Positions 1 through 64,000 of a stretch of DNA of 64,000 nt are shown in pieces. This DNA comes from Candidatus Zhuqueibacterota bacterium. GTDB taxonomy: Bacteria; Zhuqueibacterota; Zhuqueibacteria; Residuimicrobiales; Krinioviventaceae. The position numbers were made by a program, and so were the translations under genes. Location of the stretch: positions 1 to 64,000 of the forward strand of contig JAFGSB010000077.1 in the NCBI GenBank assembly GCA_016934825.1, read 5' to 3'. The notes under the pieces were generated by a model that was not told the origin of the DNA, made no database searches, and saw only the letters and a list, made by a program, of their open reading frames with translations. Every line of letters starts with the position of its first letter. Position 1 is the stretch's first letter.

Positions 1-238
1 TGTGAATTTTTCTGGCAGTGGACTAAAAATTCTTAATTTAGAAAACTCTAATTAATTATTCGATTGTATTCACCATAACCTGATATTGTCATGTTTTAAA
101 TATAATTAAAAAAATTTTGTAATATCAAAATTTGATTATTTTAAACTTATAGTATATTTCCGTGGCAAACACCCCAAATCGTGACACCTGAGTAAAAATT
201 TCTTGCCCTAAAAAAGTTAAAAAAAATTAAAAAAAAAC
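1..238. other. AT-rich intergenic region, left edge of window
   Basis: No convincing coding sequence or RNA gene is visible. The stretch is strongly AT-rich with several poly-A and poly-T runs and leads directly into the promoter of the first LacI gene. Nothing shows what lies further left. Confidence 0.5.
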
Positions 239-267
239 TTGACAAATAAACAAAAAATTTGTATTAT
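239..267 (+). promoter_or_regulatory. Sigma70-type promoter of LacI gene 1
   Basis: TTGACA at 239-244 and TATTAT at 262-267 are separated by exactly 17 bases, a near-consensus housekeeping promoter. The predicted transcription start, about base 274, falls inside the palindromic operator at 271-312, so a LacI-type protein bound there should block initiation. The second LacI gene has the same arrangement at 10,878-10,939. Confidence 0.85.
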
Positions 268-270
268 GAA

Positions 271-312
271 ACCGGTTACGGAAACGGTAACGGAAACGTT
301 TACGGTACCGGT
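271..312 (+). promoter_or_regulatory. Compound LacI-type operator, module 1
   Basis: A 42-bp imperfect palindrome begins and ends with ACCGGT. Between the ends, six-base units of the type NACGGN follow one another in phase (TACGGA, AACGGT, AACGGA, AACGTT, TACGGT). CG-centred sites such as AACGTT and ACCGGT are typical half-sites or cores for LacI-family regulators. The site covers the predicted start of transcription, which implies repression and autoregulation of the adjacent LacI gene and probably of the receptor module behind it. Operator function is inferred. Confidence 0.75.
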
Positions 313-365
313 TCCATTGAGTTTGCAGGTCTGCTGGTTGTTAATTGATTATTCGGAGGTGTATT

Positions 366-1364
366 ATAAAATTAGTCACCATGAAAGATATTGCAAACAA
401 GGCAGGGGTGTCCAAAGTCACGGTATCACGTGCTCTCAACAACAAACCGGATATCAATAAAGATACCAGAATATTGATTCTGAAAATTGCTGAAGAACTT
501 GGATATACTCCGAATGATGTCGCAAAAAGCCTTGCGACGAAAAGAACAAACACGCTCGGCATTATTGTACCGGACAGTCTCGACTCATTTTATCCCGAAA
601 TTGTCCAGGGTGTCGGAGATCAATGCAGAGAAAATGATTTTAGTATTGTATTATGTTACACGCATGGAGATGCTGATAAAGAAATTGAATATATCAAGCT
701 TTTGAAATCCAAGCGCGTCGACGGGATAATAATCTACCCTGTTCAGGAAGACGACCGGTATATCGATGAACTTCAAAACAGTATGATTCCGTTTGTTCTG
801 GTTGGACGCCATACAGATGCGCTGGATTGTGATTATGTCATTAATGATAATGTTTACGGCGCGTATTTGGCTGTAAACCATCTTTTATCACGTGGATATC
901 GAAAAATTATATATGTGTGCGCAAAGCCCACTGCATCAAGCGGAAAGGAGAGAATAGAAGGATGTAAAAGGGCTATTTTGGAAAAAGGATTACCTCTGCA
1001 TACACTGCAAATTGTAACCTGCAATCCCCAAATAGATTCTTGTTATCATGTTGTGCGGAATTTTCTTCCAAACCGCACTCAACTGAATGCAATATTTGTC
1101 TGGGATGATAAATTGGCGCTCGGAGCCTTCAGGGCTATTTATGAAGCCCGATTACGAATTCCTGCTGACCTTGCACTTGTTGGATACAATGATACTGAAA
1201 TAGCCAGACACTTGTACCCCCCATTAACCACTGTTCGGCACGCCTCTTATGACATCGGTAAAATTGCTGCTAATACCGTTCTGAAAAAAATTACCTCTAC
1301 GGATAATTTGGAATCGAGAAAAATAGTTCTCAAGCCGGAGTTGGTCGTAAGACAAACAACCTGA
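366..1364 (+). CDS. LacI-family transcriptional regulator, module 1
   Basis: A 332-residue LacI/GalR-family regulator: N-terminal helix-turn-helix with the AGVSKVTVSRALN core, hinge, then a periplasmic-binding-protein-like sensor domain beginning near TNTLGIIVPD. It likely controls the following receptor module in response to a sugar ligand. The start is unusual. The Shine-Dalgarno GGAGG (355-359) sits 6 bases before ATA at 366, whereas the first ATG (381) is 21 bases away. Starting at ATA gives the usual LacI opening (I-K-L-V-T-M-K-D-I-A) and the same 999-base length as the paralogue at 10,996. ATG 381 would give a 327-residue protein and remains possible, as does TTG 345. The sensor domain is roughly 70% identical to the paralogue by eye, so both may sense the same ligand. 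Confidence 0.9.
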   Translation: MKLVTMKDIANKAGVSKVTVSRALNNKPDINKDTRILILKIAEELGYTPNDVAKSLATKRTNTLGIIVPDSLDSFYPEIVQGVGDQCRENDFSIVLCYTHGDADKEIEYIKLLKSKRVDGIIIYPVQEDDRYIDELQNSMIPFVLVGRHTDALDCDYVINDNVYGAYLAVNHLLSRGYRKIIYVCAKPTASSGKERIEGCKRAILEKGLPLHTLQIVTCNPQIDSCYHVVRNFLPNRTQLNAIFVWDDKLALGAFRAIYEARLRIPADLALVGYNDTEIARHLYPPLTTVRHASYDIGKIAANTVLKKITSTDNLESRKIVLKPELVVRQTT

Positions 1365-1632
1365 GATTTTTTTACATAAATAATTGGGTTGTTGGTTTTG
1401 ATGGTGGGAAAAAATCTAAAAAAAATTTTGTAGGCCGTTTTTCTTGTATATAAAAAGCGGACCTGCAGAGAATTCCCAGAGTGATTCTCCATACTCACAC
1501 TTATAGACAATAAACAGGTACGATCAATAGAAGTACTTGTATAAAGCATGTTACTATAAGTGATTTAGGAAATTGTAATGATTAAAACCATAATAATTAT
1601 TTACAAATTTTAAATAGTTAAGGAGAAGATTT

Positions 1633-4600
1633 ATGTGTAACAAGTTTCAAGTGAGTTTACTAAAGCTTTTTTTGCTGATAGTATTTGTGCTTTTCACAAG
1701 TTACCTGAATGTTTTTGCAGCTCTTACCGGAAAGGTTGCCGGCAATATATCTGATTTAGAAACCAGGGAACCATTGTCCGGGGCCAATATTATTATAGAG
1801 GGTACGACAATGGGAGCTGCTGCTGACATAAACGGCGATTTCTTTATCCTGAATGTTCCGCCGGGAAGATACAATATCGCCGCTAAAATGATCGGTTACG
1901 AAACGATGGTACAACAGAATGTAACGGTCATTGTTAGCCTGACGACTTCATTAAGTTTCAGCCTGAAACAAACGACCATCGAAGGCGCGGAAGTTGTCGT
2001 TGTTGCCGGACGGGAGGTCATTCAAACTGATATTGCCAGCAGTCAAATGATACTTCAGGGAACCGATGTTGAGGGAATGCCGGTAAACAATTTTAAAGAA
2101 GTCTTGGACAAACAGGTAAGTATGCAGGAAGTTGATGCAAGAGGTTTGTTTATGCGCGGGCAGCGGCAAAGTTCAATTAGTATGATGGTGGATGGCGTGG
2201 AAACACGCGACAATGTTGATGATGTTGTTTATACGCGGATAAATCCCGACGAACTTGAACAGGTCGAGATAAACGCTGGCGGATTCGATGTCTCTTATGG
2301 TAATGCCACTGCCGGAGTTATTAATCTTGTCACCCGCGAAGGCGGCAAAAAATATAACGCCACATTTGACTACCGGCAATCAAAGGCGGCCCAAAAACAT
2401 TTCGGCCCGTCAATCAAGGATTATTGGGATCGATATTATCTGGATGGCTGGTCTAATCAATATGAACCCGTTGCCTGGAAACCTGCATTAACGGGCAATC
2501 CCGCCGATACTCTGGCAAACCGATGGGAAATCGCTGCACATAGTTTAAATGAGGACGATCCCTTTAGGGACCGACCTGAGCTTTTAAAAGAGCTATATAA
2601 ATACCTGATGCGTGACGAGGCAACGAAATATGGAGATAAATCGGATTATGTTCTGAGCGCAACTTTTGGGGGCCCGGTTCCTTTTCTTAAAAATACCACA
2701 TTTTTCAGTTCTTACCGGCGAGAAAATAATTACTATCTATATCCCGGTCCCCTGGATCATTTTTTCGATCAAAACGCCATGATAAAAATTACTTCTCAAC
2801 TGACCAAAAACATGAAATTATCGCTCAATTATCGATATATTGAATCGACCGGTTTAAATCGTTATGATTATTACCGGGATGAAGCATCCCGGGGTGATTT
2901 TAGTACCATCGATCCGGATTTCCAGACGGAAAAGAGATATTTGTATGAAGGTGTTGAACAGGTTGCCTGGTCAGGTTACGGGGCGTGGCCTTATACGTCG
3001 CAAATTGGAATTTCCACACCGATCCGAAATCAATATGGCCTGACGTTTACACATACTTTGAGTCCCAATACATTTTATGAAATCAAACTGATGTTCAACA
3101 ATTACCATAGCTGGGGCAACCAACCGACTCCCCGCGATACCACAAAACAGGTCACTTTAACGGACCCGGCCGATCCCGGTTACTCGGTAACACTTGGCGG
3201 GCCTATGGCGGAAGCGCCGCTGGGATTCTGGGAAAGAAATATTAATAATCCCCTGAACTGGATATTGGGCGGGTCATACAACTATTCTGAAAATAATTAT
3301 GTCAAGGATTTGATTATCAGGACCAATTTGATCAGCCAGATAAATAAATATAACCAGCTCAATTTTGGATTTCAGTATAATTATTCCGATTTCAAAAAAC
3401 ATGAGAATCGCGACTCCCCCGACCGTTTGGATAAATGGCACTGGCATGTCTATCCGCAAAACGCCGCTTTTTGGGCCAATGATAAGGTGGAATTTGAAGG
3501 TCTGGTGCTGGATGCCGGTCTTCGCGGTGATATCCGAATCCCCGACGAATGGTATGATTGGAGGCATGATGTCTGGAATCCGCTTTGGTCGGGTACGACA
3601 ACTGCGGACAGCAACAGTCTGGGCCCGCGTTACAAACCGCCCGTAAAGATGGTCCTGGCGCCCCGGCTGCGTGTTGCTCATCCGATTGGTGAAACGGCCA
3701 AAATCTTCTTTAACTGGGGTCATTATTATCAGGAGCAGCCGTACGAACGATTGTACCTTTATTATCGGCGTGATGCGCTCGGACAGATCACTTACGGCGA
3801 CCCGGAACTCCCGTTCCAAAAGGCCATTCAGTATGAAATCGGTTATGAACATAACCTGATGGATATGATACATATTGCGGTTTCGGGATATTATAAAGAT
3901 GTCAAGAATCTGCTGATGGATCATGTCAGTTATCGCAGTATTGAAAGTGTAGCCCAGGAAGAACCCCATTTTTATACATATGGAGCCAACCGGTATATGA
4001 ACAGCCAGGGACTTGAGCTCAGGCTGGAAAAGATTCGTGGACAATTTTGGCACGCCTGGATAAATTACAACGTTCAGGTTTTCAGCCGCGGAGTGTACGG
4101 TTTTAGTTCATTCTTTGAAGACCCAACCCACCCACCGAACGAATGGGATTATACCAGTGAAAATGTCAAACGGCCCGCAGAATCACGTATCAATTCCAGC
4201 CTCGAATTATATACTCCGGACAATTATGGGCCGAAAGTGCTTGGGTGGCATCCCGCATCCAATATGAATCTGAGTTTTCTGTTCTGGTGGCGTCAGCAGC
4301 CCTGTTTTACTTATAATCCTGACAGACTTATTGCCCCTTATGCGCCGCTGAACAACAAACGCTGGAAAGCGCACTGGGCCGTTAATATGTCGTTAAGTAA
4401 ACGTTTCAAGATAAAAGGCGCCGTAACACCCGTTTTTTATATGGAAGTTTACAATTTATTGAATACCAAAAATATGTGGCGGGGTGCCTTTAACGAAAAC
4501 CTGTCGGCTTTGGAGACTTATCTGCAAATTTTGGAAGAGGAAGGCGGAGAGCCCGGTGATAAGGGTGATATAGCTGAAAAATTGATCGGTAATAATCCGA

Positions 4601-4695
4601 CCAGAATGTTACCCTTTAATGGTTCACCGTGGTTTTTGTATTTGAACCCCCGTCAGATATGGGCGGGCATCCGTCTTGAATTTAACAGACAATAA
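1633..4695 (+). CDS. TonB-dependent outer-membrane receptor, module 1
   Basis: A 1020-residue TonB-dependent receptor, probably importing oligosaccharides across the outer membrane. A signal peptide (about residues 1-30) is followed by a carboxypeptidase-regulatory-like beta-sandwich (about 32-115, with GANIIIEGT and NVPPGRYNIAAKMIGYE), a plug domain (about 130-235, ending in the GG...YGNATAGVINLVTREG signature) and a long aromatic-rich region expected to form the 22-strand barrel. The start follows AAGGAG at good spacing. It is followed 53 bases later by the PNPY protein and then a PorV-like barrel. Length and layout match SusC-like receptors, but no SusD partner follows. Substrate cannot be read from sequence. 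The receptor in module 2 has the same architecture but a much more divergent barrel. Confidence 0.9.
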   Translation: MCNKFQVSLLKLFLLIVFVLFTSYLNVFAALTGKVAGNISDLETREPLSGANIIIEGTTMGAAADINGDFFILNVPPGRYNIAAKMIGYETMVQQNVTVIVSLTTSLSFSLKQTTIEGAEVVVVAGREVIQTDIASSQMILQGTDVEGMPVNNFKEVLDKQVSMQEVDARGLFMRGQRQSSISMMVDGVETRDNVDDVVYTRINPDELEQVEINAGGFDVSYGNATAGVINLVTREGGKKYNATFDYRQSKAAQKHFGPSIKDYWDRYYLDGWSNQYEPVAWKPALTGNPADTLANRWEIAAHSLNEDDPFRDRPELLKELYKYLMRDEATKYGDKSDYVLSATFGGPVPFLKNTTFFSSYRRENNYYLYPGPLDHFFDQNAMIKITSQLTKNMKLSLNYRYIESTGLNRYDYYRDEASRGDFSTIDPDFQTEKRYLYEGVEQVAWSGYGAWPYTSQIGISTPIRNQYGLTFTHTLSPNTFYEIKLMFNNYHSWGNQPTPRDTTKQVTLTDPADPGYSVTLGGPMAEAPLGFWERNINNPLNWILGGSYNYSENNYVKDLIIRTNLISQINKYNQLNFGFQYNYSDFKKHENRDSPDRLDKWHWHVYPQNAAFWANDKVEFEGLVLDAGLRGDIRIPDEWYDWRHDVWNPLWSGTTTADSNSLGPRYKPPVKMVLAPRLRVAHPIGETAKIFFNWGHYYQEQPYERLYLYYRRDALGQITYGDPELPFQKAIQYEIGYEHNLMDMIHIAVSGYYKDVKNLLMDHVSYRSIESVAQEEPHFYTYGANRYMNSQGLELRLEKIRGQFWHAWINYNVQVFSRGVYGFSSFFEDPTHPPNEWDYTSENVKRPAESRINSSLELYTPDNYGPKVLGWHPASNMNLSFLFWWRQQPCFTYNPDRLIAPYAPLNNKRWKAHWAVNMSLSKRFKIKGAVTPVFYMEVYNLLNTKNMWRGAFNENLSALETYLQILEEEGGEPGDKGDIAEKLIGNNPTRMLPFNGSPWFLYLNPRQIWAGIRLEFNRQ

Positions 4696-4748
4696 GACAA
4701 TACAATTAAGAATTTTAAGTTTTGAAATTAATGAATATTGGAGGCAAA

Positions 4749-6965
4749 ATGAACCGCAGATTATCATCAAGATGTATTTTATTCATCCTGATGTTTGGAA
4801 TTAGTTTTGCGATTTTCGGTCAAACGTATAAACTGGATATCGGTACCGAACGAATGCAGCTTTCGGTCAGCAGTGTCTTTGCCGACCGTCAGGATATATT
4901 ATTATTCCCGAGGGAACTGGATGTTTACCAGATTTCATCCAGAGAATTAACCTCATCGGTAGCAAAAGGAGCAGGGATAATAATAGCGGCTAAGGATTTT
5001 CCCGCAAAAGCATATTATAGAGATAATATTGCGGATCCGAACAAGTGGACGGTTGCCGATAATTTTTTTCCCTATTTTATGGTTGATGCTACGGCATGGT
5101 TCACGGTCGACCCGACACATTCAACAGTTCCGGTCGGCGGTGGAGCGCATCGGTACTGGAAACAACGGCCGCCTGAAAGAATAATTCAGAATCAAGATTT
5201 TACATCACGAAATTGGGTAGATGGCCGGGACTTTGACGGCCCCGCCGATATGCCAACAACCCAATACGGCACGACCACTTGTAATACTTTAATGGGCATA
5301 ACGGTTACGCAAAGAGCATGGGTTTTCGATAACGCAGATTTTGCTATATCGGAATATGTTTTCAAATATACAGGGCATACTGGCAGTTTTGATAATAACG
5401 GTGAGGAAATTATTTACAATGATCCGGTCAAAGATTGTTATGTGGGTATTAAATTCAGGCCGATTTTATCACATCAGGATGTGGTGGTAAATTCGTCCGG
5501 ATGGAAGGAAGGGACCGACGATTGGGTCGATTATGTGGACACAGAGGATGGGGAGCAACTGCGGGTGTTATACGGCTGGGACGGCGATGCCGGTTCCGAT
5601 TACCAACTTGAGGATGATGAAGGAGATCCGCTGTATTTTTCATCCGGCTTCTTTGCCGCTTCGGGATATCCCGGAATGGCCGTCCTGTATGCTGATAAAG
5701 CGCCGGATAATCCTGTTAATGATCCATCGCAGCCGCATCATTTTCATGTCTCTTTTGGCGCCACCTTTTCATCAAATACGCTGACACTCGGCAGAAACCT
5801 GACTATGGAAAATATTTACAACATTCTGGATTCCGATCAAAATTCTCCTTCGCCATTCGACTGGCAGGGATGGAAAAATGCGGGAAATCCTGCCGATGAC
5901 GCCCAATACTGGCATTACGGCACTCCGCATGCCACTAATGAAAGTCGTAATAATCAAGTGGGAACGCTTGCATTCGGCCCTTACCAATTCAACAACATTA
6001 ACGACAGTGTCCGGGTTGTGGTCTGTTATGCCGTCGGTATGTTAGGCTGGGAGCAAAATATTGATCTGGGTGCCTCGTGGAAAACGAAAACAATCGATAA
6101 ATCGGAAAAGAACAGAATTCTGCGCAGCGGCAGGGATTCGCTTTTCACACAGATTAAAAATATCAAGCAGATGTTCGATCCCAAATTTACGGCAAATAAC
6201 GGGAATTTAAAACAGACTTTATATGATATGGCATCCGAAATTGGAATTCCTCCGGCATGGCCCTCGAGATTACAATTAAATCCCGTTATAGGCGGTTGCC
6301 GGGTTGAATGGGCTCCCGTTGACGACGCGGTCGCTTACCGCGTTTACCGCCGCTCCCAAATTGATTTTGATATCGCCTCACCAAGCAAAGAGCCCGCTTA
6401 TAAGCTGGTTTATCAGTGCGGCGGCAGCAATCCCGGCAACGATATTGTGTACAGTCCTTCTGTCGATTCGACTGTATGGGTTGATCAGGATGTATATACC
6501 GTTTTCAATTACTGGTATACCGTAACAGCCGTTAATGAAGACGGCGCGGAAAGCAGCAAGTTCATTATGAGGATTAATCCGCTGCCGTCAAACGATACAT
6601 ACGGATCGATCATTCCTTTTGATAAAGAGTATGTTAATCTGAATGATGTACATGTCATACCCAATCCCTATAATGTCAGATCCATGAGGCTATATGATTT
6701 TTGGACAAGTGTGGGTGTGAAATTCACTGGCCTGCCGGCAAATTGCAGGATCCGCATTTATGCCCAGAACGGAACCCTGATTTTTGAGGATAACCATCGT
6801 TCACAGGAAGATCTTCCGGTCTCAATCTATCAATGGAATTTACGGACCTCGATGAATCAAACAGTTGCTTCGGGACTGTATGTTTATGTCATCGATCAAT
6901 GCCGGGACTTTTTAGACCGCGACATTGATGCGACCAAAGTCGGGAAACTGGTTGTGATACGTTAA
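4749..6965 (+). CDS. Exported PNPY-tail protein with FN3-like domain, module 1
   Basis: A 738-residue exported protein of a family I cannot name. A signal peptide ends near FAIFGQ. A large N-terminal region (about 30-500) contains a YGWDGD motif also present in its module 2 counterpart. A fibronectin III-like segment lies at about 515-620 (VEWAPVDDAVAYRVYRR). The last ~100 residues begin with VIPNPYNV and end in a beta-rich segment (SGLYVYVID...GKLVVIR) resembling a T9SS type A sorting domain. ATG 4749 is chosen because GGAGG lies 4 bases upstream and a signal peptide follows; an upstream TTG at 4722 lacks its own ribosome site. Its place between a TonB receptor and a PorV-like barrel, conserved in both modules, suggests a surface-exposed glycan-capture or receptor-lid role like that of SusD. 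That function is inferred. Confidence 0.8.
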   Translation: MNRRLSSRCILFILMFGISFAIFGQTYKLDIGTERMQLSVSSVFADRQDILLFPRELDVYQISSRELTSSVAKGAGIIIAAKDFPAKAYYRDNIADPNKWTVADNFFPYFMVDATAWFTVDPTHSTVPVGGGAHRYWKQRPPERIIQNQDFTSRNWVDGRDFDGPADMPTTQYGTTTCNTLMGITVTQRAWVFDNADFAISEYVFKYTGHTGSFDNNGEEIIYNDPVKDCYVGIKFRPILSHQDVVVNSSGWKEGTDDWVDYVDTEDGEQLRVLYGWDGDAGSDYQLEDDEGDPLYFSSGFFAASGYPGMAVLYADKAPDNPVNDPSQPHHFHVSFGATFSSNTLTLGRNLTMENIYNILDSDQNSPSPFDWQGWKNAGNPADDAQYWHYGTPHATNESRNNQVGTLAFGPYQFNNINDSVRVVVCYAVGMLGWEQNIDLGASWKTKTIDKSEKNRILRSGRDSLFTQIKNIKQMFDPKFTANNGNLKQTLYDMASEIGIPPAWPSRLQLNPVIGGCRVEWAPVDDAVAYRVYRRSQIDFDIASPSKEPAYKLVYQCGGSNPGNDIVYSPSVDSTVWVDQDVYTVFNYWYTVTAVNEDGAESSKFIMRINPLPSNDTYGSIIPFDKEYVNLNDVHVIPNPYNVRSMRLYDFWTSVGVKFTGLPANCRIRIYAQNGTLIFEDNHRSQEDLPVSIYQWNLRTSMNQTVASGLYVYVIDQCRDFLDRDIDATKVGKLVVIR

Positions 6966-7015
6966 TGAATTAATTCTATGGAATTTAACATATTTAATTA
7001 TGTCAGGAGATAACA

Positions 7016-8086
7016 ATGAGGAAATTCTTCATTAAACTTATTTATACGTTGGTTCCATTATGTGTTTTAAGTACGATACGGGCGGAAGAAGCGCCGCGCT
7101 CGATTGAAGGAGAGTTTGACCGGCTGGGGCAAACAAGTATGACGTTTCTGGATATCGATGTAGGGGCGCGAGCCGTTGCAATGGGCGGGGCATTTACCTG
7201 TATGGATAACGACGTGAACGCTCTTTATTGGAATCCTGCGGGAATTGCTAAAATAGAAGGCGGTTCATTGATGCTGAATAGTACCAAATGGATCGCAGAT
7301 ATGAACCAGTACGCCCTATCCGCAGCATATGGAACCAGTAATTTGGGTACTTTTGGTATGACTTTTCTGTTCATGGATAACGGCAGTATCGAACGTACTA
7401 TTCCAAGTGACAATCTGGAATTACATCCGGAAGGCTACTATCTGGACGGGACTTTTAATGTAAACCAGTGGGCGGCGGGGCTGGCGTATGCCCGGCAAAT
7501 TACCAATAAATTTTTAATCGGCGGTCAGTTAAAATATGTATACGAAGACCTGGGCGATGCCGATATTGCAGAACCCGAATGGGATGAAGAGGAGGGTGCG
7601 TACAAGTACGAAAGGGTGGAAGATGCTCAACACCGGGAAGGTACAATTGCCATGGATTTCGGCACAATTTACTATTTTGGATTTAAGGATTTCAGGATCG
7701 GAATGAGCTTTCGGAATTTTTCCAAAACTGTGACATATGGATTTGAGAGTTTTAATCTTCCGGTTAATTTCAAAGTATCTATGGCAATGAACATTTTAAG
7801 TCTGTTTCCGAAAATCAACAATCAGGAACTGCAGTTATCGGTTGTTGCGTCAAATCCATACGACGGCGGTGAAAGAGTGCATGTTGGATGTGAATATATG
7901 TTCAATCATATGATCGCTCTGCGCGCCGGATACCGGTCCAACAGTGATACGGGGAGTTTATCTGCCGGATTCGGATTGATGCCGCAGGTTTTTGCCGGAA
8001 AGAACATTCTGATCGATTATGCCTACTCCGATGCTGATGAGGTGTTCGGGGCGATCCACCGATTTTCGTTTGGATTCGCGTTCTAG
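7016..8086 (+). CDS. PorV/UPF0164-type outer-membrane beta-barrel, module 1
   Basis: A 356-residue barrel protein of the PorV/PorQ/UPF0164 type. A signal peptide (to about residue 23) is followed by the family signature around residues 45-80 (GARAVAMGGAFT, ALYWNPAGIA) and then alternating aromatic and glycine-rich strands, ending in FSFGFAF with a terminal aromatic as in outer-membrane barrels. PorV-family proteins shuttle T9SS cargo to the cell-surface attachment complex. Here it sits directly behind a protein with a T9SS-like tail, suggesting a dedicated pairing. Start supported by AGGAG. The paralogue is at 17,484. Confidence 0.85.
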   Translation: MRKFFIKLIYTLVPLCVLSTIRAEEAPRSIEGEFDRLGQTSMTFLDIDVGARAVAMGGAFTCMDNDVNALYWNPAGIAKIEGGSLMLNSTKWIADMNQYALSAAYGTSNLGTFGMTFLFMDNGSIERTIPSDNLELHPEGYYLDGTFNVNQWAAGLAYARQITNKFLIGGQLKYVYEDLGDADIAEPEWDEEEGAYKYERVEDAQHREGTIAMDFGTIYYFGFKDFRIGMSFRNFSKTVTYGFESFNLPVNFKVSMAMNILSLFPKINNQELQLSVVASNPYDGGERVHVGCEYMFNHMIALRAGYRSNSDTGSLSAGFGLMPQVFAGKNILIDYAYSDADEVFGAIHRFSFGFAF

Positions 8087-8143
8087 TAGCCGGTTTTTTT
8101 AATTCGTGTTCTACTTTTAATTCTGTTCATCAGGAGGACATTT

Positions 8144-8272
8144 GTGTTGAAATTTAGATTTTATTTAAAACCTGTTGTGTTTTTCCTTGTTGCGAGGGTT
8201 TAATTGAATCTAACTATAATTGATATATTTCCCGGAACTGAAGAAATATCAAATGCCATTACAATTCCATGA
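8144..8272 (+). pseudogene. Decayed 5' end of a secreted beta-helix protein gene
   Basis: AGGAGG at 8132-8137 precedes GTG 8144, which opens a signal-peptide-like stretch interrupted by TAA (8201-8203). The same frame then continues with IIDIFPGTEEISNAI to a TGA at 8270-8272. The intact gene at 8,520 has VIEVFPGNNIADAML at the same distance from its start (24 codons here, 23 there). This is best read as the remains of a duplicated copy of that gene. The rest of 8,087-8,519 shows no clear coding sequence. Confidence 0.55.
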
Positions 8273-8519
8273 CTGTATGATATTATTCAGCGAAACTTGG
8301 GAGAGTATTCGGAAACGTCAACTTTGACCATCGCCATGGATCAGACGGACCGGGAAGCAGAACAGTAATGGTTATCCTGACTGTTCCTTCAACCATGAAC
8401 GAGAAAGTAAGGACACAAATAAACAGATCATGATTACCGAAACAAATTACAATATTAAATGATCAGGTTACAAATTAAACCATAAATAAAAAACCAATAA
8501 TTAATTAGGAGGTAGCAAA

Positions 8520-9926
8520 ATGAAAAACAAATTGTTTTTGACACTGTTATTTTGTGTTGCATTAACCGGTTTTTTATCAGCACAAAGTGTTATCGAAGTT
8601 TTCCCCGGCAATAATATTGCCGACGCTATGCTGACAGCATGGCCGGGGGATATTATCGAATTGAAAAGCGGTACGCATGTACTTAATCAAACCCTGGATG
8701 TAACAGTAGATCTTACCATCCGGGGAGAAGAGGGTGCAACCGTGATCTGTGAGGTCCCGGGTACAACGGGCGACGCGATACATGTGAAAGCCAATACACA
8801 TTTTAAAAATATCATTTTCATCACGGATACTACCCGCGCCGAGGATACATCATGTATCCAAAACATGTATGGTTCCGTCGCTGCAGGTGATGAAGTGATG
8901 GCGGACAAAAATAACATTTTTGTTGATGCCTGTCAATTTATCGGATTTTACGAGGCGATATTCTTAATCGATCCGGAGGACAATGAAAATGTGGGGTACC
9001 CTTTGGATTCCCTTTATATTTCCAACAGCCTTATTTATGGCGGAGGCTTTTATAAAACACTACGCGGAATTAATGTTGAATACCGGCAGGCCCGTTATGT
9101 CAATGTACAAAACTGTACATTTTGGAACCTGGGCGGCGAATCTATGAAAATTTATGGCAATGACCAGGATTTGAATGATTACCTGCATTTACAAGTGGAC
9201 CATTGCACATTCTTTGACGCCGGTACCAATCCTCCAACTGCCGGACAAAATGGTCTTGGTATTTATGTAAAGTATACGGATGGCGATGATGCTATCAAAA
9301 ATTGTGTGTTTTATGTAGTAAGTGATTTTGCAATCAAAGCATCGGGCGGCAATTATAATGACACATACTGGGATTACAACATTGCCGATAGCTGCGGGTG
9401 GAAAGCAGATTGTAGCACCTGTCGGGCCTGGCACTCCAATATTACTTCAACCGGCCCCAATAGTTTAATCAGCGACATTAAGCTGACAAATCCGGATGCA
9501 GGCGATTTCAGACTTTTGGATGGTTCACCTGCAATTGGTACGGCTTCCGACGGTACCGATCGCGGAAGTTCGATTACGGTATGGAACCCGGGAACGTGGA
9601 GTCGTGAACCGTCAACAGGTGTAGAACAGGATCAAAATAAATCCGTATTTGAATTTGCACTTGGTCAGAATTATCCGAATCCGTTCAATCCAACGACAAC
9701 TATCGAATACCAAATACCAAGCAGTTCAAGCGTCAAACTGGTTGTCTATAATCTTATCGGCCAGGACATAGCTACCATAGTTAACGAAGTACAACAGGCC
9801 GGAATTCATCATGTGAATTGGAATGGAATGGATGATTCCGGTAAACAGGCATCTTCAGGCGTTTATTTTTATCGTTTACAAGCCGGTGACAATGTCGAAA
9901 CCGCAAAAATGATTTTAATCAGATAG
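8520..9926 (+). CDS. Secreted parallel beta-helix protein with T9SS sorting domain
   Basis: A 468-residue protein with a signal peptide (to about residue 21, ending LSAQ), a right-handed beta-helix region (about 25-340) and a T9SS type A sorting domain (about 378-468: QNYPNPFNPTTTIEY, then SSGVYFYRLQAG). The helix shows repeated hydrophobic-N rungs such as VQNCTFWNLGG and VDHCTFFDAGT, reminiscent of chondroitinase-B/alginate-lyase-like (PL6) and related DUF4957/DUF5123 folds. It may be a lyase or a surface glycan-binding protein; no catalytic residues can be assigned with confidence. The start has a strong AGGAGG site. It closes module 1 and is followed by a 10-bp hairpin. Confidence 0.8.
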   Translation: MKNKLFLTLLFCVALTGFLSAQSVIEVFPGNNIADAMLTAWPGDIIELKSGTHVLNQTLDVTVDLTIRGEEGATVICEVPGTTGDAIHVKANTHFKNIIFITDTTRAEDTSCIQNMYGSVAAGDEVMADKNNIFVDACQFIGFYEAIFLIDPEDNENVGYPLDSLYISNSLIYGGGFYKTLRGINVEYRQARYVNVQNCTFWNLGGESMKIYGNDQDLNDYLHLQVDHCTFFDAGTNPPTAGQNGLGIYVKYTDGDDAIKNCVFYVVSDFAIKASGGNYNDTYWDYNIADSCGWKADCSTCRAWHSNITSTGPNSLISDIKLTNPDAGDFRLLDGSPAIGTASDGTDRGSSITVWNPGTWSREPSTGVEQDQNKSVFEFALGQNYPNPFNPTTTIEYQIPSSSSVKLVVYNLIGQDIATIVNEVQQAGIHHVNWNGMDDSGKQASSGVYFYRLQAGDNVETAKMILIR

Positions 9927-10004
9927 TATTATTAAATCTTTGAAATTGTAAAGATTCGTAAAGAAAGGATTTAGAGGCTTAAACAAGAAAAATGAGACAA
10001 TGCA

Positions 10005-10027
10005 GGAGGGTAAATATTTTACCCTCC
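10005..10027 (+). terminator. Hairpin at end of module 1
   Basis: A perfect 10-bp stem (GGAGGGTAAA with TTTACCCTCC) and 3-base loop lie 78 bases beyond the stop of the beta-helix gene. No long T tract follows, so this may be a weak terminator or a 3'-end stabilising hairpin. Confidence 0.5.
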
Positions 10028-10203
10028 CATCACTTTATTCAGTCAGGTTATCCTTTGGTGGTTTGCTACTCGAGGGAGCCCATCTCCGTTTTTTGGTAAT
10101 TATAAAAGTGATAAATAATCAGAATCAATAGTTATTTTCGTTGTAATTGTTGATTAATACGGCAGTATATATAGAATTATACATTCAAAAAATGATTGAA
10201 AAC

Positions 10204-10290
10204 GGAAATACCGATTTTACCGGTTTGTATTTTTACAAAATCGAAGCGGCATCATTCACACAAACTTAAAAAATGATGCTTGTAAAATAA
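10204..10290 (+). pseudogene. Remnant of a T9SS sorting-domain C-terminus
   Basis: Read from 10,204 the frame gives FTGLYFYKIEAASFTQT, a stop, then KMMLVK and a final stop. It aligns with the tail of the gene at 20,758 (SGVYFYRLEAGSFVKS then VKMILMK), with one internal TAA (10,267-10,269). It is the decayed 3' end of a secreted T9SS cargo gene. Upstream sequence to 9,927 is too decayed to follow. Confidence 0.65.
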
Positions 10291-10300
10291 TGAATCTCCT

Positions 10301-10340
10301 CCGGTAAGTTTTGATATTTTGGGGGGTTACCGGTTTTTTT
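10301..10340 (+). terminator. Probable rho-independent terminator
   Basis: CCGGTAA (10,301-10,307) can pair with TTACCGG (10,327-10,333) and is followed at once by seven T residues. It lies 10 bases beyond the stop of the sorting-domain remnant, consistent with the fossil terminator of that lost gene. The loop is long (19 bases). Confidence 0.45.
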
Positions 10341-10733
10341 GATTGCCTTTTGTCCGAGTGACAATATCAACAACTTGCCGGAGATTTTTTTTAAATTTTT
10401 TAGGTCGACAGAGTGTACCATATTTTATTGGCAGTGAACATATTTTAACCTGCAGAATAACAATTATCACAAATTGATTGTTATTCTACAGGTTATTAAA
10501 AGTTTATATATGAAGATAATTTTGTAAACTTTTCTGGTTAAAAAAGTAATTTTAACAATGAGATCAGGATATAATTAAAAATATTTAAACTAAATTTTGC
10601 CCGATTTACCAAAACAGGTAAAAATTTTAAAATGGATGAGCAGTAAACTGTTCTTTGACATTAATTTAAATATTTTGTTCAACTCGATTTTTCAAATAAA
10701 ATAAATGATTTCTATTATGATTATTTTTCCGAG

Positions 10734-10743
10734 TAACCGGTTA
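10734..10743 (+). promoter_or_regulatory. Possible auxiliary LacI operator
   Basis: A perfect 10-bp palindrome TAACCGGTTA followed by ACGG repeats the ACCGGT/ACGG vocabulary of the main operators. It lies about 176 bases upstream of the operator at 10,910-10,939, a distance compatible with DNA looping by a tetrameric or paired repressor. The function is inferred. The surrounding 10,341-10,877 stretch is AT-rich and shows nothing else. Confidence 0.35.
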
Positions 10744-10877
10744 ACGGACATTATCTGTATAAAAATTTTTTTTCTAAACATGATGTAAAAAAAACGTATG
10801 TACAGTTGGAAAAAATGTAAATAATTGTCATGTGAACTGTAATTATCCCAAAATCTTATAAAAAGATCAAAAAGAAC

Positions 10878-10906
10878 TTGACATTTGTTCTGGAAAATAT
10901 TATACT
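10878..10906 (+). promoter_or_regulatory. Sigma70-type promoter of LacI gene 2
   Basis: TTGACA (10,878-10,883) and TATACT (10,901-10,906) are 17 bases apart. The palindromic operator begins four bases after the -10 element, so the arrangement matches the promoter of LacI gene 1. Confidence 0.85.
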
Positions 10907-10909
10907 GAA

Positions 10910-10939
10910 ACCGGTTACGGTATCGATAACGTTACCGGT
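10910..10939 (+). promoter_or_regulatory. LacI-type operator, module 2
   Basis: A 30-bp imperfect palindrome with ACCGGT at each end and ATCGAT at the centre; only a few positions break the symmetry. It overlaps the expected transcription start. The left half (ACCGGTTACGG) is identical to the left half of the operator at 271, so each regulator may bind both sites. Confidence 0.8.
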
Positions 10940-10995
10940 TAAATTAGAAAATATAATTCATTATTATCAATAAAATTCTTCTAAGGAGATATGTA

Positions 10996-11994
10996 ATTAA
11001 GTCGATTACAATACAAGATATTGCATATAAAGCAGGCGTTTCCAAGGTTACAGTTTCCCGCGCCCTGAATGATAAACCTGATATCAATAAAGAAACAAAA
11101 AAACAGATTTTAAGTATAGCCAAAGAGCTTGGATACACCCCCAATGATGTAGCGAAAAGTCTTGCTACGCGAAAAACAAATACGCTGGGTATTATCGTGC
11201 CGGATAACCTGGATTCTTTTTATCCGGAGATTGTACAAGGGGTTGCTGATGTTTGTCGTGATAAAGATTATAGTATTGTTTTATGCTATAGTAATGGTGA
11301 TGCGGATAAAGAATTCGAATATATCAAGCTTTTAAAAGCAAAAAGAGTTGATGGAATAATCATATATCCAGTACAGGATGACGATAGATATATTATTGAA
11401 CTTAATAATCTTTCACGGCCATTTGTACTGGTCGGGCGACATACTGACGCGCTGGATTGTGATTTTGTTATAAATGATAATGTACATGGCGCTTTTTTGG
11501 CCGTGAATCATCTTATTGAAAGAGGCCATAAAAAGATTGTTTATGTGTGCGCGAAACCGACTGCATCAAGCGGCAGGGAAAGGATTGAGGGGTGTAGAAA
11601 AGCCATGATTGATAATGGTTTGCCGCTTGATTCTCTGAATGTAGTGACATGTAAACCAAAGATCGATTCCTGTTATAATGTTGTAAAGAATATCCTGTCA
11701 ACAGAAAATGATATTGAGGCATTATTTGTTTGGGATGACAAATTGGCGATTGGTGCGATGCGAGCCATTTTTGAAGCTGGATTACGTATTCCCGAAGATA
11801 TTGCATTGGTTGGATATAATGATACGGAAATTGCCCGACATTTTTCCCCACCTTTAACAACAATAAGACACGCTTCTTATGAAATCGGAAAAATTGTTGC
11901 CGGAATTGTCCTTGATAAACTCACATCTGATGATATTGTGGAGACAAAACAGATTATTCTCAAACCAGAACTGGTAGTCAGGAAAACGACCTGA
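10996..11994 (+). CDS. LacI-family transcriptional regulator with ATT start, module 2
   Basis: A 332-residue LacI-family repressor, paralogue of the one at 366. The helix-turn-helix region (ITIQDIAYKAGVSKVTVSRA) is encoded upstream of the first in-frame ATG (11,197), which would delete the whole DNA-binding domain. From the in-frame stop at 10,954-10,956 to the helix-turn-helix there is no ATG, GTG or TTG in frame. AAGGAG (10,983-10,988) lies 7 bases before ATT at 10,996. Starting there gives exactly the same 999-base length as the paralogue from its ATA. AUU is a known rare start codon, best known from infC. The sensor domain has the same order of motifs as the paralogue (DSFYPEIVQG, GRHTDALDCD, AKPTASSG). 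It probably autoregulates and controls the second receptor module. Confidence 0.9.
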   Translation: MKSITIQDIAYKAGVSKVTVSRALNDKPDINKETKKQILSIAKELGYTPNDVAKSLATRKTNTLGIIVPDNLDSFYPEIVQGVADVCRDKDYSIVLCYSNGDADKEFEYIKLLKAKRVDGIIIYPVQDDDRYIIELNNLSRPFVLVGRHTDALDCDFVINDNVHGAFLAVNHLIERGHKKIVYVCAKPTASSGRERIEGCRKAMIDNGLPLDSLNVVTCKPKIDSCYNVVKNILSTENDIEALFVWDDKLAIGAMRAIFEAGLRIPEDIALVGYNDTEIARHFSPPLTTIRHASYEIGKIVAGIVLDKLTSDDIVETKQIILKPELVVRKTT

Positions 11995-12068
11995 ACTTTT
12001 CACAGATATCGGAAAATAATATAAATACTGATTTCCCAAAATTAAAAATTATGTGAAGGAGTAATTGT

Positions 12069-15068
12069 ATGTCGTTGAATTTTAAAAGAATTGGCTTATT
12101 TGTGGTATTAATCGGGGTATTCTTTTATTTTTGGAGCGGTAAACCATTATTTGCGGGTATCACAGGAAAAATATCCGGTAAGGTTATTGCTTCGGACAAA
12201 ACAGAACTTCCCGGCGCTAATATTATCATTGAGGGGACTTCTCTGGGCGCCGCGTCTGACATTAACGGAAATTATTATATTATTAACGTTCCGCCCGGTC
12301 AATATACAGTTGTTTGCAAGATGATTGGTTATGCAAACATCCGCAAAACGAATGTTTATGTCAGCACCGATCTGACGACAGAAATTAATTTTGAACTGAA
12401 TCCTGTTGTGATAGAGGGAGAAACAGTGACGATCGTCGCGGAACGTCCCGTCATTCAACAGGATGTCGCCGGTTCGGAATCGGTTATGCGTGAAGAAGAT
12501 GTTCAGGTTTTTTCACAGGATGCTTTTGGCGACTTTCTCAGCACCCAGGTCGGTATTACCATGTCTGCGGATGAGGACGGCAGCGGTATAAGTATTCGCG
12601 GCGGTGATATCAGCGAAACCAATGTTGTTCTGAACGGTATGTCTTTACGAAACGCCCTGACCCAGCAGGCCAATCTTGGAATCAGTATGACTTCTATTAA
12701 AGAAGTGACGATCAGCTCAGGCGGCTTTACGGCGGAACATGGGGATATACGTTCAGGATTGGTCAATGTTATTACCAAAGAGGGATCCAGAAATAATTAT
12801 TCTGTTGCCATGGATCTCAGGTACGGACCGGCGCAGAAAAAACATTTTGGTCCGAATCCATATTCGGTTAACGGACCCGTCTGGAATGTTTATTGCGGGC
12901 CAAAAGCATTCGAGGGAGTGACGGAGGAGGATGTGGCAAACGGTAATTATGCTTTCCCTTTTCTGGGTTGGAATAATTGGGCGGAACAGCGATTAAAAGA
13001 TTCCGACCCGGATAATGATTATACGCCACAACAGTGGATGGAGTTGTGGCGCTGGCGGCATCGTAATATTGATTATGCCAATAAACCGGATTATATTCTG
13101 GATGGCAGTATTGGTGGTCCGGTACCCCTTATTAACGCCACTTTTCTGCTTTCCCAGCATTATGAAAATTTGCAGTTGGCTTATCCTTTCAGCCGGAAAA
13201 ATTCCATACTCAGTTCCACACAGGGTAATGTTTCTTTCCGTTTATCCCCCAGCGCCAAGCTGACTTGGACTAACCTGTACACACTGGAGAGAGGTATTGC
13301 CACCCAGGAGGATAATTATTCCTTTGGTATGGTAACCGGCACGGCTGAAGGGAACGTGCTGGCACGGGATATCCGCTGGCAAATGCTGTATAATCCCTAC
13401 GGCATTAATCCGATAGAACGTAATACATATTACTCCGGATTGAATTTGAGTTACGCACTGAGTCCGAGCACATTTTATAATATTTCCTTTAGCGGAAGTT
13501 ATTACGACACCTTTCAGGGCGTCGAGAAATATCGGGATACATCTCTAAAGTATACAATTGGAAATGTTGAAGTTGATGAAGGTCCCGAGGGATTCTCGTA
13601 TTTACGGAACCAGTATGATATGTTTGACCAATTCTGGATTAACGGCGGCGGCAATCAGATTGACGATTCGGAATATTATCAGTTCCGGTTGAAAGGTTTA
13701 CTGGAATCGCAAATTACATTTCGAAATCAGATCAAGATCGGGTTTGAAACAGTTTACACCCTGTATAATATGCGGGCTGCAAAAGTTCACCAGGATGTAC
13801 TGTATGACGGGGATTATGAACCGCCCTACTTTTTAGAGGGCGATGTTCCCATGAATACGTTTTATTTTGAAAATCATCCGTTACAATTTGCCGCATTTAT
13901 ACAGGACAAACTGGAATATTCGGGTATGATCGCCAATATGGGAGTGCGGATGGATTTGTTCGATCCCATGACGGCGGCATGGGATGTTGAAACCTGGAAT
14001 GATGAATACACCTTTGAGAATTGGAAAGAGGATATCGATTTCACAAATGAGCAAAAAGGTGGAAACGCATTACAGTATAAAATTAGTCCTCGGTTGGGTA
14101 TATCCTTTCCGTCTACCCCGACGAGTAAATTTTATTTTAATTATGGTCATTTTTACCAGTTGCCTACCCCGGAAAGACTGTTTAATATTGATTTGAGCGG
14201 CGGGTCACCGCCTTTTACCATACCCAATCTCAAAGCAGATTGGCCGCGAACAGTATCTTACGAAGTTGGTTTTGAAAAAGCAATAACCGAATCTTTCTTG
14301 TTCCGAATTTCAGGTTATTATAAAGATGTAACAAATCAATTGAGCGAACAGTCATGGTACGATTACGGCAAAAATCTTTTATTTGAAACCGAAGCTAATA
14401 ATAATTACGAAGATATACGGGGAATTGAACTTCGTCTTCAGCAAAGACAGGGTCGTTTCGGAAGCGGGTGGATTGATTTTGAATATATGGCAACCAGCGA
14501 GGGATGGACCGGATTTGCCGCAGTACACGAAAATTGGCAATATGAACAGGAACAACGTGAAAACGCGGAGCAAACCAGAAACTGGCCTGTTCCACAGGTA
14601 AGAATGGTCTATAGTTTTCGTTTACCTGTAGGATTCGGGCCTGTTGTGGCAAATTTTAAACCTCTCTCGGATTGGGCTTTACAGATAAATGCTTATTGGC
14701 GGGCAGGCGGTAAACGAATTTTTGATTCTTCAGCACCCATTTGGGACCGGCATTATGTTGAAAGAATAGACCGTCATAATGTTAACCTGTTATTAAGAAA
14801 AGGATTTTATCTGGGTGATTTAAACTTTAGTTTATATATGCGGATCCGCAACGCGACCAATTTTAAGGGTCAAATTTATCCTTACAGCGGCGAAGAATAC
14901 AGGAATTCACTTCATCTGCCTTGGCTGCAGGGAGATAAAAAAGGAAACGACAAATATGGCGAAGGTCCGAGTGATGAGAAGCCCTGGATCAATGCCGGCT
15001 GGCAGACATGGCGACAGTATATCAATCCGAGGAATGTGCTTTTTGGATTGGAAATCAATTTTAAATAG
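12069..15068 (+). CDS. TonB-dependent outer-membrane receptor, module 2
   Basis: A 999-residue TonB-dependent receptor. A signal peptide (about 1-32) is followed by a carboxypeptidase-regulatory-like domain (about 34-115: GANIIIEGTSLGAASDING, NVPPGQYTVVCKMIGYA), a plug (about 130-235, ending GGFTAEHGDIRSGLVNVITK) and the barrel. The N-terminal domain closely resembles that of the receptor at 1,633, but plug and barrel diverge strongly, suggesting a different ligand or partner. AAGGAG precedes the start. It is followed by the module 2 PNPY protein and PorV-like barrel. Confidence 0.9.
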   Translation: MSLNFKRIGLFVVLIGVFFYFWSGKPLFAGITGKISGKVIASDKTELPGANIIIEGTSLGAASDINGNYYIINVPPGQYTVVCKMIGYANIRKTNVYVSTDLTTEINFELNPVVIEGETVTIVAERPVIQQDVAGSESVMREEDVQVFSQDAFGDFLSTQVGITMSADEDGSGISIRGGDISETNVVLNGMSLRNALTQQANLGISMTSIKEVTISSGGFTAEHGDIRSGLVNVITKEGSRNNYSVAMDLRYGPAQKKHFGPNPYSVNGPVWNVYCGPKAFEGVTEEDVANGNYAFPFLGWNNWAEQRLKDSDPDNDYTPQQWMELWRWRHRNIDYANKPDYILDGSIGGPVPLINATFLLSQHYENLQLAYPFSRKNSILSSTQGNVSFRLSPSAKLTWTNLYTLERGIATQEDNYSFGMVTGTAEGNVLARDIRWQMLYNPYGINPIERNTYYSGLNLSYALSPSTFYNISFSGSYYDTFQGVEKYRDTSLKYTIGNVEVDEGPEGFSYLRNQYDMFDQFWINGGGNQIDDSEYYQFRLKGLLESQITFRNQIKIGFETVYTLYNMRAAKVHQDVLYDGDYEPPYFLEGDVPMNTFYFENHPLQFAAFIQDKLEYSGMIANMGVRMDLFDPMTAAWDVETWNDEYTFENWKEDIDFTNEQKGGNALQYKISPRLGISFPSTPTSKFYFNYGHFYQLPTPERLFNIDLSGGSPPFTIPNLKADWPRTVSYEVGFEKAITESFLFRISGYYKDVTNQLSEQSWYDYGKNLLFETEANNNYEDIRGIELRLQQRQGRFGSGWIDFEYMATSEGWTGFAAVHENWQYEQEQRENAEQTRNWPVPQVRMVYSFRLPVGFGPVVANFKPLSDWALQINAYWRAGGKRIFDSSAPIWDRHYVERIDRHNVNLLLRKGFYLGDLNFSLYMRIRNATNFKGQIYPYSGEEYRNSLHLPWLQGDKKGNDKYGEGPSDEKPWINAGWQTWRQYINPRNVLFGLEINFK

Positions 15069-15243
15069 ATACGGAAAATTGTTCAGATTGTATTTTAATT
15101 CATTGAAGCGTTCACATATTATAATGCTCATATGAATTTTACAAAACACTAATAATCAATACATTTTAAAAATGATACCTATATCGTTTAAAAATTTATC
15201 CTTTAGATCCAGATTGGTGACCTCAATGAAGGAGGAAAGAATA

Positions 15244-17457
15244 ATGAAATTTGTCAAAACAATTAATTTAAAAATTTTAATTATTATTTTTAATATAACA
15301 TTGTTGTTCTTTGGTACCGTAAATGCGCAGGAAAAAATTATTAATCTGAACCTTTCCAGATATTATTATCGTGTTTCCGGTCCCAATGAAGGTATGGTCG
15401 ATTATGATGAGAATGAACATTCGGGGATGTTTCCAAACGGCACCTATTATATGTGGACCGTGTCGGAAATTTATGAATTTTTACTGTTCGGGCATATTAT
15501 TTTAGCGAATGGTGAAGAACAGCGAAATTACCAGAGAAAACTTGGCGATGGATACTATCAGGAAGCGCCGTTCGGTGTTCGGGAAATCAGCAAGTACCCT
15601 CCGCCGCAGGTATTTGTAGACGGGGCTCAATCCACGCCTGACTTTGACGGTATCATCGATCCGGATATCAAGGCGGATAAAATGTTCATCGTTTATAGAA
15701 AGCAAAGTCCGTGGATGCATCTGCGTAACGAAGGTTATCAATTCGTCAATCAATATTACGGTGATTTTATGATTATGAATTCCACCTATAAATTGACGTT
15801 TGATGACGATGCTTATCCTGAAACCAGTCCTGATCTTGACGCCGACACCACCCAGACAGTAACTGATTTTTACGTTCTCAAAGCCTATCGAGTGGGACAA
15901 ACATCAATAACAGGTAAAACCGGTACGGATCCCAACGGGAAATGGTTTATCAACCACGGCGCGTACTGGGCAAGCACAATGGTAACTCCTTCGCTGACCG
16001 GTGTATCAAGTCCGAGAAAAGATTTGGTCATAACCTACGGCTGGGATGGTAACCACCCCAACGTCACACAATTTACGACCGGCGGCCCCCCATTTGACGA
16101 TACGGGAGAACCCCGGTTTACACCAATAGCCGATGGTGATTTGATCTCGACAAATTATTCAGGTTTTGCCCTGTTACACTGTGATATATCGCCTGACGAT
16201 AAATCCGACTGGGTGCCCAATAATCCGTATGGTTCCTATGTTCATGTGCGACATCTCCATTTTTCCGCTGATGCCGTACTACCGGGGGGGAAAACTACCT
16301 GGGATTATTTTATATCCCCGGGTCCGCAAAGTTTGCCCTACCAGTTGAGTACTTGGGAAGATGGCAGCGATACCAATCCCATAACCCTTGAAAGTAAAAC
16401 CCCGGCCCAGGTATGGGGCGGATGGAAAGAAATGAAAATGGGCGATAGTGTATCAGTTGTTCACGCAATTGGTTCGGGTAGTATATCGAGACAGGAAGCC
16501 CGTACGCTTGGTGCCAAATGGGCGAAATGGTATCAGTCGGGAGATGTGCCGGATGCTTATTATGATGATAATGTAAGTTCAGGATTGGGTAACGTACTGG
16601 CTACGGATGACATAAAAAATCAAATCGTAGCCCGCGGAAAAGATTCACTCAAAGTCGCCATGCAGCGGGCACAGGAGTTATGGGAAAATAATCTGGAATG
16701 TCCCCGTCCTTACCCGTCACCGGATTTGTATGTCACATCCGGTCCCTATTCCTGCACCCTCGAATGGGATGATATCGGCACAAAATACCCGGACCATGAA
16801 GGTGGTAATGTTATTGCTTATCGTATCTACAGAAAAATTGGTCATGTTGAAGATGAATATCCCACTGAAGCGGGGCAAAATTTATACTGGGAAAGAATAA
16901 AGGAAATTCCTGTTGATTCCCTGGCTACATCTCCCAAAGGATTATTTATGTATGTAGATGCAGGTCTTGAGGTTGGTGAAGATTATCATTATGCAGTTAC
17001 CGCCGTTTCCGATAAACGTTGCGGAATTGACGGAACCGGCCCCTACCTGGAAAGTTCACAATGGAGCAACCGCTCAACATTGCCGGCCCGTCCTATTATC
17101 CCCGGTAAAGACAATCTGAATCAAATCGCAGTAGTGCCGAATCCGTATTATATCTACGGTCAATTGATGAATTTTTCCAGTGATAATAACCGGTTAATGT
17201 TTGTGAATTTACCGCCGTACTGTACGTTAAAAATATATAACGTTACAGGCGACCTGGTGCACACACTCGTACACGATGATGGTTCTTCAGTCGATTTTTG
17301 GGATCAGATTACCCAGAACAATCAATTTATTGCCAGTGGTGTTTATATTCTTGTTGTCTCTGATGCCCAGAAACTGATCGCCGATGAAAGCGGTAATTTA
17401 ACAATTCGTCAAAAACTGTCTGACAAGGCAATTATAAAGTTTACAATTATCCGGTAA
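15244..17457 (+). CDS. Exported PNPY-tail protein with FN3-like domain, module 2
   Basis: A 737-residue counterpart of the protein at 4,749, almost identical in length and domain plan. A signal peptide ends near GTVNAQ. A long N-terminal region contains a YGWDGNHP motif; an FN3-like segment lies at about 500-600 (CTLEWDDIG, VIAYRIYRKIG, YHYAVTAVSD). The C-terminal segment starts at VVPNPYYIYG (about 631) and ends in a beta-rich tail (ASGVYILVVSD). ATG 15,244 is preferred because AAGGAGG lies 8 bases upstream; the upstream frame to 15,172 has no signal peptide. Family unknown. Consistent placement between receptor and PorV-like barrel suggests a cell-surface partner of the receptor. Confidence 0.8.
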   Translation: MKFVKTINLKILIIIFNITLLFFGTVNAQEKIINLNLSRYYYRVSGPNEGMVDYDENEHSGMFPNGTYYMWTVSEIYEFLLFGHIILANGEEQRNYQRKLGDGYYQEAPFGVREISKYPPPQVFVDGAQSTPDFDGIIDPDIKADKMFIVYRKQSPWMHLRNEGYQFVNQYYGDFMIMNSTYKLTFDDDAYPETSPDLDADTTQTVTDFYVLKAYRVGQTSITGKTGTDPNGKWFINHGAYWASTMVTPSLTGVSSPRKDLVITYGWDGNHPNVTQFTTGGPPFDDTGEPRFTPIADGDLISTNYSGFALLHCDISPDDKSDWVPNNPYGSYVHVRHLHFSADAVLPGGKTTWDYFISPGPQSLPYQLSTWEDGSDTNPITLESKTPAQVWGGWKEMKMGDSVSVVHAIGSGSISRQEARTLGAKWAKWYQSGDVPDAYYDDNVSSGLGNVLATDDIKNQIVARGKDSLKVAMQRAQELWENNLECPRPYPSPDLYVTSGPYSCTLEWDDIGTKYPDHEGGNVIAYRIYRKIGHVEDEYPTEAGQNLYWERIKEIPVDSLATSPKGLFMYVDAGLEVGEDYHYAVTAVSDKRCGIDGTGPYLESSQWSNRSTLPARPIIPGKDNLNQIAVVPNPYYIYGQLMNFSSDNNRLMFVNLPPYCTLKIYNVTGDLVHTLVHDDGSSVDFWDQITQNNQFIASGVYILVVSDAQKLIADESGNLTIRQKLSDKAIIKFTIIR

Positions 17458-17483
17458 ACGGTAAATTAGTAGAGGAGTTCATA

Positions 17484-18503
17484 ATGAATCGTATATATGA
17501 AATTATTATTGTCACTTGTGTCATTTTGATTATTGCAAGCGGTGTACAGGGTCAGCAGTTAAATAAAACGGCACAGACTGCCATGAAATGGTTATCCATC
17601 CCGGTCGGCGCCGAGCCTATTGCCATGGGTAACGCTTATTATTGTGTGGGTGGAGGAGTTGAAAACATTTTTTGGAATCCGGCCGGTATTATAGATGTAA
17701 AATCACCACAGCTTTTTGTTAATCATATTGCCTGGATCGCCGATATCAATCAGGATGCGGCGGCATTCGCTATGCCGTTAGGAAATATTGGTATTATATC
17801 CGCAAGCGCCCGGTTTGTCGATTTTGGCGAGCAGGACGGCACAAGGCTGGCATCAAATGCGGACGGCTGGGAATACACGGAAAAATTTTCACCATCATCC
17901 TATCAACTGGGTCTGGGATTTACGCAGCGGATTACCGACAGATTCTCCTATGGACTGGTAATCAGTTATGCGAATGAAAATTTAGGCACCGTAAATTATG
18001 CCAATGTTTTAAGCGGAGATTTCAAAAATCCGGAAGCGAAAGAAACATCTATGGGCCTTTTTAATGTCGATTTCGGTATTTTGTATTATACAGGATACAA
18101 GGATTTACGATTGGGAATGACATTAAAAAACTTTTCTGAGGAGAAGGGGTACGGGAACGTCGGCAATCCAATACCGATGGAATTGCGTTTCGGAATGGCT
18201 ATGAATATTTTACCCATGTTCTTGGATTCGGCCACAAAACATAAGGTAACGTTAACATGGGATCTGTCTCATCCCCGGGATTATAGTGAACGTCTTCATT
18301 TCGGACTTGAATATATGTTCAATGAGTTTATTGCGCTTCGTACCGGTTACAAAACCAACTATGACGAACAGGATGTTTCATTTGGTGCCGGTTTGGTTTC
18401 CGGCGTTGGTTTTGGTTCAACGAAAATTAAGGTCGACTATGCCATGTTGCCGTTCGGCGTTTTCGATAATGTCCAGGTTTTTTCGTTAGCTGTAGATTTC
18501 TAA
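17484..18503 (+). CDS. PorV/UPF0164-type outer-membrane beta-barrel, module 2
   Basis: A 339-residue PorV-like barrel with a signal peptide (to about residue 23), the N-terminal signature (GAEPIAMGNAYYCVGGGVEN, IFWNPAGI) and an aromatic C-terminal strand (VFSLAVDF). It shares the motif IAD-N-Q after the signature with the module 1 protein (7,016). GAGGAG precedes the start. It probably assists T9SS export or surface placement of the neighbouring PNPY protein, an inference from family and position. Confidence 0.85.
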   Translation: MNRIYEIIIVTCVILIIASGVQGQQLNKTAQTAMKWLSIPVGAEPIAMGNAYYCVGGGVENIFWNPAGIIDVKSPQLFVNHIAWIADINQDAAAFAMPLGNIGIISASARFVDFGEQDGTRLASNADGWEYTEKFSPSSYQLGLGFTQRITDRFSYGLVISYANENLGTVNYANVLSGDFKNPEAKETSMGLFNVDFGILYYTGYKDLRLGMTLKNFSEEKGYGNVGNPIPMELRFGMAMNILPMFLDSATKHKVTLTWDLSHPRDYSERLHFGLEYMFNEFIALRTGYKTNYDEQDVSFGAGLVSGVGFGSTKIKVDYAMLPFGVFDNVQVFSLAVDF

Positions 18504-18551
18504 AAAAGGCAACTATAATTGTTTAATATTAATTATAAGGAGCAGGTGGTA

Positions 18552-19766
18552 ATGACGATGAAGTCTTGTGCGAACATTAAAATTGTATTGGGTATCTTTT
18601 TTCTGATTATGTCGGGGTGTACAAAACCGGATAAAAATTATGTTTATGGTCCTGAAAATCCTGATCCGTATCCGGCAAATCGTAAAGTTGCTGTTTTGGA
18701 TTCAATCAAAGCGAATCCGCAATATCCGACAAGAACCGTAACAATTTACGGTTCCGGTTTCGACACGAGCAAACCGGAAAACAATTTCGTATGGTTTGAT
18801 GTAGCCAGAGCGACTGTCTTGAACGCATGGGCCGATAGTATTCAGGTCACGGTTCCTTTATCTAATCCTTTGAATATAGACTATTTTTTCGAGGACAGCG
18901 TCGGCGTTAAAAGTGCACTACAAAATAGTTATGACTGGAGTAATACGATCCCTTTTAAATATTTGCCGATGACGCATCCGTATATCGCGTCGCAGTATCC
19001 GGCAAATCATCCGGAAGACAAATTCACCAAACCGCGCGGACTGGCATTTGATAACGTCGGAAATATTTATTTGGTCAATGCGCGGTTGCGAAGTATTTAT
19101 AAAGATACACCCGCAGGAGGGGAAAGAACAGTTTATGCTTTTGGCGGTAAATTCGAAGGCGGCTTGAGAATGGGAACTGACGGATACCTGTATTCGGCAG
19201 GGAACCTGGACAATATGATCTATCGAATTTCGAGCGGCGGCGGTTATGAAGCGTGGGCTGCCGTACCCAATCCCTGGGGCCTGGATTTTGATGAGAGCGG
19301 GAATCTATTTGTTGTGGACAATGTGAACGGCGAGCTTTACAAAGTTTCCCCTGATGGAAATGCCGAAAAGATACTGAAATTCCCCGGTAGCGGCGAAAAA
19401 GCCTACTGCAGGGTATATAACGGTTATGTTTATGTCAACGACAGGAATTCCGGCAATTTTTTCCGCGTTCCGGTTACAGTCACCAGCGCGGATACTGTTG
19501 AAACAATCGAGGTCGATTCAGACTATCTTGTTAAAGATATAACATTCGGAACAGACGGATCAGCTTATATTACCGCTTTTAATGGGTCCGCAAATGTAAT
19601 TTTAAAAATGGATAATACCGGGAAGACAAGTGAATTATTGGAATTTGCGGGTGATCTGGGATTTATAACCTGGTACGGTGATTTCATCTTTATTAGCTGT
19701 ACGGACGGCCCGGTCTATGAAATGTTAATTCATGATAATACTTCAGCACCTTATTATGGACGTTAA
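18552..19766 (+). CDS. IPT/TIG-NHL lipoprotein, probable surface glycan-binding protein
   Basis: A 404-residue lipoprotein. The signal peptide ends in a lipobox (FLIMSGC). An IPT/TIG-like domain (about 35-130: TVTIYGSGFD) is followed by a six-bladed NHL/SMP-30-like propeller (repeats such as PRGLAFDNVGNIYLVN and PWGLDFDESGNLFVVD). IPT-NHL lipoproteins are known in Bacteroidota polysaccharide loci next to SusC/SusD and are thought to bind glycans at the surface. ATG 18,552 is preferred because AAGGAG lies 9 bases upstream. Module 1 has no counterpart. Confidence 0.75.
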   Translation: MTMKSCANIKIVLGIFFLIMSGCTKPDKNYVYGPENPDPYPANRKVAVLDSIKANPQYPTRTVTIYGSGFDTSKPENNFVWFDVARATVLNAWADSIQVTVPLSNPLNIDYFFEDSVGVKSALQNSYDWSNTIPFKYLPMTHPYIASQYPANHPEDKFTKPRGLAFDNVGNIYLVNARLRSIYKDTPAGGERTVYAFGGKFEGGLRMGTDGYLYSAGNLDNMIYRISSGGGYEAWAAVPNPWGLDFDESGNLFVVDNVNGELYKVSPDGNAEKILKFPGSGEKAYCRVYNGYVYVNDRNSGNFFRVPVTVTSADTVETIEVDSDYLVKDITFGTDGSAYITAFNGSANVILKMDNTGKTSELLEFAGDLGFITWYGDFIFISCTDGPVYEMLIHDNTSAPYYGR

Positions 19767-19941
19767 GTGTGATGTATATACCGGTAAATAAGTCTTATCC
19801 CGATAAATTCGGTTATTGAATATGAATAATATTGATCTGTAAAAAGATTTCGATTTACAATGCTGTGAGTTTTTAATTGTAATCACTGTCAAACAAGTTG
19901 TCGCCCGGTTGTTTTGTTAATTTCTGAAAGGATTTGTATAT

Positions 19942-20598
19942 ATGAAAAGTCGGTATTGTATTTATGTTTTACTATCAGTTTTAATTTTACTCGGCTGCGC
20001 CGCGTCCTCCGGTGGATTGAAAATTCTTGAACCGCCGAAAGAAAATCAGATCATGATAATCGGAAATATTATTGTAGAAAATATTAATCAGGAATTTGCT
20101 TTTGATGACTGGGGACAAAGTATTCAGGTCTTGATTATCGGTAAAACTCTTGACGGAGTGGTAAATCAATATACGGTCAACTCCGATTCAAAAGGATATT
20201 ACTGTTTACCGAATGTTCCGCAGGGCCAATACGTCATTAAAGCGATCACTTTGATTCAACCCGGAGAGAAACCGATCAAACTTGTTAATGATCTGACATC
20301 CGCCAATTCCTCCTTTTATCGGATGCGGCATCCCGAACGTCCTGTCGTAGACAGCGTTACATGGCTGCCGGCGCCCACTAATGATAAAATTGTGAATTTT
20401 AATATCATCTGGTTTGGATTGCGTGCCGCTTCGATTTCGGATTTGTCCGGGAAATCCATTGGAGAAATCCTTCAGGCAAAATCTTCCGCAGATTTAACCG
20501 GTAAACGATTTTATGACGGCGGTTTCCCATACACACGCGAAACGCCGGAACAATACTTTAAAATTAAATTCCCGGATTCAAAATGGTGGACCTTTTAA
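19942..20598 (+). CDS. Small lipoprotein with carboxypeptidase-regulatory-like domain
   Basis: A 218-residue lipoprotein with a clear lipobox (LILLGCA). Residues about 35-120 resemble a carboxypeptidase-regulatory-like beta-sandwich (SDSKGYYCLPNVPQGQYVIK), the same fold as the N-terminal domain of the TonB receptors. The C-terminal half is not recognised. Start preceded by AAAGGA. Its position among surface components suggests an outer-membrane accessory protein; no enzymatic function is indicated. Confidence 0.6.
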   Translation: MKSRYCIYVLLSVLILLGCAASSGGLKILEPPKENQIMIIGNIIVENINQEFAFDDWGQSIQVLIIGKTLDGVVNQYTVNSDSKGYYCLPNVPQGQYVIKAITLIQPGEKPIKLVNDLTSANSSFYRMRHPERPVVDSVTWLPAPTNDKIVNFNIIWFGLRAASISDLSGKSIGEILQAKSSADLTGKRFYDGGFPYTRETPEQYFKIKFPDSKWWTF

Positions 20599-20757
20599 AC
20601 ATTATAATTCTAATATAATTCTAAACTATTAAGATATCAACTGAAGGGAGGTGAAATCGTTACAGTCTTTACAAATTAAACCGGGCACTGTAAATTACCG
20701 GTACAGTGTTATGTAAATTAATAACCATTCTAATCCTTAAGAAAAATGGAGCATGCC
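20599..20757. other. Intergenic region with orphan ribosome-binding-like site and inverted repeat
   Basis: A strong ribosome-binding-like sequence (AAGGGAGGTGA at 20,644-20,654) has no start codon or open frame behind it. CACTGTA (20,686-20,692) and TACAGTG (20,702-20,708) form a 7-bp inverted repeat with a 9-base loop. This could be the residue of a lost small gene or a leader structure of the downstream gene; neither is demonstrated. Confidence 0.3.
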
Positions 20758-22707
20758 ATGAAAAAATTTGTATTATTCACTCTATTTCTTTTTCTCTTTG
20801 TTATAACAAGCACACCCTTTGCTGCCACAACATATTATGTTTCCGAATTGTTTGGAGATGATAGTAATGATGGTCAAAGTGATGCAACGCCGTTTGCTAC
20901 AATACAAAAAGCGGCTGATGTTATGCAAGCCGGCGACGAGGTGATTGTGGATTTTGGCGAATATCATGAAACCGTCGTCCCCAAGAACAACGGTACCGAC
21001 GAAAATCCGATTGTTTTCAAGGCAAAAGATGCAGGGGAAGCGGAGATATCAACTGGTGATGAAGTTGCTTTTCCGACATTTACAAACCATTCAGGCAGTA
21101 TTTATGTTGCTGAAAATGTTTTCCGTACGGTCAATAAAGTGAGCGAGGACGGCAATCCGCTTATCGGTAAAGATCATCCGGATTCGTTGGTTGCGGCTTC
21201 CTGGTATCAGGACCGGATGGCTAACAAACTTTATGTGTGGTCCAGTGATGATGCAGATCCGTCCGCACACCAGGATTCGGTTTTCTTCGACGCATTATCA
21301 TTTGATATTGTTGAGGGAAGCAATATTACCATTGACGGATTTAAAATCACGAAAGGTATTCGTGCAATCGTCGTTACCAATCTTGAACCGCTTCCGGGTT
21401 TAGTGATCCAAAACAATGTTTTTCAGGGTAATGAACTGGATAATTATCTGCTCGAGGATGATCCGGGTATTGTGAATGACAGAGCTATTGATATAGACGG
21501 CGGCGCCGCTGATTCTGTCAATACTTATGAGAACTTTGTTATTAAAAATAATGTATTTTCCGATTATGCCAGCGGTATCAGGATCAGAAACGCGGGCCGG
21601 AACAGTACTGTATCCGACAACACTTTTGATGCAATCGGCTTGTTTGACGAAAATAACGAGACAATCCGCCTCGAGGGCAGCACGGATTTCGGTGGTATTC
21701 AGTGTGACGGAATCGTGTTTGAGCGAAACTGGTTTGAAGTTTTCGGCAGGGCTTTTTATATCCGTTACGGTGGTATTAAAGATATTACCATCCAGAATAA
21801 CATCGCTTACCGTTGCGGTTCTATTTTTGCCATTTTGTATGAGGGTACAAACATTAACCTGATCAATAATACAATCGTATTCTGCGCTTCCGAATTTGCC
21901 GTTCGCTATTATCCCGAATGCGCCGGTTCTCTTTACAATAATATTTTTATTGCAAATTATTTAAAACCGCGTTCCCTTTACATTGAAGACGTCACCCTGC
22001 CTCATCCGACAATATGGGACTATAATTACTGGGTGAATGTTGACAGTGCAGGTAACGGTTACGCTGATAATGAACTGGTACGATGGAAAGATCCCGCAAC
22101 CGGCGCCAGTATCAGCAAAACACGCGGCGGTCCACATGCCGTTTACGGTCATCCAATGATCGCCCAGCCCGACACGGTCGACAATCCTGCCGGCGGTTAC
22201 CTGTATTACGATACGATTCCGGATATGGGTCAGCCAATGCTGGCTGTCGTTACCGATACAACAACAGGCGATATGAAACTTGTGGAAGGCGCTCTGGCAA
22301 TCGACGCCGGATTTGCTGATGTCGCTCCCGTTGACGACTTTTTTGGTTTGACCAGGGATGCCAAGCCGGATATGGGCGCAATTGAATTCGGTACGGTTTC
22401 TAATGTTGATTATAACAATATTTTCCCGACAGATTACACGCTTGCTCAGAATTACCCCAATCCTTTTAATCCGACAACGACGATTGAGTACAAGCTGCCC
22501 GAATCCGGGAAAATCAAACTGACCGTTTATAACGTAATGGGTCAGAAAGTGGCAACATTACATAACGGATTTCAGAGAACCGGAACACACCAGGTCATTT
22601 GGAACGGAACAGACGATTTAGGCAAAGCTGTAACATCAGGTGTTTATTTTTATCGTTTGGAAGCCGGTTCCTTTGTTAAATCTGTAAAAATGATTCTGAT
22701 GAAATAA
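20758..22707 (+). CDS. Secreted right-handed beta-helix protein with T9SS sorting domain
   Basis: A 649-residue protein. After the signal peptide (to about FAAT) comes the opening typical of secreted beta-helix polysaccharide lyases and related proteins (TYYVSELFGDDSNDGQSDAT, PFATIQKAADVMQAGDEVIV, as in PL9/PL1-like and DUF1565 proteins). Helical rungs rich in Asn ladders follow (VIQNNVFQGN, IKNNVFSDYA, FERNWFEVFG). The C-terminal ~90 residues (from about 559: LAQNYPNPFNPTTTIEYKLP) are a T9SS type A sorting domain. A lyase function acting on uronic acid polymers is plausible but unproven. ATG 20,758 is chosen over 20,746 because GGAG lies 6 bases upstream. A strong terminator follows. Confidence 0.8.
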   Translation: MKKFVLFTLFLFLFVITSTPFAATTYYVSELFGDDSNDGQSDATPFATIQKAADVMQAGDEVIVDFGEYHETVVPKNNGTDENPIVFKAKDAGEAEISTGDEVAFPTFTNHSGSIYVAENVFRTVNKVSEDGNPLIGKDHPDSLVAASWYQDRMANKLYVWSSDDADPSAHQDSVFFDALSFDIVEGSNITIDGFKITKGIRAIVVTNLEPLPGLVIQNNVFQGNELDNYLLEDDPGIVNDRAIDIDGGAADSVNTYENFVIKNNVFSDYASGIRIRNAGRNSTVSDNTFDAIGLFDENNETIRLEGSTDFGGIQCDGIVFERNWFEVFGRAFYIRYGGIKDITIQNNIAYRCGSIFAILYEGTNINLINNTIVFCASEFAVRYYPECAGSLYNNIFIANYLKPRSLYIEDVTLPHPTIWDYNYWVNVDSAGNGYADNELVRWKDPATGASISKTRGGPHAVYGHPMIAQPDTVDNPAGGYLYYDTIPDMGQPMLAVVTDTTTGDMKLVEGALAIDAGFADVAPVDDFFGLTRDAKPDMGAIEFGTVSNVDYNNIFPTDYTLAQNYPNPFNPTTTIEYKLPESGKIKLTVYNVMGQKVATLHNGFQRTGTHQVIWNGTDDLGKAVTSGVYFYRLEAGSFVKSVKMILMK

Positions 22708-22718
22708 TTTCTCCCAGG

Positions 22719-22758
22719 CGTGGAGTAGTTTCCTTGAAAAAACTACTCCACGTTTTTT
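22719..22758 (+). terminator. Rho-independent terminator of module 2
   Basis: A 13-bp stem (CGTGGAGTAGTTT with AAACTACTCCACG), 8-base loop and six T residues lie 12 bases after the stop of the beta-helix gene. It separates the uptake module from the catabolic block. Confidence 0.9.
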
Positions 22759-22800
22759 AATTAGCTGTTTTTTTGAATAATTACCGATACGTAATTGATC

Positions 22801-22828
22801 TTACCTTCTCGGGAAGACATTAAGGTAA
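22801..22828 (+). promoter_or_regulatory. Inverted repeat in leader of the catabolic block
   Basis: TTACCTT and AAGGTAA are separated by 14 bases and sit 32 bases before the start of the GH36-like gene. A second, imperfect palindrome (ATTAC-N6-GTAAT) occurs at 22,780-22,795. Either could be a regulator site for the long downstream operon. No good sigma70 promoter could be placed between the terminator and the gene. Confidence 0.35.
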
Positions 22829-22859
22829 TATTAAAATAAAAGTTTACTAAAGGATCATT

Positions 22860-25070
22860 ATGTTTACTGAATATTATCGTTTTAAAAATCATATTTTTCG
22901 ATTTTTGTGCTTCGTTGTTATTAGTCTGACTGCTGTGACGGTTTTTTTTTGCAGTAACAGACAGAATAATTCAACTATTATATTCAAGAAAGATGACGAT
23001 TCGATTTATTTTGCCCACCGGCATATTGCCCTGAAAGTCTTACCATCTACGCAAATTTTCGTTGACTATATAAAAGATGCAAAACCTTTATCAATTTGTT
23101 CACCCCTGAATCCGGCAACCCATTACGTGGTTTTGGATGAGCAAATTGTTAAAGATTTTTCCATGATACCGGAATCCCTGAAACATGAATTTATTGAATC
23201 GGAGTTCGGTAAAGGTCAACAAATATCATTTCTATCTATGGCGGCGGGTCCGGGGAATAGTCAAATCGAAAAGAAAATATATATTTCCCTGTTTGAACGA
23301 TATCCTGATGCCGCGTTTGTCCGCACCGTTTACAAAAACAAAAGTTCGGATACGCCGGTCACACTGAATCGGGTGTACAGTAATATGTTCACGCTGGACC
23401 GCAGGCTGGTGCGGAAGGAAAGTCAATCCTTTGATTTTTGGACTTTTATGGGTTACGGGAAAATCCTCGGCGGCGGTCATAATAATCTGCGCGTTAATGT
23501 GCTGCCGGTTGATAAGGGGTTGAATGTCGAAAATGATTCGGAAACGATCAGCGGAATACCATTAGTCGACATCTGGTCGCCGGAAATGGGAATGGCCATT
23601 GCATCCGTAGAAAAGCGCGCGCGGATACTGAAAATGCCGGTTTATGTAGATTCGGATAAAAATGTAAATATGGGTCTGCTGGAAGAACCTGAAATAAAAC
23701 TCCGGCCCGGTGAAGAATACTCGGCCTTGAAAACCGCAGTTTTTGTTCATTCGCTTGATTACTATAATCCTGTCAAACGTTATTCGGATGTTTTGGCTGA
23801 TCTGGGAATAACGGCCAAACCGTGTCCCCAATTTGGTTATGAACCGTTCTGGTGCAACTGGGGTTATAGAAAGGATTGGAAAACAAGCCACGGTCTGGAT
23901 CGTTTGGATGAATTTAAAGAATTCGGTATTAAAGCCATTACGATTGACGACGGCTGGTTTGATTATTATGGCGACTGGTCGATTTCCAGGAGCAGATTCC
24001 CAAAAGGGGAAAGCCAGTTAAAGGCCTGGATCGACTCACTCCATTCCCAGGGATTAAAAGTTATTTTCTGGTGGGTGCCGTGTATCGGCGGCCCTGAAAC
24101 CGTGGCCAAACATCCGGATTGGGTGATCCTGGATAAAAATGGGAACAAGACTTCCATTCACTGGAAAGATTCGCACATGCTCTGTCCGACGCTGCCTGAA
24201 GTAATCCGGCACCACAAAGAGTTAACGCGAAAGTTCATTCAGGATTACGGTTTTGACGGATTCAAACTGGATGGAATTTATATCGCTCCGCGTTGTTATA
24301 ATCCCGCTCACCATCATCAGTCGTCGGACGAATCCTATACCGCTTATGAAGACGTGTTCAAGGCTATTTATGAAACTGCCATGCAGTTAAAACCGGATGG
24401 CGACTTTGTGCTGGGGATGTGTCCATGCGGCGCATTATGCAGTCCGTATTTTTTACAATGGGGCAACAAACCGGTCGTTGCCGATCCGCCGCAAATGGCC
24501 GTTACCACACGGCACCGCTTTAAAGTATACAAGGCCCTGTTCGGTCCTACAAGCTGTGTGGACAATGATTTCCATGAGCGATACAATGAATACTTTCCTT
24601 CGGAATTTGGTGTGGGCGGGTTGATGACGACAAAATATACGACATTGTCCGGTTATGAATATGAGCAATTTAAAAGGTGGTTCGGTTATTACCGCAAGTA
24701 CCGGTTAAGTTCCGGTGAATATCTGAACCTGTATGACGCCGGTTATGATGTGCCCGAAACCTATGTTATTAAAAAAGACAAAGATTATTTTTATACGTTT
24801 CTCCGGCCGGGCATAAACGGTCCCGAAAATGTACCCTGGGATGAAAATCATGTGGAAAAAAGAGAGACCATGTTAAAATCCTTCAGTGAACAATTGCAAA
24901 AACTGCCTGAATGGCAGGGCAATGTCGAACTCAGGGGTTTGGAGAAAAATACGACCTATACGGTTTATAACTTGGAATCCGAAGAAAAACTGGGTCAGGT
25001 AAAGGGGCCCGTCGGTAAATTAACAATCACTTTTAAAGACCATTTGATCCTTCGTGTGGTATCTCAATAA
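22860..25070 (+). CDS. GH36/GH27-like alpha-galactosidase (clan GH-D)
   Basis: A 736-residue exported enzyme resembling melibiase-type alpha-galactosidases. After an N-terminal hydrophobic segment with a poor lipobox-like end (VFFC, Cys31) comes a beta-sandwich region (about 40-320), a TIM barrel (about 330-640) and a C-terminal beta domain. Barrel motifs include TIDDGWFDYYGDW, VIFWWVPCIGG and GFDGFKLDG; Asp471 in the last should be the catalytic nucleophile by analogy with the KxD motif of the clan. The acid/base is probably an Asp in FGPTSCVDNDFH. It would release terminal alpha-galactose or a related sugar. First gene of the catabolic block. GH31-like or other clan members are alternatives; substrate is inferred. 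Confidence 0.8.
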   Translation: MFTEYYRFKNHIFRFLCFVVISLTAVTVFFCSNRQNNSTIIFKKDDDSIYFAHRHIALKVLPSTQIFVDYIKDAKPLSICSPLNPATHYVVLDEQIVKDFSMIPESLKHEFIESEFGKGQQISFLSMAAGPGNSQIEKKIYISLFERYPDAAFVRTVYKNKSSDTPVTLNRVYSNMFTLDRRLVRKESQSFDFWTFMGYGKILGGGHNNLRVNVLPVDKGLNVENDSETISGIPLVDIWSPEMGMAIASVEKRARILKMPVYVDSDKNVNMGLLEEPEIKLRPGEEYSALKTAVFVHSLDYYNPVKRYSDVLADLGITAKPCPQFGYEPFWCNWGYRKDWKTSHGLDRLDEFKEFGIKAITIDDGWFDYYGDWSISRSRFPKGESQLKAWIDSLHSQGLKVIFWWVPCIGGPETVAKHPDWVILDKNGNKTSIHWKDSHMLCPTLPEVIRHHKELTRKFIQDYGFDGFKLDGIYIAPRCYNPAHHHQSSDESYTAYEDVFKAIYETAMQLKPDGDFVLGMCPCGALCSPYFLQWGNKPVVADPPQMAVTTRHRFKVYKALFGPTSCVDNDFHERYNEYFPSEFGVGGLMTTKYTTLSGYEYEQFKRWFGYYRKYRLSSGEYLNLYDAGYDVPETYVIKKDKDYFYTFLRPGINGPENVPWDENHVEKRETMLKSFSEQLQKLPEWQGNVELRGLEKNTTYTVYNLESEEKLGQVKGPVGKLTITFKDHLILRVVSQ

Positions 25071-25094
25071 AGCCCCGGAAAAACAACTAAATAA

Positions 25095-26555
25095 ATGAAT
25101 GGTAAATTTAAAAATATTAATCGCTTATTACCGTTACTGATAATTTTTATTTTGTCAGGTGACGGGTGCCGCAAATCCTCTGTTTATCAGGAAAGAATAA
25201 GCGAACCGGGTAACGAATATGTTGAGCCGGTCGATCCGGCCCGGGATGATAACGAACAGCTTTTCACTGAATACGATCAATTCCCGAATGTGGTAAAACA
25301 GAAGATAGAACAGGTTTTACCGGGCGGTAAGGTTGATAATATAGTCCACTGGGGGCCGTTTCGATATGTCGTTTATAAAAGTTATCCGGACGGGCATGGC
25401 AGCAAAATCTATATTTACCTGACAGGCATTATTTACCAGGTGGCTTTTATCAATGGTAATTTAATGGAACGGCCGGGTATGTTTTTTGAACGCGGATCGG
25501 AACGGGAGATTGCCCTGCAATCGGTGCCGCGAAAAATTATGATTAACGCCGGAAAACAATCCGGTTCGGATAATTTTTTACGCGCCTGGATTGCCGTTTC
25601 GGAACAGGACACGACTTTTATTGTCGAACTGACCGGATTCCAGGAAAACGATACCACCGCATTTGCATACCGGTCCGACGGTATACTCAAAATGTTGAGC
25701 TCGGCCGCCCGGATGCGCGAGGGACTCGAACGATTATGGACACCTGCACAGATTGAGGAATTACTCGGACCGTACCGGATGAAATACAATATCGATACAG
25801 TTATAAACCGGATTAAAAGTAAACCGTATGATCCCCAAAAAGGCTGCAGGTTTGTGGTTTTAGGGGACAGCCGCAGGAACCTGCCGGTATGGGAAACTAT
25901 GTGCCGGAGCATCAGTAACAAAAAGCCGGATTTTGTTGTCGACACCGGAGATCTGGTGAACGAAAGCGAACCGGAACAATATGATCGGTATCTTTTTGGC
26001 GTACTGGACAAGTACGAAAAATTTAATTTCATTCCGGTTGCCGGAAATCATGATATCGGCTTGGATGGGCAGGCAACCAGTTATTTGACTTCATTCGGCC
26101 CGAATTCGCTGAATTATTTTTTTGATTACGGGAACGCCCGTTTTATTATTCTTGACAACTGCAGCCGGGTAACGGATTTTACCAAACAATTGGAGATAAC
26201 CGACCGGTGGTTATCACAAACTCCTGAAGGGTATTACAAGTTTGTTTTCGCCCATTACCCCCCCGGTAATGTGGAAAAATGGTTTTACCACGCCATGGAC
26301 TATGAATTGTCGGAAAAGTTTACCGCTCTCATGACCAAACATCATGTCGATCATGTATTTGTCGGGCATATTCACGCCTATTCAACAGCTCACTTTCAGG
26401 GAGTGGATTATTCCGTAACAGGAGGAGGCGGCGCCGAGCTTCATAAACAGTACGGCCCCAGGGGCAGTATATTTCATTATCTCATTGTCGATGTCACGAA
26501 AGAAGGTATTAAACAACAACTGGTGCAATTGTACAAAAATGATCGGGTTGAGTGA
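25095..26555 (+). CDS. Calcineurin-like metallophosphoesterase lipoprotein
   Basis: A 486-residue exported protein with a weak lipobox (LSGDGC, Cys25). The N-terminal half (to about 245) is not recognised. The C-terminal half carries the metallophosphoesterase motifs in order: VVLGDSR, DTGDLV, AGNHD, FAHYPP and GHIHAYS. The first motif has Arg where the usual D-x-H has His, seen in some secreted members of the superfamily. It presumably removes phosphate from a substituent or cleaves a phosphodiester; the natural substrate is unknown. Its stop overlaps the start of the next gene by one base (TGATG), indicating translational coupling. Confidence 0.8.
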   Translation: MNGKFKNINRLLPLLIIFILSGDGCRKSSVYQERISEPGNEYVEPVDPARDDNEQLFTEYDQFPNVVKQKIEQVLPGGKVDNIVHWGPFRYVVYKSYPDGHGSKIYIYLTGIIYQVAFINGNLMERPGMFFERGSEREIALQSVPRKIMINAGKQSGSDNFLRAWIAVSEQDTTFIVELTGFQENDTTAFAYRSDGILKMLSSAARMREGLERLWTPAQIEELLGPYRMKYNIDTVINRIKSKPYDPQKGCRFVVLGDSRRNLPVWETMCRSISNKKPDFVVDTGDLVNESEPEQYDRYLFGVLDKYEKFNFIPVAGNHDIGLDGQATSYLTSFGPNSLNYFFDYGNARFIILDNCSRVTDFTKQLEITDRWLSQTPEGYYKFVFAHYPPGNVEKWFYHAMDYELSEKFTALMTKHHVDHVFVGHIHAYSTAHFQGVDYSVTGGGGAELHKQYGPRGSIFHYLIVDVTKEGIKQQLVQLYKNDRVE

Positions 26556-29245
26556 TGAGCAGCTTTTTAATTAAAACATACATTTTTTTATTGATTTTAT
26601 CAATTGCTGTTACCGGTCTGTACGCAAAACAACCGGAGCCGGCAGAATCAGGAGTTGACGGTCAGGATTTGGCTTTCTCGCAATGCCGGGACGGCGCCGG
26701 AGTAAGCGGGTCAATCGACCTGAACGGAGCTTGGCAGTTCAAGGCCATAGAGGAGAATGAATGGCTGGACGCGAACGTTCCCGGTACGGTATGGGAAGAT
26801 TTGATGCGGTGTGGCAGAATTAAAGAAGATCCTTTTTACCGGGACAACGAACTCAAAGTTCAGTGGGTGGAAAAAAAAGAGTGGGAATACCGGAAAAAAT
26901 TCACCGTTACCGCAGAATTTTTAAAACATGATAAAATTGTTCTCGACTGCCGCGGTCTTGATACTATTGCCGAAATATGGCTGAACGGGACGCTGGTGGC
27001 CAACACAATCAATATGTTCATCGAATATGAGTTTGATGTTAAAAGGTTGTTAAAACCGGGTGAAAATGATATCCATATTTTATTCCGATCGATACTTGAA
27101 TGGAACAAACAGCAGGTCGCGGCGGACCCGAAAGTATCGGAAAAATTAATGAGCATCAAGGGCAATGTCTTTTTTGCCCGCAAGGAAGGCTCCGATTTTG
27201 GATGGGACTGGGGTGTACGTTTACTAACATGCGGAATATGGCGGCCGATACGGCTTGCGGCCTACGATACCGGGCGAATTATCGATCTCGGTGTCCGGCA
27301 GGATCTCGCCGATCCGAATAAAGCTGTTCTGAATGTGACCGCCGAACTTGAACAATTCAGGGACAAAAATTTGTCCATGCAGATACTTGTTTCGTTTAAA
27401 GATAAAATCCTGCAACAACAAAATTTTAAGGTCGCTTCAAATAGGGTAAATGCCAGATTGACGATCAAAGATCCGCAGTTATGGTGGCCAAACGGCTGGG
27501 GAGAACACCCACTTTACACTGTTGAATCAATATTAAAAGACGGCAAACAGGTCGTTCACCGGAAAAAGATCCGTATAGGTCTTCGAACCGTTAAAATTGT
27601 ACGGGAAAAGGATGAACGGGGAGAGAGTTTTGGCATCAAATTCAACGGCCATTTGATATTCTGTAAAGGCGGCAACTGGATTCCTGCGGACGCACTGCCA
27701 AACCGGCTGACCGAGGAACATTACAGACGCCTGCTGGGCTCATGTGTGGAAGCGAACATGAATATGATCCGTATCTGGGGAGGCGGATTATATGAGCCGG
27801 ATATTTTCTACGAATTTTGCGATGAAAACGGATTGATGGTCTGGCATGATTTCGCTTTTGCGGTCGGTCCGTATATTGCTTCCGAATCCTATCTCGAAAA
27901 TGTTCGACAGGAGATTACCAGTGTTGTCCGGCGGCTCCGCCATCATCCATCCATCGCCATCTGGTGCGGTAACAACGAATCGGAGAGCAATATGGCCGGC
28001 GGTCAGCAATGGATCAAAAATTATGATAATGTGGACTGGCAGGGATACGACAGGATATTTCATGAACTCATTCCGGAAACGGCCGCGTTGTACGATCCGG
28101 ACCGGGATTACTGGCCCAGCAGTCCGCATCATCCCCTGGACCGGGCGAAACAAAATCCGGATTGGGAAACATCCTCCGGTAATGTTCATACGTATGAAGT
28201 TTGGGGCGGCAGCGGCGATTTTTCACCTTTCCGGGAAATGGGCCAATATCGTTTTGTCGCCGAGTTTGGTTTTCAAAGTCTCCCGGATATGGAAACGATC
28301 CGAAGCTTTACCGCTCCCGAAGACCGTTATTTCAGTTCCCGCATAATCGATCATCATGAGAAAAGCGGCGGACCGTACCGGCCGGGCAGTACCATCGGTA
28401 CGACAAAGATCGCCAAGTTTACCGCCGATATGTTCCTGATACCAAACGGACTGGAGAACTGGGTTTATGTTTCACAGCTTCTTCAGGCAGAGGGTATGAA
28501 AATGGGATGCGAGGCGTTAAGGCGTAATTATCCCGCCTCAACGGGCGCGCTCTACTGGCAGTTGAACGATAACTGGCCGGTAACATCGTGGAGCAGTATG
28601 GATTATTTTGGAAGATGGAAAGCCCTGCAGTATATGGCCGGAGACTTTTTCAGCCCCGTGCTGGTTTGTGATCAAGTGCAGGACACAAAGGTAAAAATTT
28701 ATGGCGTTAATGATTTGTTGGAGGACATTCCGGCAACTTTAACCTGGGAATTGGGCCGGTTTGACGGTACAGTTGCTCAACGCGGCGAGTTGAATGTCCT
28801 TTTACCCGCAAACCGGAGTACTCCGGTAACAGAGCTTGATTTTAACAATATTATTGCTGAAAATCCGGATTATATTACATATCGAAAATTTTCCTATGAA
28901 AACCGGGGTCAATACTATTTTTCTTACAAACTGGTTCAGGAGAATAAAGTCCTTTCATCCAATACAGCGTTTTTTGTCCTGCAAAAATATTTGCAGCTTA
29001 AAGACCCGCATTTAAACGCTCAAATCCAGAAAGTGAGTGACGGTTTTACCATATCCATCACTGCTGATCGATTTGCGGCATACGTATGTTTGGGATTGAA
29101 AGAAAAATATGCCCGTTTTTCGGATAATTATTTTCATCTCTTGCCGGGTGAGGTGAAAAAAGTCAGGGTTATTGAATCCGAAGTTTCGGAAGATGAATTT
29201 AAAAAGCTGTTCCGCGTGAAAAGTTTGATAGATTCGTTCCGGTAA
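26555..29245 (+). CDS. GH2 beta-mannosidase-like glycoside hydrolase
   Basis: An 896-residue exported GH2 enzyme of the beta-mannosidase subgroup. After a signal peptide (about 1-25) the sugar-binding domain shows DLNGAWQFKAI and VPGTVWEDLMRCGRI, then WNGWGEHPLY-like immunoglobulin segments and a TIM barrel. The acid/base is Glu475 in IWCGNNESES; the nucleophile is Glu570 in FVAEFGFQSLP. It likely removes non-reducing terminal beta-mannose (or beta-glucosamine in some relatives). Length agrees with the family (about 850-900). An upstream GTG at 26,552 is possible, but ATG 26,555 overlapping the preceding stop is preferred. Confidence 0.88.
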   Translation: MSSFLIKTYIFLLILSIAVTGLYAKQPEPAESGVDGQDLAFSQCRDGAGVSGSIDLNGAWQFKAIEENEWLDANVPGTVWEDLMRCGRIKEDPFYRDNELKVQWVEKKEWEYRKKFTVTAEFLKHDKIVLDCRGLDTIAEIWLNGTLVANTINMFIEYEFDVKRLLKPGENDIHILFRSILEWNKQQVAADPKVSEKLMSIKGNVFFARKEGSDFGWDWGVRLLTCGIWRPIRLAAYDTGRIIDLGVRQDLADPNKAVLNVTAELEQFRDKNLSMQILVSFKDKILQQQNFKVASNRVNARLTIKDPQLWWPNGWGEHPLYTVESILKDGKQVVHRKKIRIGLRTVKIVREKDERGESFGIKFNGHLIFCKGGNWIPADALPNRLTEEHYRRLLGSCVEANMNMIRIWGGGLYEPDIFYEFCDENGLMVWHDFAFAVGPYIASESYLENVRQEITSVVRRLRHHPSIAIWCGNNESESNMAGGQQWIKNYDNVDWQGYDRIFHELIPETAALYDPDRDYWPSSPHHPLDRAKQNPDWETSSGNVHTYEVWGGSGDFSPFREMGQYRFVAEFGFQSLPDMETIRSFTAPEDRYFSSRIIDHHEKSGGPYRPGSTIGTTKIAKFTADMFLIPNGLENWVYVSQLLQAEGMKMGCEALRRNYPASTGALYWQLNDNWPVTSWSSMDYFGRWKALQYMAGDFFSPVLVCDQVQDTKVKIYGVNDLLEDIPATLTWELGRFDGTVAQRGELNVLLPANRSTPVTELDFNNIIAENPDYITYRKFSYENRGQYYFSYKLVQENKVLSSNTAFFVLQKYLQLKDPHLNAQIQKVSDGFTISITADRFAAYVCLGLKEKYARFSDNYFHLLPGEVKKVRVIESEVSEDEFKKLFRVKSLIDSFR

Positions 29246-29361
29246 ACAGGTCTCGGAAAGGCGACATAATTCTTTACTCGCACATTTCAGCAATCTTTTT
29301 ATTTTTAAAATGAAATAATTGGTTTATTATTATAAAAATAACTTTCAGGAAAGTGGATTAT

Positions 29362-30723
29362 ATGTTCAGGAATATGTTAATATTTTGTATATTTTTCTCT
29401 ATTATCATTGCGGCATCAAATGTAACCGCCCGGCAAGGGATATGGACGTCGGCGGAGGAGCTTGCAGGAAAACCGATGGAAGGTCCCGCCTGGGAAGCGG
29501 TGTTAAGCGCGGCGAACAACGCAAGTCCGAATGCGGCCAGCGTGTCCGACCAGGACAGTAACAATAACGCTGAAATTTTGGCGGCCGGTATTGTTTACGC
29601 ACGAACCGGTGAGTCAAAGTACAGGGACAAAGTCGTTGTAGCATGTGAAAAACTGGCAAACGCGGGCAAACCGGATGACCGAACGCTGGCATGGGCAAGG
29701 GAAACCGGCGCGTATGCCATGGCGGCCGACCTGGTGGGTTATAAAACATCTGAATTTGAATTATGGCTCCGCAACATGGCTGAAAATTATGTTGCCACTG
29801 ATGACCGTACTCTTTTGGGTATGTTCAAAAAACGACCGAATAACTGGGGCACACAGGGCTTTGGCTCTTTATGCGCAATATATGCTTTTCTTCAGGATAC
29901 GGTCAGGTTAAACGAGGTCCGTAATTACTGGATACAATCTGTAGTCGGACCAAAGCCCGATGAATTAACTTATGGTGATGATCTGTCCTGGCATGTCGAC
30001 ACGAACAATTTGCGGTTGATCAATCCCAAAGGCGCCGTCAAGCAGGGACTGAATATCGACGGTATCATACCCGATGATATGCGGCGGGGCACTTCGTTTA
30101 AAAATCCCCCCGAACATACGGGTTACGCCTGGGAGACTCTGCAAGGCATTGTAATGGGAGCACGGATTCTCGAGCGTTGCGGTATGCCGATTTGGGCCGT
30201 TGCCGATAGCGCGATTTACAGGGCGTTTTATGCCATCCAGGTGCGCTGGGAAAATCAATTTGGCGGCTGGAAAGCTGAGGGCGACGATTTATGGATGCTG
30301 CCCTTCCTGGATGCCGCTTACGGAACAAACTGGTCGGACGGTCAGCCCGAACGCGTATGGGAGCATGGTAAAAACACTGGCTGGCCTTATGTAATTTGTA
30401 ATAACAATACCGATATTAAGGAAACAGGCGGGACCTTGACGCCTGACATTTTTGATTTAAAGCAAAACTATCCCAATCCTTTTAATCCGACAACATGTAT
30501 CAGTTATACGCTTTCCGGCTCGTGCCATGTCAAATTAACGGTTTTTGATATACAAGGTCAAATGATTTCTGTTCTAGTAGATCAAAATCAAAATCCGGGT
30601 GATTATAACTTTTTTTGGCAGGCCCGGTCTTTAACAGGACAAAATTTACCAACCGGATTTTACTTTTGCCGGCTGCAGGCCGGACATTTTAGTGATACTA
30701 TAAAAACCATATTAATGAAGTAA
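29362..30723 (+). CDS. Alginate-lyase-like (alpha/alpha toroid) protein with T9SS sorting domain
   Basis: A 453-residue secreted protein with a signal peptide (to about residue 23), an alpha-helical domain resembling alginate-lyase-superfamily proteins (PL5/PL38-like, helices about 25-340) and a T9SS sorting domain (from about 362: LKQNYPNPFNPTTCISY). The motif KRPNNWGTQGFGS recalls the conserved Asn-containing motif of the superfamily, and a later EHTGYAWETL segment may contribute His and Tyr. It probably cleaves a uronic-acid-containing polymer by beta-elimination at the cell surface. Product specificity is not readable. ATG 29,362 with AGGAAA upstream is preferred to GTG 29,353. Confidence 0.7.
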   Translation: MFRNMLIFCIFFSIIIAASNVTARQGIWTSAEELAGKPMEGPAWEAVLSAANNASPNAASVSDQDSNNNAEILAAGIVYARTGESKYRDKVVVACEKLANAGKPDDRTLAWARETGAYAMAADLVGYKTSEFELWLRNMAENYVATDDRTLLGMFKKRPNNWGTQGFGSLCAIYAFLQDTVRLNEVRNYWIQSVVGPKPDELTYGDDLSWHVDTNNLRLINPKGAVKQGLNIDGIIPDDMRRGTSFKNPPEHTGYAWETLQGIVMGARILERCGMPIWAVADSAIYRAFYAIQVRWENQFGGWKAEGDDLWMLPFLDAAYGTNWSDGQPERVWEHGKNTGWPYVICNNNTDIKETGGTLTPDIFDLKQNYPNPFNPTTCISYTLSGSCHVKLTVFDIQGQMISVLVDQNQNPGDYNFFWQARSLTGQNLPTGFYFCRLQAGHFSDTIKTILMK

Positions 30724-30945
30724 AGTAATTAATTGAACCGATATAATTTTAAATTTGAATTTTTAGACAAAAAATAGGTAACAAATAAAATAAATTACGG
30801 TTAACTTATTTTTCATATAATTAATAATTTTCGCCGGCTCACAAACCCGGAACGTAAATCTTGACCGGATTATAAATTGTAAATACCGGCAGGAATAATC
30901 TAAACAACAATCAGTCTCTGGTTATAATTGACAGTTATAAATAAA

Positions 30946-32433
30946 ATGAAATCAAAATTTATTCATATAGCTATTGCCGCCTTTATTCTGCAGTGTGGAT
31001 TAAATATATCTGTCGTTGCTCAGACACTGGATTCCCTTGTTTCGCATGGACTTGAATTCGCCCGTCTCCAGTTACAAAATAGTGTGGACGAAGTTAAAGT
31101 AGCCTCAAAATTTCCCAGAAGTACGTTATCGAACGGAACCTGGAACACAAAAGATTCCGGCAGTTGGACCAGCGGTTTTTTCCCCGGATGTTTGTGGTAT
31201 ATGTATGAATATACTTCCGATAACAGGTTTAAGGAGTGGGCGGAAAACTGGACCGCCGGAATGGAAAACGAAAAATATGATACCGGCAGCCATGATGTGG
31301 GATTCAAGATATTTTGCAGCTTTGGGAACGGATACCGGAATACACAAAATCCGGCTTACCTGGATGTTATTCTGCGCGCCGCCCAATCGCTGGCTACCCG
31401 CTATAATCCTGTAGTCGGCTGTATAAAATCATGGAACAGCGGTTCGCGGGGTCAATATCCCGTTATTATCGATAATATGATGAACCTCGAATTATTGTTA
31501 TGGGCGTCAAAACAGCCGGGAGGCGAACAAAATTGGTACGACATGGCCGTGAGTCACGCCAAAAAGACCGTAAAGAATCATATACGCGAAGACGGGAGCA
31601 CCTATCATGTTGTGGATTATGACCCGGTTACCGGCGATGTATTGAAGCGTAATACAGTGCAGGGTTACGCGGACGAATCGACATGGGCGCGGGGTCAGGC
31701 CTGGGGTCTGTACGGATTTACCATGGTGTATCGGGAAACCGGCGACACATTATTTTTGCAGACCGCGAAAAAAGTGGCCGACTATTTTATCGCCCATCTA
31801 CCTGCTGATGTCGTTCCGTATTGGGATTTTCAGGCGCCCAATATCCCGAATGAACAAAAAGACGCTTCGGCAGCCGCGATTGCCGCATCCGGATTACTGG
31901 AACTGAGCACACTGGTCAATCCTGAAGATAAAAATAAATACCGGGATACCGCCTGCGATCTGATAACGGCGCTTTGCTCACCCGCTTTTTTGGCCGAGGG
32001 AACAAATAACAGCGGTATTATACTGCATGGCGTCGGCAATCGCAATAGCTATTCCGAAGTCGATGTAACACTCATTTATTCCGATTATTATTATCTTGAA
32101 GCGCTGCAAAGATACCTGGAAATAAAGCCGACTTTTATTGCAGAGTATGAAAATGAACCGGAGCTTGCTGGCCAGATTCAATTGCTGCAAAACTATCCGA
32201 ATCCGTTCAATCCGGAAACAACAATACGTTACACGCTTTCCAATGATGTTTTTTCAAGTGTAAATGTTTATGATATCAGTGGTCGTCTTGTCCGTGTTCT
32301 TTATTATGGTTTTCAGACCAGAGGTGAGCACCGGCTTGTCTTTGACGGTCGGAATATTCCCTCGGGCATATATGTGCTTGTGCTGCAGGCCGGATATGAT
32401 TTCAAAACTATAAAATTAACCCTGGTCAGATAA
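30946..32433 (+). CDS. GH88-like unsaturated glucuronyl hydrolase with T9SS sorting domain
   Basis: A 495-residue secreted enzyme. A signal peptide (to about VVAQ) is followed by the GH88 alpha/alpha-barrel. The family's two catalytic Asp residues appear as Asp117 (GSHDVGF) and Asp176 (PVIIDNMMNLELL), 59 apart, close to the spacing in characterised unsaturated glucuronyl hydrolases. WARGQAWGLYGF is also typical. The enzyme removes the delta-4,5-unsaturated uronate made by lyases such as those at 29,362 and 37,660. A T9SS tail (from about 410: LLQNYPNPFNPETTIRY) is unusual for a family normally found in cytoplasm or periplasm. No clear Shine-Dalgarno precedes the start; 30,724-30,945 shows no gene. 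Confidence 0.88.
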   Translation: MKSKFIHIAIAAFILQCGLNISVVAQTLDSLVSHGLEFARLQLQNSVDEVKVASKFPRSTLSNGTWNTKDSGSWTSGFFPGCLWYMYEYTSDNRFKEWAENWTAGMENEKYDTGSHDVGFKIFCSFGNGYRNTQNPAYLDVILRAAQSLATRYNPVVGCIKSWNSGSRGQYPVIIDNMMNLELLLWASKQPGGEQNWYDMAVSHAKKTVKNHIREDGSTYHVVDYDPVTGDVLKRNTVQGYADESTWARGQAWGLYGFTMVYRETGDTLFLQTAKKVADYFIAHLPADVVPYWDFQAPNIPNEQKDASAAAIAASGLLELSTLVNPEDKNKYRDTACDLITALCSPAFLAEGTNNSGIILHGVGNRNSYSEVDVTLIYSDYYYLEALQRYLEIKPTFIAEYENEPELAGQIQLLQNYPNPFNPETTIRYTLSNDVFSSVNVYDISGRLVRVLYYGFQTRGEHRLVFDGRNIPSGIYVLVLQAGYDFKTIKLTLVR

Positions 32434-32481
32434 CAAGATCATGATTACAATTTATTTATTAAATCAAAACAGGAGTAAACA

Positions 32482-33537
32482 ATGTACCGTATATTCATGA
32501 ATTGTACTTTTCTTTTAGTCGCAGGCTTGCTGGTGTTATCCGGATGCACGAAAAGTAAACCGGATTTCACATCCATGCCTAAATATGACGCCCACGTTCA
32601 TATTTATTATCCGGGCGCCGGATTTCTGGACCAGGCTAAAGCCGATAATTTCAAGGCAATTGTCATAATTCTTGACGCATACGATCTGACATGGTCAAAA
32701 CAATATGTTGAACAACAAAAAAAGCTCCATGCCGACCGGTTCGATTATGTGACTTCCTTTACCATGCAGGGTTGGGACGAGCCGGACTGGCAGGAAAAGA
32801 CAATCGCTTTCTTGAAAAGCGAATTTGAAAACGGCGCGATCGGAGTCAAGGTATGGAAAAATATCGGTATGGAGTTTAAGGATAAAAACGACCGGTTTGT
32901 CATGATCGATAATCCCCGTTTCGATCCCATTTTCGATTTTATTGAATCGCAGGGCAAAGTCCTGACCGGGCATATCGGCGAACCGCGCGATTGCTGGCTG
33001 CCCCTGAATGAAATGATTGCCGCCGGCAATAAAAACTATTACAGCAGCAATCCAAAATACCATATGTACCTGCATCCGGATTACCCGTCATACGAAGAGC
33101 AGATCAATTCATACCAACGTATGCTGGACAAACATCCGAATTTGAAATATATCGGCTGTCACCTCGGCAGCATCGAATGGAGTATGACCGAACTGGCAAA
33201 AGTTCTGGACAAGTACCCGAATATGGCCGTTGACCTGGCCGCCAGGATTGATGACATCCAGCTACTGGACAGGGAAGAGGTGAAGACTTTTTTAATTAAT
33301 TATCAGGACCGTATCTTGTACGCGACAGACTATGTTATGGAGGATAACCAGGAACCGGAAAAATCCATAAAAAGAGTCCATGAAAGATGGTTAAGCGACT
33401 GGACTTATTTCGCAACGGATTCGGTAACAACTATTAGAGGAACTGAAACTCCTGTGCGGGGACTGGATTTACCCGAAACTGTTTTAAATAAAATATACCG
33501 GCAAAACGTGGAAAAATGGTACCTGAAAAAATTATAA
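32482..33537 (+). CDS. Amidohydrolase-2-family lipoprotein
   Basis: A 351-residue lipoprotein (lipobox VLSGC) of the amidohydrolase superfamily, amidohydrolase-2 type. Metal-site motifs are in order: DAHVHIY (His38, His40), TGHIGEP, GCHLGS and YATDY with the final Asp. Such TIM-barrel hydrolases cleave C-N, C-O or C-C bonds, and lactonases are included. In a sugar-degradation locus a lactonase, ester or amide hydrolase role is possible; the substrate is unknown. Start supported by AGGAG. Export as a lipoprotein is less common for this family. Confidence 0.75.
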   Translation: MYRIFMNCTFLLVAGLLVLSGCTKSKPDFTSMPKYDAHVHIYYPGAGFLDQAKADNFKAIVIILDAYDLTWSKQYVEQQKKLHADRFDYVTSFTMQGWDEPDWQEKTIAFLKSEFENGAIGVKVWKNIGMEFKDKNDRFVMIDNPRFDPIFDFIESQGKVLTGHIGEPRDCWLPLNEMIAAGNKNYYSSNPKYHMYLHPDYPSYEEQINSYQRMLDKHPNLKYIGCHLGSIEWSMTELAKVLDKYPNMAVDLAARIDDIQLLDREEVKTFLINYQDRILYATDYVMEDNQEPEKSIKRVHERWLSDWTYFATDSVTTIRGTETPVRGLDLPETVLNKIYRQNVEKWYLKKL

Positions 33538-33619
33538 TTATAATTTTTGATTTTATAAATCATCTTTGTTTTATTGTAAAAGATGTAAAAATCGGTTGTC
33601 TTTCAAGGGAGATATTTAA

Positions 33620-34348
33620 ATGAAAAGATTTCTTTTTTTGATTATGGCAATTGTCTGTGCAACATACTGTTCCCGGCAGGTTCATAATTCCGAAAATTTA
33701 GCCGCGGCATTGTTTACGGCAAATCCTGTTGTAATTGACGGCAGCCTAAATGAGCAGGCCTGGACCGATGCTTCACGAATTTATCTGAAAGATAATAATA
33801 CGGGACAGGTTGTTGAGGATTCAAGTTACTCCGTTTATGCTTCGGTATGTTATGACAAGATTAATTTGTATATCGCATTTTTGTGTAATGATGTAGACAT
33901 ATTCAGTTCATATACGGAACGGGATCAGCATCTTTGGGAAGAGGAGGCCATCGAGGTTTTTATTGACGTCGATGATGAGCCCAATACTTATGTTGAGATC
34001 GAACTGTCTCCCAATAATGTATTGTTTGACAGTTACATTGTTGATCCGGTCAATATTGATGTCGAAGAAACGGCCGGGTTCGATCTTCCCGGGATCGAGA
34101 CGGCCGTATCGGTAAACGGCACCGTAAACAAACTGAATGATCAGGATTCGGGATGGTCCGCCGAAATTCGGATTCCATTTGCCGATTTGGTCAAAGATTT
34201 CAAATTTGATGATTTAAAAAAAGCGGAATGGAAAATTAATTTTTACCGGCTGGATCGCGATCATGACGGACCGTCGAGTTACGCGTGGTCCCCGACCTTC
34301 GGACGGTTCCACAAACCATCCGTATTCGGCTCCCTGGTATTTAAATAA
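33620..34348 (+). CDS. CBM9-like carbohydrate-binding lipoprotein
   Basis: A 242-residue lipoprotein (signal ending CATYC) that consists essentially of one carbohydrate-family-9-binding-like beta-sandwich: PVVIDGSLNEQAWTDAS at the start, YVSVCYDKINLYIAF-like strand, EEAIEVFIDVDD, YVEIELSPNNVLFDSYI and WSAEIRIPFADL. This arrangement is typical of CBM9-like domains in secreted enzymes and surface proteins. It probably binds glycan fragments at the membrane. AAGGGAG precedes the start. Confidence 0.78.
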   Translation: MKRFLFLIMAIVCATYCSRQVHNSENLAAALFTANPVVIDGSLNEQAWTDASRIYLKDNNTGQVVEDSSYSVYASVCYDKINLYIAFLCNDVDIFSSYTERDQHLWEEEAIEVFIDVDDEPNTYVEIELSPNNVLFDSYIVDPVNIDVEETAGFDLPGIETAVSVNGTVNKLNDQDSGWSAEIRIPFADLVKDFKFDDLKKAEWKINFYRLDRDHDGPSSYAWSPTFGRFHKPSVFGSLVFK

Positions 34349-34389
34349 TATTAGAATTTATCAGAAAAACCAAATTCGAGAAGAATAAA

Positions 34390-37300
34390 ATGAAAAAGAC
34401 AGTCGTATTATTATTTGTCCTGTTTATCGCGCAGGTCGCACTGGCGGAAGTAAAAGTGTGGGAGGAGCCGCTGATGATCCCCACCTGGAAGATCGGCGCA
34501 CCCGAGGTAAATCCGACTTTTTCATGGAGTTCATCCCGGATGCCGGTTTATCCGTATCCGTATAAAGAAATTATTACCAATATTAAAGGTGACAGCGTAT
34601 ACCAGGCATGCTGGCTGGAAAATGAATTTATTAAAGTATTGATTCTGCCGGAAATTGGCGGCCGTTTACATGGCGCGCAGGATAAAACCAATCAGTATAA
34701 TTTTTTCTACTGGCAGCCGACCATCAAACCGGCGCTGATCGGTATGACCGGGGCCTGGATTTCGGGCGGTATCGAGTGGAATTTTCCCACAGGACACCGG
34801 CCGACATGTTTCAGTCCGGTCAGTTACCGGCTTGAAGAAAATGCTGACGGCAGTAAAACCGTTTGGGTGGGTGAAACGGAATGGATTTACCATATGCGGT
34901 GGATCGTCGGTATGACCGTATATCCAGATAGAAACGTTATAGAGGCGAAAGTGCGGTTATATAATCCCACTCCTTTGCGGCACTCTTACTGGATGTGGAC
35001 AACCATGGCGGTCAATGCCAATGAAAATTATCAGGCCATCTATCCGACCCGAATCATGACCGAACATGGAAAATTTGAATATTTCCACTGGCCGGTAAAT
35101 AATAACGTTGATATCAGTTGGTGGAAAAACGTACCCAACGCTTCCAGTTTTTTCGCTACCGAGATGGGTGATTTTTTCGGCGGCTACGATCACGGGAAAC
35201 AGGCGGGAACGATCATTACCGGTAACAGGCACATCGTGATCGGGAAAAAACTGTGGACGTGGGGAACGTCGCCGTTCGGCCGCATGTGGGAACCGGTTTT
35301 GACCGAAGGGCAGGGTCCTTATTTTGAACCGCAGGCGGGCGCCTATTCGGACAATCAGCCGGATTTACACTGGATTGAGCCCGGCGAAGTGAAATCCTAC
35401 AGTCATTTTTTCTTCCCGGTGCGGGATATCGGGCCCTTCAAACAGGCAAACGTGAACGGGGCCCTGAACCTGGAATTCTCCGTCGACCGGATCATTCTGG
35501 GCGTCTATTCCACTGCTGTATTATCCCCGGGAACCGTGCTGTTGACGAAAGACGGACAGACTGTTTTCGAAAAAACTTTGGATATCGATCCGGCAAAACC
35601 TTTTACGTTTAGAATTGAGAACGATAATTCAAAAGCGGAGCTGGAACGGTATACGATCCGGCTTTTGGATGACAACGGAAATGAATTGATAACATATACA
35701 CCGCAAAAACTGGAAGAGTTGCCGCTTCCTGAACCGGCAAAGGTTTATGATGAACCGGAGAATATGAAAACCACGGATGAATTGTGGCACGCGGGAGATA
35801 TCGTATATAAATTCCGAGAACCGCAACGGGCGCGTACCTATTTTGAGGAGGCGCTGCGCCTGGACCCCGGCGACTCGAGGTCGCATGTCTCGTTGGCGGA
35901 ACTTGATATTAAACGCGCCGGTTACGAATCGGCTTTACAGCACCTGTCGGCCGCTGAAATGCGCGACCCGGATAACGGTAAAATATTTTATTTAAAGGCA
36001 GTGGCACGTGAAGCGCTTGGCGATTTTGAATCCGCGTACAATTTATATTACAGGTCGGTCCATTTTGCGGAATACCTGCCACAGGGATACAGCCGGATTG
36101 CCCGGCTGGATTTACGAAAGGGTGATCTGAAAAACGCCCTGACGCATATCGGTAAAGCGGTTGAACAAAATAACTTGAACCCGCAACTGTGGGCGCTCAA
36201 AGCAACGATTCTGAGACTGGCCGGGGATTATGCAAACGCTGAAAAAGCCGCCGCTCAGGCCCAGCAGCTCGATCCTCTTGATCCCCGGGCAATGTATGAA
36301 GTCCTATGTCTGCGGAAATCACAGGCGGGGCCGGTAAAAACAGATATAAAAGAGTTTACCCGGCTCATGTCGTATGATCCGAACAGTTATATTGAACTTG
36401 CCTGTCAGTACGCGGGAGAGGGGCTGTTCGACAGCGCTCTGGATATTCTTGAAACGGGCCGGTCAAATACACAAACGCCTTTTGCCCTGAATACTTATTA
36501 TTCGGCATATTACGCGGCGCAAAAAGGCGATTCTCAGAATTCAAAAAAATTATATGAACTGGCCGGACAACAGCCCCCCGAGTATATTTTCCCGTCCCGC
36601 GCAGAAGCGATTAATGTATTCCGAAGGGCGCTTGATATGGATTCCCATGACGGCCGCGCCTGGTATTACCTGGGTCTGGTACATGCCAATTTAGCCGAAC
36701 CGGACAGCGCGGTTTCCTGCTGGCAAAAAGCGGTAAGTTATGACGATAAAAACGCCCTGGCCTGGCGCGATCTCGGTCTGGCATTGTATAAAAGCGGTTC
36801 CGATATAAAGCGGTCGCTCGAATGTTATGAGAATGCGTTTCGTCTGGCTCCCGATGACAGCAGAATTCTGATGGAACTGGACAATGTCAAACAGTCAACG
36901 GGCGAAACGATTTCAAACCGGTTGAATTTCCTGCAAAAGCACGTCAAAGTCGTTGAGACGCGTGACAACCTGCTCACTACCATGCTGGATTTAATGGTGC
37001 AAAACGGAGAATATAACAGCGCTCTCGAATATTACCTGGGTCATCACTTCCATAACTGGGAGGGCGGATATTCCATCCACAATGCCTACATGGAGGCGTG
37101 TATCGGTAAAAGCAGGACGGCAAAAACACCGCAGGAAGCGTTGGACTGGTATTTAAAAGCATGCGACTATCCCGAAAACCTTGAAGTCGCGCCGCGGCAG
37201 CCGAACCTGCGGGGCTTTTTATATGTGCCGATGGCAAAATTGTATCAGCAACTCAATAATAACAAAGAAGCTTCAAGATTGTTAAATATCGCTGCGGAAG

Positions 37301-37626
37301 AAAATTCCTCCTTGCCGACGTTGAGCAATTTTTACCAGGCGCTGGCATTGAAAGAACTCGGTTTCTCCGATAAAGCCGAAGAAATTATTTCCGCCCTGTA
37401 CGAAGAAGGCCGGCAGATTAGCGAAGGTAAATTGCAGGGCTACGAGAGACGGGACCGGGATTTTGTTTACGCCCTCGGCGAATTTTACATGGCAAAAGCG
37501 CACGAATACCGCGGTGAAACGGAAAAAACAAAAGATTTGCTGACAAAAGCCCGAACGCTTGATCCGCTGGTCGAGAGGGACGCCCTGATATTCGCGCAGG
37601 TGTCTTTTGCCGGCGCTCATCAGTAG
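34390..37626 (+). CDS. Exported DUF5107-TPR protein
   Basis: A 1078-residue protein with a signal peptide (ending VALAE). The first ~380 residues match the DUF5107 type, a galactose-mutarotase-like beta-sandwich (LILPEIGGRLHGAQDKTNQY, GGIEWNFPTGHRPT, LHWIEPGEVKSYSHFFFPV). From about 460 onward it is a long TPR solenoid (for example ARTYFEEALRLDPGDSRSHV and AWYYLGLVHANLAEPDSAVS). DUF5107-TPR proteins recur in glycan-degradation loci, but their activity is not settled. The beta-sandwich may bind or modify a sugar while TPRs scaffold other enzymes. Location should be periplasmic. Confidence 0.8.
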   Translation: MKKTVVLLFVLFIAQVALAEVKVWEEPLMIPTWKIGAPEVNPTFSWSSSRMPVYPYPYKEIITNIKGDSVYQACWLENEFIKVLILPEIGGRLHGAQDKTNQYNFFYWQPTIKPALIGMTGAWISGGIEWNFPTGHRPTCFSPVSYRLEENADGSKTVWVGETEWIYHMRWIVGMTVYPDRNVIEAKVRLYNPTPLRHSYWMWTTMAVNANENYQAIYPTRIMTEHGKFEYFHWPVNNNVDISWWKNVPNASSFFATEMGDFFGGYDHGKQAGTIITGNRHIVIGKKLWTWGTSPFGRMWEPVLTEGQGPYFEPQAGAYSDNQPDLHWIEPGEVKSYSHFFFPVRDIGPFKQANVNGALNLEFSVDRIILGVYSTAVLSPGTVLLTKDGQTVFEKTLDIDPAKPFTFRIENDNSKAELERYTIRLLDDNGNELITYTPQKLEELPLPEPAKVYDEPENMKTTDELWHAGDIVYKFREPQRARTYFEEALRLDPGDSRSHVSLAELDIKRAGYESALQHLSAAEMRDPDNGKIFYLKAVAREALGDFESAYNLYYRSVHFAEYLPQGYSRIARLDLRKGDLKNALTHIGKAVEQNNLNPQLWALKATILRLAGDYANAEKAAAQAQQLDPLDPRAMYEVLCLRKSQAGPVKTDIKEFTRLMSYDPNSYIELACQYAGEGLFDSALDILETGRSNTQTPFALNTYYSAYYAAQKGDSQNSKKLYELAGQQPPEYIFPSRAEAINVFRRALDMDSHDGRAWYYLGLVHANLAEPDSAVSCWQKAVSYDDKNALAWRDLGLALYKSGSDIKRSLECYENAFRLAPDDSRILMELDNVKQSTGETISNRLNFLQKHVKVVETRDNLLTTMLDLMVQNGEYNSALEYYLGHHFHNWEGGYSIHNAYMEACIGKSRTAKTPQEALDWYLKACDYPENLEVAPRQPNLRGFLYVPMAKLYQQLNNNKEASRLLNIAAEENSSLPTLSNFYQALALKELGFSDKAEEIISALYEEGRQISEGKLQGYERRDRDFVYALGEFYMAKAHEYRGETEKTKDLLTKARTLDPLVERDALIFAQVSFAGAHQ

Positions 37627-37659
37627 AATGAAATAAATAATACCTGAGGACATGATATT

Positions 37660-39612
37660 ATGAGAATCTCAAAAACAACAGTAGTGTTAATTCTTTTATT
37701 ATTGTTTACTTTATCCGCTGGATATTACAGTCTTTATGCGCGGCCGCAGTTGATTCTGACCCCTGAGAAAATATCAGAGTTGCAAAAAAATCAGGATACC
37801 CGGCGGCAGGAACTGTATGACCTGGCAATACGCTGCGCTAATGATTTCGTATCGGAAGCAATTCCGGTCATGAAAAACGCCCATAACCGCTACCGGCGGA
37901 TCGGAGATACCATGCCGGCTCTCGGACTGGCGTATCTAATGACAAAAGATAAAAAATATGTTGCCGCCGCATCGGCGTGGCTGAACGCGCTTTTGGCGGT
38001 GCCGGAATGGAACGGCAGTCAAAACCTGGGCCGTTCTTCATGGATAGTCGGCTGCGCTTTACTGTATGACTGGTTATACGAAGAGCTGGGAAATGATCTG
38101 CGAAAAAAAATCGGGAACCGGTTAAATAAAGAGTGTCATTTAATTCTCGAGGAAAATTCGTCCCACCGTTTGTTAAGTAACCATATGCTGATTGAAACTT
38201 CCGCCCTGGGAATAACGGGAATGTCGCTGAAAGACGAGATCGAGGACGCCGGTCTTTTTCTGAATACGGCCGATGAGTGGACCACCCGGATCATCAAACA
38301 CGCCCCGCTCGACGGATCATGGGGCGAAGGAGTGCAGTACTGGCAGTATGGAACCGGTTATTTTCTCCGCTACCTGGAAGCGGCAAAGACTTTCGGATTT
38401 AAGGACTATTACCCGGTATACGAATGGTTAAAAATCAACGGTTATTTCCCCATTTATTTTTCACTGCCGGAGCGGCCGACGCAGTTTGTTAATTTCAGCG
38501 ACTGCAACAGTAAGGCATACATGCCTTCTTTTTTGTTTTTCCTGCCGGCCGCCGTTTATCAAAATGAATATTTTCAGGATTTCGGCATCAAAGCGCTGCA
38601 GGGGGAGCCGCATAAATTCAGCTGGCTTGATTTTATTTTTTATGATCCGAATCTGCAGGCAAAGGACTGTTACACCCTGCCTGAATTCAAGCATTTTACC
38701 GATAACGGTTTTGTCACCATGCGGAGCGGCTGGGATAAAGACGCAACCGTAGTCGGTTTTCGCTGCGGTCCCGCACCGGGTCATCAGAATCAGCAGGACC
38801 CCATGCTGATCGAGAAAAAAGGGTTCGGTCCCGGACACGGACACCCCGATATAAACAGTTTTTGCATTTATTCTACCGGGCAGTGGCTGGCGCTCGATCC
38901 CGGGTATACTCATCTTAAAGACACCCGGAACCACAATACCATTATTGTTAACGGTTATGGTCAGGCCGGAGCAGGCGGGGCCTGGCTTGATTACCTGGCA
39001 TTCGAAAAGCGTGATCCCGCCCCGTCGATTTTGTATGTCCAAAATACCCCGGAATACGATTACGTGCTGGGCGACGCGGGAAACATATATGTCGATGAGG
39101 CGCGGCTGACGGGTTTTCGGAGGCACCTGTTGTTTTTAAAACCCAATGTTGTTGTGATTGCCGACGATATTGAAGCAGGCCAGGGATCCACAATCGAATG
39201 GCTGTTGAATTTTAACGGTTCGATTAATGAAATCAATAAAGATAAATATAAAATCAACCATAAAGGAGTCGGCCTCTTTTTACAGCAATTACTTCCGGCA
39301 AATTCTAAAATCGACATTCAGGAGCGGGAAGTGGATGCGTCGGATGCCGAAGACGGTAGAATGAAAACATTCAATCAAAAAGTGGAAAATACGGAAAAAC
39401 TCCGTTTCCTGACGGTACTTTGCGTATTACCTGACTCGAATAGTGAAAATCTCGTTGTCAGCCTGAATAAGCAAGTCCTCGACATTAAACATATGGGGAG
39501 AACCTGGAAAGTAAAGGTTGTTCCGCAGCAAAATATCAGGAAAAAATCCGATCCGGTTTTGATTGTACAAACCGCCGGCAAACCGGATGTGAAACCGCAT
39601 TCGAAACTTTAA
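37660..39612 (+). CDS. Heparinase II/III-like polysaccharide lyase
   Basis: A 650-residue exported lyase. A signal peptide (to about residue 28) precedes an alpha/alpha toroid (about 30-370, DUF4962-like) with SSHRLLSNHMLIE and the characteristic DGSWGEGVQYWQYGTGYF, then a heparinase II/III beta-sandwich (about 375-600) with GFGPGHGHPDINSFCIYSTG (His393, His395) and RNHNTIIVNG. These Tyr and His positions correspond to the catalytic machinery of heparinase II/III, PL15 and PL17 lyases. It should cleave at uronic acids by beta-elimination, supplying unsaturated ends to the GH88-like enzyme. The exact PL family is not assigned. Confidence 0.85.
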   Translation: MRISKTTVVLILLLLFTLSAGYYSLYARPQLILTPEKISELQKNQDTRRQELYDLAIRCANDFVSEAIPVMKNAHNRYRRIGDTMPALGLAYLMTKDKKYVAAASAWLNALLAVPEWNGSQNLGRSSWIVGCALLYDWLYEELGNDLRKKIGNRLNKECHLILEENSSHRLLSNHMLIETSALGITGMSLKDEIEDAGLFLNTADEWTTRIIKHAPLDGSWGEGVQYWQYGTGYFLRYLEAAKTFGFKDYYPVYEWLKINGYFPIYFSLPERPTQFVNFSDCNSKAYMPSFLFFLPAAVYQNEYFQDFGIKALQGEPHKFSWLDFIFYDPNLQAKDCYTLPEFKHFTDNGFVTMRSGWDKDATVVGFRCGPAPGHQNQQDPMLIEKKGFGPGHGHPDINSFCIYSTGQWLALDPGYTHLKDTRNHNTIIVNGYGQAGAGGAWLDYLAFEKRDPAPSILYVQNTPEYDYVLGDAGNIYVDEARLTGFRRHLLFLKPNVVVIADDIEAGQGSTIEWLLNFNGSINEINKDKYKINHKGVGLFLQQLLPANSKIDIQEREVDASDAEDGRMKTFNQKVENTEKLRFLTVLCVLPDSNSENLVVSLNKQVLDIKHMGRTWKVKVVPQQNIRKKSDPVLIVQTAGKPDVKPHSKL

Positions 39613-39674
39613 AAAAAATAATTGTTCTGTTAAATGTATGAAAAGAGAAAATGAACATATCAGAAAGTGAAAAA

Positions 39675-41594
39675 ATGAATAAAAATATTCCGATCTTATT
39701 ATTCAGTATTTTTTATTGTATGATTTTTGTTTTTGATTTACCAGCGCGGGCGAACGGGGACGTTTTCCCGGAAATTCCGCCATCCGTATTGCCGGTAGTA
39801 AAAATAGATTATGACGACGGCCAGGACCCGATGAACAGCCGTTTGTTCCGTACGACAACGACCAGAACCCAGATCAACCTCGGCGGTTTTTGGGACTTTG
39901 TTACGGATCCGGACAGCATTGGTGAATCAAAATCTTTTTACACCCGATTCCCCGAACCCGAAACACAACTCTGGGTGCCCGGCACCTGGAATGCCGTTCC
40001 CCGCTACTGGCAGTATCAAAATTCCGCGTGGTACAACCGCTCTTTCGACGTACCCGCAGACGGCAATCTGCGCATCCGCTTTGGCGGCGTGTTTTACACA
40101 ACTAAAGTCTGGCTGGACGGCAAATCTGTCGGTGAGAACGAGGGCGCTTACAGTCCGTTCTCCTTTTTGGTCCGGGATGTCAAAAAGGGCAAGCATACAA
40201 TTACTGTATGGGTTAATAATTGCCTGTATGATGATTCACTGCCCAAAAAAGGTGTGGACTGGTTTCCGTTCGGCGGGATTTACCGCCCGGTTTACGCGGA
40301 ACTTGTAAAAAACATATATATTGACCGTTTTCACATACTACCAACAGCCATCTCTGAAAATCAGGCCAATCTTTCAGTCCGTATTTATGTAAAAAATTTG
40401 ACAGGCAAAACGATTGATAAAAAATTCCGGTTTTATGTGAACGGCAATTTAATGTATTCAGGTTCCCACACTGTTGCGGCCAAAGACGCAGTGATCGAGT
40501 TTACAACCGTACTTCAGCAGCCGAAACTGTGGTCGCCGGATGATCCCAACCTGTATTCCGCCAGGGTAGTCCTGGGAACTGACGAGGATGACCAAGTTGA
40601 TCGGTTCGGCGTACGTTCCCTGATAAAAGACGGATATAAAATTATGTTGAACAGAAGCCGTTTTAAGTTAATGGGCGCGAATCATCATGACGACCATCCC
40701 GACTGGGGATCGGCCCTGCCGCCCCATATTATCCGACAGGATATTGAGATTTTTAAGCGTATGGGCGCGAACGCGGTCCGCGGCCACTATCCGCCCGCCG
40801 AAATGTTTATGGACTTTTGTGACGCCTATGGACTGATGTTCATGAATGAAGTACCCTCGTGGCAGTACAGGCCGGATCAATTGGCCAATCCGGTCGTTAA
40901 GGGAAAAATCAAAAAACAATACTGGGATATGGTTTATCGCGATATGAACCATCCAGCGATATTCAGTTGGAGTCTGGGGAATGAATGGCGCGAATTCCAG
41001 AAAGCGTATAATGATATCAAAGAACTGGTTGAATATGCCCGGACCATTGACCGGACGCACTTTATCACCTTTATTACCGGCGGCGCTCATTTTGACAAGT
41101 CCGCGGAACTGATCGATATCATTTGTACGAACTGGGCGCAGTATCAATGGTACTGGGACCCGTCTTTCAGTGACGAGGACAGCAACGGTGAATTTGTGTC
41201 AACAGTTTTGGACAAGAATATCGGCGAAGAAAGCATACGGCAGTTAAATATGATCCATGAAAAAATGCCGGATAAGCCTGTTGTATTGACCGAATTTGGC
41301 GGTTCCGGCTCTATGGCGGGCTGGCACAACTGGGGTAATGTCAAGTGGAGCGAGGAATACCAGGCAAGGAATGTGTGGGATTCCGGTATGTACGGGCTGG
41401 AACAGGAATGGCTGTCCGGCGGCTGTGTGTGGCAGTTTTGCGACACCCGTACGACACACAGCCGTATGCTTGGACCGCGCCTGCGGGGCTGGAACGTAAA
41501 GGGAGTGGTTGACAGCTATCGTCTGCCCAAATTGGCGTTTTATAAACTGCAGGAATTGTTTCACCGGTACAAGAATCCGGATGTGCAGAATTGA
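39675..41594 (+). CDS. GH2 beta-glucuronidase/beta-galactosidase-like hydrolase
   Basis: A 639-residue exported GH2 enzyme. The jelly-roll sugar-binding domain contains INLGGFWDFVTDP and VPGTWNAVPRYWQYQNSAWY, followed by an immunoglobulin domain and a TIM barrel. Catalytic residues: acid/base Glu437 in FSWSLGNEWRE and nucleophile Glu540 in VVLTEFGGSG. Length and sequence are closest to the shorter beta-glucuronidase-type GH2 enzymes; the N-K motif that contacts glucuronate carboxylates in characterised beta-glucuronidases is not evident, so galactosidase or another activity is possible. ATG 39,675 places a good signal peptide at the N-terminus; ATG 39,651 is an alternative. Confidence 0.85.
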   Translation: MNKNIPILLFSIFYCMIFVFDLPARANGDVFPEIPPSVLPVVKIDYDDGQDPMNSRLFRTTTTRTQINLGGFWDFVTDPDSIGESKSFYTRFPEPETQLWVPGTWNAVPRYWQYQNSAWYNRSFDVPADGNLRIRFGGVFYTTKVWLDGKSVGENEGAYSPFSFLVRDVKKGKHTITVWVNNCLYDDSLPKKGVDWFPFGGIYRPVYAELVKNIYIDRFHILPTAISENQANLSVRIYVKNLTGKTIDKKFRFYVNGNLMYSGSHTVAAKDAVIEFTTVLQQPKLWSPDDPNLYSARVVLGTDEDDQVDRFGVRSLIKDGYKIMLNRSRFKLMGANHHDDHPDWGSALPPHIIRQDIEIFKRMGANAVRGHYPPAEMFMDFCDAYGLMFMNEVPSWQYRPDQLANPVVKGKIKKQYWDMVYRDMNHPAIFSWSLGNEWREFQKAYNDIKELVEYARTIDRTHFITFITGGAHFDKSAELIDIICTNWAQYQWYWDPSFSDEDSNGEFVSTVLDKNIGEESIRQLNMIHEKMPDKPVVLTEFGGSGSMAGWHNWGNVKWSEEYQARNVWDSGMYGLEQEWLSGGCVWQFCDTRTTHSRMLGPRLRGWNVKGVVDSYRLPKLAFYKLQELFHRYKNPDVQN

Positions 41595-41702
41595 CCGGAA
41601 AATATGAAACAAGTTGATATCGACAGGTCGTCACAATAAAAAATGATGCGGGAATACGGATTAAAAAGATTTTATGTAAATTATATTTTAGGAAATGAAA
41701 AA

Positions 41703-44687
41703 ATGAAAAAAAACTTTTATGTTTTAAATTTATTTCTGTTTATCCTTTTGACCCAAAGTTTGCTCCGGGGACAGGAAACGGTCTGGCAGACCGTAGATCC
41801 CGGCGGCAATGGCTGGTTGATGTTCGCATCCATCCACCCGAAAACGGGTCACCTCTATTTTTCATCGGATATGAACCTGTCACTGTTGAGAAGTACCGAT
41901 CAGGGCGAAACCTGGGAACCGATTGCCAATCCGGTGGCCGGGACGCCGTTTTTTGTTGCCGGCGATCCGAAAGAACCGGCTACATTATATATGAATCAAA
42001 GCGGCGCTGCGCCGCAGACATCCGGCATCTGGCGGAGCCAGGACAACGGTGATACGTGGGAGCACATATATTCATCCGAGGAATTCGGTATTGACCGCGG
42101 CCAGTCCGGGCTGGTAGATCCCGACAACAATCAAATCTTGTACTGGACGGCGGCCGATATGGGCGTGCGTCGCTCCACGGACGGCGGTTTTTCATGGACG
42201 GATATCAGTCAGGGGTTGCCGAAAGAGAAAATCCGGCACGGACGTCATTTAAACCAGATTGAACTGGATTACGGCAGTCCGGCCGGCCACCGGCTGCTTT
42301 ACTATCCGACCAATGTCGGGCTGTATCAAAAAGAAGAGCCGAATGGGCAATGGAATTTGATCGGTGGTTTACCGGCCGGCGATTGTTCCGATGTCGCGGT
42401 ATGTGACGGCGGAATTCTGTACGCCGCGCTGCCGGACCACGGTTTGTTTCGCAGCGACGACAAAGGTCAATCATGGAGTAAAATGTCAAACGGTCTGGAC
42501 GGTAAAATTCCGTTCCGGGTTCTGGCGACAACCTCAAGACCGGATATTGTCTATGTGGCGACCGTTCGTGATGAGGGAGTCTACGGCAGCCGGGACGGCG
42601 GTAAATCTTTCCGCCTCTTAACCCACCGCCGCTACAATTCCCAATTGAACTGGCCGATTAACTACCGGCAGCATGAAGCCGTGTCAGGCCAGATTATGTT
42701 TATCGACCCGAATGATCCCAATACTGTTTATATGGATTATAATAAAAAAACCCATGACGGCGGCCAAACCTGGGTTCATTACGGCGCAAAGGAAGTAAGC
42801 CGCGACCGTTGGCGGGGCACGGGCCTCTGTTTATTGACCGATTACCGGGTTGCTTTTGATCCCAACCGGCCCGATTTGGTCTGGTTCGGCTTTTCCGATA
42901 CCGGTTTGATGCTTTCGGAGGACCGGGGCGAAAGTATTATCAATCTCATTTCTTTTCATCGCGGAGAGGTCAACCAGGCGGCCTACTGGAGAGACAAGCT
43001 GGTGAATTCATCGGGTTCATGTGTTTCCATGGCGGTTGATCCCGTTCTGTCGACGACAATTTACGCGTCCATAAACGGTAAAAACGCCAGAAACCGTGCT
43101 TCGGTTGGCGGCATCATAATAAAATCCGTCGACGGCGGCTGGAACTGGACGCCTGTTTATGAAAAAAACGGTCTGGATGACGGCGTTGTTCGTTCAATTA
43201 TCATTGACCCGGCTTCCCCGGTCCACAACCGCACGGTTTACGCGGCCAGTTATGCAAACGGTGTGTACAAAAGTCTTGACGACGGTAAACATTTTAAAAA
43301 AGTAACACCCGAGAAAATGTTTAACGGCAATACCCGGATCATGTGGCTGGAAATGGCACCCTCACATCCGCAGACGCTTTATCTCGGCGTCGGCGGCTCC
43401 TATGGTATTCGCCCGATAACCTTCGGACCGGATGAATATCCGGCTTTAAAACCAGGAATGTTCGGCGGTATTTTTAAAACCGTTGACGGCGGAAAATCGT
43501 GGGCAAAGTGCAACACCACCCGGGAAATCCCAAGCGTCCAGGATATAGCGGTCGATCCGTTCAACGCCGATATCGTGTATGCCGCGGCTTATAATGAGGA
43601 ATATCTGCTTCCGGATAAAACAAACCGGGAAAAATGGGGAAGGGGCGGTGTGTACCAGTCCGGCGACGGCGGAAAAACCTGGGAACTCGTCTTTCAATCA
43701 CCGATAAATGTCGTGAACGGGACGGGTGAAGTCGAGGCGATTTGCATTAATCCGGTCGCTCCGGAAATTATTTACGCCGCTGTACGCAGATTTGGAATTT
43801 ACAGGTCGCTTGACAGCGGGAAGACCTGGGAATTGGTCGGACAAGCATCGATGGACCGCCGGCAGAGGCGGTATCATTCCATCGATCTGAATCCGCACGA
43901 TCCCGCTGAAGTTTGGGTTGCGCATTTCGGTAATTCTTTTTCCAAAGGGATTGATTATAAAGTTAGGGCATACCTGGACAAAAAGTTCCATAACTCGAAT
44001 TTTATCCGCAACGCCGGATTTGAAACGCTGGATCAAGAGGGTAACGCATCGTATTGGAAGGTTGAACAGCCAACCGCGCCAGTAGGAGAACAGCCCGTCG
44101 TATCCGTCAATTCGTCCCGTTGTTTCGAGGGTCGGAATTCATTACGGTTTTTGCTCACACAGGCATATTGTGACGCCCCGGATCCGATACCGGCTGTTCG
44201 GGAGCAGATACGTCTGGAAAAGCAAGGAATAATTCCGGTGCAGGAATCGCGGCTGAGAAGCACACTGTCGACGGGAGAGACGAACACGTGGGTTTTCCAG
44301 AATATCGATCCCTATTTTACGACATTAATGCGCGGCAAGAGAATTGCTCTTGAAATGGATGTTTATATTATTGAGCGAAATTTACCGACTGAGTGGTCGC
44401 GCGGTTCGGAATCGGGTGAAATTCCCCGCGATCCGCCGCAGGTATACGTGACGGAAATCCGTGATTATAACGTCCACTGGCTCGTCGCGGAGACTTCCCT
44501 AAAAGATTCGGAACCGGTTTACAATATCCCGGCGTCCGAGATGAAGGGTAACTGGTTCCATTGCAAAGCCATAGGCAGGGTTTCCGAAGATGCCAATGGT
44601 TTACGGGTTACGGTAACCGGCGCCGGACTTTTTTCCGGGCCGATGCATCTCTATGTTGATAATATCAGGTTGACTCTGCTTCAGTAA
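41703..44687 (+). CDS. Asp-box tandem beta-propeller protein with C-terminal CBM-like domain
   Basis: A 994-residue exported protein with a signal peptide (to about LLRGQ). About a dozen BNR/Asp-box motifs (such as RSTDQGETWEPI, RSTDGGFSWTDI, KTVDGGKSWAKC and RSLDSGKTWELV) run from residue ~50 to ~740, enough for two propellers as in GH74 or sortilin-like proteins. The last ~230 residues (FIRNAGFETLDQEGNASYW ... MHLYVDNIRLTLL) look like a CBM4/9-type jelly roll. It could be an endo-acting hydrolase, a lyase or a binding protein; no catalytic pair can be assigned. ATG 41,703 with AGGAAA upstream is preferred to 41,643. Confidence 0.75.
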   Translation: MKKNFYVLNLFLFILLTQSLLRGQETVWQTVDPGGNGWLMFASIHPKTGHLYFSSDMNLSLLRSTDQGETWEPIANPVAGTPFFVAGDPKEPATLYMNQSGAAPQTSGIWRSQDNGDTWEHIYSSEEFGIDRGQSGLVDPDNNQILYWTAADMGVRRSTDGGFSWTDISQGLPKEKIRHGRHLNQIELDYGSPAGHRLLYYPTNVGLYQKEEPNGQWNLIGGLPAGDCSDVAVCDGGILYAALPDHGLFRSDDKGQSWSKMSNGLDGKIPFRVLATTSRPDIVYVATVRDEGVYGSRDGGKSFRLLTHRRYNSQLNWPINYRQHEAVSGQIMFIDPNDPNTVYMDYNKKTHDGGQTWVHYGAKEVSRDRWRGTGLCLLTDYRVAFDPNRPDLVWFGFSDTGLMLSEDRGESIINLISFHRGEVNQAAYWRDKLVNSSGSCVSMAVDPVLSTTIYASINGKNARNRASVGGIIIKSVDGGWNWTPVYEKNGLDDGVVRSIIIDPASPVHNRTVYAASYANGVYKSLDDGKHFKKVTPEKMFNGNTRIMWLEMAPSHPQTLYLGVGGSYGIRPITFGPDEYPALKPGMFGGIFKTVDGGKSWAKCNTTREIPSVQDIAVDPFNADIVYAAAYNEEYLLPDKTNREKWGRGGVYQSGDGGKTWELVFQSPINVVNGTGEVEAICINPVAPEIIYAAVRRFGIYRSLDSGKTWELVGQASMDRRQRRYHSIDLNPHDPAEVWVAHFGNSFSKGIDYKVRAYLDKKFHNSNFIRNAGFETLDQEGNASYWKVEQPTAPVGEQPVVSVNSSRCFEGRNSLRFLLTQAYCDAPDPIPAVREQIRLEKQGIIPVQESRLRSTLSTGETNTWVFQNIDPYFTTLMRGKRIALEMDVYIIERNLPTEWSRGSESGEIPRDPPQVYVTEIRDYNVHWLVAETSLKDSEPVYNIPASEMKGNWFHCKAIGRVSEDANGLRVTVTGAGLFSGPMHLYVDNIRLTLLQ

Positions 44688-44756
44688 CAAAGGAGAAAAC
44701 TGATTAAAGGAATAAAATCTTGTAAAAAGATGAACGAAAATAAATGGAAATAAATT

Positions 44757-45827
44757 ATGCTGTTAAAAGAAAAATTACCGGTTGAAATTGTTTTTCATCC
44801 GAATTGGTGGTTTAAAAATTACGGTATTCGGTTTAACCGGGACTTTTTTTTCGATCCCGAAATCCGTGTGGAGAGCGACCGGTTGATGCGTCAATACCTT
44901 TATGACCGGTTTCCGGACCTGGAAATTGGCGAACAAAACGCCAAACCCCGTCCGGTAGTCGGCGGAATTCTCCTGGCTGCGGGATATATCATTTCCGGTA
45001 TATTGGGTTGTGAGATCCGCTATTTTGATGAAAACTCGCCGGAAGTTATCCCCGCAAATTTGACTGATGAACAAATTGCCGGGATGGAGATACCCGATAT
45101 TAAAAAGACCCCGATTATGCAGGATTTAATTGTTCTGATGGAAAAATTGGAAAAAGAATACGGCTATCTGGAAGGCGATATTAACTGGGAGGGCGTTCAA
45201 AATGTCGCGTTAAATCTTCGCGGTCACAAGTTATTCACCGATTATTATATGAATCCGAACCTGTGCAGGAAACTGTTTGATATTGTAAGTCAGACAATCA
45301 TTCAATTTCTAGAATTCATGATTTCGAAAACCGGTACCACGTCGATTTCAGTGAATCGAATTGTCGGCAAAGTCAATCCCGGGATACATATGCATTCCAA
45401 TTGTACGCTGACGATGATCTCTCCGGAGACCTATGGGGAATACCTCGCCCGGTACGATGAACTTTTATCCCGTAAATTTCAGCCATATGCTATTCATTAT
45501 TGCGGCAATGATATGCATAAAATGCGGCATGAATTCGCGAAACTAAAAAATGTCGTTCTATATGATGTCGGCTGGGGATCCGATGTCAAACTGTGCCGTG
45601 AAACTCTGCCCGACAAGTTTTTCAGTTTACGATTAAGTCCTGAACGGATCAGGTTTAAATCGGCAAACGTCATTGAAAAGGATATCGAGGAACTGCTGCA
45701 TAACGCGAAACCTTTGGATAAAGCGGGACTTTGCTGCATAAATATGGATTATGGCACGCCGGATGAAAATGTGCGAAGAATTTTTCAGGTCGCCCAAAAA
45801 TATAGAAAACAGTTTAAACATATTTAA
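44757..45827 (+). CDS. UroD/MtaA-superfamily methyltransferase-like protein
   Basis: A 356-residue protein without signal peptide, of the uroporphyrinogen-decarboxylase (UROD) superfamily, closest in motif to the corrinoid-dependent methyltransferases MtaA/MtbA. The zinc ligands of those enzymes, H-x-C and a later Cys, appear as His247 and Cys249 (IHYCGND) and Cys326 or Cys327 (GLCCINMD). These enzymes move a methyl group between a corrinoid protein and a thiol. In a glycan locus it might take methyl groups released from O-methyl sugars, an inference; no corrinoid protein is encoded nearby. It is the first gene of the cytoplasmic part of the block. Confidence 0.75.
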   Translation: MLLKEKLPVEIVFHPNWWFKNYGIRFNRDFFFDPEIRVESDRLMRQYLYDRFPDLEIGEQNAKPRPVVGGILLAAGYIISGILGCEIRYFDENSPEVIPANLTDEQIAGMEIPDIKKTPIMQDLIVLMEKLEKEYGYLEGDINWEGVQNVALNLRGHKLFTDYYMNPNLCRKLFDIVSQTIIQFLEFMISKTGTTSISVNRIVGKVNPGIHMHSNCTLTMISPETYGEYLARYDELLSRKFQPYAIHYCGNDMHKMRHEFAKLKNVVLYDVGWGSDVKLCRETLPDKFFSLRLSPERIRFKSANVIEKDIEELLHNAKPLDKAGLCCINMDYGTPDENVRRIFQVAQKYRKQFKHI

Positions 45828-45931
45828 CCACTACACCAAGCAGAACTGAAGATGATAATTACAAGTTATTCGATAGCGAGATACCAACGATATAGCTGTT
45901 ATAGAGCGATGCAAATTGAAAGGACCAGGTA

Positions 45932-47941
45932 ATGATACCGAATTTTGAGACGAAAGAAGATTATAATATATCACCTTTTACAGGGTGGACCCGTACTAAA
46001 TGGGAAGAGTTGGCCGAAAAAATGATTGTCGGATTACAACCTTTTGTTACGCCGGGAAAGGGCGGACTTGCCTTACCAAACCCGGTGCGTTGGATGGATG
46101 CTTTTTTGCCGGAACCGGAAAAAATGCAGAGTTTTTACTGGCTGGAAGGATATACACGCACGCGTGTTTTACTTGCCTCCTGGATGGCCGGGACCGGGAA
46201 ACAGACAATTATTTCGGGCGGCAAAACAATAAATATCCTTGACCAGTTTATAGAAGGACTGCTTTCCGCTTCCGATCCCTCTCATGAAGAATTTATCGGT
46301 GATCGTTATGGGAACAATCAATGGATTGCTGAGACATCGGCTGTTGCTCTGGCGATATATCTCGCAAAAGATTTGATATGGCCCAAATTGTCCGTAAAAC
46401 AACAACAGCAAATCGTCTCCTGGCTGATTACTGCCACGGGAAAACAAATTCCCAATAATAACTGGTATACGTTTGTCGCAAATCTGCATTACGCTTTAAA
46501 AGCACTCGGAGAAAAGTACGATAAAAAAGAACTTGATTTTTGTATGAATAAAATTGAGGGTTTTTATCTCGGGGACGGCTGGTTTATGGATGGTGATGCA
46601 AGCCGTGGTTTTTCCGTAGAACAATACAATGCATGGGGATTTCATTATTTTTTACCCGCTTATGTATACATGGGTGAGGAAGATCAAACCCGAAAGACCT
46701 GGATCATCGAGTGCCTGCGGAATTTTGTGGTGAATTATGAACGGTTTTTGGGCGCCAACGGTTCAATCGCCATGTGGGGCCGGTCCTGGGCTTATCGACC
46801 CGCGCTCACTGTACCGTTTATCTGGGCGGAAATACTTGGAGTTTCGCCGATACCATCCGGCGAAACCCGGCGGCTGGTTTCGGGACAGATGAATTATTAT
46901 TTAAACCATGATTATTTCTATGACAATATGACGCCGACCATGGGCTATACCGGTGAAAATCTGCAATTGATCGATCCATACAGTCAATACGGTTCGCCCT
47001 ATTGGGGAAGCGGTGTATTTCTCAATTTATTACTCAAGCCCGACCATCCTTTTTGGACGGAGAAAGAAAAACCCCTGCCCGTTGAGCGGGAAAGTTATTG
47101 CTTCGCAGATCGTACCATAGGAGTACTTGTAGCCGGCAATCATGAGTCAGGAGAGGTGCAATTAATCAACCACCGGCTATGGCATCAAAAGGAGGGTCCG
47201 GGTACAAAATATGCCAAAAAATATACCAATTTTGCCTACTCGACTGATTTCGGGATCGATTTAAAACGGACCGAAAACGGCTACAACTGCGACAATATGC
47301 TGTCCGTTTCACCCGACGGCGTGAAATTTTCCCAGCGTATCATCCCACATTTTATAAAGATTGATGAGGGGTACGCCGCCAGTTATCATTATCCGTTAGC
47401 TGGATTTCCATTTATTGCCGATGATAACAGCAAAACATTTTCCGCTGATAAGAAAATAGAAATCCCGGAGGATAACTCTGTTAAAGTGACTACCCAGACT
47501 TTAATTAAATTTTTTCTGCAAATACGTGTTCATACACTGGAGACGGAACGGGAACTTGAGGTTGTTCGGGAAGGAGGATTTGCGTTGAATTATTCCGATA
47601 ATCCTCCGCAACAACTCCTAAATGAAATGTCCGTCGGTTTCTGGAAAAATGGACGCGGTTCTTTTGTTAAAGGTTTATGGGGTTTTGATGGGGTCGGGAA
47701 AAACGGTGAAAATAAGGGTGATAATAATTCCAATACACTGAACGGGTTCTCAATAACACCTGTTGTGACAAAAGGACAAATCGAACCGGGCAAACATATA
47801 TTTGTCAGTCTGGTTGGAACATGGTTTGGTCCTGAATCAATTTTGTATGACAAATTAAATGTTGTTAAAAGTACTATAGTGGAAAACGGCAGAGTGGTTG
47901 TTAATTTTTCCGATGATACGGTTTACGTATTCACAGTTTAA
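45932..47941 (+). CDS. DUF2264 family protein 1 (possible GH154-type uronidase)
   Basis: A 669-residue protein with no signal peptide. The N-terminal ~390 residues are an alpha/alpha-toroid of the DUF2264 type (FTGWTRTKWEEL, GNNQWIAETSAVALAIYLAK, NNWYTFVANLHYALKALG, DGWFMDGDASRGFSVEQYNA, GRSWAYRPALTVPFIWAEI), followed by a beta-rich region. DUF2264 proteins are recurrent in sugar loci, and to my knowledge some are classified with GH154, which includes glucuronidase activity. A cytoplasmic uronide hydrolase acting on products imported by the adjacent symporter fits the context. The second copy is at 49,665. Confidence 0.78.
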   Translation: MIPNFETKEDYNISPFTGWTRTKWEELAEKMIVGLQPFVTPGKGGLALPNPVRWMDAFLPEPEKMQSFYWLEGYTRTRVLLASWMAGTGKQTIISGGKTINILDQFIEGLLSASDPSHEEFIGDRYGNNQWIAETSAVALAIYLAKDLIWPKLSVKQQQQIVSWLITATGKQIPNNNWYTFVANLHYALKALGEKYDKKELDFCMNKIEGFYLGDGWFMDGDASRGFSVEQYNAWGFHYFLPAYVYMGEEDQTRKTWIIECLRNFVVNYERFLGANGSIAMWGRSWAYRPALTVPFIWAEILGVSPIPSGETRRLVSGQMNYYLNHDYFYDNMTPTMGYTGENLQLIDPYSQYGSPYWGSGVFLNLLLKPDHPFWTEKEKPLPVERESYCFADRTIGVLVAGNHESGEVQLINHRLWHQKEGPGTKYAKKYTNFAYSTDFGIDLKRTENGYNCDNMLSVSPDGVKFSQRIIPHFIKIDEGYAASYHYPLAGFPFIADDNSKTFSADKKIEIPEDNSVKVTTQTLIKFFLQIRVHTLETERELEVVREGGFALNYSDNPPQQLLNEMSVGFWKNGRGSFVKGLWGFDGVGKNGENKGDNNSNTLNGFSITPVVTKGQIEPGKHIFVSLVGTWFGPESILYDKLNVVKSTIVENGRVVVNFSDDTVYVFTV

Positions 47942-47956
47942 AATAGGAGATTATAA

Positions 47957-49672
47957 ATGCCGAAATTATGGTTTATTGATTATGCGGTAATGGGATTTCA
48001 TTTACTGATGATGGTTGGAATTGGATTGTTTTTTTATCGATATGTAAAAAGTGCAAACGATTTTTTCAAAAGCAGCAATCGATTACCGTGGTGGGTTGCC
48101 GGGCTGTCCTGTTTTATGAGTAATTTCAGCGCCTGGACATTTACCGGGGGAGCTGGAAAAATTTATGAGAGCGGCGTTTCCGGCGCGGCAATACTCTGGG
48201 GAAGTTCTCTTGCCTTGCTGTTATCCTATTTTATTTTTGCTAAATTATGGCGAAGAAGCCGGGTCATGACCATAATGCAATTTATGAGTGAACGTTATAA
48301 TGACTCCACCCATCAACTTTATTGCTGGCTTTATGTGCTGATGAAATGGTTTATCGTCGGTTTACAGTTGTTATCCACAGCCATTTTCGTCTCGGTTGCT
48401 ATTGGTGTTGATGTTCGGATAGTTGTTGTGGTTGCCGGCCTGACCATGCTGAGTTACTCTGTACTGTCCGGTTTGTGGGGTGTATCCACAAATGATACGC
48501 TGCAGTTTATCATTGTGTTTTCGGCGACGATTGTAGCAGCACCGCTGAGTCTGAGAGCTGTCGGCGGAATCGGAGAACTGGTCAGCAAAGTACCTGAGGG
48601 GTATTTTTCACTGGGTTACGGGGATACCAGTACATTTTTTATCATTGGCTGGACGCTGTTGATGTTTTATGGCAATAATTCTAACGCTACGGTGCAGCGT
48701 TATTTTAGCGTGAAAGACGAAACCGCGGCAAAGCGGGTTGCTTTAACCGCTGCATTGTTGTTTTTTGTCGGTGTGGCAATCTGGATGCTGCCTTCTATGG
48801 CGGCCCGTGTACTCTACCCGGATATGACCGGGATCGTTGAAGGCTTGAAAAATCCATCTGAAGCCGCTTTTGTGGTAATGTGTATGAAAGTGCTGCCGCA
48901 CGGTCTGATAGGTTTACTGCTGGCGGCCGTCTTTGCGGCGACAATGTCCTCGTTGGATTCAAGTTACAATGTTATGGGGGCCGTAATTGTTAAAGATGTT
49001 TATAATAAATTGATCAATCCAAAAGCTTCCGCCAGACGACTTTTACTGGTAAGCAGAATAACAATCATTGTCATAGGGATTTCAGCCACATTGCTGGCAT
49101 TGTACCTTACATCCCATGAAGGGGGTGTGTTTGGAGTGATGAAAGATATTTCCCAGGTCATTACCGTACCCGTGGCTACCGCTGTTTTGTTGGGACTGGT
49201 TATTCGCAAAACACCCCCCTGGACAGCAGTTTTTTCTTTTGTTATTACGTTTATTGTTGCTTATACAACCCGGTTTGTTTATAATTTACCATTGGGATGG
49301 CAGGCGCTTGCTGTTGTGGGCACATCCTTAACCAGTTTTATTGTCCCGCGGATTTTCTGGAACAGAACACCCCAAAAAGACAGGGACCGCATCGATGGTT
49401 TTTTCCAAAAACTGGATACTCCTATTGATGTGGCAACCGAATTATCCGAGGCTGTGGCAACCGACGCGTTGTCCATGCTGCGTGTCGTGGGTGTGTTGGT
49501 TTTTGGCGTGGGTTTTATTATCATGGTCCCGACTATTTTTCTGAAAGAAACATTATCCATATATATTGCGCTTGGTGAAGGGGGATTTCTTGTGTTATTG
49601 GGTATTATCATGTTTGTTAAGGGTAAACGGAAAATTGTTGAAATTGAAATGGCATCAGCAAATGATGAATGA
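47957..49672 (+). CDS. Sodium:solute symporter family (SSS) transporter
   Basis: A 571-residue inner-membrane protein with about 13-14 predicted hydrophobic segments, beginning VMGFHLLMMVGIGLFFY and including FMSNFSAWTFTGGAG, a region typical of SSS/SglT-like sodium:solute symporters. It probably imports mono- or oligosaccharides or uronides released in the periplasm. It starts 15 bases after the first DUF2264 gene (AGGAG upstream) and its stop overlaps the start of the second, so all three are likely translated together. Confidence 0.88.
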   Translation: MPKLWFIDYAVMGFHLLMMVGIGLFFYRYVKSANDFFKSSNRLPWWVAGLSCFMSNFSAWTFTGGAGKIYESGVSGAAILWGSSLALLLSYFIFAKLWRRSRVMTIMQFMSERYNDSTHQLYCWLYVLMKWFIVGLQLLSTAIFVSVAIGVDVRIVVVVAGLTMLSYSVLSGLWGVSTNDTLQFIIVFSATIVAAPLSLRAVGGIGELVSKVPEGYFSLGYGDTSTFFIIGWTLLMFYGNNSNATVQRYFSVKDETAAKRVALTAALLFFVGVAIWMLPSMAARVLYPDMTGIVEGLKNPSEAAFVVMCMKVLPHGLIGLLLAAVFAATMSSLDSSYNVMGAVIVKDVYNKLINPKASARRLLLVSRITIIVIGISATLLALYLTSHEGGVFGVMKDISQVITVPVATAVLLGLVIRKTPPWTAVFSFVITFIVAYTTRFVYNLPLGWQALAVVGTSLTSFIVPRIFWNRTPQKDRDRIDGFFQKLDTPIDVATELSEAVATDALSMLRVVGVLVFGVGFIIMVPTIFLKETLSIYIALGEGGFLVLLGIIMFVKGKRKIVEIEMASANDE

Positions 49673-51668
49673 AAGAATTGAAAGCATCATGACAACCAGA
49701 ATGAAAAAAAACTATGCACCCAATTCTCTTTATACGGGTTGGGATTATAATGACTGGCAGAATGTTGTAACCCAAATGTTACAAAATGTATATCCCCATC
49801 TGTCGGCTGGTAAAGCGCTTGTCCGTTTTTCCGGTGCCCGACCGAGTATATACGGTCCGTTATCCGATATGGTAGAAGGTTTTGCGCGAACATTCCTGCT
49901 TGTCGGTTTCTGGCTTTCCCAACGCGATAACGGATTCATGGAATTAAATGAGAATAAAAAAATAAACTGGGCAGATATTTATCGCGAAGGAATAGTAAAC
50001 GGCACGAATCAAAATCACCCGGAATACTGGGGCGAAATTTACGGCAAACATCAGTATATGGTGGAAGCGGCTTCAATAGCCGTCGGTCTGTATTTTTCCA
50101 AACATCTTATCTGGAACGAATTGACGAATCAACAAAAGCAGCAGATCGGCAACTGGTTTCGCCATATACTTCGATTTCCATTTGAAGATAAAAACTGGGT
50201 GCTTTTTAATGTTATAATTAATTCATTTTTAAAATCTGTAAATCAGGAATTCTACCAGGATCAGATAGATTTTTATCTGCAACGTTACGACTCTTATTAT
50301 GAAGCGGATGGCTGGTACAGGGATGGAATTGCCCGGCAATTTGATTATTACAACCCCTGGGCACTGCATTTTTATCCTCATTTGTGGAGTGAAATGGAGC
50401 CTGACAAAACCCGGCCCGAACTTGTTGAAATATTCCGGCAGCGCAGTAAAAAGTTCCTCAGAAATTTTAGTTATTACTTTAGCAGTGATACTTCTCATCC
50501 GGCATTTGGCCGGTCAATAATTTATCGCTGCGCCCTGACGGTAGCACCGATAATGGGAATATGGAAAAATTTCTCTCCTCTTTCCCCTGGACAAACACGC
50601 CGGTTATGCAGCCAGAGTTTGAAATATTTTTTTGAAAAAAATTTTTTTGATAAGGATGGCAGCGTGCCCCTGGGCTGGACCGGTAAATTTGTACCAATGG
50701 CTGAAAATTACAGCGGTCCGGCTTCTCCCCTTTGGCTGAATAAAATTTTTGCCGCTTTTCTAATGCCGGAGAATCATGCTTTCTGGAAGTCTGTGGAGGC
50801 CCCGCTGCCGATCGATATGAAAGATTATTGTATCTGTGAAAAAACTCCGGGATTTCTCATCCAGGGACACAAAAGTACCGGACATGTTCAATTGATCAAC
50901 CAGGGCAGCGATTCCTGGGTTAACAGTCCGACAAACTGGAAGAACCCGGCTTCCGATTTTCACTATTTAAAGTTTGCCTATTCCAGTCACCTGTTACACG
51001 ATATCGGCCAGACTGATGACGGACTCGTCTGTGGTAATATGATCAGTCTTTATGAAGAAAAACGCGGTTTCAGTCACAGAGAACGTGTGTATCCCCTTTA
51101 TATTGAGAAAAATGTTGCCGTTTCTTATCATTATCCATTTGGCGAAGCATACGGTATGAAGCGGGATGACCGAATAGAAACGGCCATTATTATGAAAAGC
51201 GATCATCAAATTCGTATTCACTGGGTGGTCAGCCCGAACCGGCCACTTGTTTACGAAGGCGGGTATCCATTGACTTTTAACGATGATTTGCCTGTCATCA
51301 CGCAGGGTGAAAACTGGATAAATGTGCAAACACAAAGCGGACAATGCTGCATCCGTGGATTATCGGGATATAATGAGGTGGGTACGAGTGTGGCAAAGGA
51401 TGTAAATCCCCTCGGAAAATATTCCTGCCTGCCATACGTGAAACTGAGTGAGCCGGTTTTAGCCCAAAAAATAGTAGTATGTGAGCTTATTGCACGTCCG
51501 GCCTACTTTGATGTGAATACTGAATTATCCCTGGTCAGCAAATGCTGTGTTAACAACAGGAAAGTTACAGTAACTTTTGCAGACGGCGATTCTATAACGG
51601 TCAATTTGGGCGGTGTGGACGCGAATAAAAGAAAAGTGGTGTGGGGAAAGAAAAAAAACAATGAATAA
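49665..51668 (+). CDS. DUF2264 family protein 2
   Basis: A 667-residue cytoplasmic DUF2264 protein, almost the same length as the copy at 45,932 but clearly divergent. Shared motifs include YTGWDYNDWQ, DGWYRDGIARQFDYYNPWAL, GRSIIYRCALTV, LGWTGKF and the C-terminal beta-rich half. ATG 49,665 overlaps the symporter stop by 8 bases; ATG 49,662 and 49,689 are alternatives. The divergence suggests different linkage or residue specificity from its partner. Possible uronidase as for the first copy. Confidence 0.75.
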   Translation: MNERIESIMTTRMKKNYAPNSLYTGWDYNDWQNVVTQMLQNVYPHLSAGKALVRFSGARPSIYGPLSDMVEGFARTFLLVGFWLSQRDNGFMELNENKKINWADIYREGIVNGTNQNHPEYWGEIYGKHQYMVEAASIAVGLYFSKHLIWNELTNQQKQQIGNWFRHILRFPFEDKNWVLFNVIINSFLKSVNQEFYQDQIDFYLQRYDSYYEADGWYRDGIARQFDYYNPWALHFYPHLWSEMEPDKTRPELVEIFRQRSKKFLRNFSYYFSSDTSHPAFGRSIIYRCALTVAPIMGIWKNFSPLSPGQTRRLCSQSLKYFFEKNFFDKDGSVPLGWTGKFVPMAENYSGPASPLWLNKIFAAFLMPENHAFWKSVEAPLPIDMKDYCICEKTPGFLIQGHKSTGHVQLINQGSDSWVNSPTNWKNPASDFHYLKFAYSSHLLHDIGQTDDGLVCGNMISLYEEKRGFSHRERVYPLYIEKNVAVSYHYPFGEAYGMKRDDRIETAIIMKSDHQIRIHWVVSPNRPLVYEGGYPLTFNDDLPVITQGENWINVQTQSGQCCIRGLSGYNEVGTSVAKDVNPLGKYSCLPYVKLSEPVLAQKIVVCELIARPAYFDVNTELSLVSKCCVNNRKVTVTFADGDSITVNLGGVDANKRKVVWGKKKNNE

Positions 51669-51806
51669 AATTAATATCGGGAAATTTGAGTGAATATTAC
51701 TGAATACATCCTGGTTTTCTGAAAACTAATCAGGTTCAGTTTTAAAATTCCGGTATGTCTATATAGTACTAAAAGTGAAAAACTTAATCTAATGTGGAGT
51801 GATATA

Positions 51807-53864
51807 ATGAAACATTTTTTAAAATTTTTGATTCTGATTATCATTGTTTTGTGGAATATTCCACAATCGCTATTCAGTAAGGGCCCCAACCTGGTTCCAA
51901 ATCCAGGTTTTGAACGGGTGACACTGTCCGTTCCTCCTATTAATTTTATGCCGGCGCGCGCCGCGACGGATGACGACCCGGATGAATACAAGGTCAATAT
52001 CCCCGACGGATGGAATATTGTAAGCGCTTATTCGAGGGGTTATTTACCCCGGGAACAGGGATGGGGCGTTGCGGATGTCGCCTATACCGGGGAACACAGC
52101 ATATTCTTATCTGATGCGCCCGCATTTCCCGCATGGTACTCTGCGGATTTTGCTATTGAACCCAATACCGCTTATCTTGCCCGGGCATTTATTGAGGCAA
52201 ACGGTATGCGATACCATGATTTTGCCAGGATTATTTTTTCAATCCTTGATGCGGAGGGTGATTGTTTGGGGTATGAGCAGATCGTGTCCGCGCGTTCCGA
52301 AGATCGGAATATTCGATCCGACGATTTTGGAAAAACCGAATGGCGGAACAAGGAGGTATATATCCGTCCGCGGGATGGCCAGGCTAAAATGCGCATAATT
52401 ATTCGATTGTTCAATACCGGCATAGTGTACCTGGATGACATCTCTGTTTGTTCGTTGACGCCGCAGGAGGCCGCCGAACTGGAACCGCCGTATAACCAAA
52501 AAACACCCGTACTGAATACGGTCAATGAACAGCGCCGCATTAAAGCATCCGGATTCTATCGTGTAGAAAATGTTGATGGTGTCTGGTGGCTTGTTGACCC
52601 GGAGGGTCTTTTGACCTGGAGTATCGGTGTGCAGAGTATCGGTAATATTTTATGGGAAAATCCGGCGCTGTCCAAAATTGTTGAGGAAACATACGGCGGT
52701 AACCAGTCTTTTTATATGGAAGATCAGATACCCCGGCTGAGAAAATGGAATTTTACAACGGGCGGTTCATGGTCCGGTCCCGCATTTTATGAATTGAATA
52801 ATCGGCTGATTCAAAAAGGGGAAAAACCTTTTCCGTCTTTCCATTTTATTGGATTTACTACGGTCGGCGACCAGGAATTCACCGTCCGAAACCGGGAAGG
52901 TATGGTCAACGATTTTGGCGAACATGCCATGGTAGACCCTTTTAATCCAAAATGGCGGGAACAGGCTGAAAAAAAAGTTAAAGAGCTGACCTCCCTGTAC
53001 CATGGGGTACCCTGGCTTGTCGGTTATTTTGTTGATAATGAGATCAATATGAGAAATCTCACCCGATATCTGCATAGCACCTATTGCAGGCAGGAACTTG
53101 TTCAATTTTTACAGTCACAATATAAAAATAATATAAAACAATTGAATAAAAAATGGTCGAATGACGATCAGAAATATCAATATCAGGATTTCAGTGAAAT
53201 CGGTGATAATATTCCGGATCAGAATCCCTCGCCCAACGCGGAAGATGACCTCAAATTGTTTGTTCGTCATTTGATGGAAACCTATATTAATTTTACAGTC
53301 AATATCATTCAAAAATATGACAAGGACCATTTAATCATTAGTAATCGTTTCGCTTTGGGAACGAAAATCCGGGCACTGGGTGAGATCGGTGGTTTTGTGG
53401 ACCTGTTCGACAAATACGATATTATCTGTACCAATCTGTACGCCGAATCGGGCGGTTCCTATACGCCGGACCAGATGGCCCTGCTGCAGTATTTATATGA
53501 TAATACCAAACGTCCCTTGTTGATCGGTGAATTTTCTTTTCACGCAAACGAATCGAATATCCCGCTTGACCGGTGGGGGGGGAAAGTTGTCTCGACGATG
53601 AAAGAGCGCGGAGAAGCCTATAACCGAACATTAATGTCCTGGGCATATCTGCCGTACATGGTTGGCGCCCATTTTTATAAATGGGGAAACGGTTATGGAC
53701 CTGTCGGGCGCTACCGCGGACGCAATGCAGGAATTATTAACGATCAAAATGAACCCTATCAGCCATTTGTTGATATGATGAGCCAAACCAATTATAATGT
53801 GCTGCATAGCGTACGTAAGGCCGGCGGTACGGTAAGAGATTTTGAATACGAGAATGAGAAGTAA
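51807..53864 (+). CDS. GH50-like (clan GH-A) glycoside hydrolase with N-terminal CBM-like domain
   Basis: A 685-residue exported enzyme. The signal peptide (about 1-29) is followed by a CBM4/9-like jelly roll (about 30-225: NLVPNPGFERVTLS ... IVYLDDISVCS) and a TIM barrel opening with DGVWWLVDPEGLLTWSIGVQ, as in agarase-like GH50/GH42 relatives. Glu412 (YFVDNEIN) and Glu575 (LIGEFSFHA) fit the acid/base and nucleophile of clan GH-A. It could cleave a beta-galactoside, but agarase activity cannot be concluded. GGAG lies 9 bases before ATG 51,807. It is an exported protein placed among cytoplasmic ones. Confidence 0.75.
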   Translation: MKHFLKFLILIIIVLWNIPQSLFSKGPNLVPNPGFERVTLSVPPINFMPARAATDDDPDEYKVNIPDGWNIVSAYSRGYLPREQGWGVADVAYTGEHSIFLSDAPAFPAWYSADFAIEPNTAYLARAFIEANGMRYHDFARIIFSILDAEGDCLGYEQIVSARSEDRNIRSDDFGKTEWRNKEVYIRPRDGQAKMRIIIRLFNTGIVYLDDISVCSLTPQEAAELEPPYNQKTPVLNTVNEQRRIKASGFYRVENVDGVWWLVDPEGLLTWSIGVQSIGNILWENPALSKIVEETYGGNQSFYMEDQIPRLRKWNFTTGGSWSGPAFYELNNRLIQKGEKPFPSFHFIGFTTVGDQEFTVRNREGMVNDFGEHAMVDPFNPKWREQAEKKVKELTSLYHGVPWLVGYFVDNEINMRNLTRYLHSTYCRQELVQFLQSQYKNNIKQLNKKWSNDDQKYQYQDFSEIGDNIPDQNPSPNAEDDLKLFVRHLMETYINFTVNIIQKYDKDHLIISNRFALGTKIRALGEIGGFVDLFDKYDIICTNLYAESGGSYTPDQMALLQYLYDNTKRPLLIGEFSFHANESNIPLDRWGGKVVSTMKERGEAYNRTLMSWAYLPYMVGAHFYKWGNGYGPVGRYRGRNAGIINDQNEPYQPFVDMMSQTNYNVLHSVRKAGGTVRDFEYENEK

Positions 53865-53905
53865 TTTGACGGCCCGCAGTATATCTGAATTTTTAAGGAG
53901 GTATT

Positions 53906-55654
53906 ATGAGTTTTGAACACAAAGATAAATGGATTGATAGTTTATTGGGAAAAATGACATTAGAACAAAAAGTGGGCCAATTGATGGTCTTTGGTTTTGC
54001 CGGACCGATAATCACACCCGACATTATAGAATTAATCCGTACTTACCATGTCGGTGGTTTCCGTATTTGTTTAAAGTTTAGAACCCAGACGCTTTTTCAT
54101 GATTTGAAACCGGGAACAACGCCCAACGAGAATATTATGCGGTCTCTGCATTACCCGGCCGGGTTAAACCGCGACTATGCTGATCCAAAACAATGTGTTT
54201 CCTGTTCGCCATCAGAATATGCACAGGTATTGAACCGGTTAAGAGATTACGCACTCGAAAATAATTTGGGAATCCCGCTGCATTTTACTATAGACCAGGA
54301 AGGGAACGGTTCCGATGATTTGATTAACGGACAGCGGTTATTTCCGAATCCGATGGGATTTACCGCCGCGGGTGATCCTGAATTAGCGTACAAAGCAGCC
54401 GTGAGTATCGCCAGACAGGCCCGGAGCATTGGCGCCAATATGATTCATTCGCCGGTGCTGGATGTCAATACAAATCCCCGGAATCCGGAAATCGGGCCGC
54501 GTGCGTATTCGGATGATCCTGAAGTGGTGGTTAGATATGCGTTGAAATCATTACAGGGTTTTAAGGAAAATGATATGATCGCTACCGGTAAACACTTCCC
54601 GGGCCGGGGTGAATCGATTACCGATGCACACTGGGAACTGCCTGTCGTGAAAGTCGATAAAAACACAATGTACGATATTCATCTTGCACCGTATAAAACT
54701 CTCATCAACGCCGGGTTACCGGCAATAATGGTCGCTCATAGTTGTTACCCGGCTCTGGGTAATCCAGATGAGCCATCAAGCACCTCTCCAAAAATTGTTA
54801 CGGAATTATTGCGGGAAGAATTGGGATTTAAGGGCGTCGTGACGACCGATAATATGATGATGGGGGGGATCATCCAGAAATTTGAGATGCGCGAAGCCAT
54901 TATCAGAGCGCTGATTGCCGGAAATGATTTGATACTGTGCCGCGATGAAAGTCCGCTTCGTATTCGTATCGTCGAGGCCGTTTTGGAAGCTGTTCGCAGC
55001 AAACGGCTGCCGGAAGCGGATGTGGATGAAAAGGTCAAACGGATCCTTGCAATGCGCTGGGATATGGGACTGGCTCAGAATGGCGGAAAAGTAGGTCCGC
55101 AAAAGGCCGATGAAGCGATAAATGATAAATTTGTCATAAACACCGCGATTGAGGCCGCGGAGAAAAGTGTTCTGGTGCTCAGGGATAAAGCCGGATTATT
55201 ACCACTCAACCCGGATAAAAAAGTCCTGCTGGTCGAACAGATTTTTTCCACCCATCAAATGGCGAACAATTTTTCATGTCACCCCGGTATGCTGTGGGAA
55301 GAAATGTGTGCTCTGTCTCCGAATGTCGGTTCGGTTGAGGTGCATAACATTCCGACTCAACAGGATCGCGAACGCATTAAAAGACGTATTCCCGAAGCCG
55401 AATTGATCGTCACAACGAATTATTATTATCACAAGGCCGCCGCTGCCATGACCGATTTGGTGCGCGAATTACATCAGTATGGCAAGCCGGTAATCGTCAT
55501 AACCAATAATCCGTTTGAACTGGCTTCACCGCCTGATTTCCCGACTGTAATTACAATATTTTCGGCAGGAAGCCGCGAAAACCTGCGGGCGGCGGTAAAA
55601 GTCGTTTATGGGCAATTGAAACCAACGGCGAAAATCCCGGTCCGTTTAAATTAA
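53906..55654 (+). CDS. GH3 family hydrolase (NagZ-like subgroup)
   Basis: A 582-residue protein without signal peptide. The TIM barrel opens with LGKMTLEQKVGQLMVFGF and contains TGKHFPGRGESITDAHWELP, with the Asp240-His242 dyad that serves as acid/base in NagZ-like GH3 enzymes, and nucleophile Asp315 in VVTTDNMMMGG. A C-terminal alpha/beta sandwich follows (about 400-580). This pattern indicates exo-acting beta-N-acetylglucosaminidase-like chemistry, although beta-glucosidase or phosphorylase-like activity cannot be excluded. Last gene of the block; AAGGAGG precedes the start and a strong terminator follows. Confidence 0.87.
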   Translation: MSFEHKDKWIDSLLGKMTLEQKVGQLMVFGFAGPIITPDIIELIRTYHVGGFRICLKFRTQTLFHDLKPGTTPNENIMRSLHYPAGLNRDYADPKQCVSCSPSEYAQVLNRLRDYALENNLGIPLHFTIDQEGNGSDDLINGQRLFPNPMGFTAAGDPELAYKAAVSIARQARSIGANMIHSPVLDVNTNPRNPEIGPRAYSDDPEVVVRYALKSLQGFKENDMIATGKHFPGRGESITDAHWELPVVKVDKNTMYDIHLAPYKTLINAGLPAIMVAHSCYPALGNPDEPSSTSPKIVTELLREELGFKGVVTTDNMMMGGIIQKFEMREAIIRALIAGNDLILCRDESPLRIRIVEAVLEAVRSKRLPEADVDEKVKRILAMRWDMGLAQNGGKVGPQKADEAINDKFVINTAIEAAEKSVLVLRDKAGLLPLNPDKKVLLVEQIFSTHQMANNFSCHPGMLWEEMCALSPNVGSVEVHNIPTQQDRERIKRRIPEAELIVTTNYYYHKAAAAMTDLVRELHQYGKPVIVITNNPFELASPPDFPTVITIFSAGSRENLRAAVKVVYGQLKPTAKIPVRLN

Positions 55655-55681
55655 AGTTTATGGAATTTTCCATAATCCTAT

Positions 55682-55723
55682 ATAAAACAACCTCATTTGC
55701 GACCGGGAATGAGGTTGTTTTAT
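55682..55723. terminator. Bidirectional rho-independent terminator
   Basis: A 16-bp stem (ATAAAACAACCTCATT with its complement) and 10-base loop lie 27 bases beyond the GH3 stop. The stem ends in A runs on one side and T runs on the other, so it can terminate both the + strand catabolic block and the - strand regulator operon, which converge here. The rest of 55,724-55,926 shows no gene. Confidence 0.92.
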
Positions 55724-55926
55724 TTATATTAAATAGAGGTATTCAAGCCGCCTGTAATGGATTTTATGACTGGACGGGCAATCCAAGCTTGTGAGATTAG
55801 AAAGGATAGAAAATTATATTTTATATTGGGATGTATTTTTTTATTGTGACTGTGGATTATGGAAAATATTCATCGGATAATAATCTTACAGAATATTCGC
55901 GAGACATTTAAAATTTTTTTACCGAA

Positions 55927-57261
55927 TTAATCGACCCCGTATTTTTTCAACTTTCGTAACAATGTATCCCTATGTATTCCCAGCATTTGTGCCGCCATAC
56001 TTTTATTTCCGTTTGCAACTTTTAAAACGTTCAGTATATGTTCCTGTTCAACATCGGCTAATAGTAATGTTCTTGGACTTTCGGGGGTTTTCGGTTCTTC
56101 CTGAACTGATTCTTCAGCAAGCTGGGAGGGTAGATCATATATTTGTATTTCATTGTTTTCACATACAGATACCGCGGTTCTGATAATATTTAACAGTTCC
56201 CTGATATTACCGGGCCAGTTATAATTTTGCAGCATGGACATTGCTTCATCACTTATTTTGATTTTACCCAGACCAAATCTCGAGGCAAATTCATTTATAT
56301 AAAAAGTAGCAAATACCGGAATATCACTTTTTATTTCACGCAAAACAGGCATCTGCAAATTTACTACATTCAGTGTCTGGAAAAGTTCGCTATTGAATTC
56401 ATTTCTGGAGACAGACTCTTTTAAATTATTGCTGGTGGCGGCAATAAATCTGATATTTATCTTCTGTGAAGGTGAATCAGATGTTTTAAATACTCCTGAA
56501 TTTAATATTTCAAGCAATTTTAATTGCACCGCCGGTTTCATATTACTGATTTCATCAAGATATAAAGTTCCGTTTTGTGCTTTTTCAATAATATTTTTCT
56601 TGTCGTGCTGTTTTGAACCAAATAATTCATTCTCAAGTGTTGTTTCAAACCATGACGCACAATTTATGTATATAAATTCATGGCCATGTCTTTTACTGAG
56701 ATTATGAATTGTATAGGCGGCCAGTTCCTTGCCTGATCCGCTTTCTCCATATATAAGTAAAGGCAGGTCGGACGTTGAAAGCAGATTTATATATTCGGAA
56801 AGATTTTGAATAATTTTGGATTTACCAATTAATTTTTCATTTGTTAATAAATAATCCATAAAAATGTGACTCGAAAAATTACCCGACCGGATTTTTTCCG
56901 TGATCTCCTTAATTTGTACTAAAAAGTCTTCCATAATAATCGGTTTAATAACATAGTGGTAAGCCCCGTGTTTTATGGACTCAATAGCGTCTTTAATCGA
57001 TCCGTATCCTGTCAGCATTATAACAAATGTCTCGGGTCGCTTTGTTTTAATATGTTTTAGTAACTCCAGTCCGGAGAGCCCCGGCATTTTTATATCCGAT
57101 ATGACAATATCAACATCATACCTGTCGAAAAGCTCTAAAGCTTTTGACCCATTATTTGCCGTAATGCATTCAATACCTTCAAGCTCGAAAACATCTTTGA
57201 TGACTTTGAGACAATTATCTTCATCATCGACAACTAATATAGTGGGGGTATAATCTTGCAT
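55927..57261 (-). CDS. NtrC-like response regulator lacking the sigma54 interaction loop
   Basis: A 444-residue protein: receiver (about 1-120, phosphoacceptor Asp56, Thr84, Lys106), AAA+ domain (about 140-365) and Fis-type helix-turn-helix (about 405-444, NKSMAAQMLGIHRDTLLRKL). The Walker A motif GESGSGKE (172-179) and Walker B GTLYLDEI (231-238) are intact. The GAFTGA loop that contacts sigma54 is absent: only 16 residues separate ELFG from TLYLDE-type Walker B, against about 23 normally. The two arginines of the usual FRxDLxxRLNV motif are also changed (FNSELFQTLNV). It therefore probably acts without sigma54, perhaps as a simple DNA-binding response regulator. It is encoded 39 bases after the kinase gene, its likely partner. 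Confidence 0.9.
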   Translation of the reverse strand: MQDYTPTILVVDDEDNCLKVIKDVFELEGIECITANNGSKALELFDRYDVDIVISDIKMPGLSGLELLKHIKTKRPETFVIMLTGYGSIKDAIESIKHGAYHYVIKPIIMEDFLVQIKEITEKIRSGNFSSHIFMDYLLTNEKLIGKSKIIQNLSEYINLLSTSDLPLLIYGESGSGKELAAYTIHNLSKRHGHEFIYINCASWFETTLENELFGSKQHDKKNIIEKAQNGTLYLDEISNMKPAVQLKLLEILNSGVFKTSDSPSQKINIRFIAATSNNLKESVSRNEFNSELFQTLNVVNLQMPVLREIKSDIPVFATFYINEFASRFGLGKIKISDEAMSMLQNYNWPGNIRELLNIIRTAVSVCENNEIQIYDLPSQLAEESVQEEPKTPESPRTLLLADVEQEHILNVLKVANGNKSMAAQMLGIHRDTLLRKLKKYGVD

Positions 57262-57300
57262 TATTTTTCCCTATTAATTATATTAATTTACATTTTAATG

Positions 57301-58836
57301 TTATTTAGTATTCTCACTTACTGGCAACGAAATAATAAATGTTGAACCCTTTTTTTCTTTTGATTTTACGGTAATGGTCCCATTATTTCTTTCTATGGCG
57401 GAATGTACAATAGATAATCCTATACCAACACCCTGTTTTTCTTTTTTGGTTGTGAAAAAGGGATCAAAAATTTTATCCAGCATATTTCTGGGGATACCTT
57501 TACCTGTATCCGTAATTTCAACAACTATTCTTTCTTTCCCGTCCATTCCGGTTTTAATAGTCAGCTTACCGCCATCCGGCATCGCATCTTTGGCGTTCAA
57601 AACCAAATTTAAAAATATTTGTTTAATGTCGTCAGAGTTTACCAGGCACTTTTCTACCGGAATCAGTTTCTGATTTAATTCTATCCCATGAATCGACAGT
57701 TCATTCTCGACGAGCATAATCGTTTGATTTAATATTTCATTGATATCAATTTCAGACTGTTTTGCATTCGATTTACGGGAAAATTCCAGCAGATTGGTGA
57801 TAATTTTTTGTGTGCGTTGAATTTCCTGTTTGATTATACCTAAATGCTCCTCAATCTTGGGGTCCGAGGATTGAATTTTTTTATGTAAATAATATATTGA
57901 TGAATTGATTGTATTCAGGGGATTTCGTATCTCGTGGGCTATGGCAGCCGCCAGTTCTCCCATTACAGCCAGTTTTTCCGATAATATTAATTTTTGCTGG
58001 ACTTCATTCAAAAGGGCGCTGGTCGATTCCACTTTTTGTTGTAAATCCCGGTTCTTTTGCTCAAATTCTTTTATCGCTTTGATACGTTGTGATGAATCCT
58101 TTAAAATACAACCAACCCCGATAATCAGTTCCCCCTTGTGAATGGGCAACAGGTTCGCGTCAACCGAATCAATATTATTGTTTTTGTTTTTTAATCTCCA
58201 GCCGGTCCCCTTGACCTCGAAACCTTTCAGCACCCTGTTAAAAAAAGTGGAAATGGCCGAGGAGAACATTTCATCAAATATGTTGATAAATTTGACGGGA
58301 TTTTTTTTGTTATCCAGTTCCGGTATGATTTTTTTGGCCTGACGATTTGCATGATCAATATATCCGTTTAAATCAAGCAGTAATACGATATCATCCGTAT
58401 TCTCCAGAATGTCGCGGAACTGTTCAACATATTTGATTTTATTTTTTCTTTCCAGTATGGATTCAATGCGCGCCAACAGTTCTTCTTTATTAAACGGTTT
58501 TGTGATATAATCATCCGCGCCTAATTTCAATCCGTTCACGCGGTCCTTTACGGCGGTTTTTGCCGTCAGCATGATGATTGGGATGTCCTGAATGGTAGGT
58601 GTGGATTTGAAAAATTCACATAACTGGAAGCCGTCCTGTTCGGAATTCAGCATTACATCCAGTAATATAAGCTGGTAATTATGATGAAAGGCTTTGCGTG
58701 CGGCTGCCTTTGCCGTATTGCACCAATCAATCCCGTAGCCTTTACTTTTAAGATAGTATGACACCACAAACGCCTGATCCTGATCGTCTTCTACCAGGAG
58801 TATTTGTGATTTTTCACTTTTTTTTCGATCCTGCAT
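57301..58836 (-). CDS. Sensor histidine kinase with N-terminal receiver and PAS domain
   Basis: A 511-residue cytoplasmic protein with no membrane segments. Order: receiver (about 10-125, DVMLNSEQDG containing the phospho-Asp, ITKPF), PAS-like domain (about 135-245), coiled coil (about 250-285), HisKA with AIAHEIRNPLN, and HATPase_c with NLVLNAKDAM, ITDTGKGIP and GVGIGLSIV. The receiver at the N-terminus and soluble form suggest that another kinase feeds into it. Its partner response regulator follows in the same operon. No convincing promoter was found upstream. Confidence 0.92.
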   Translation of the reverse strand: MQDRKKSEKSQILLVEDDQDQAFVVSYYLKSKGYGIDWCNTAKAAARKAFHHNYQLILLDVMLNSEQDGFQLCEFFKSTPTIQDIPIIMLTAKTAVKDRVNGLKLGADDYITKPFNKEELLARIESILERKNKIKYVEQFRDILENTDDIVLLLDLNGYIDHANRQAKKIIPELDNKKNPVKFINIFDEMFSSAISTFFNRVLKGFEVKGTGWRLKNKNNNIDSVDANLLPIHKGELIIGVGCILKDSSQRIKAIKEFEQKNRDLQQKVESTSALLNEVQQKLILSEKLAVMGELAAAIAHEIRNPLNTINSSIYYLHKKIQSSDPKIEEHLGIIKQEIQRTQKIITNLLEFSRKSNAKQSEIDINEILNQTIMLVENELSIHGIELNQKLIPVEKCLVNSDDIKQIFLNLVLNAKDAMPDGGKLTIKTGMDGKERIVVEITDTGKGIPRNMLDKIFDPFFTTKKEKQGVGIGLSIVHSAIERNNGTITVKSKEKKGSTFIISLPVSENTK

Positions 58837-59630
58837 TTTATCCGTTCCCTGTGAAGCAGGAATTAATGAATTCTTTTTATATTAAACAATATAGATCAAA
58901 TTATAAGGTATAACGTTATATAAATAAAATAATAAAAAATAGTAAAATGTTCAACAATCATTTATCCCATTAAATTTCTAATCATTTTTTCAATCAACAG
59001 ATTCTGCTAACTATAATATAAGATTTGAGTGAATATATAAATTTCTGCAAATCTTGTTGTATCTTTATGAATTTTTTTGAATGAAAATCTGATGTAATGT
59101 AAACAGGATAGTGAAATCATATCAACCCTTTCCATAGTGTACTTGAAATTATGAAACAAAATCATTAATGTCAATAGCTTGATTTAATTTTAAATTTATT
59201 AAATTAATTAAAATCAATGGCACCAATTAAGATAGTCCATGATATTAAAATTCCGGATGGTAAAAAATGTCAACTTTAGAATTTGAGAAAAGCGCGGATC
59301 ATTCATTTGATCCGCGCCTGGTTATATTCCGAATATGGTTCTTTATATATTAATTACCCGTTAATATCAAGAGATATTCATATAACACATTGCTGTTCTT
59401 TATTCATATTGTCGTTAACAAAGAGGAATTTCCCCCTTTCAACCTTTGATTGAACCCAAAACAAGAATAAGGACACAGTGTGTAACGATGAATTCAAATA
59501 TTCCCGTTCAGGGTTGAGAATTTGTCCTGTTCTTTTGGCTGATCTGCTGTTAATGCTGAAATTTTTATCTCCAAATTAAATTAATTGATTTCATTATGGG
59601 TCTTTTTGTGTATTTGAAAATTACTCCAGC
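58837..59630. other. Non-coding region between kinase operon and large secreted protein
   Basis: About 790 bases, AT-rich, with no open frame that looks real on either strand. It must contain the promoter of the - strand kinase operon and the 3' end of the gene at 59,631. Apart from the hairpin at 59,292-59,317, nothing structured was recognised. Confidence 0.5.
59292..59317 (-). terminator. Probable terminator of the 59,631 gene
   Basis: A perfect 10-bp stem (GCGCGGATCA with TGATCCGCGC) and 6-base loop. On the - strand it is followed by TTTTCTC, consistent with termination of transcripts from the large secreted-protein gene about 310 bases upstream. Confidence 0.6.
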
Positions 59631-62600
59631 CTAATACATCAGGATCATTTTATTGGTCAGTATATATTTATCCGTCATCAACCTGTAAAAATATACGCCG
59701 CTGGATATTTTATTACCAAAACTGTTTGTGCCGTCCCAGGTTGTTTCATGAGTCCCTGCTTTTTGATTTTTATCGATCAGGATTTTAATCAGTTGTCCAT
59801 GAATGTTATATATTTCCAAAGTAACGTGGGAATTTTCATTAAGCGAATATTTGATTTTGGTGGACGGATTAAAAGGGTTGGGATAGTTCTGATACAGTCT
59901 GAAAATGTTTACCGGCTTATCTTCATGGGATACGGATGTTTGAAATCGAATATAAAATTTTAGCGTGTCGATAGATTTTATGGTGAAAATATTATCGGTA
60001 ACCGTAACGGCCCATTTTGCTTCTGAATTTTCTTTCAGGATGTTATAATTATTTGTAAAAACATAGCTTGTGTCATGCAATCCCGTAATCAGGGTATCGG
60101 AGCTGGTCCCGAATAGGGCAAGATTATAAGTTAGAGAATCATTGTCCAAATCAACGGATCTCCTCCATTTAAACTCTATTATATGATTTACAGTATCTTG
60201 ATCGGGACTGATCAGTTGCATCCGCAAGGGCGGATAATTTATCGTTTCGTTGTACATGGAGTTGACCTTGCCGGGCGTACCCTCGTTTATCGAACTGATT
60301 AACCACGCATAAATGATACTGTTATCAAGATTCGGATTAACGAGTTCTATGGATGCCATGTTTTCCAGGTCGGGTCTTAAATAACTGAAAATCTGTTCGT
60401 GATTCACACTGTCGATCAGCAGATTATTTTCATTATATAACGATATGTATTCATCGAATGAATTTTTTGAAATACCCTTATCGGTATTGCGCTCAACTGA
60501 ATTTTTTGCAATTAATATTGAATCAACGGCCACGACCAAATAGTCCTGAGGCTGGATCAAATTATTGTCCGGAAATTTGTATTCATCCAAATGATTAAAT
60601 TTCCACCCGGCCAAATCAACAACTGTTGTATCCTTATTGAACAGTTCGATAAAGAATGAAGGATTTTGTCCGTTCTCGTTCCATAATTTAACTTCATTAA
60701 TTACAATCCCCGGTGTCGATTTGAATACGGTTAAAGCAAAAGATAGAGTTGTTTTTCCGCTTTTGTTGTCCTCAACATCTATTTCAATTTTATGTGTACC
60801 AATATCCTGAATTGAAGGCGTCCCCGTTATTATCCCGATATTCTGATCCATAGTTAAAAATGGGGGAGAGGTTCTCAGAGAATAAGTTAGCGGATCGTCG
60901 TCAATATCTCCGGCCAAAATTTGACAGGCATACTCAATATCGACGTAAGCGGCACTGTCCGGCGTTGAAAATATCACCGGCCTGTGATTACCGGTTTGCG
61001 ATACAGAATTCAATTCTCCCGGCGACCCGAATGGATAATATAAACTGTCGGATGAGCTCCAGTTTTCAGGCACATTATTATCAATTGCCGGATTCACAAG
61101 TTCAAGGGACGGGCCGAAACCGTTTGCGAGCGCCGGCCATGAATCTTCGCCGGAATACGAAACCAGATCAATGGGTAAATTATCCGAATTTGTCAGCCAT
61201 ATCTTGTCCGAGGTGTTTTCCAACTCCCCGGATTCCCATTGGAAAATTTTTCCAATATTGTCATATTGTTCTAAAACCGTGAGTGAATCCTTTGTTATAA
61301 CAATATATTCGCCCGGTTCAATGTCGGTATTTGCCGGAAATGTAAATTCCACAGCATCCGTTATCCGCCAGTTACCAAGTGTTACCGTTGAACTGTCATT
61401 ATTTAATATTTCGATATATTCGCAACCATTTTCTTCGCCGGGAGGATTGTACATTATTTCATTGATCACCATATCGGCGTATTCCATATTGAGCGCTTTG
61501 GCGGAAAAAGGTTTGAAATTTACATTATCAGATATTTTTAAACCCTGTCCTGCGGGATTATCCGGGTGTCCGGGACCGGTAACATGACCCCAAAAATTAT
61601 TTAATGCATCGATATGATCGGACGAACCGGTTTTGACAGCATAGTCCGTACAAAACAGAAAATCATTGTTTGAGATAACGGCCGTTCCGTTTTGAATGAA
61701 TATTGCGGTTGCAAAACGGTACAATATCGAATTCGTTACGGTCAATTCGGTGTCGAAATTTGTGGTAATGCCGGTTCCCGAATCATTAGACAATATTATG
61801 GAATTATTGATGTTAACTGTTGAGTACTGTTTATCGGCAAATTCGATGTTTTCAAAGTAACATGAATCGAAAATACCGTTGGCATAATAATTTTGGGAAT
61901 AATAATTAGTGCCCTGAAATTCTATTTCAGCCAATGATAAACTATCACCCGAAAAGCGTACGTTATTCGCATAAAGAAAACTTTCCAGCGCATCCGTATA
62001 ACCCAAATAATCATAAATGATAGTAATTTTATGATTTTTCAGTTGAATCGAATTGCCGTCGGCGACCGTAAAGCTCAGTCCTTTTAATGCCAGATTATCT
62101 TTTAAATAAAACGGATAATTATAATTTTTAAGGATATATTGATCTCCCAAAACAAAGAATTCACTTATATCATAATCGTAATACTGGTAGGAAAATTCTC
62201 CGGACAAAGCTATCCCTTCATAAGAACAATTTTGTATCGTGTTGCCGGAAATCACAGGATCGCCATTTGATGTAAGATGAAAAGGAAACTCAAATCCGTC
62301 GATGATATTGTTGGTTAACGTCGGCTTGGCGCCGCGCGTAACCGTAAAGGAGGTCGCGGAGGCAGATGACTTTATCGTAGAATTATTTATGGTCGGATTT
62401 GAATTATTATCAAAATAAAATATAATGTTTTCAAACAAGCAATTTTGAATATTTCCATTTGCCAAAAAAGTATTTATATCATATTGATAGCCTTTAAACT
62501 CCATCGTCGATGTCAAATTTTTTTCGCATTTGAATGTAACAAAATCGGCCTGCAGTGAACCGGGACGATAATTACTGTTATCAATTTTATAATGGTTAAT

Positions 62601-63968
62601 ATGAATCGGATAACCATCCGTTGAAACGGAACAATTCGCTTCCATTTTAAAAGTAATCCCGTTAATATATAAATCGTTAATTAATTGAAAAGTGTATCCG
62701 AAATTTTTTAAAACGTATTCGTCACCCCAGTGATGAATATTATTTAAATAATTATACCCGTATTTAAACTCCCCCGAAAGAGCAATTTTATTGTGTACAC
62801 ATCCCGTAAAATCATTGTTTGTTATGTCCGGTTTACCGAATGATAATATGCCGATGGGATAGTCGTAATTTTTTATATTATTATTGGTGATCAGGGGCTG
62901 GCTTCCGAAACCCGAAGTGATCGCGATGCCCGTGTTGTTCGATTCAAAATTACAATTTGTAATCGTCGGCGTCGAATAATTATCTATATATACTTCCAGT
63001 AATTGCAGTGTGCAATGGTCCAGCGTACCGGTGGACATGTACGATTTATCATCTTTGAAATAACCCTGATAAATAATCTGAGATTTTAAACTATCATCTC
63101 CGATAAAAGTCACATTTTGCGCCTGTAAAGAACCGTTGGAATATTCGTGCGATTCAAACAAATGCAGGACTTTGATATCAAAGCCATTCAAATCAATATA
63201 ACAGCCGGATTCAATTATAAAGCTTTTACCGCGGATGAGAACATCGTCGTCTAATTTATAGTTATATCCCAGGTCCTGGAGTACAAAATCCTCACTAACA
63301 TTGACATACTGCTGGTTAATGTAGTATCTTTTTGCGAAATCACCGGATATTAATATCTCCGGATGATTACATCCTGAGATATCATTATCGGTCAATACCG
63401 GTAAGCCGTTAGCCTGAATATGGAACGCATAATCATATCCCAGAATGGTGTTATTTTCTATTTCCGGTTGACATCCGTAACTGAATGTAAAAGCGACGCC
63501 GTTTATCGCCGAGGCGCATTGACTGTTTATGATAATCGGATTGGAATATTTCAAAAAAACAAAGAATATATTGTCAAATGTGCAATTATCAAGTCTGCCG
63601 GACGCCTTATAAAAATTGGCGTTATAGGTATGTCCCTCATAAATAATCTGCGATCCCGTACCGTTCGCCCCGTTAAAAGTTACATGTGCTGCCGTTAGTA
63701 TTCCCGGTTTATTGGTATATGATCCCGACCCCAGGTAATTGTAGGTAACATAGATGTTGTAACCGTTTAAATTGACCTCAACTTCGTTCCCGATCGCCAG
63801 AGTAGTGGATTTGATATAGACATCACCGACAAGATTGAACGGAGAATCTGCTTTCAGCCAGTTTGTATATGTATCAATGGTACCCCTTACATCCTTTGCA
63901 TGTAAAGGCGGGTAATAAATAATCATAAAGATTGTGAACAAAAAGAATTTGACATAAAAATTTTTCAT
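59631..63968 (-). CDS. Giant secreted beta-helix/lamin-tail protein with T9SS sorting domain
   Basis: A 1445-residue exported protein. After the signal peptide (about 1-24) come four tandem repeats of about 190 residues starting near 30, 223, 413 and 606, each with a DVYIKG/LYINGITF-type opening, a T/V-F-x-G stretch and NNxI-rich beta-helix rungs. The helix ends with the LNNFWGHVTGPGHPDNPAG motif (about 788). Then follow a lamin-tail-like domain (about 829: VINEIMYNPPG), a putative Ig domain (about 960-1050), a second lamin-tail-like domain (VINEVKLWNENG), an FN3-like segment and a T9SS tail (about 1359: LYQNYPNPFNPSTKIKYSL). It is probably a surface adhesin or binding protein. GGGAG precedes ATG 63,968. 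Confidence 0.85.
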   Translation of the reverse strand: MKNFYVKFFLFTIFMIIYYPPLHAKDVRGTIDTYTNWLKADSPFNLVGDVYIKSTTLAIGNEVEVNLNGYNIYVTYNYLGSGSYTNKPGILTAAHVTFNGANGTGSQIIYEGHTYNANFYKASGRLDNCTFDNIFFVFLKYSNPIIINSQCASAINGVAFTFSYGCQPEIENNTILGYDYAFHIQANGLPVLTDNDISGCNHPEILISGDFAKRYYINQQYVNVSEDFVLQDLGYNYKLDDDVLIRGKSFIIESGCYIDLNGFDIKVLHLFESHEYSNGSLQAQNVTFIGDDSLKSQIIYQGYFKDDKSYMSTGTLDHCTLQLLEVYIDNYSTPTITNCNFESNNTGIAITSGFGSQPLITNNNIKNYDYPIGILSFGKPDITNNDFTGCVHNKIALSGEFKYGYNYLNNIHHWGDEYVLKNFGYTFQLINDLYINGITFKMEANCSVSTDGYPIHINHYKIDNSNYRPGSLQADFVTFKCEKNLTSTMEFKGYQYDINTFLANGNIQNCLFENIIFYFDNNSNPTINNSTIKSSASATSFTVTRGAKPTLTNNIIDGFEFPFHLTSNGDPVISGNTIQNCSYEGIALSGEFSYQYYDYDISEFFVLGDQYILKNYNYPFYLKDNLALKGLSFTVADGNSIQLKNHKITIIYDYLGYTDALESFLYANNVRFSGDSLSLAEIEFQGTNYYSQNYYANGIFDSCYFENIEFADKQYSTVNINNSIILSNDSGTGITTNFDTELTVTNSILYRFATAIFIQNGTAVISNNDFLFCTDYAVKTGSSDHIDALNNFWGHVTGPGHPDNPAGQGLKISDNVNFKPFSAKALNMEYADMVINEIMYNPPGEENGCEYIEILNNDSSTVTLGNWRITDAVEFTFPANTDIEPGEYIVITKDSLTVLEQYDNIGKIFQWESGELENTSDKIWLTNSDNLPIDLVSYSGEDSWPALANGFGPSLELVNPAIDNNVPENWSSSDSLYYPFGSPGELNSVSQTGNHRPVIFSTPDSAAYVDIEYACQILAGDIDDDPLTYSLRTSPPFLTMDQNIGIITGTPSIQDIGTHKIEIDVEDNKSGKTTLSFALTVFKSTPGIVINEVKLWNENGQNPSFFIELFNKDTTVVDLAGWKFNHLDEYKFPDNNLIQPQDYLVVAVDSILIAKNSVERNTDKGISKNSFDEYISLYNENNLLIDSVNHEQIFSYLRPDLENMASIELVNPNLDNSIIYAWLISSINEGTPGKVNSMYNETINYPPLRMQLISPDQDTVNHIIEFKWRRSVDLDNDSLTYNLALFGTSSDTLITGLHDTSYVFTNNYNILKENSEAKWAVTVTDNIFTIKSIDTLKFYIRFQTSVSHEDKPVNIFRLYQNYPNPFNPSTKIKYSLNENSHVTLEIYNIHGQLIKILIDKNQKAGTHETTWDGTNSFGNKISSGVYFYRLMTDKYILTNKMILMY

Positions 63969-64000
63969 TTTTTTCTCCCTTTTAATTTTCCCCTAATTCA

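Follow-up and report, generated by a model that had tools for sequence, protein, structure and literature searches.

Which protein captures the substrate for a SusC-size TonB-dependent receptor when SusD is missing? SusD is a surface lipoprotein with an all-alpha TPR-type fold (PF07980/PF12771), and the SusCD pair is often taken as the route of glycan import in the FCB group. The stretch of DNA analysed here (the window; 64,000 nucleotides, positions 1 to 64,000 of contig JAFGSB010000077.1 of a Candidatus Zhuqueibacterota bacterium) encodes two such receptors. Each is followed by an exported protein with a PNPY motif near its C-terminus (PNPY protein) and by a PorV/PorQ-family barrel. The earlier note read this arrangement as a SusD-less glycan-uptake machine, with the PNPY protein as the capture or lid subunit and the barrel as its dedicated secretion or anchoring factor.

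All eight genes of the proposed repeat are in place, and the order receptor, PNPY protein, PorV barrel is found at both positions, always on the forward strand. Module 1 begins with a LacI-family regulator (366–1364), followed by the receptor of 1020 aa (1633–4695; CarboxypepD_reg-like domain, Plug and barrel), PNPY protein 1 of 738 aa (4749–6965) and barrel 1 of 356 aa (7016–8086; NF033709, 3.9e-52). PNPY protein 1 has a signal peptide without lipobox, a beta-rich body, an FN3-like domain and a C-terminal domain (CTD) of the type IX secretion system (T9SS) type at 6633–6965, which reads PNPY ... ASGLYVY ... GKLVVIR. Downstream of its module, 8520–9926 encodes a beta-helix protein whose tail is of the ordinary T9SS type A. 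Module 2 consists of a LacI-family regulator (10996–11994), the receptor of 999 aa (12069–15068; CarboxypepD_reg-like domain and Plug), PNPY protein 2 of 737 aa (15244–17457) with its T9SS-type CTD at 17125–17457 (PorZ model 1.6e-5; TIGR04183 3.7e-4) and barrel 2 of 339 aa (17484–18503; PorQ model 6e-27, PorV model 1.1e-16). Directly downstream lies a lipoprotein with an IPT/TIG domain and an NHL-type beta-propeller (18519–19766), a frequent fourth gene of the module.

Upstream of regulator 1, the region 211–330 (forward strand) contains a promoter-like TTGACA-17-TATTAT, directly followed by repeated CcpA/LacI-type operator-like words, ACCGGTTACGG and ACGGTAACGG. This region is matched as a 71% DNA repeat at 10850–10941, within the promoter and operator-like region of regulator 2 (10850–10945, forward strand). 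Both LacI genes have rare apparent start codons with good Shine-Dalgarno spacing. The ATA at 366–368 is the best start of regulator 1 by homology and by this spacing, and an in-frame ATG follows shortly within the ORF; the ORF of regulator 2 begins with ATT at 10996–10998, and its frame has no ATG, GTG or TTG before 11197, which is already within the protein. The rare starts possibly serve initiation control, as in infC. The regulator was described earlier as part of the repeated unit; it is present at both window copies, but is not a constant member of the conserved module, with a LacI-like gene anywhere in the fetched stretch at only 5 of the loci outside the window.

The two window modules are old paralogues. 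Their DNA is alike (about 72%) only in the LacI gene and the promoter region, and the proteins are 24–34% identical: 28% for the receptors, about 24–29% with many gaps for the PNPY proteins and 34% for the barrels, which also belong to different parts of the PorV tree. A recent tandem duplication is therefore ruled out. The near-equal lengths of the two PNPY proteins are a coincidence, as the sequences have strongly diverged and lengths in the family vary from about 609 to 770 aa and reach 1158–1290 aa in a second branch. Nor is the module merely repeated twice. Plug and PorV searches of the assembly (5.39 Mb, 95% complete), in which a Plug recurs 4.7–6.4 kb ahead of a PorV on the same strand, followed by individual reading of the loci, give ten complete copies and an eleventh that a contig end cuts short. 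The long middle proteins of the second branch (L003:4718-8587, L007:9548-13021 and L009:1-3261, one of them cut by a contig end) carry the same tail, but their body looks unrelated; the modules around them are otherwise identical. At L013:4570-10193 a module-type receptor (562 bits) stands without a PNPY protein, and three similar proteins of ~350 aa follow it in a row.

SusD is absent well beyond the window, as the earlier note observed for its two modules. Neither SusD_RagB (PF07980, even at E<=1) nor SusD-like_2 (PF12771) matches anything in the whole assembly, whereas Bacteroides, the positive control, matches both. A SusD fold hidden in the PNPY protein is not found either: the AlphaFold2 model of PNPY protein 2 (59 sequences; pLDDT 78.6, pTM 0.81) is predicted to consist mostly of strands with a few helices before the FN3-like domain, and FN3 pairs head its 50 best PDB fold matches, which include no SusD structure. 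Elsewhere in the phylum PF07980 is found in 22 of 59 genomes and PF12771 in 13 of 59, so the PNPY module is not simply the only solution of the phylum; both coexist. No CTD protein was seen at the four SusD loci fetched, which are short stretches.

The receptors belong, by their domains and length, to the SusC-size class. Both have the CarboxypepD_reg-like and Plug domains above the Pfam cut-offs, and module receptors are 950–1114 aa long, while the other Plug-bearing frames of the genome have a median length of 759 aa. The SusC model TIGR04056 gives them 67 and 39 bits, far under its cut-off of 368, and searching the PDB directly with the receptor sequence returned no match.

The body of the PNPY protein is new to the domain collections, with no Pfam or NCBIfam family above the curated cut-off for either window member and no clear carbohydrate-binding domain. 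Foldseek gives a weak fold likeness (TM about 0.2) to GH94/GH65 phosphorylases and cyclic glucan synthase, which could hint at a sugar-handling beta-sandwich. PNPY proteins have signal peptides, and none of the 62 has a credible lipobox: a lipobox-like string occurs in two, both times within the signal-peptide region. The PNPY motif pointed out in the earlier note is real, with PNP[YFW] close to the C-terminus in 60/62, but it does not mark a new kind of tail. When 25 module tails and 15 ordinary T9SS tails of the same organisms were aligned, the profile-profile comparison of the two sets gave 98% probability, and both share PNP[YF], SGxY and a terminal K-hydrophobic-K/R. All ordinary tails match TIGR04183, and 21 of 25 module tails do so at E<=0.01 (best 1.1e-6; 20.4 bits for the window member against a cut-off of 23). 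The PorZ model matches 22 of the 25, and the best solved structure is the PorZ CTD (5m11, E 6.4e-4). Hence, judged by profiles, the PNPY tail is a divergent T9SS CTD closest to that of PorZ, and module tails and ordinary tails are evidently two kinds. The likeness to PorZ proper (two beta-propellers and a CTD; NF052228 >260 bits) is confined to the CTD.

The barrels fit such a tail. Both window members exceed the NF033709 cut-off of 90 (178 and 175 bits), 18 of 18 sampled module barrels match this model at E<=0.001, and the module barrel profile matches PorV 6h3i at 4.3e-29. The equivalog cut-offs for PorV and PorQ proper (250/220) are not reached, with 61 and 94 bits for the window member. 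In the tree, all 53 module PorVs, barrel 1 included, form a single clade (96/95 support, 98% of bootstraps), and the eight other PorVs of the genome stay outside, including the canonical-type PorV, which stands at L014 beside a T9SS M6-like protein. The genome also encodes SprA (893 bits against a cut-off of 200), and 16 of the 18 PorV genes examined in it, module or not, adjoin a protein with a T9SS-like tail. PorZ itself is surface-exposed via T9SS with an intact CTD (PMC5121618) and is anchored one to one by PorQ (PMC5562754), and cognate PorV-like barrels have been supposed in a review to shield such CTDs from cleavage (PMC10202324). Together, the PorZ-like CTD, the PorV/PorQ family and the separate clade support the barrel as a putative dedicated secretion or anchoring factor.

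The association of the three genes holds far outside the window, and PNPY proteins are not found mostly without receptors, the finding that would have spoken against the module. We fetched 40 loci from related genomes (eleven contributing), chosen by PNPY/CTD-family matches alone. Counted for full-length members only, because the profile was built from module proteins and its weaker matches were followed up in part, a module-type receptor on the same strand lies no more than 6.5 kb from 59 of 60 PNPY proteins in 12 genomes (this genome giving ten), and a PorV barrel is near 57 of the 60. The receptor is immediately upstream in 53 of the 60, including every copy in this genome, and little DNA separates the genes (median gaps 33 and 26 bases). 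Over 49 modules the distances of receptor, PNPY protein and PorV correlate pairwise (Spearman 0.54–0.77; 0/500 permutations as high); the value for CTD tail and PorV is 0.54, no stronger than for other pairs. Where an array has two receptors but a single PorV (L042, L047, L054 and L063), the CTD genes track the receptors one to one. Two loci, L038:1-19501 and L041:1-19991, depart from the usual plan with two or three PNPY genes per receptor or a PorV ahead of the PNPY gene. The gene order is conserved class-wide, and the family is present phylum-wide: of 59 genomes taken from across the phylum, 56 contain it according to a profile of 59 members. A collection scan with the two-member alignment gave three relatives, one of them a candidate division KSB1 MAG, and the plasmid collection gave none. 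We found no published description of such modules in the titles and abstracts of journal papers, with subscription journals covered in small part.

The neighbourhood points to sugars, in line with the proposed glycan setting. From 20746 to 55654 (forward strand) module 2 is followed by a carbohydrate locus, which contains beta-helix, melibiase/GH31-like, GH2, GH88, heparinase II/III-like and GH42 genes and several proteins with ordinary T9SS type A tails. Near other copies there are GH106, GH109, GH31/melibiase-like, GH127, pectinesterase and GH2 genes. Within the locus, GH88 and the heparinase II/III-like protein are uronate-type activities, and two DUF2264-like proteins and a sodium:solute symporter are encoded there as well.

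We suggest, as the rather probable explanation, that the module is a SusC-class importer with a T9SS-delivered surface partner, held by its cognate barrel next to or over the receptor. The SusC-size receptor would form the pore of an outer-membrane nutrient importer, most likely for an oligosaccharide, and the PNPY protein would be its surface partner in place of the SusD lipoprotein. After Sec passage the PNPY protein would be exported through the SprA translocon by its CTD. The neighbouring PorV/PorQ-family barrel would then capture the CTD and hold the protein on the surface, in the way that PorQ secures PorZ; the CTD would presumably be retained and not cleaved. The PNPY body would lie over or beside the receptor, bind the substrate and perhaps move as a lid, and in many copies the TIG/beta-propeller surface lipoprotein may assist. 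We suggest that the module works like a SusCD system, but it is not one, because the two features that define a SusD partner, its family or fold and its lipoprotein nature, were tested and are absent.

We infer the contact between the PNPY protein and the receptor from their genes lying together and being inherited together, a pattern to be expected of any co-regulated cargo as well. Thus the PNPY protein might be an ordinary co-regulated T9SS cargo, such as a surface adhesin, a binding protein or an inactive enzyme, which harvests without touching the receptor, while PorV is a shuttle only. A T9SS-type CTD and an adjacent PorV need no receptor contact, CTD/PorV pairs without receptor exist in the same genome (L014, L015, L017, L018 and L019), and the several CTD genes per receptor at L038 and L041 also speak against a strict lid model. 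Yet in the paired arrays the CTD copies go with the receptors and not with the PorVs, the receptor is immediately upstream in 53 of the 60 cases and at every copy in this genome, and the genome has no SusD to serve its SusC-size receptors. We consider such a cargo unlikely, though it deserves to be kept in mind.

The part of the lid could instead be played by the TIG/beta-propeller lipoprotein, as BtuG does on BtuB (PMC10404256), with the PNPY protein as an accessory. The fetched loci contain 21 such lipoproteins, and their fold is that of BT_3476 and BACOVA_00264, the 'auxiliary nutrient binding proteins' of Bacteroides. However, the lipoprotein is missing from most modules. In this genome, module 1 of the window and six of the eight complete copies outside the window do without it, which makes this assignment very improbable. 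Least probable of all, the PorV-like barrel and the PNPY protein would be assembly or sorting helpers of the large receptor and not uptake parts. BamG, a FadL-family barrel, does hold a large surface protein beside BamA (PMC12578637), and PorQ/PorZ function in cargo processing (PMC5562754), but the large number of divergent copies in each genome, and their link to receptors and sugar genes, suit substrate specificity better than a general role in assembly.

The importer with a T9SS-delivered partner has no full counterpart among the systems compared. With the SusCD/RagAB importers ('utilisomes') of Bacteroidota it shares the SusC-size receptor with a CarboxypepD_reg-like N-domain, one adjacent surface-partner gene per receptor, surface lipoproteins, glycan-degrading genes and a sugar regulator; it differs in the absence of SusD, in a partner which is beta-rich, not a lipoprotein and equipped with a T9SS-type CTD, and in the additional PorV-family barrel. 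PorQ–PorZ of the P. gingivalis T9SS attachment complex is likewise a one-to-one pair of a PorV-family barrel and a surface protein with a CTD of retained type, the very CTD that module tails match best. Unlike PorZ, the PNPY protein has an FN3 and a beta-rich domain instead of two beta-propellers, is linked to a TonB receptor and occurs in many copies per genome. Type B CTD proteins with their cognate PorP/SprF shuttles (F. johnsoniae, P. gingivalis) show the same succession of a CTD gene and a dedicated anchoring-barrel gene, but the module tail is of the type A/PorZ kind and the barrel of the PorV kind. BtuB–BtuG of Bacteroides resembles the module in its non-SusD surface partner, which is a known lid; however, BtuG is a beta-propeller lipoprotein, BtuB is a receptor of normal size, and there is no T9SS link.

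More tentatively, such importers might operate phylum-wide, with the SusD lid replaced by an unrelated beta-rich, T9SS-delivered protein whose place at the surface is secured by a dedicated PorV-family barrel; we give this broader statement a somewhat less than even chance. If this is true, a secretion system would here build the substrate-capture half of a TonB transporter, for the first time to our knowledge. It would mean a widespread and much-copied alternative to SusCD in a largely uncultured phylum, in which TonB uptake is joined to type IX secretion, and would provide a testable function for a protein family that the domain collections do not assign. TonB transporters with lids have been described as exclusive to Bacteroidetes, the lids being lipoproteins (PMC10404256). 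For type A CTDs of F. johnsoniae one PorV for all has been described (PMC12618676), and in contrast to this current picture type A-like CTDs would here have many cognate PorV-family partners.

The modules would also explain why these genomes carry many PorV paralogues. Among the receptor-free loci, the PorV-family barrels at L017:5948-7777, L019:7148-9154 and L018:5756-7063 are fused or extended (435–668 aa) and adjoin large CTD-tailed proteins of up to 2359 aa, which makes them further candidate cognate PorV/CTD pairs.
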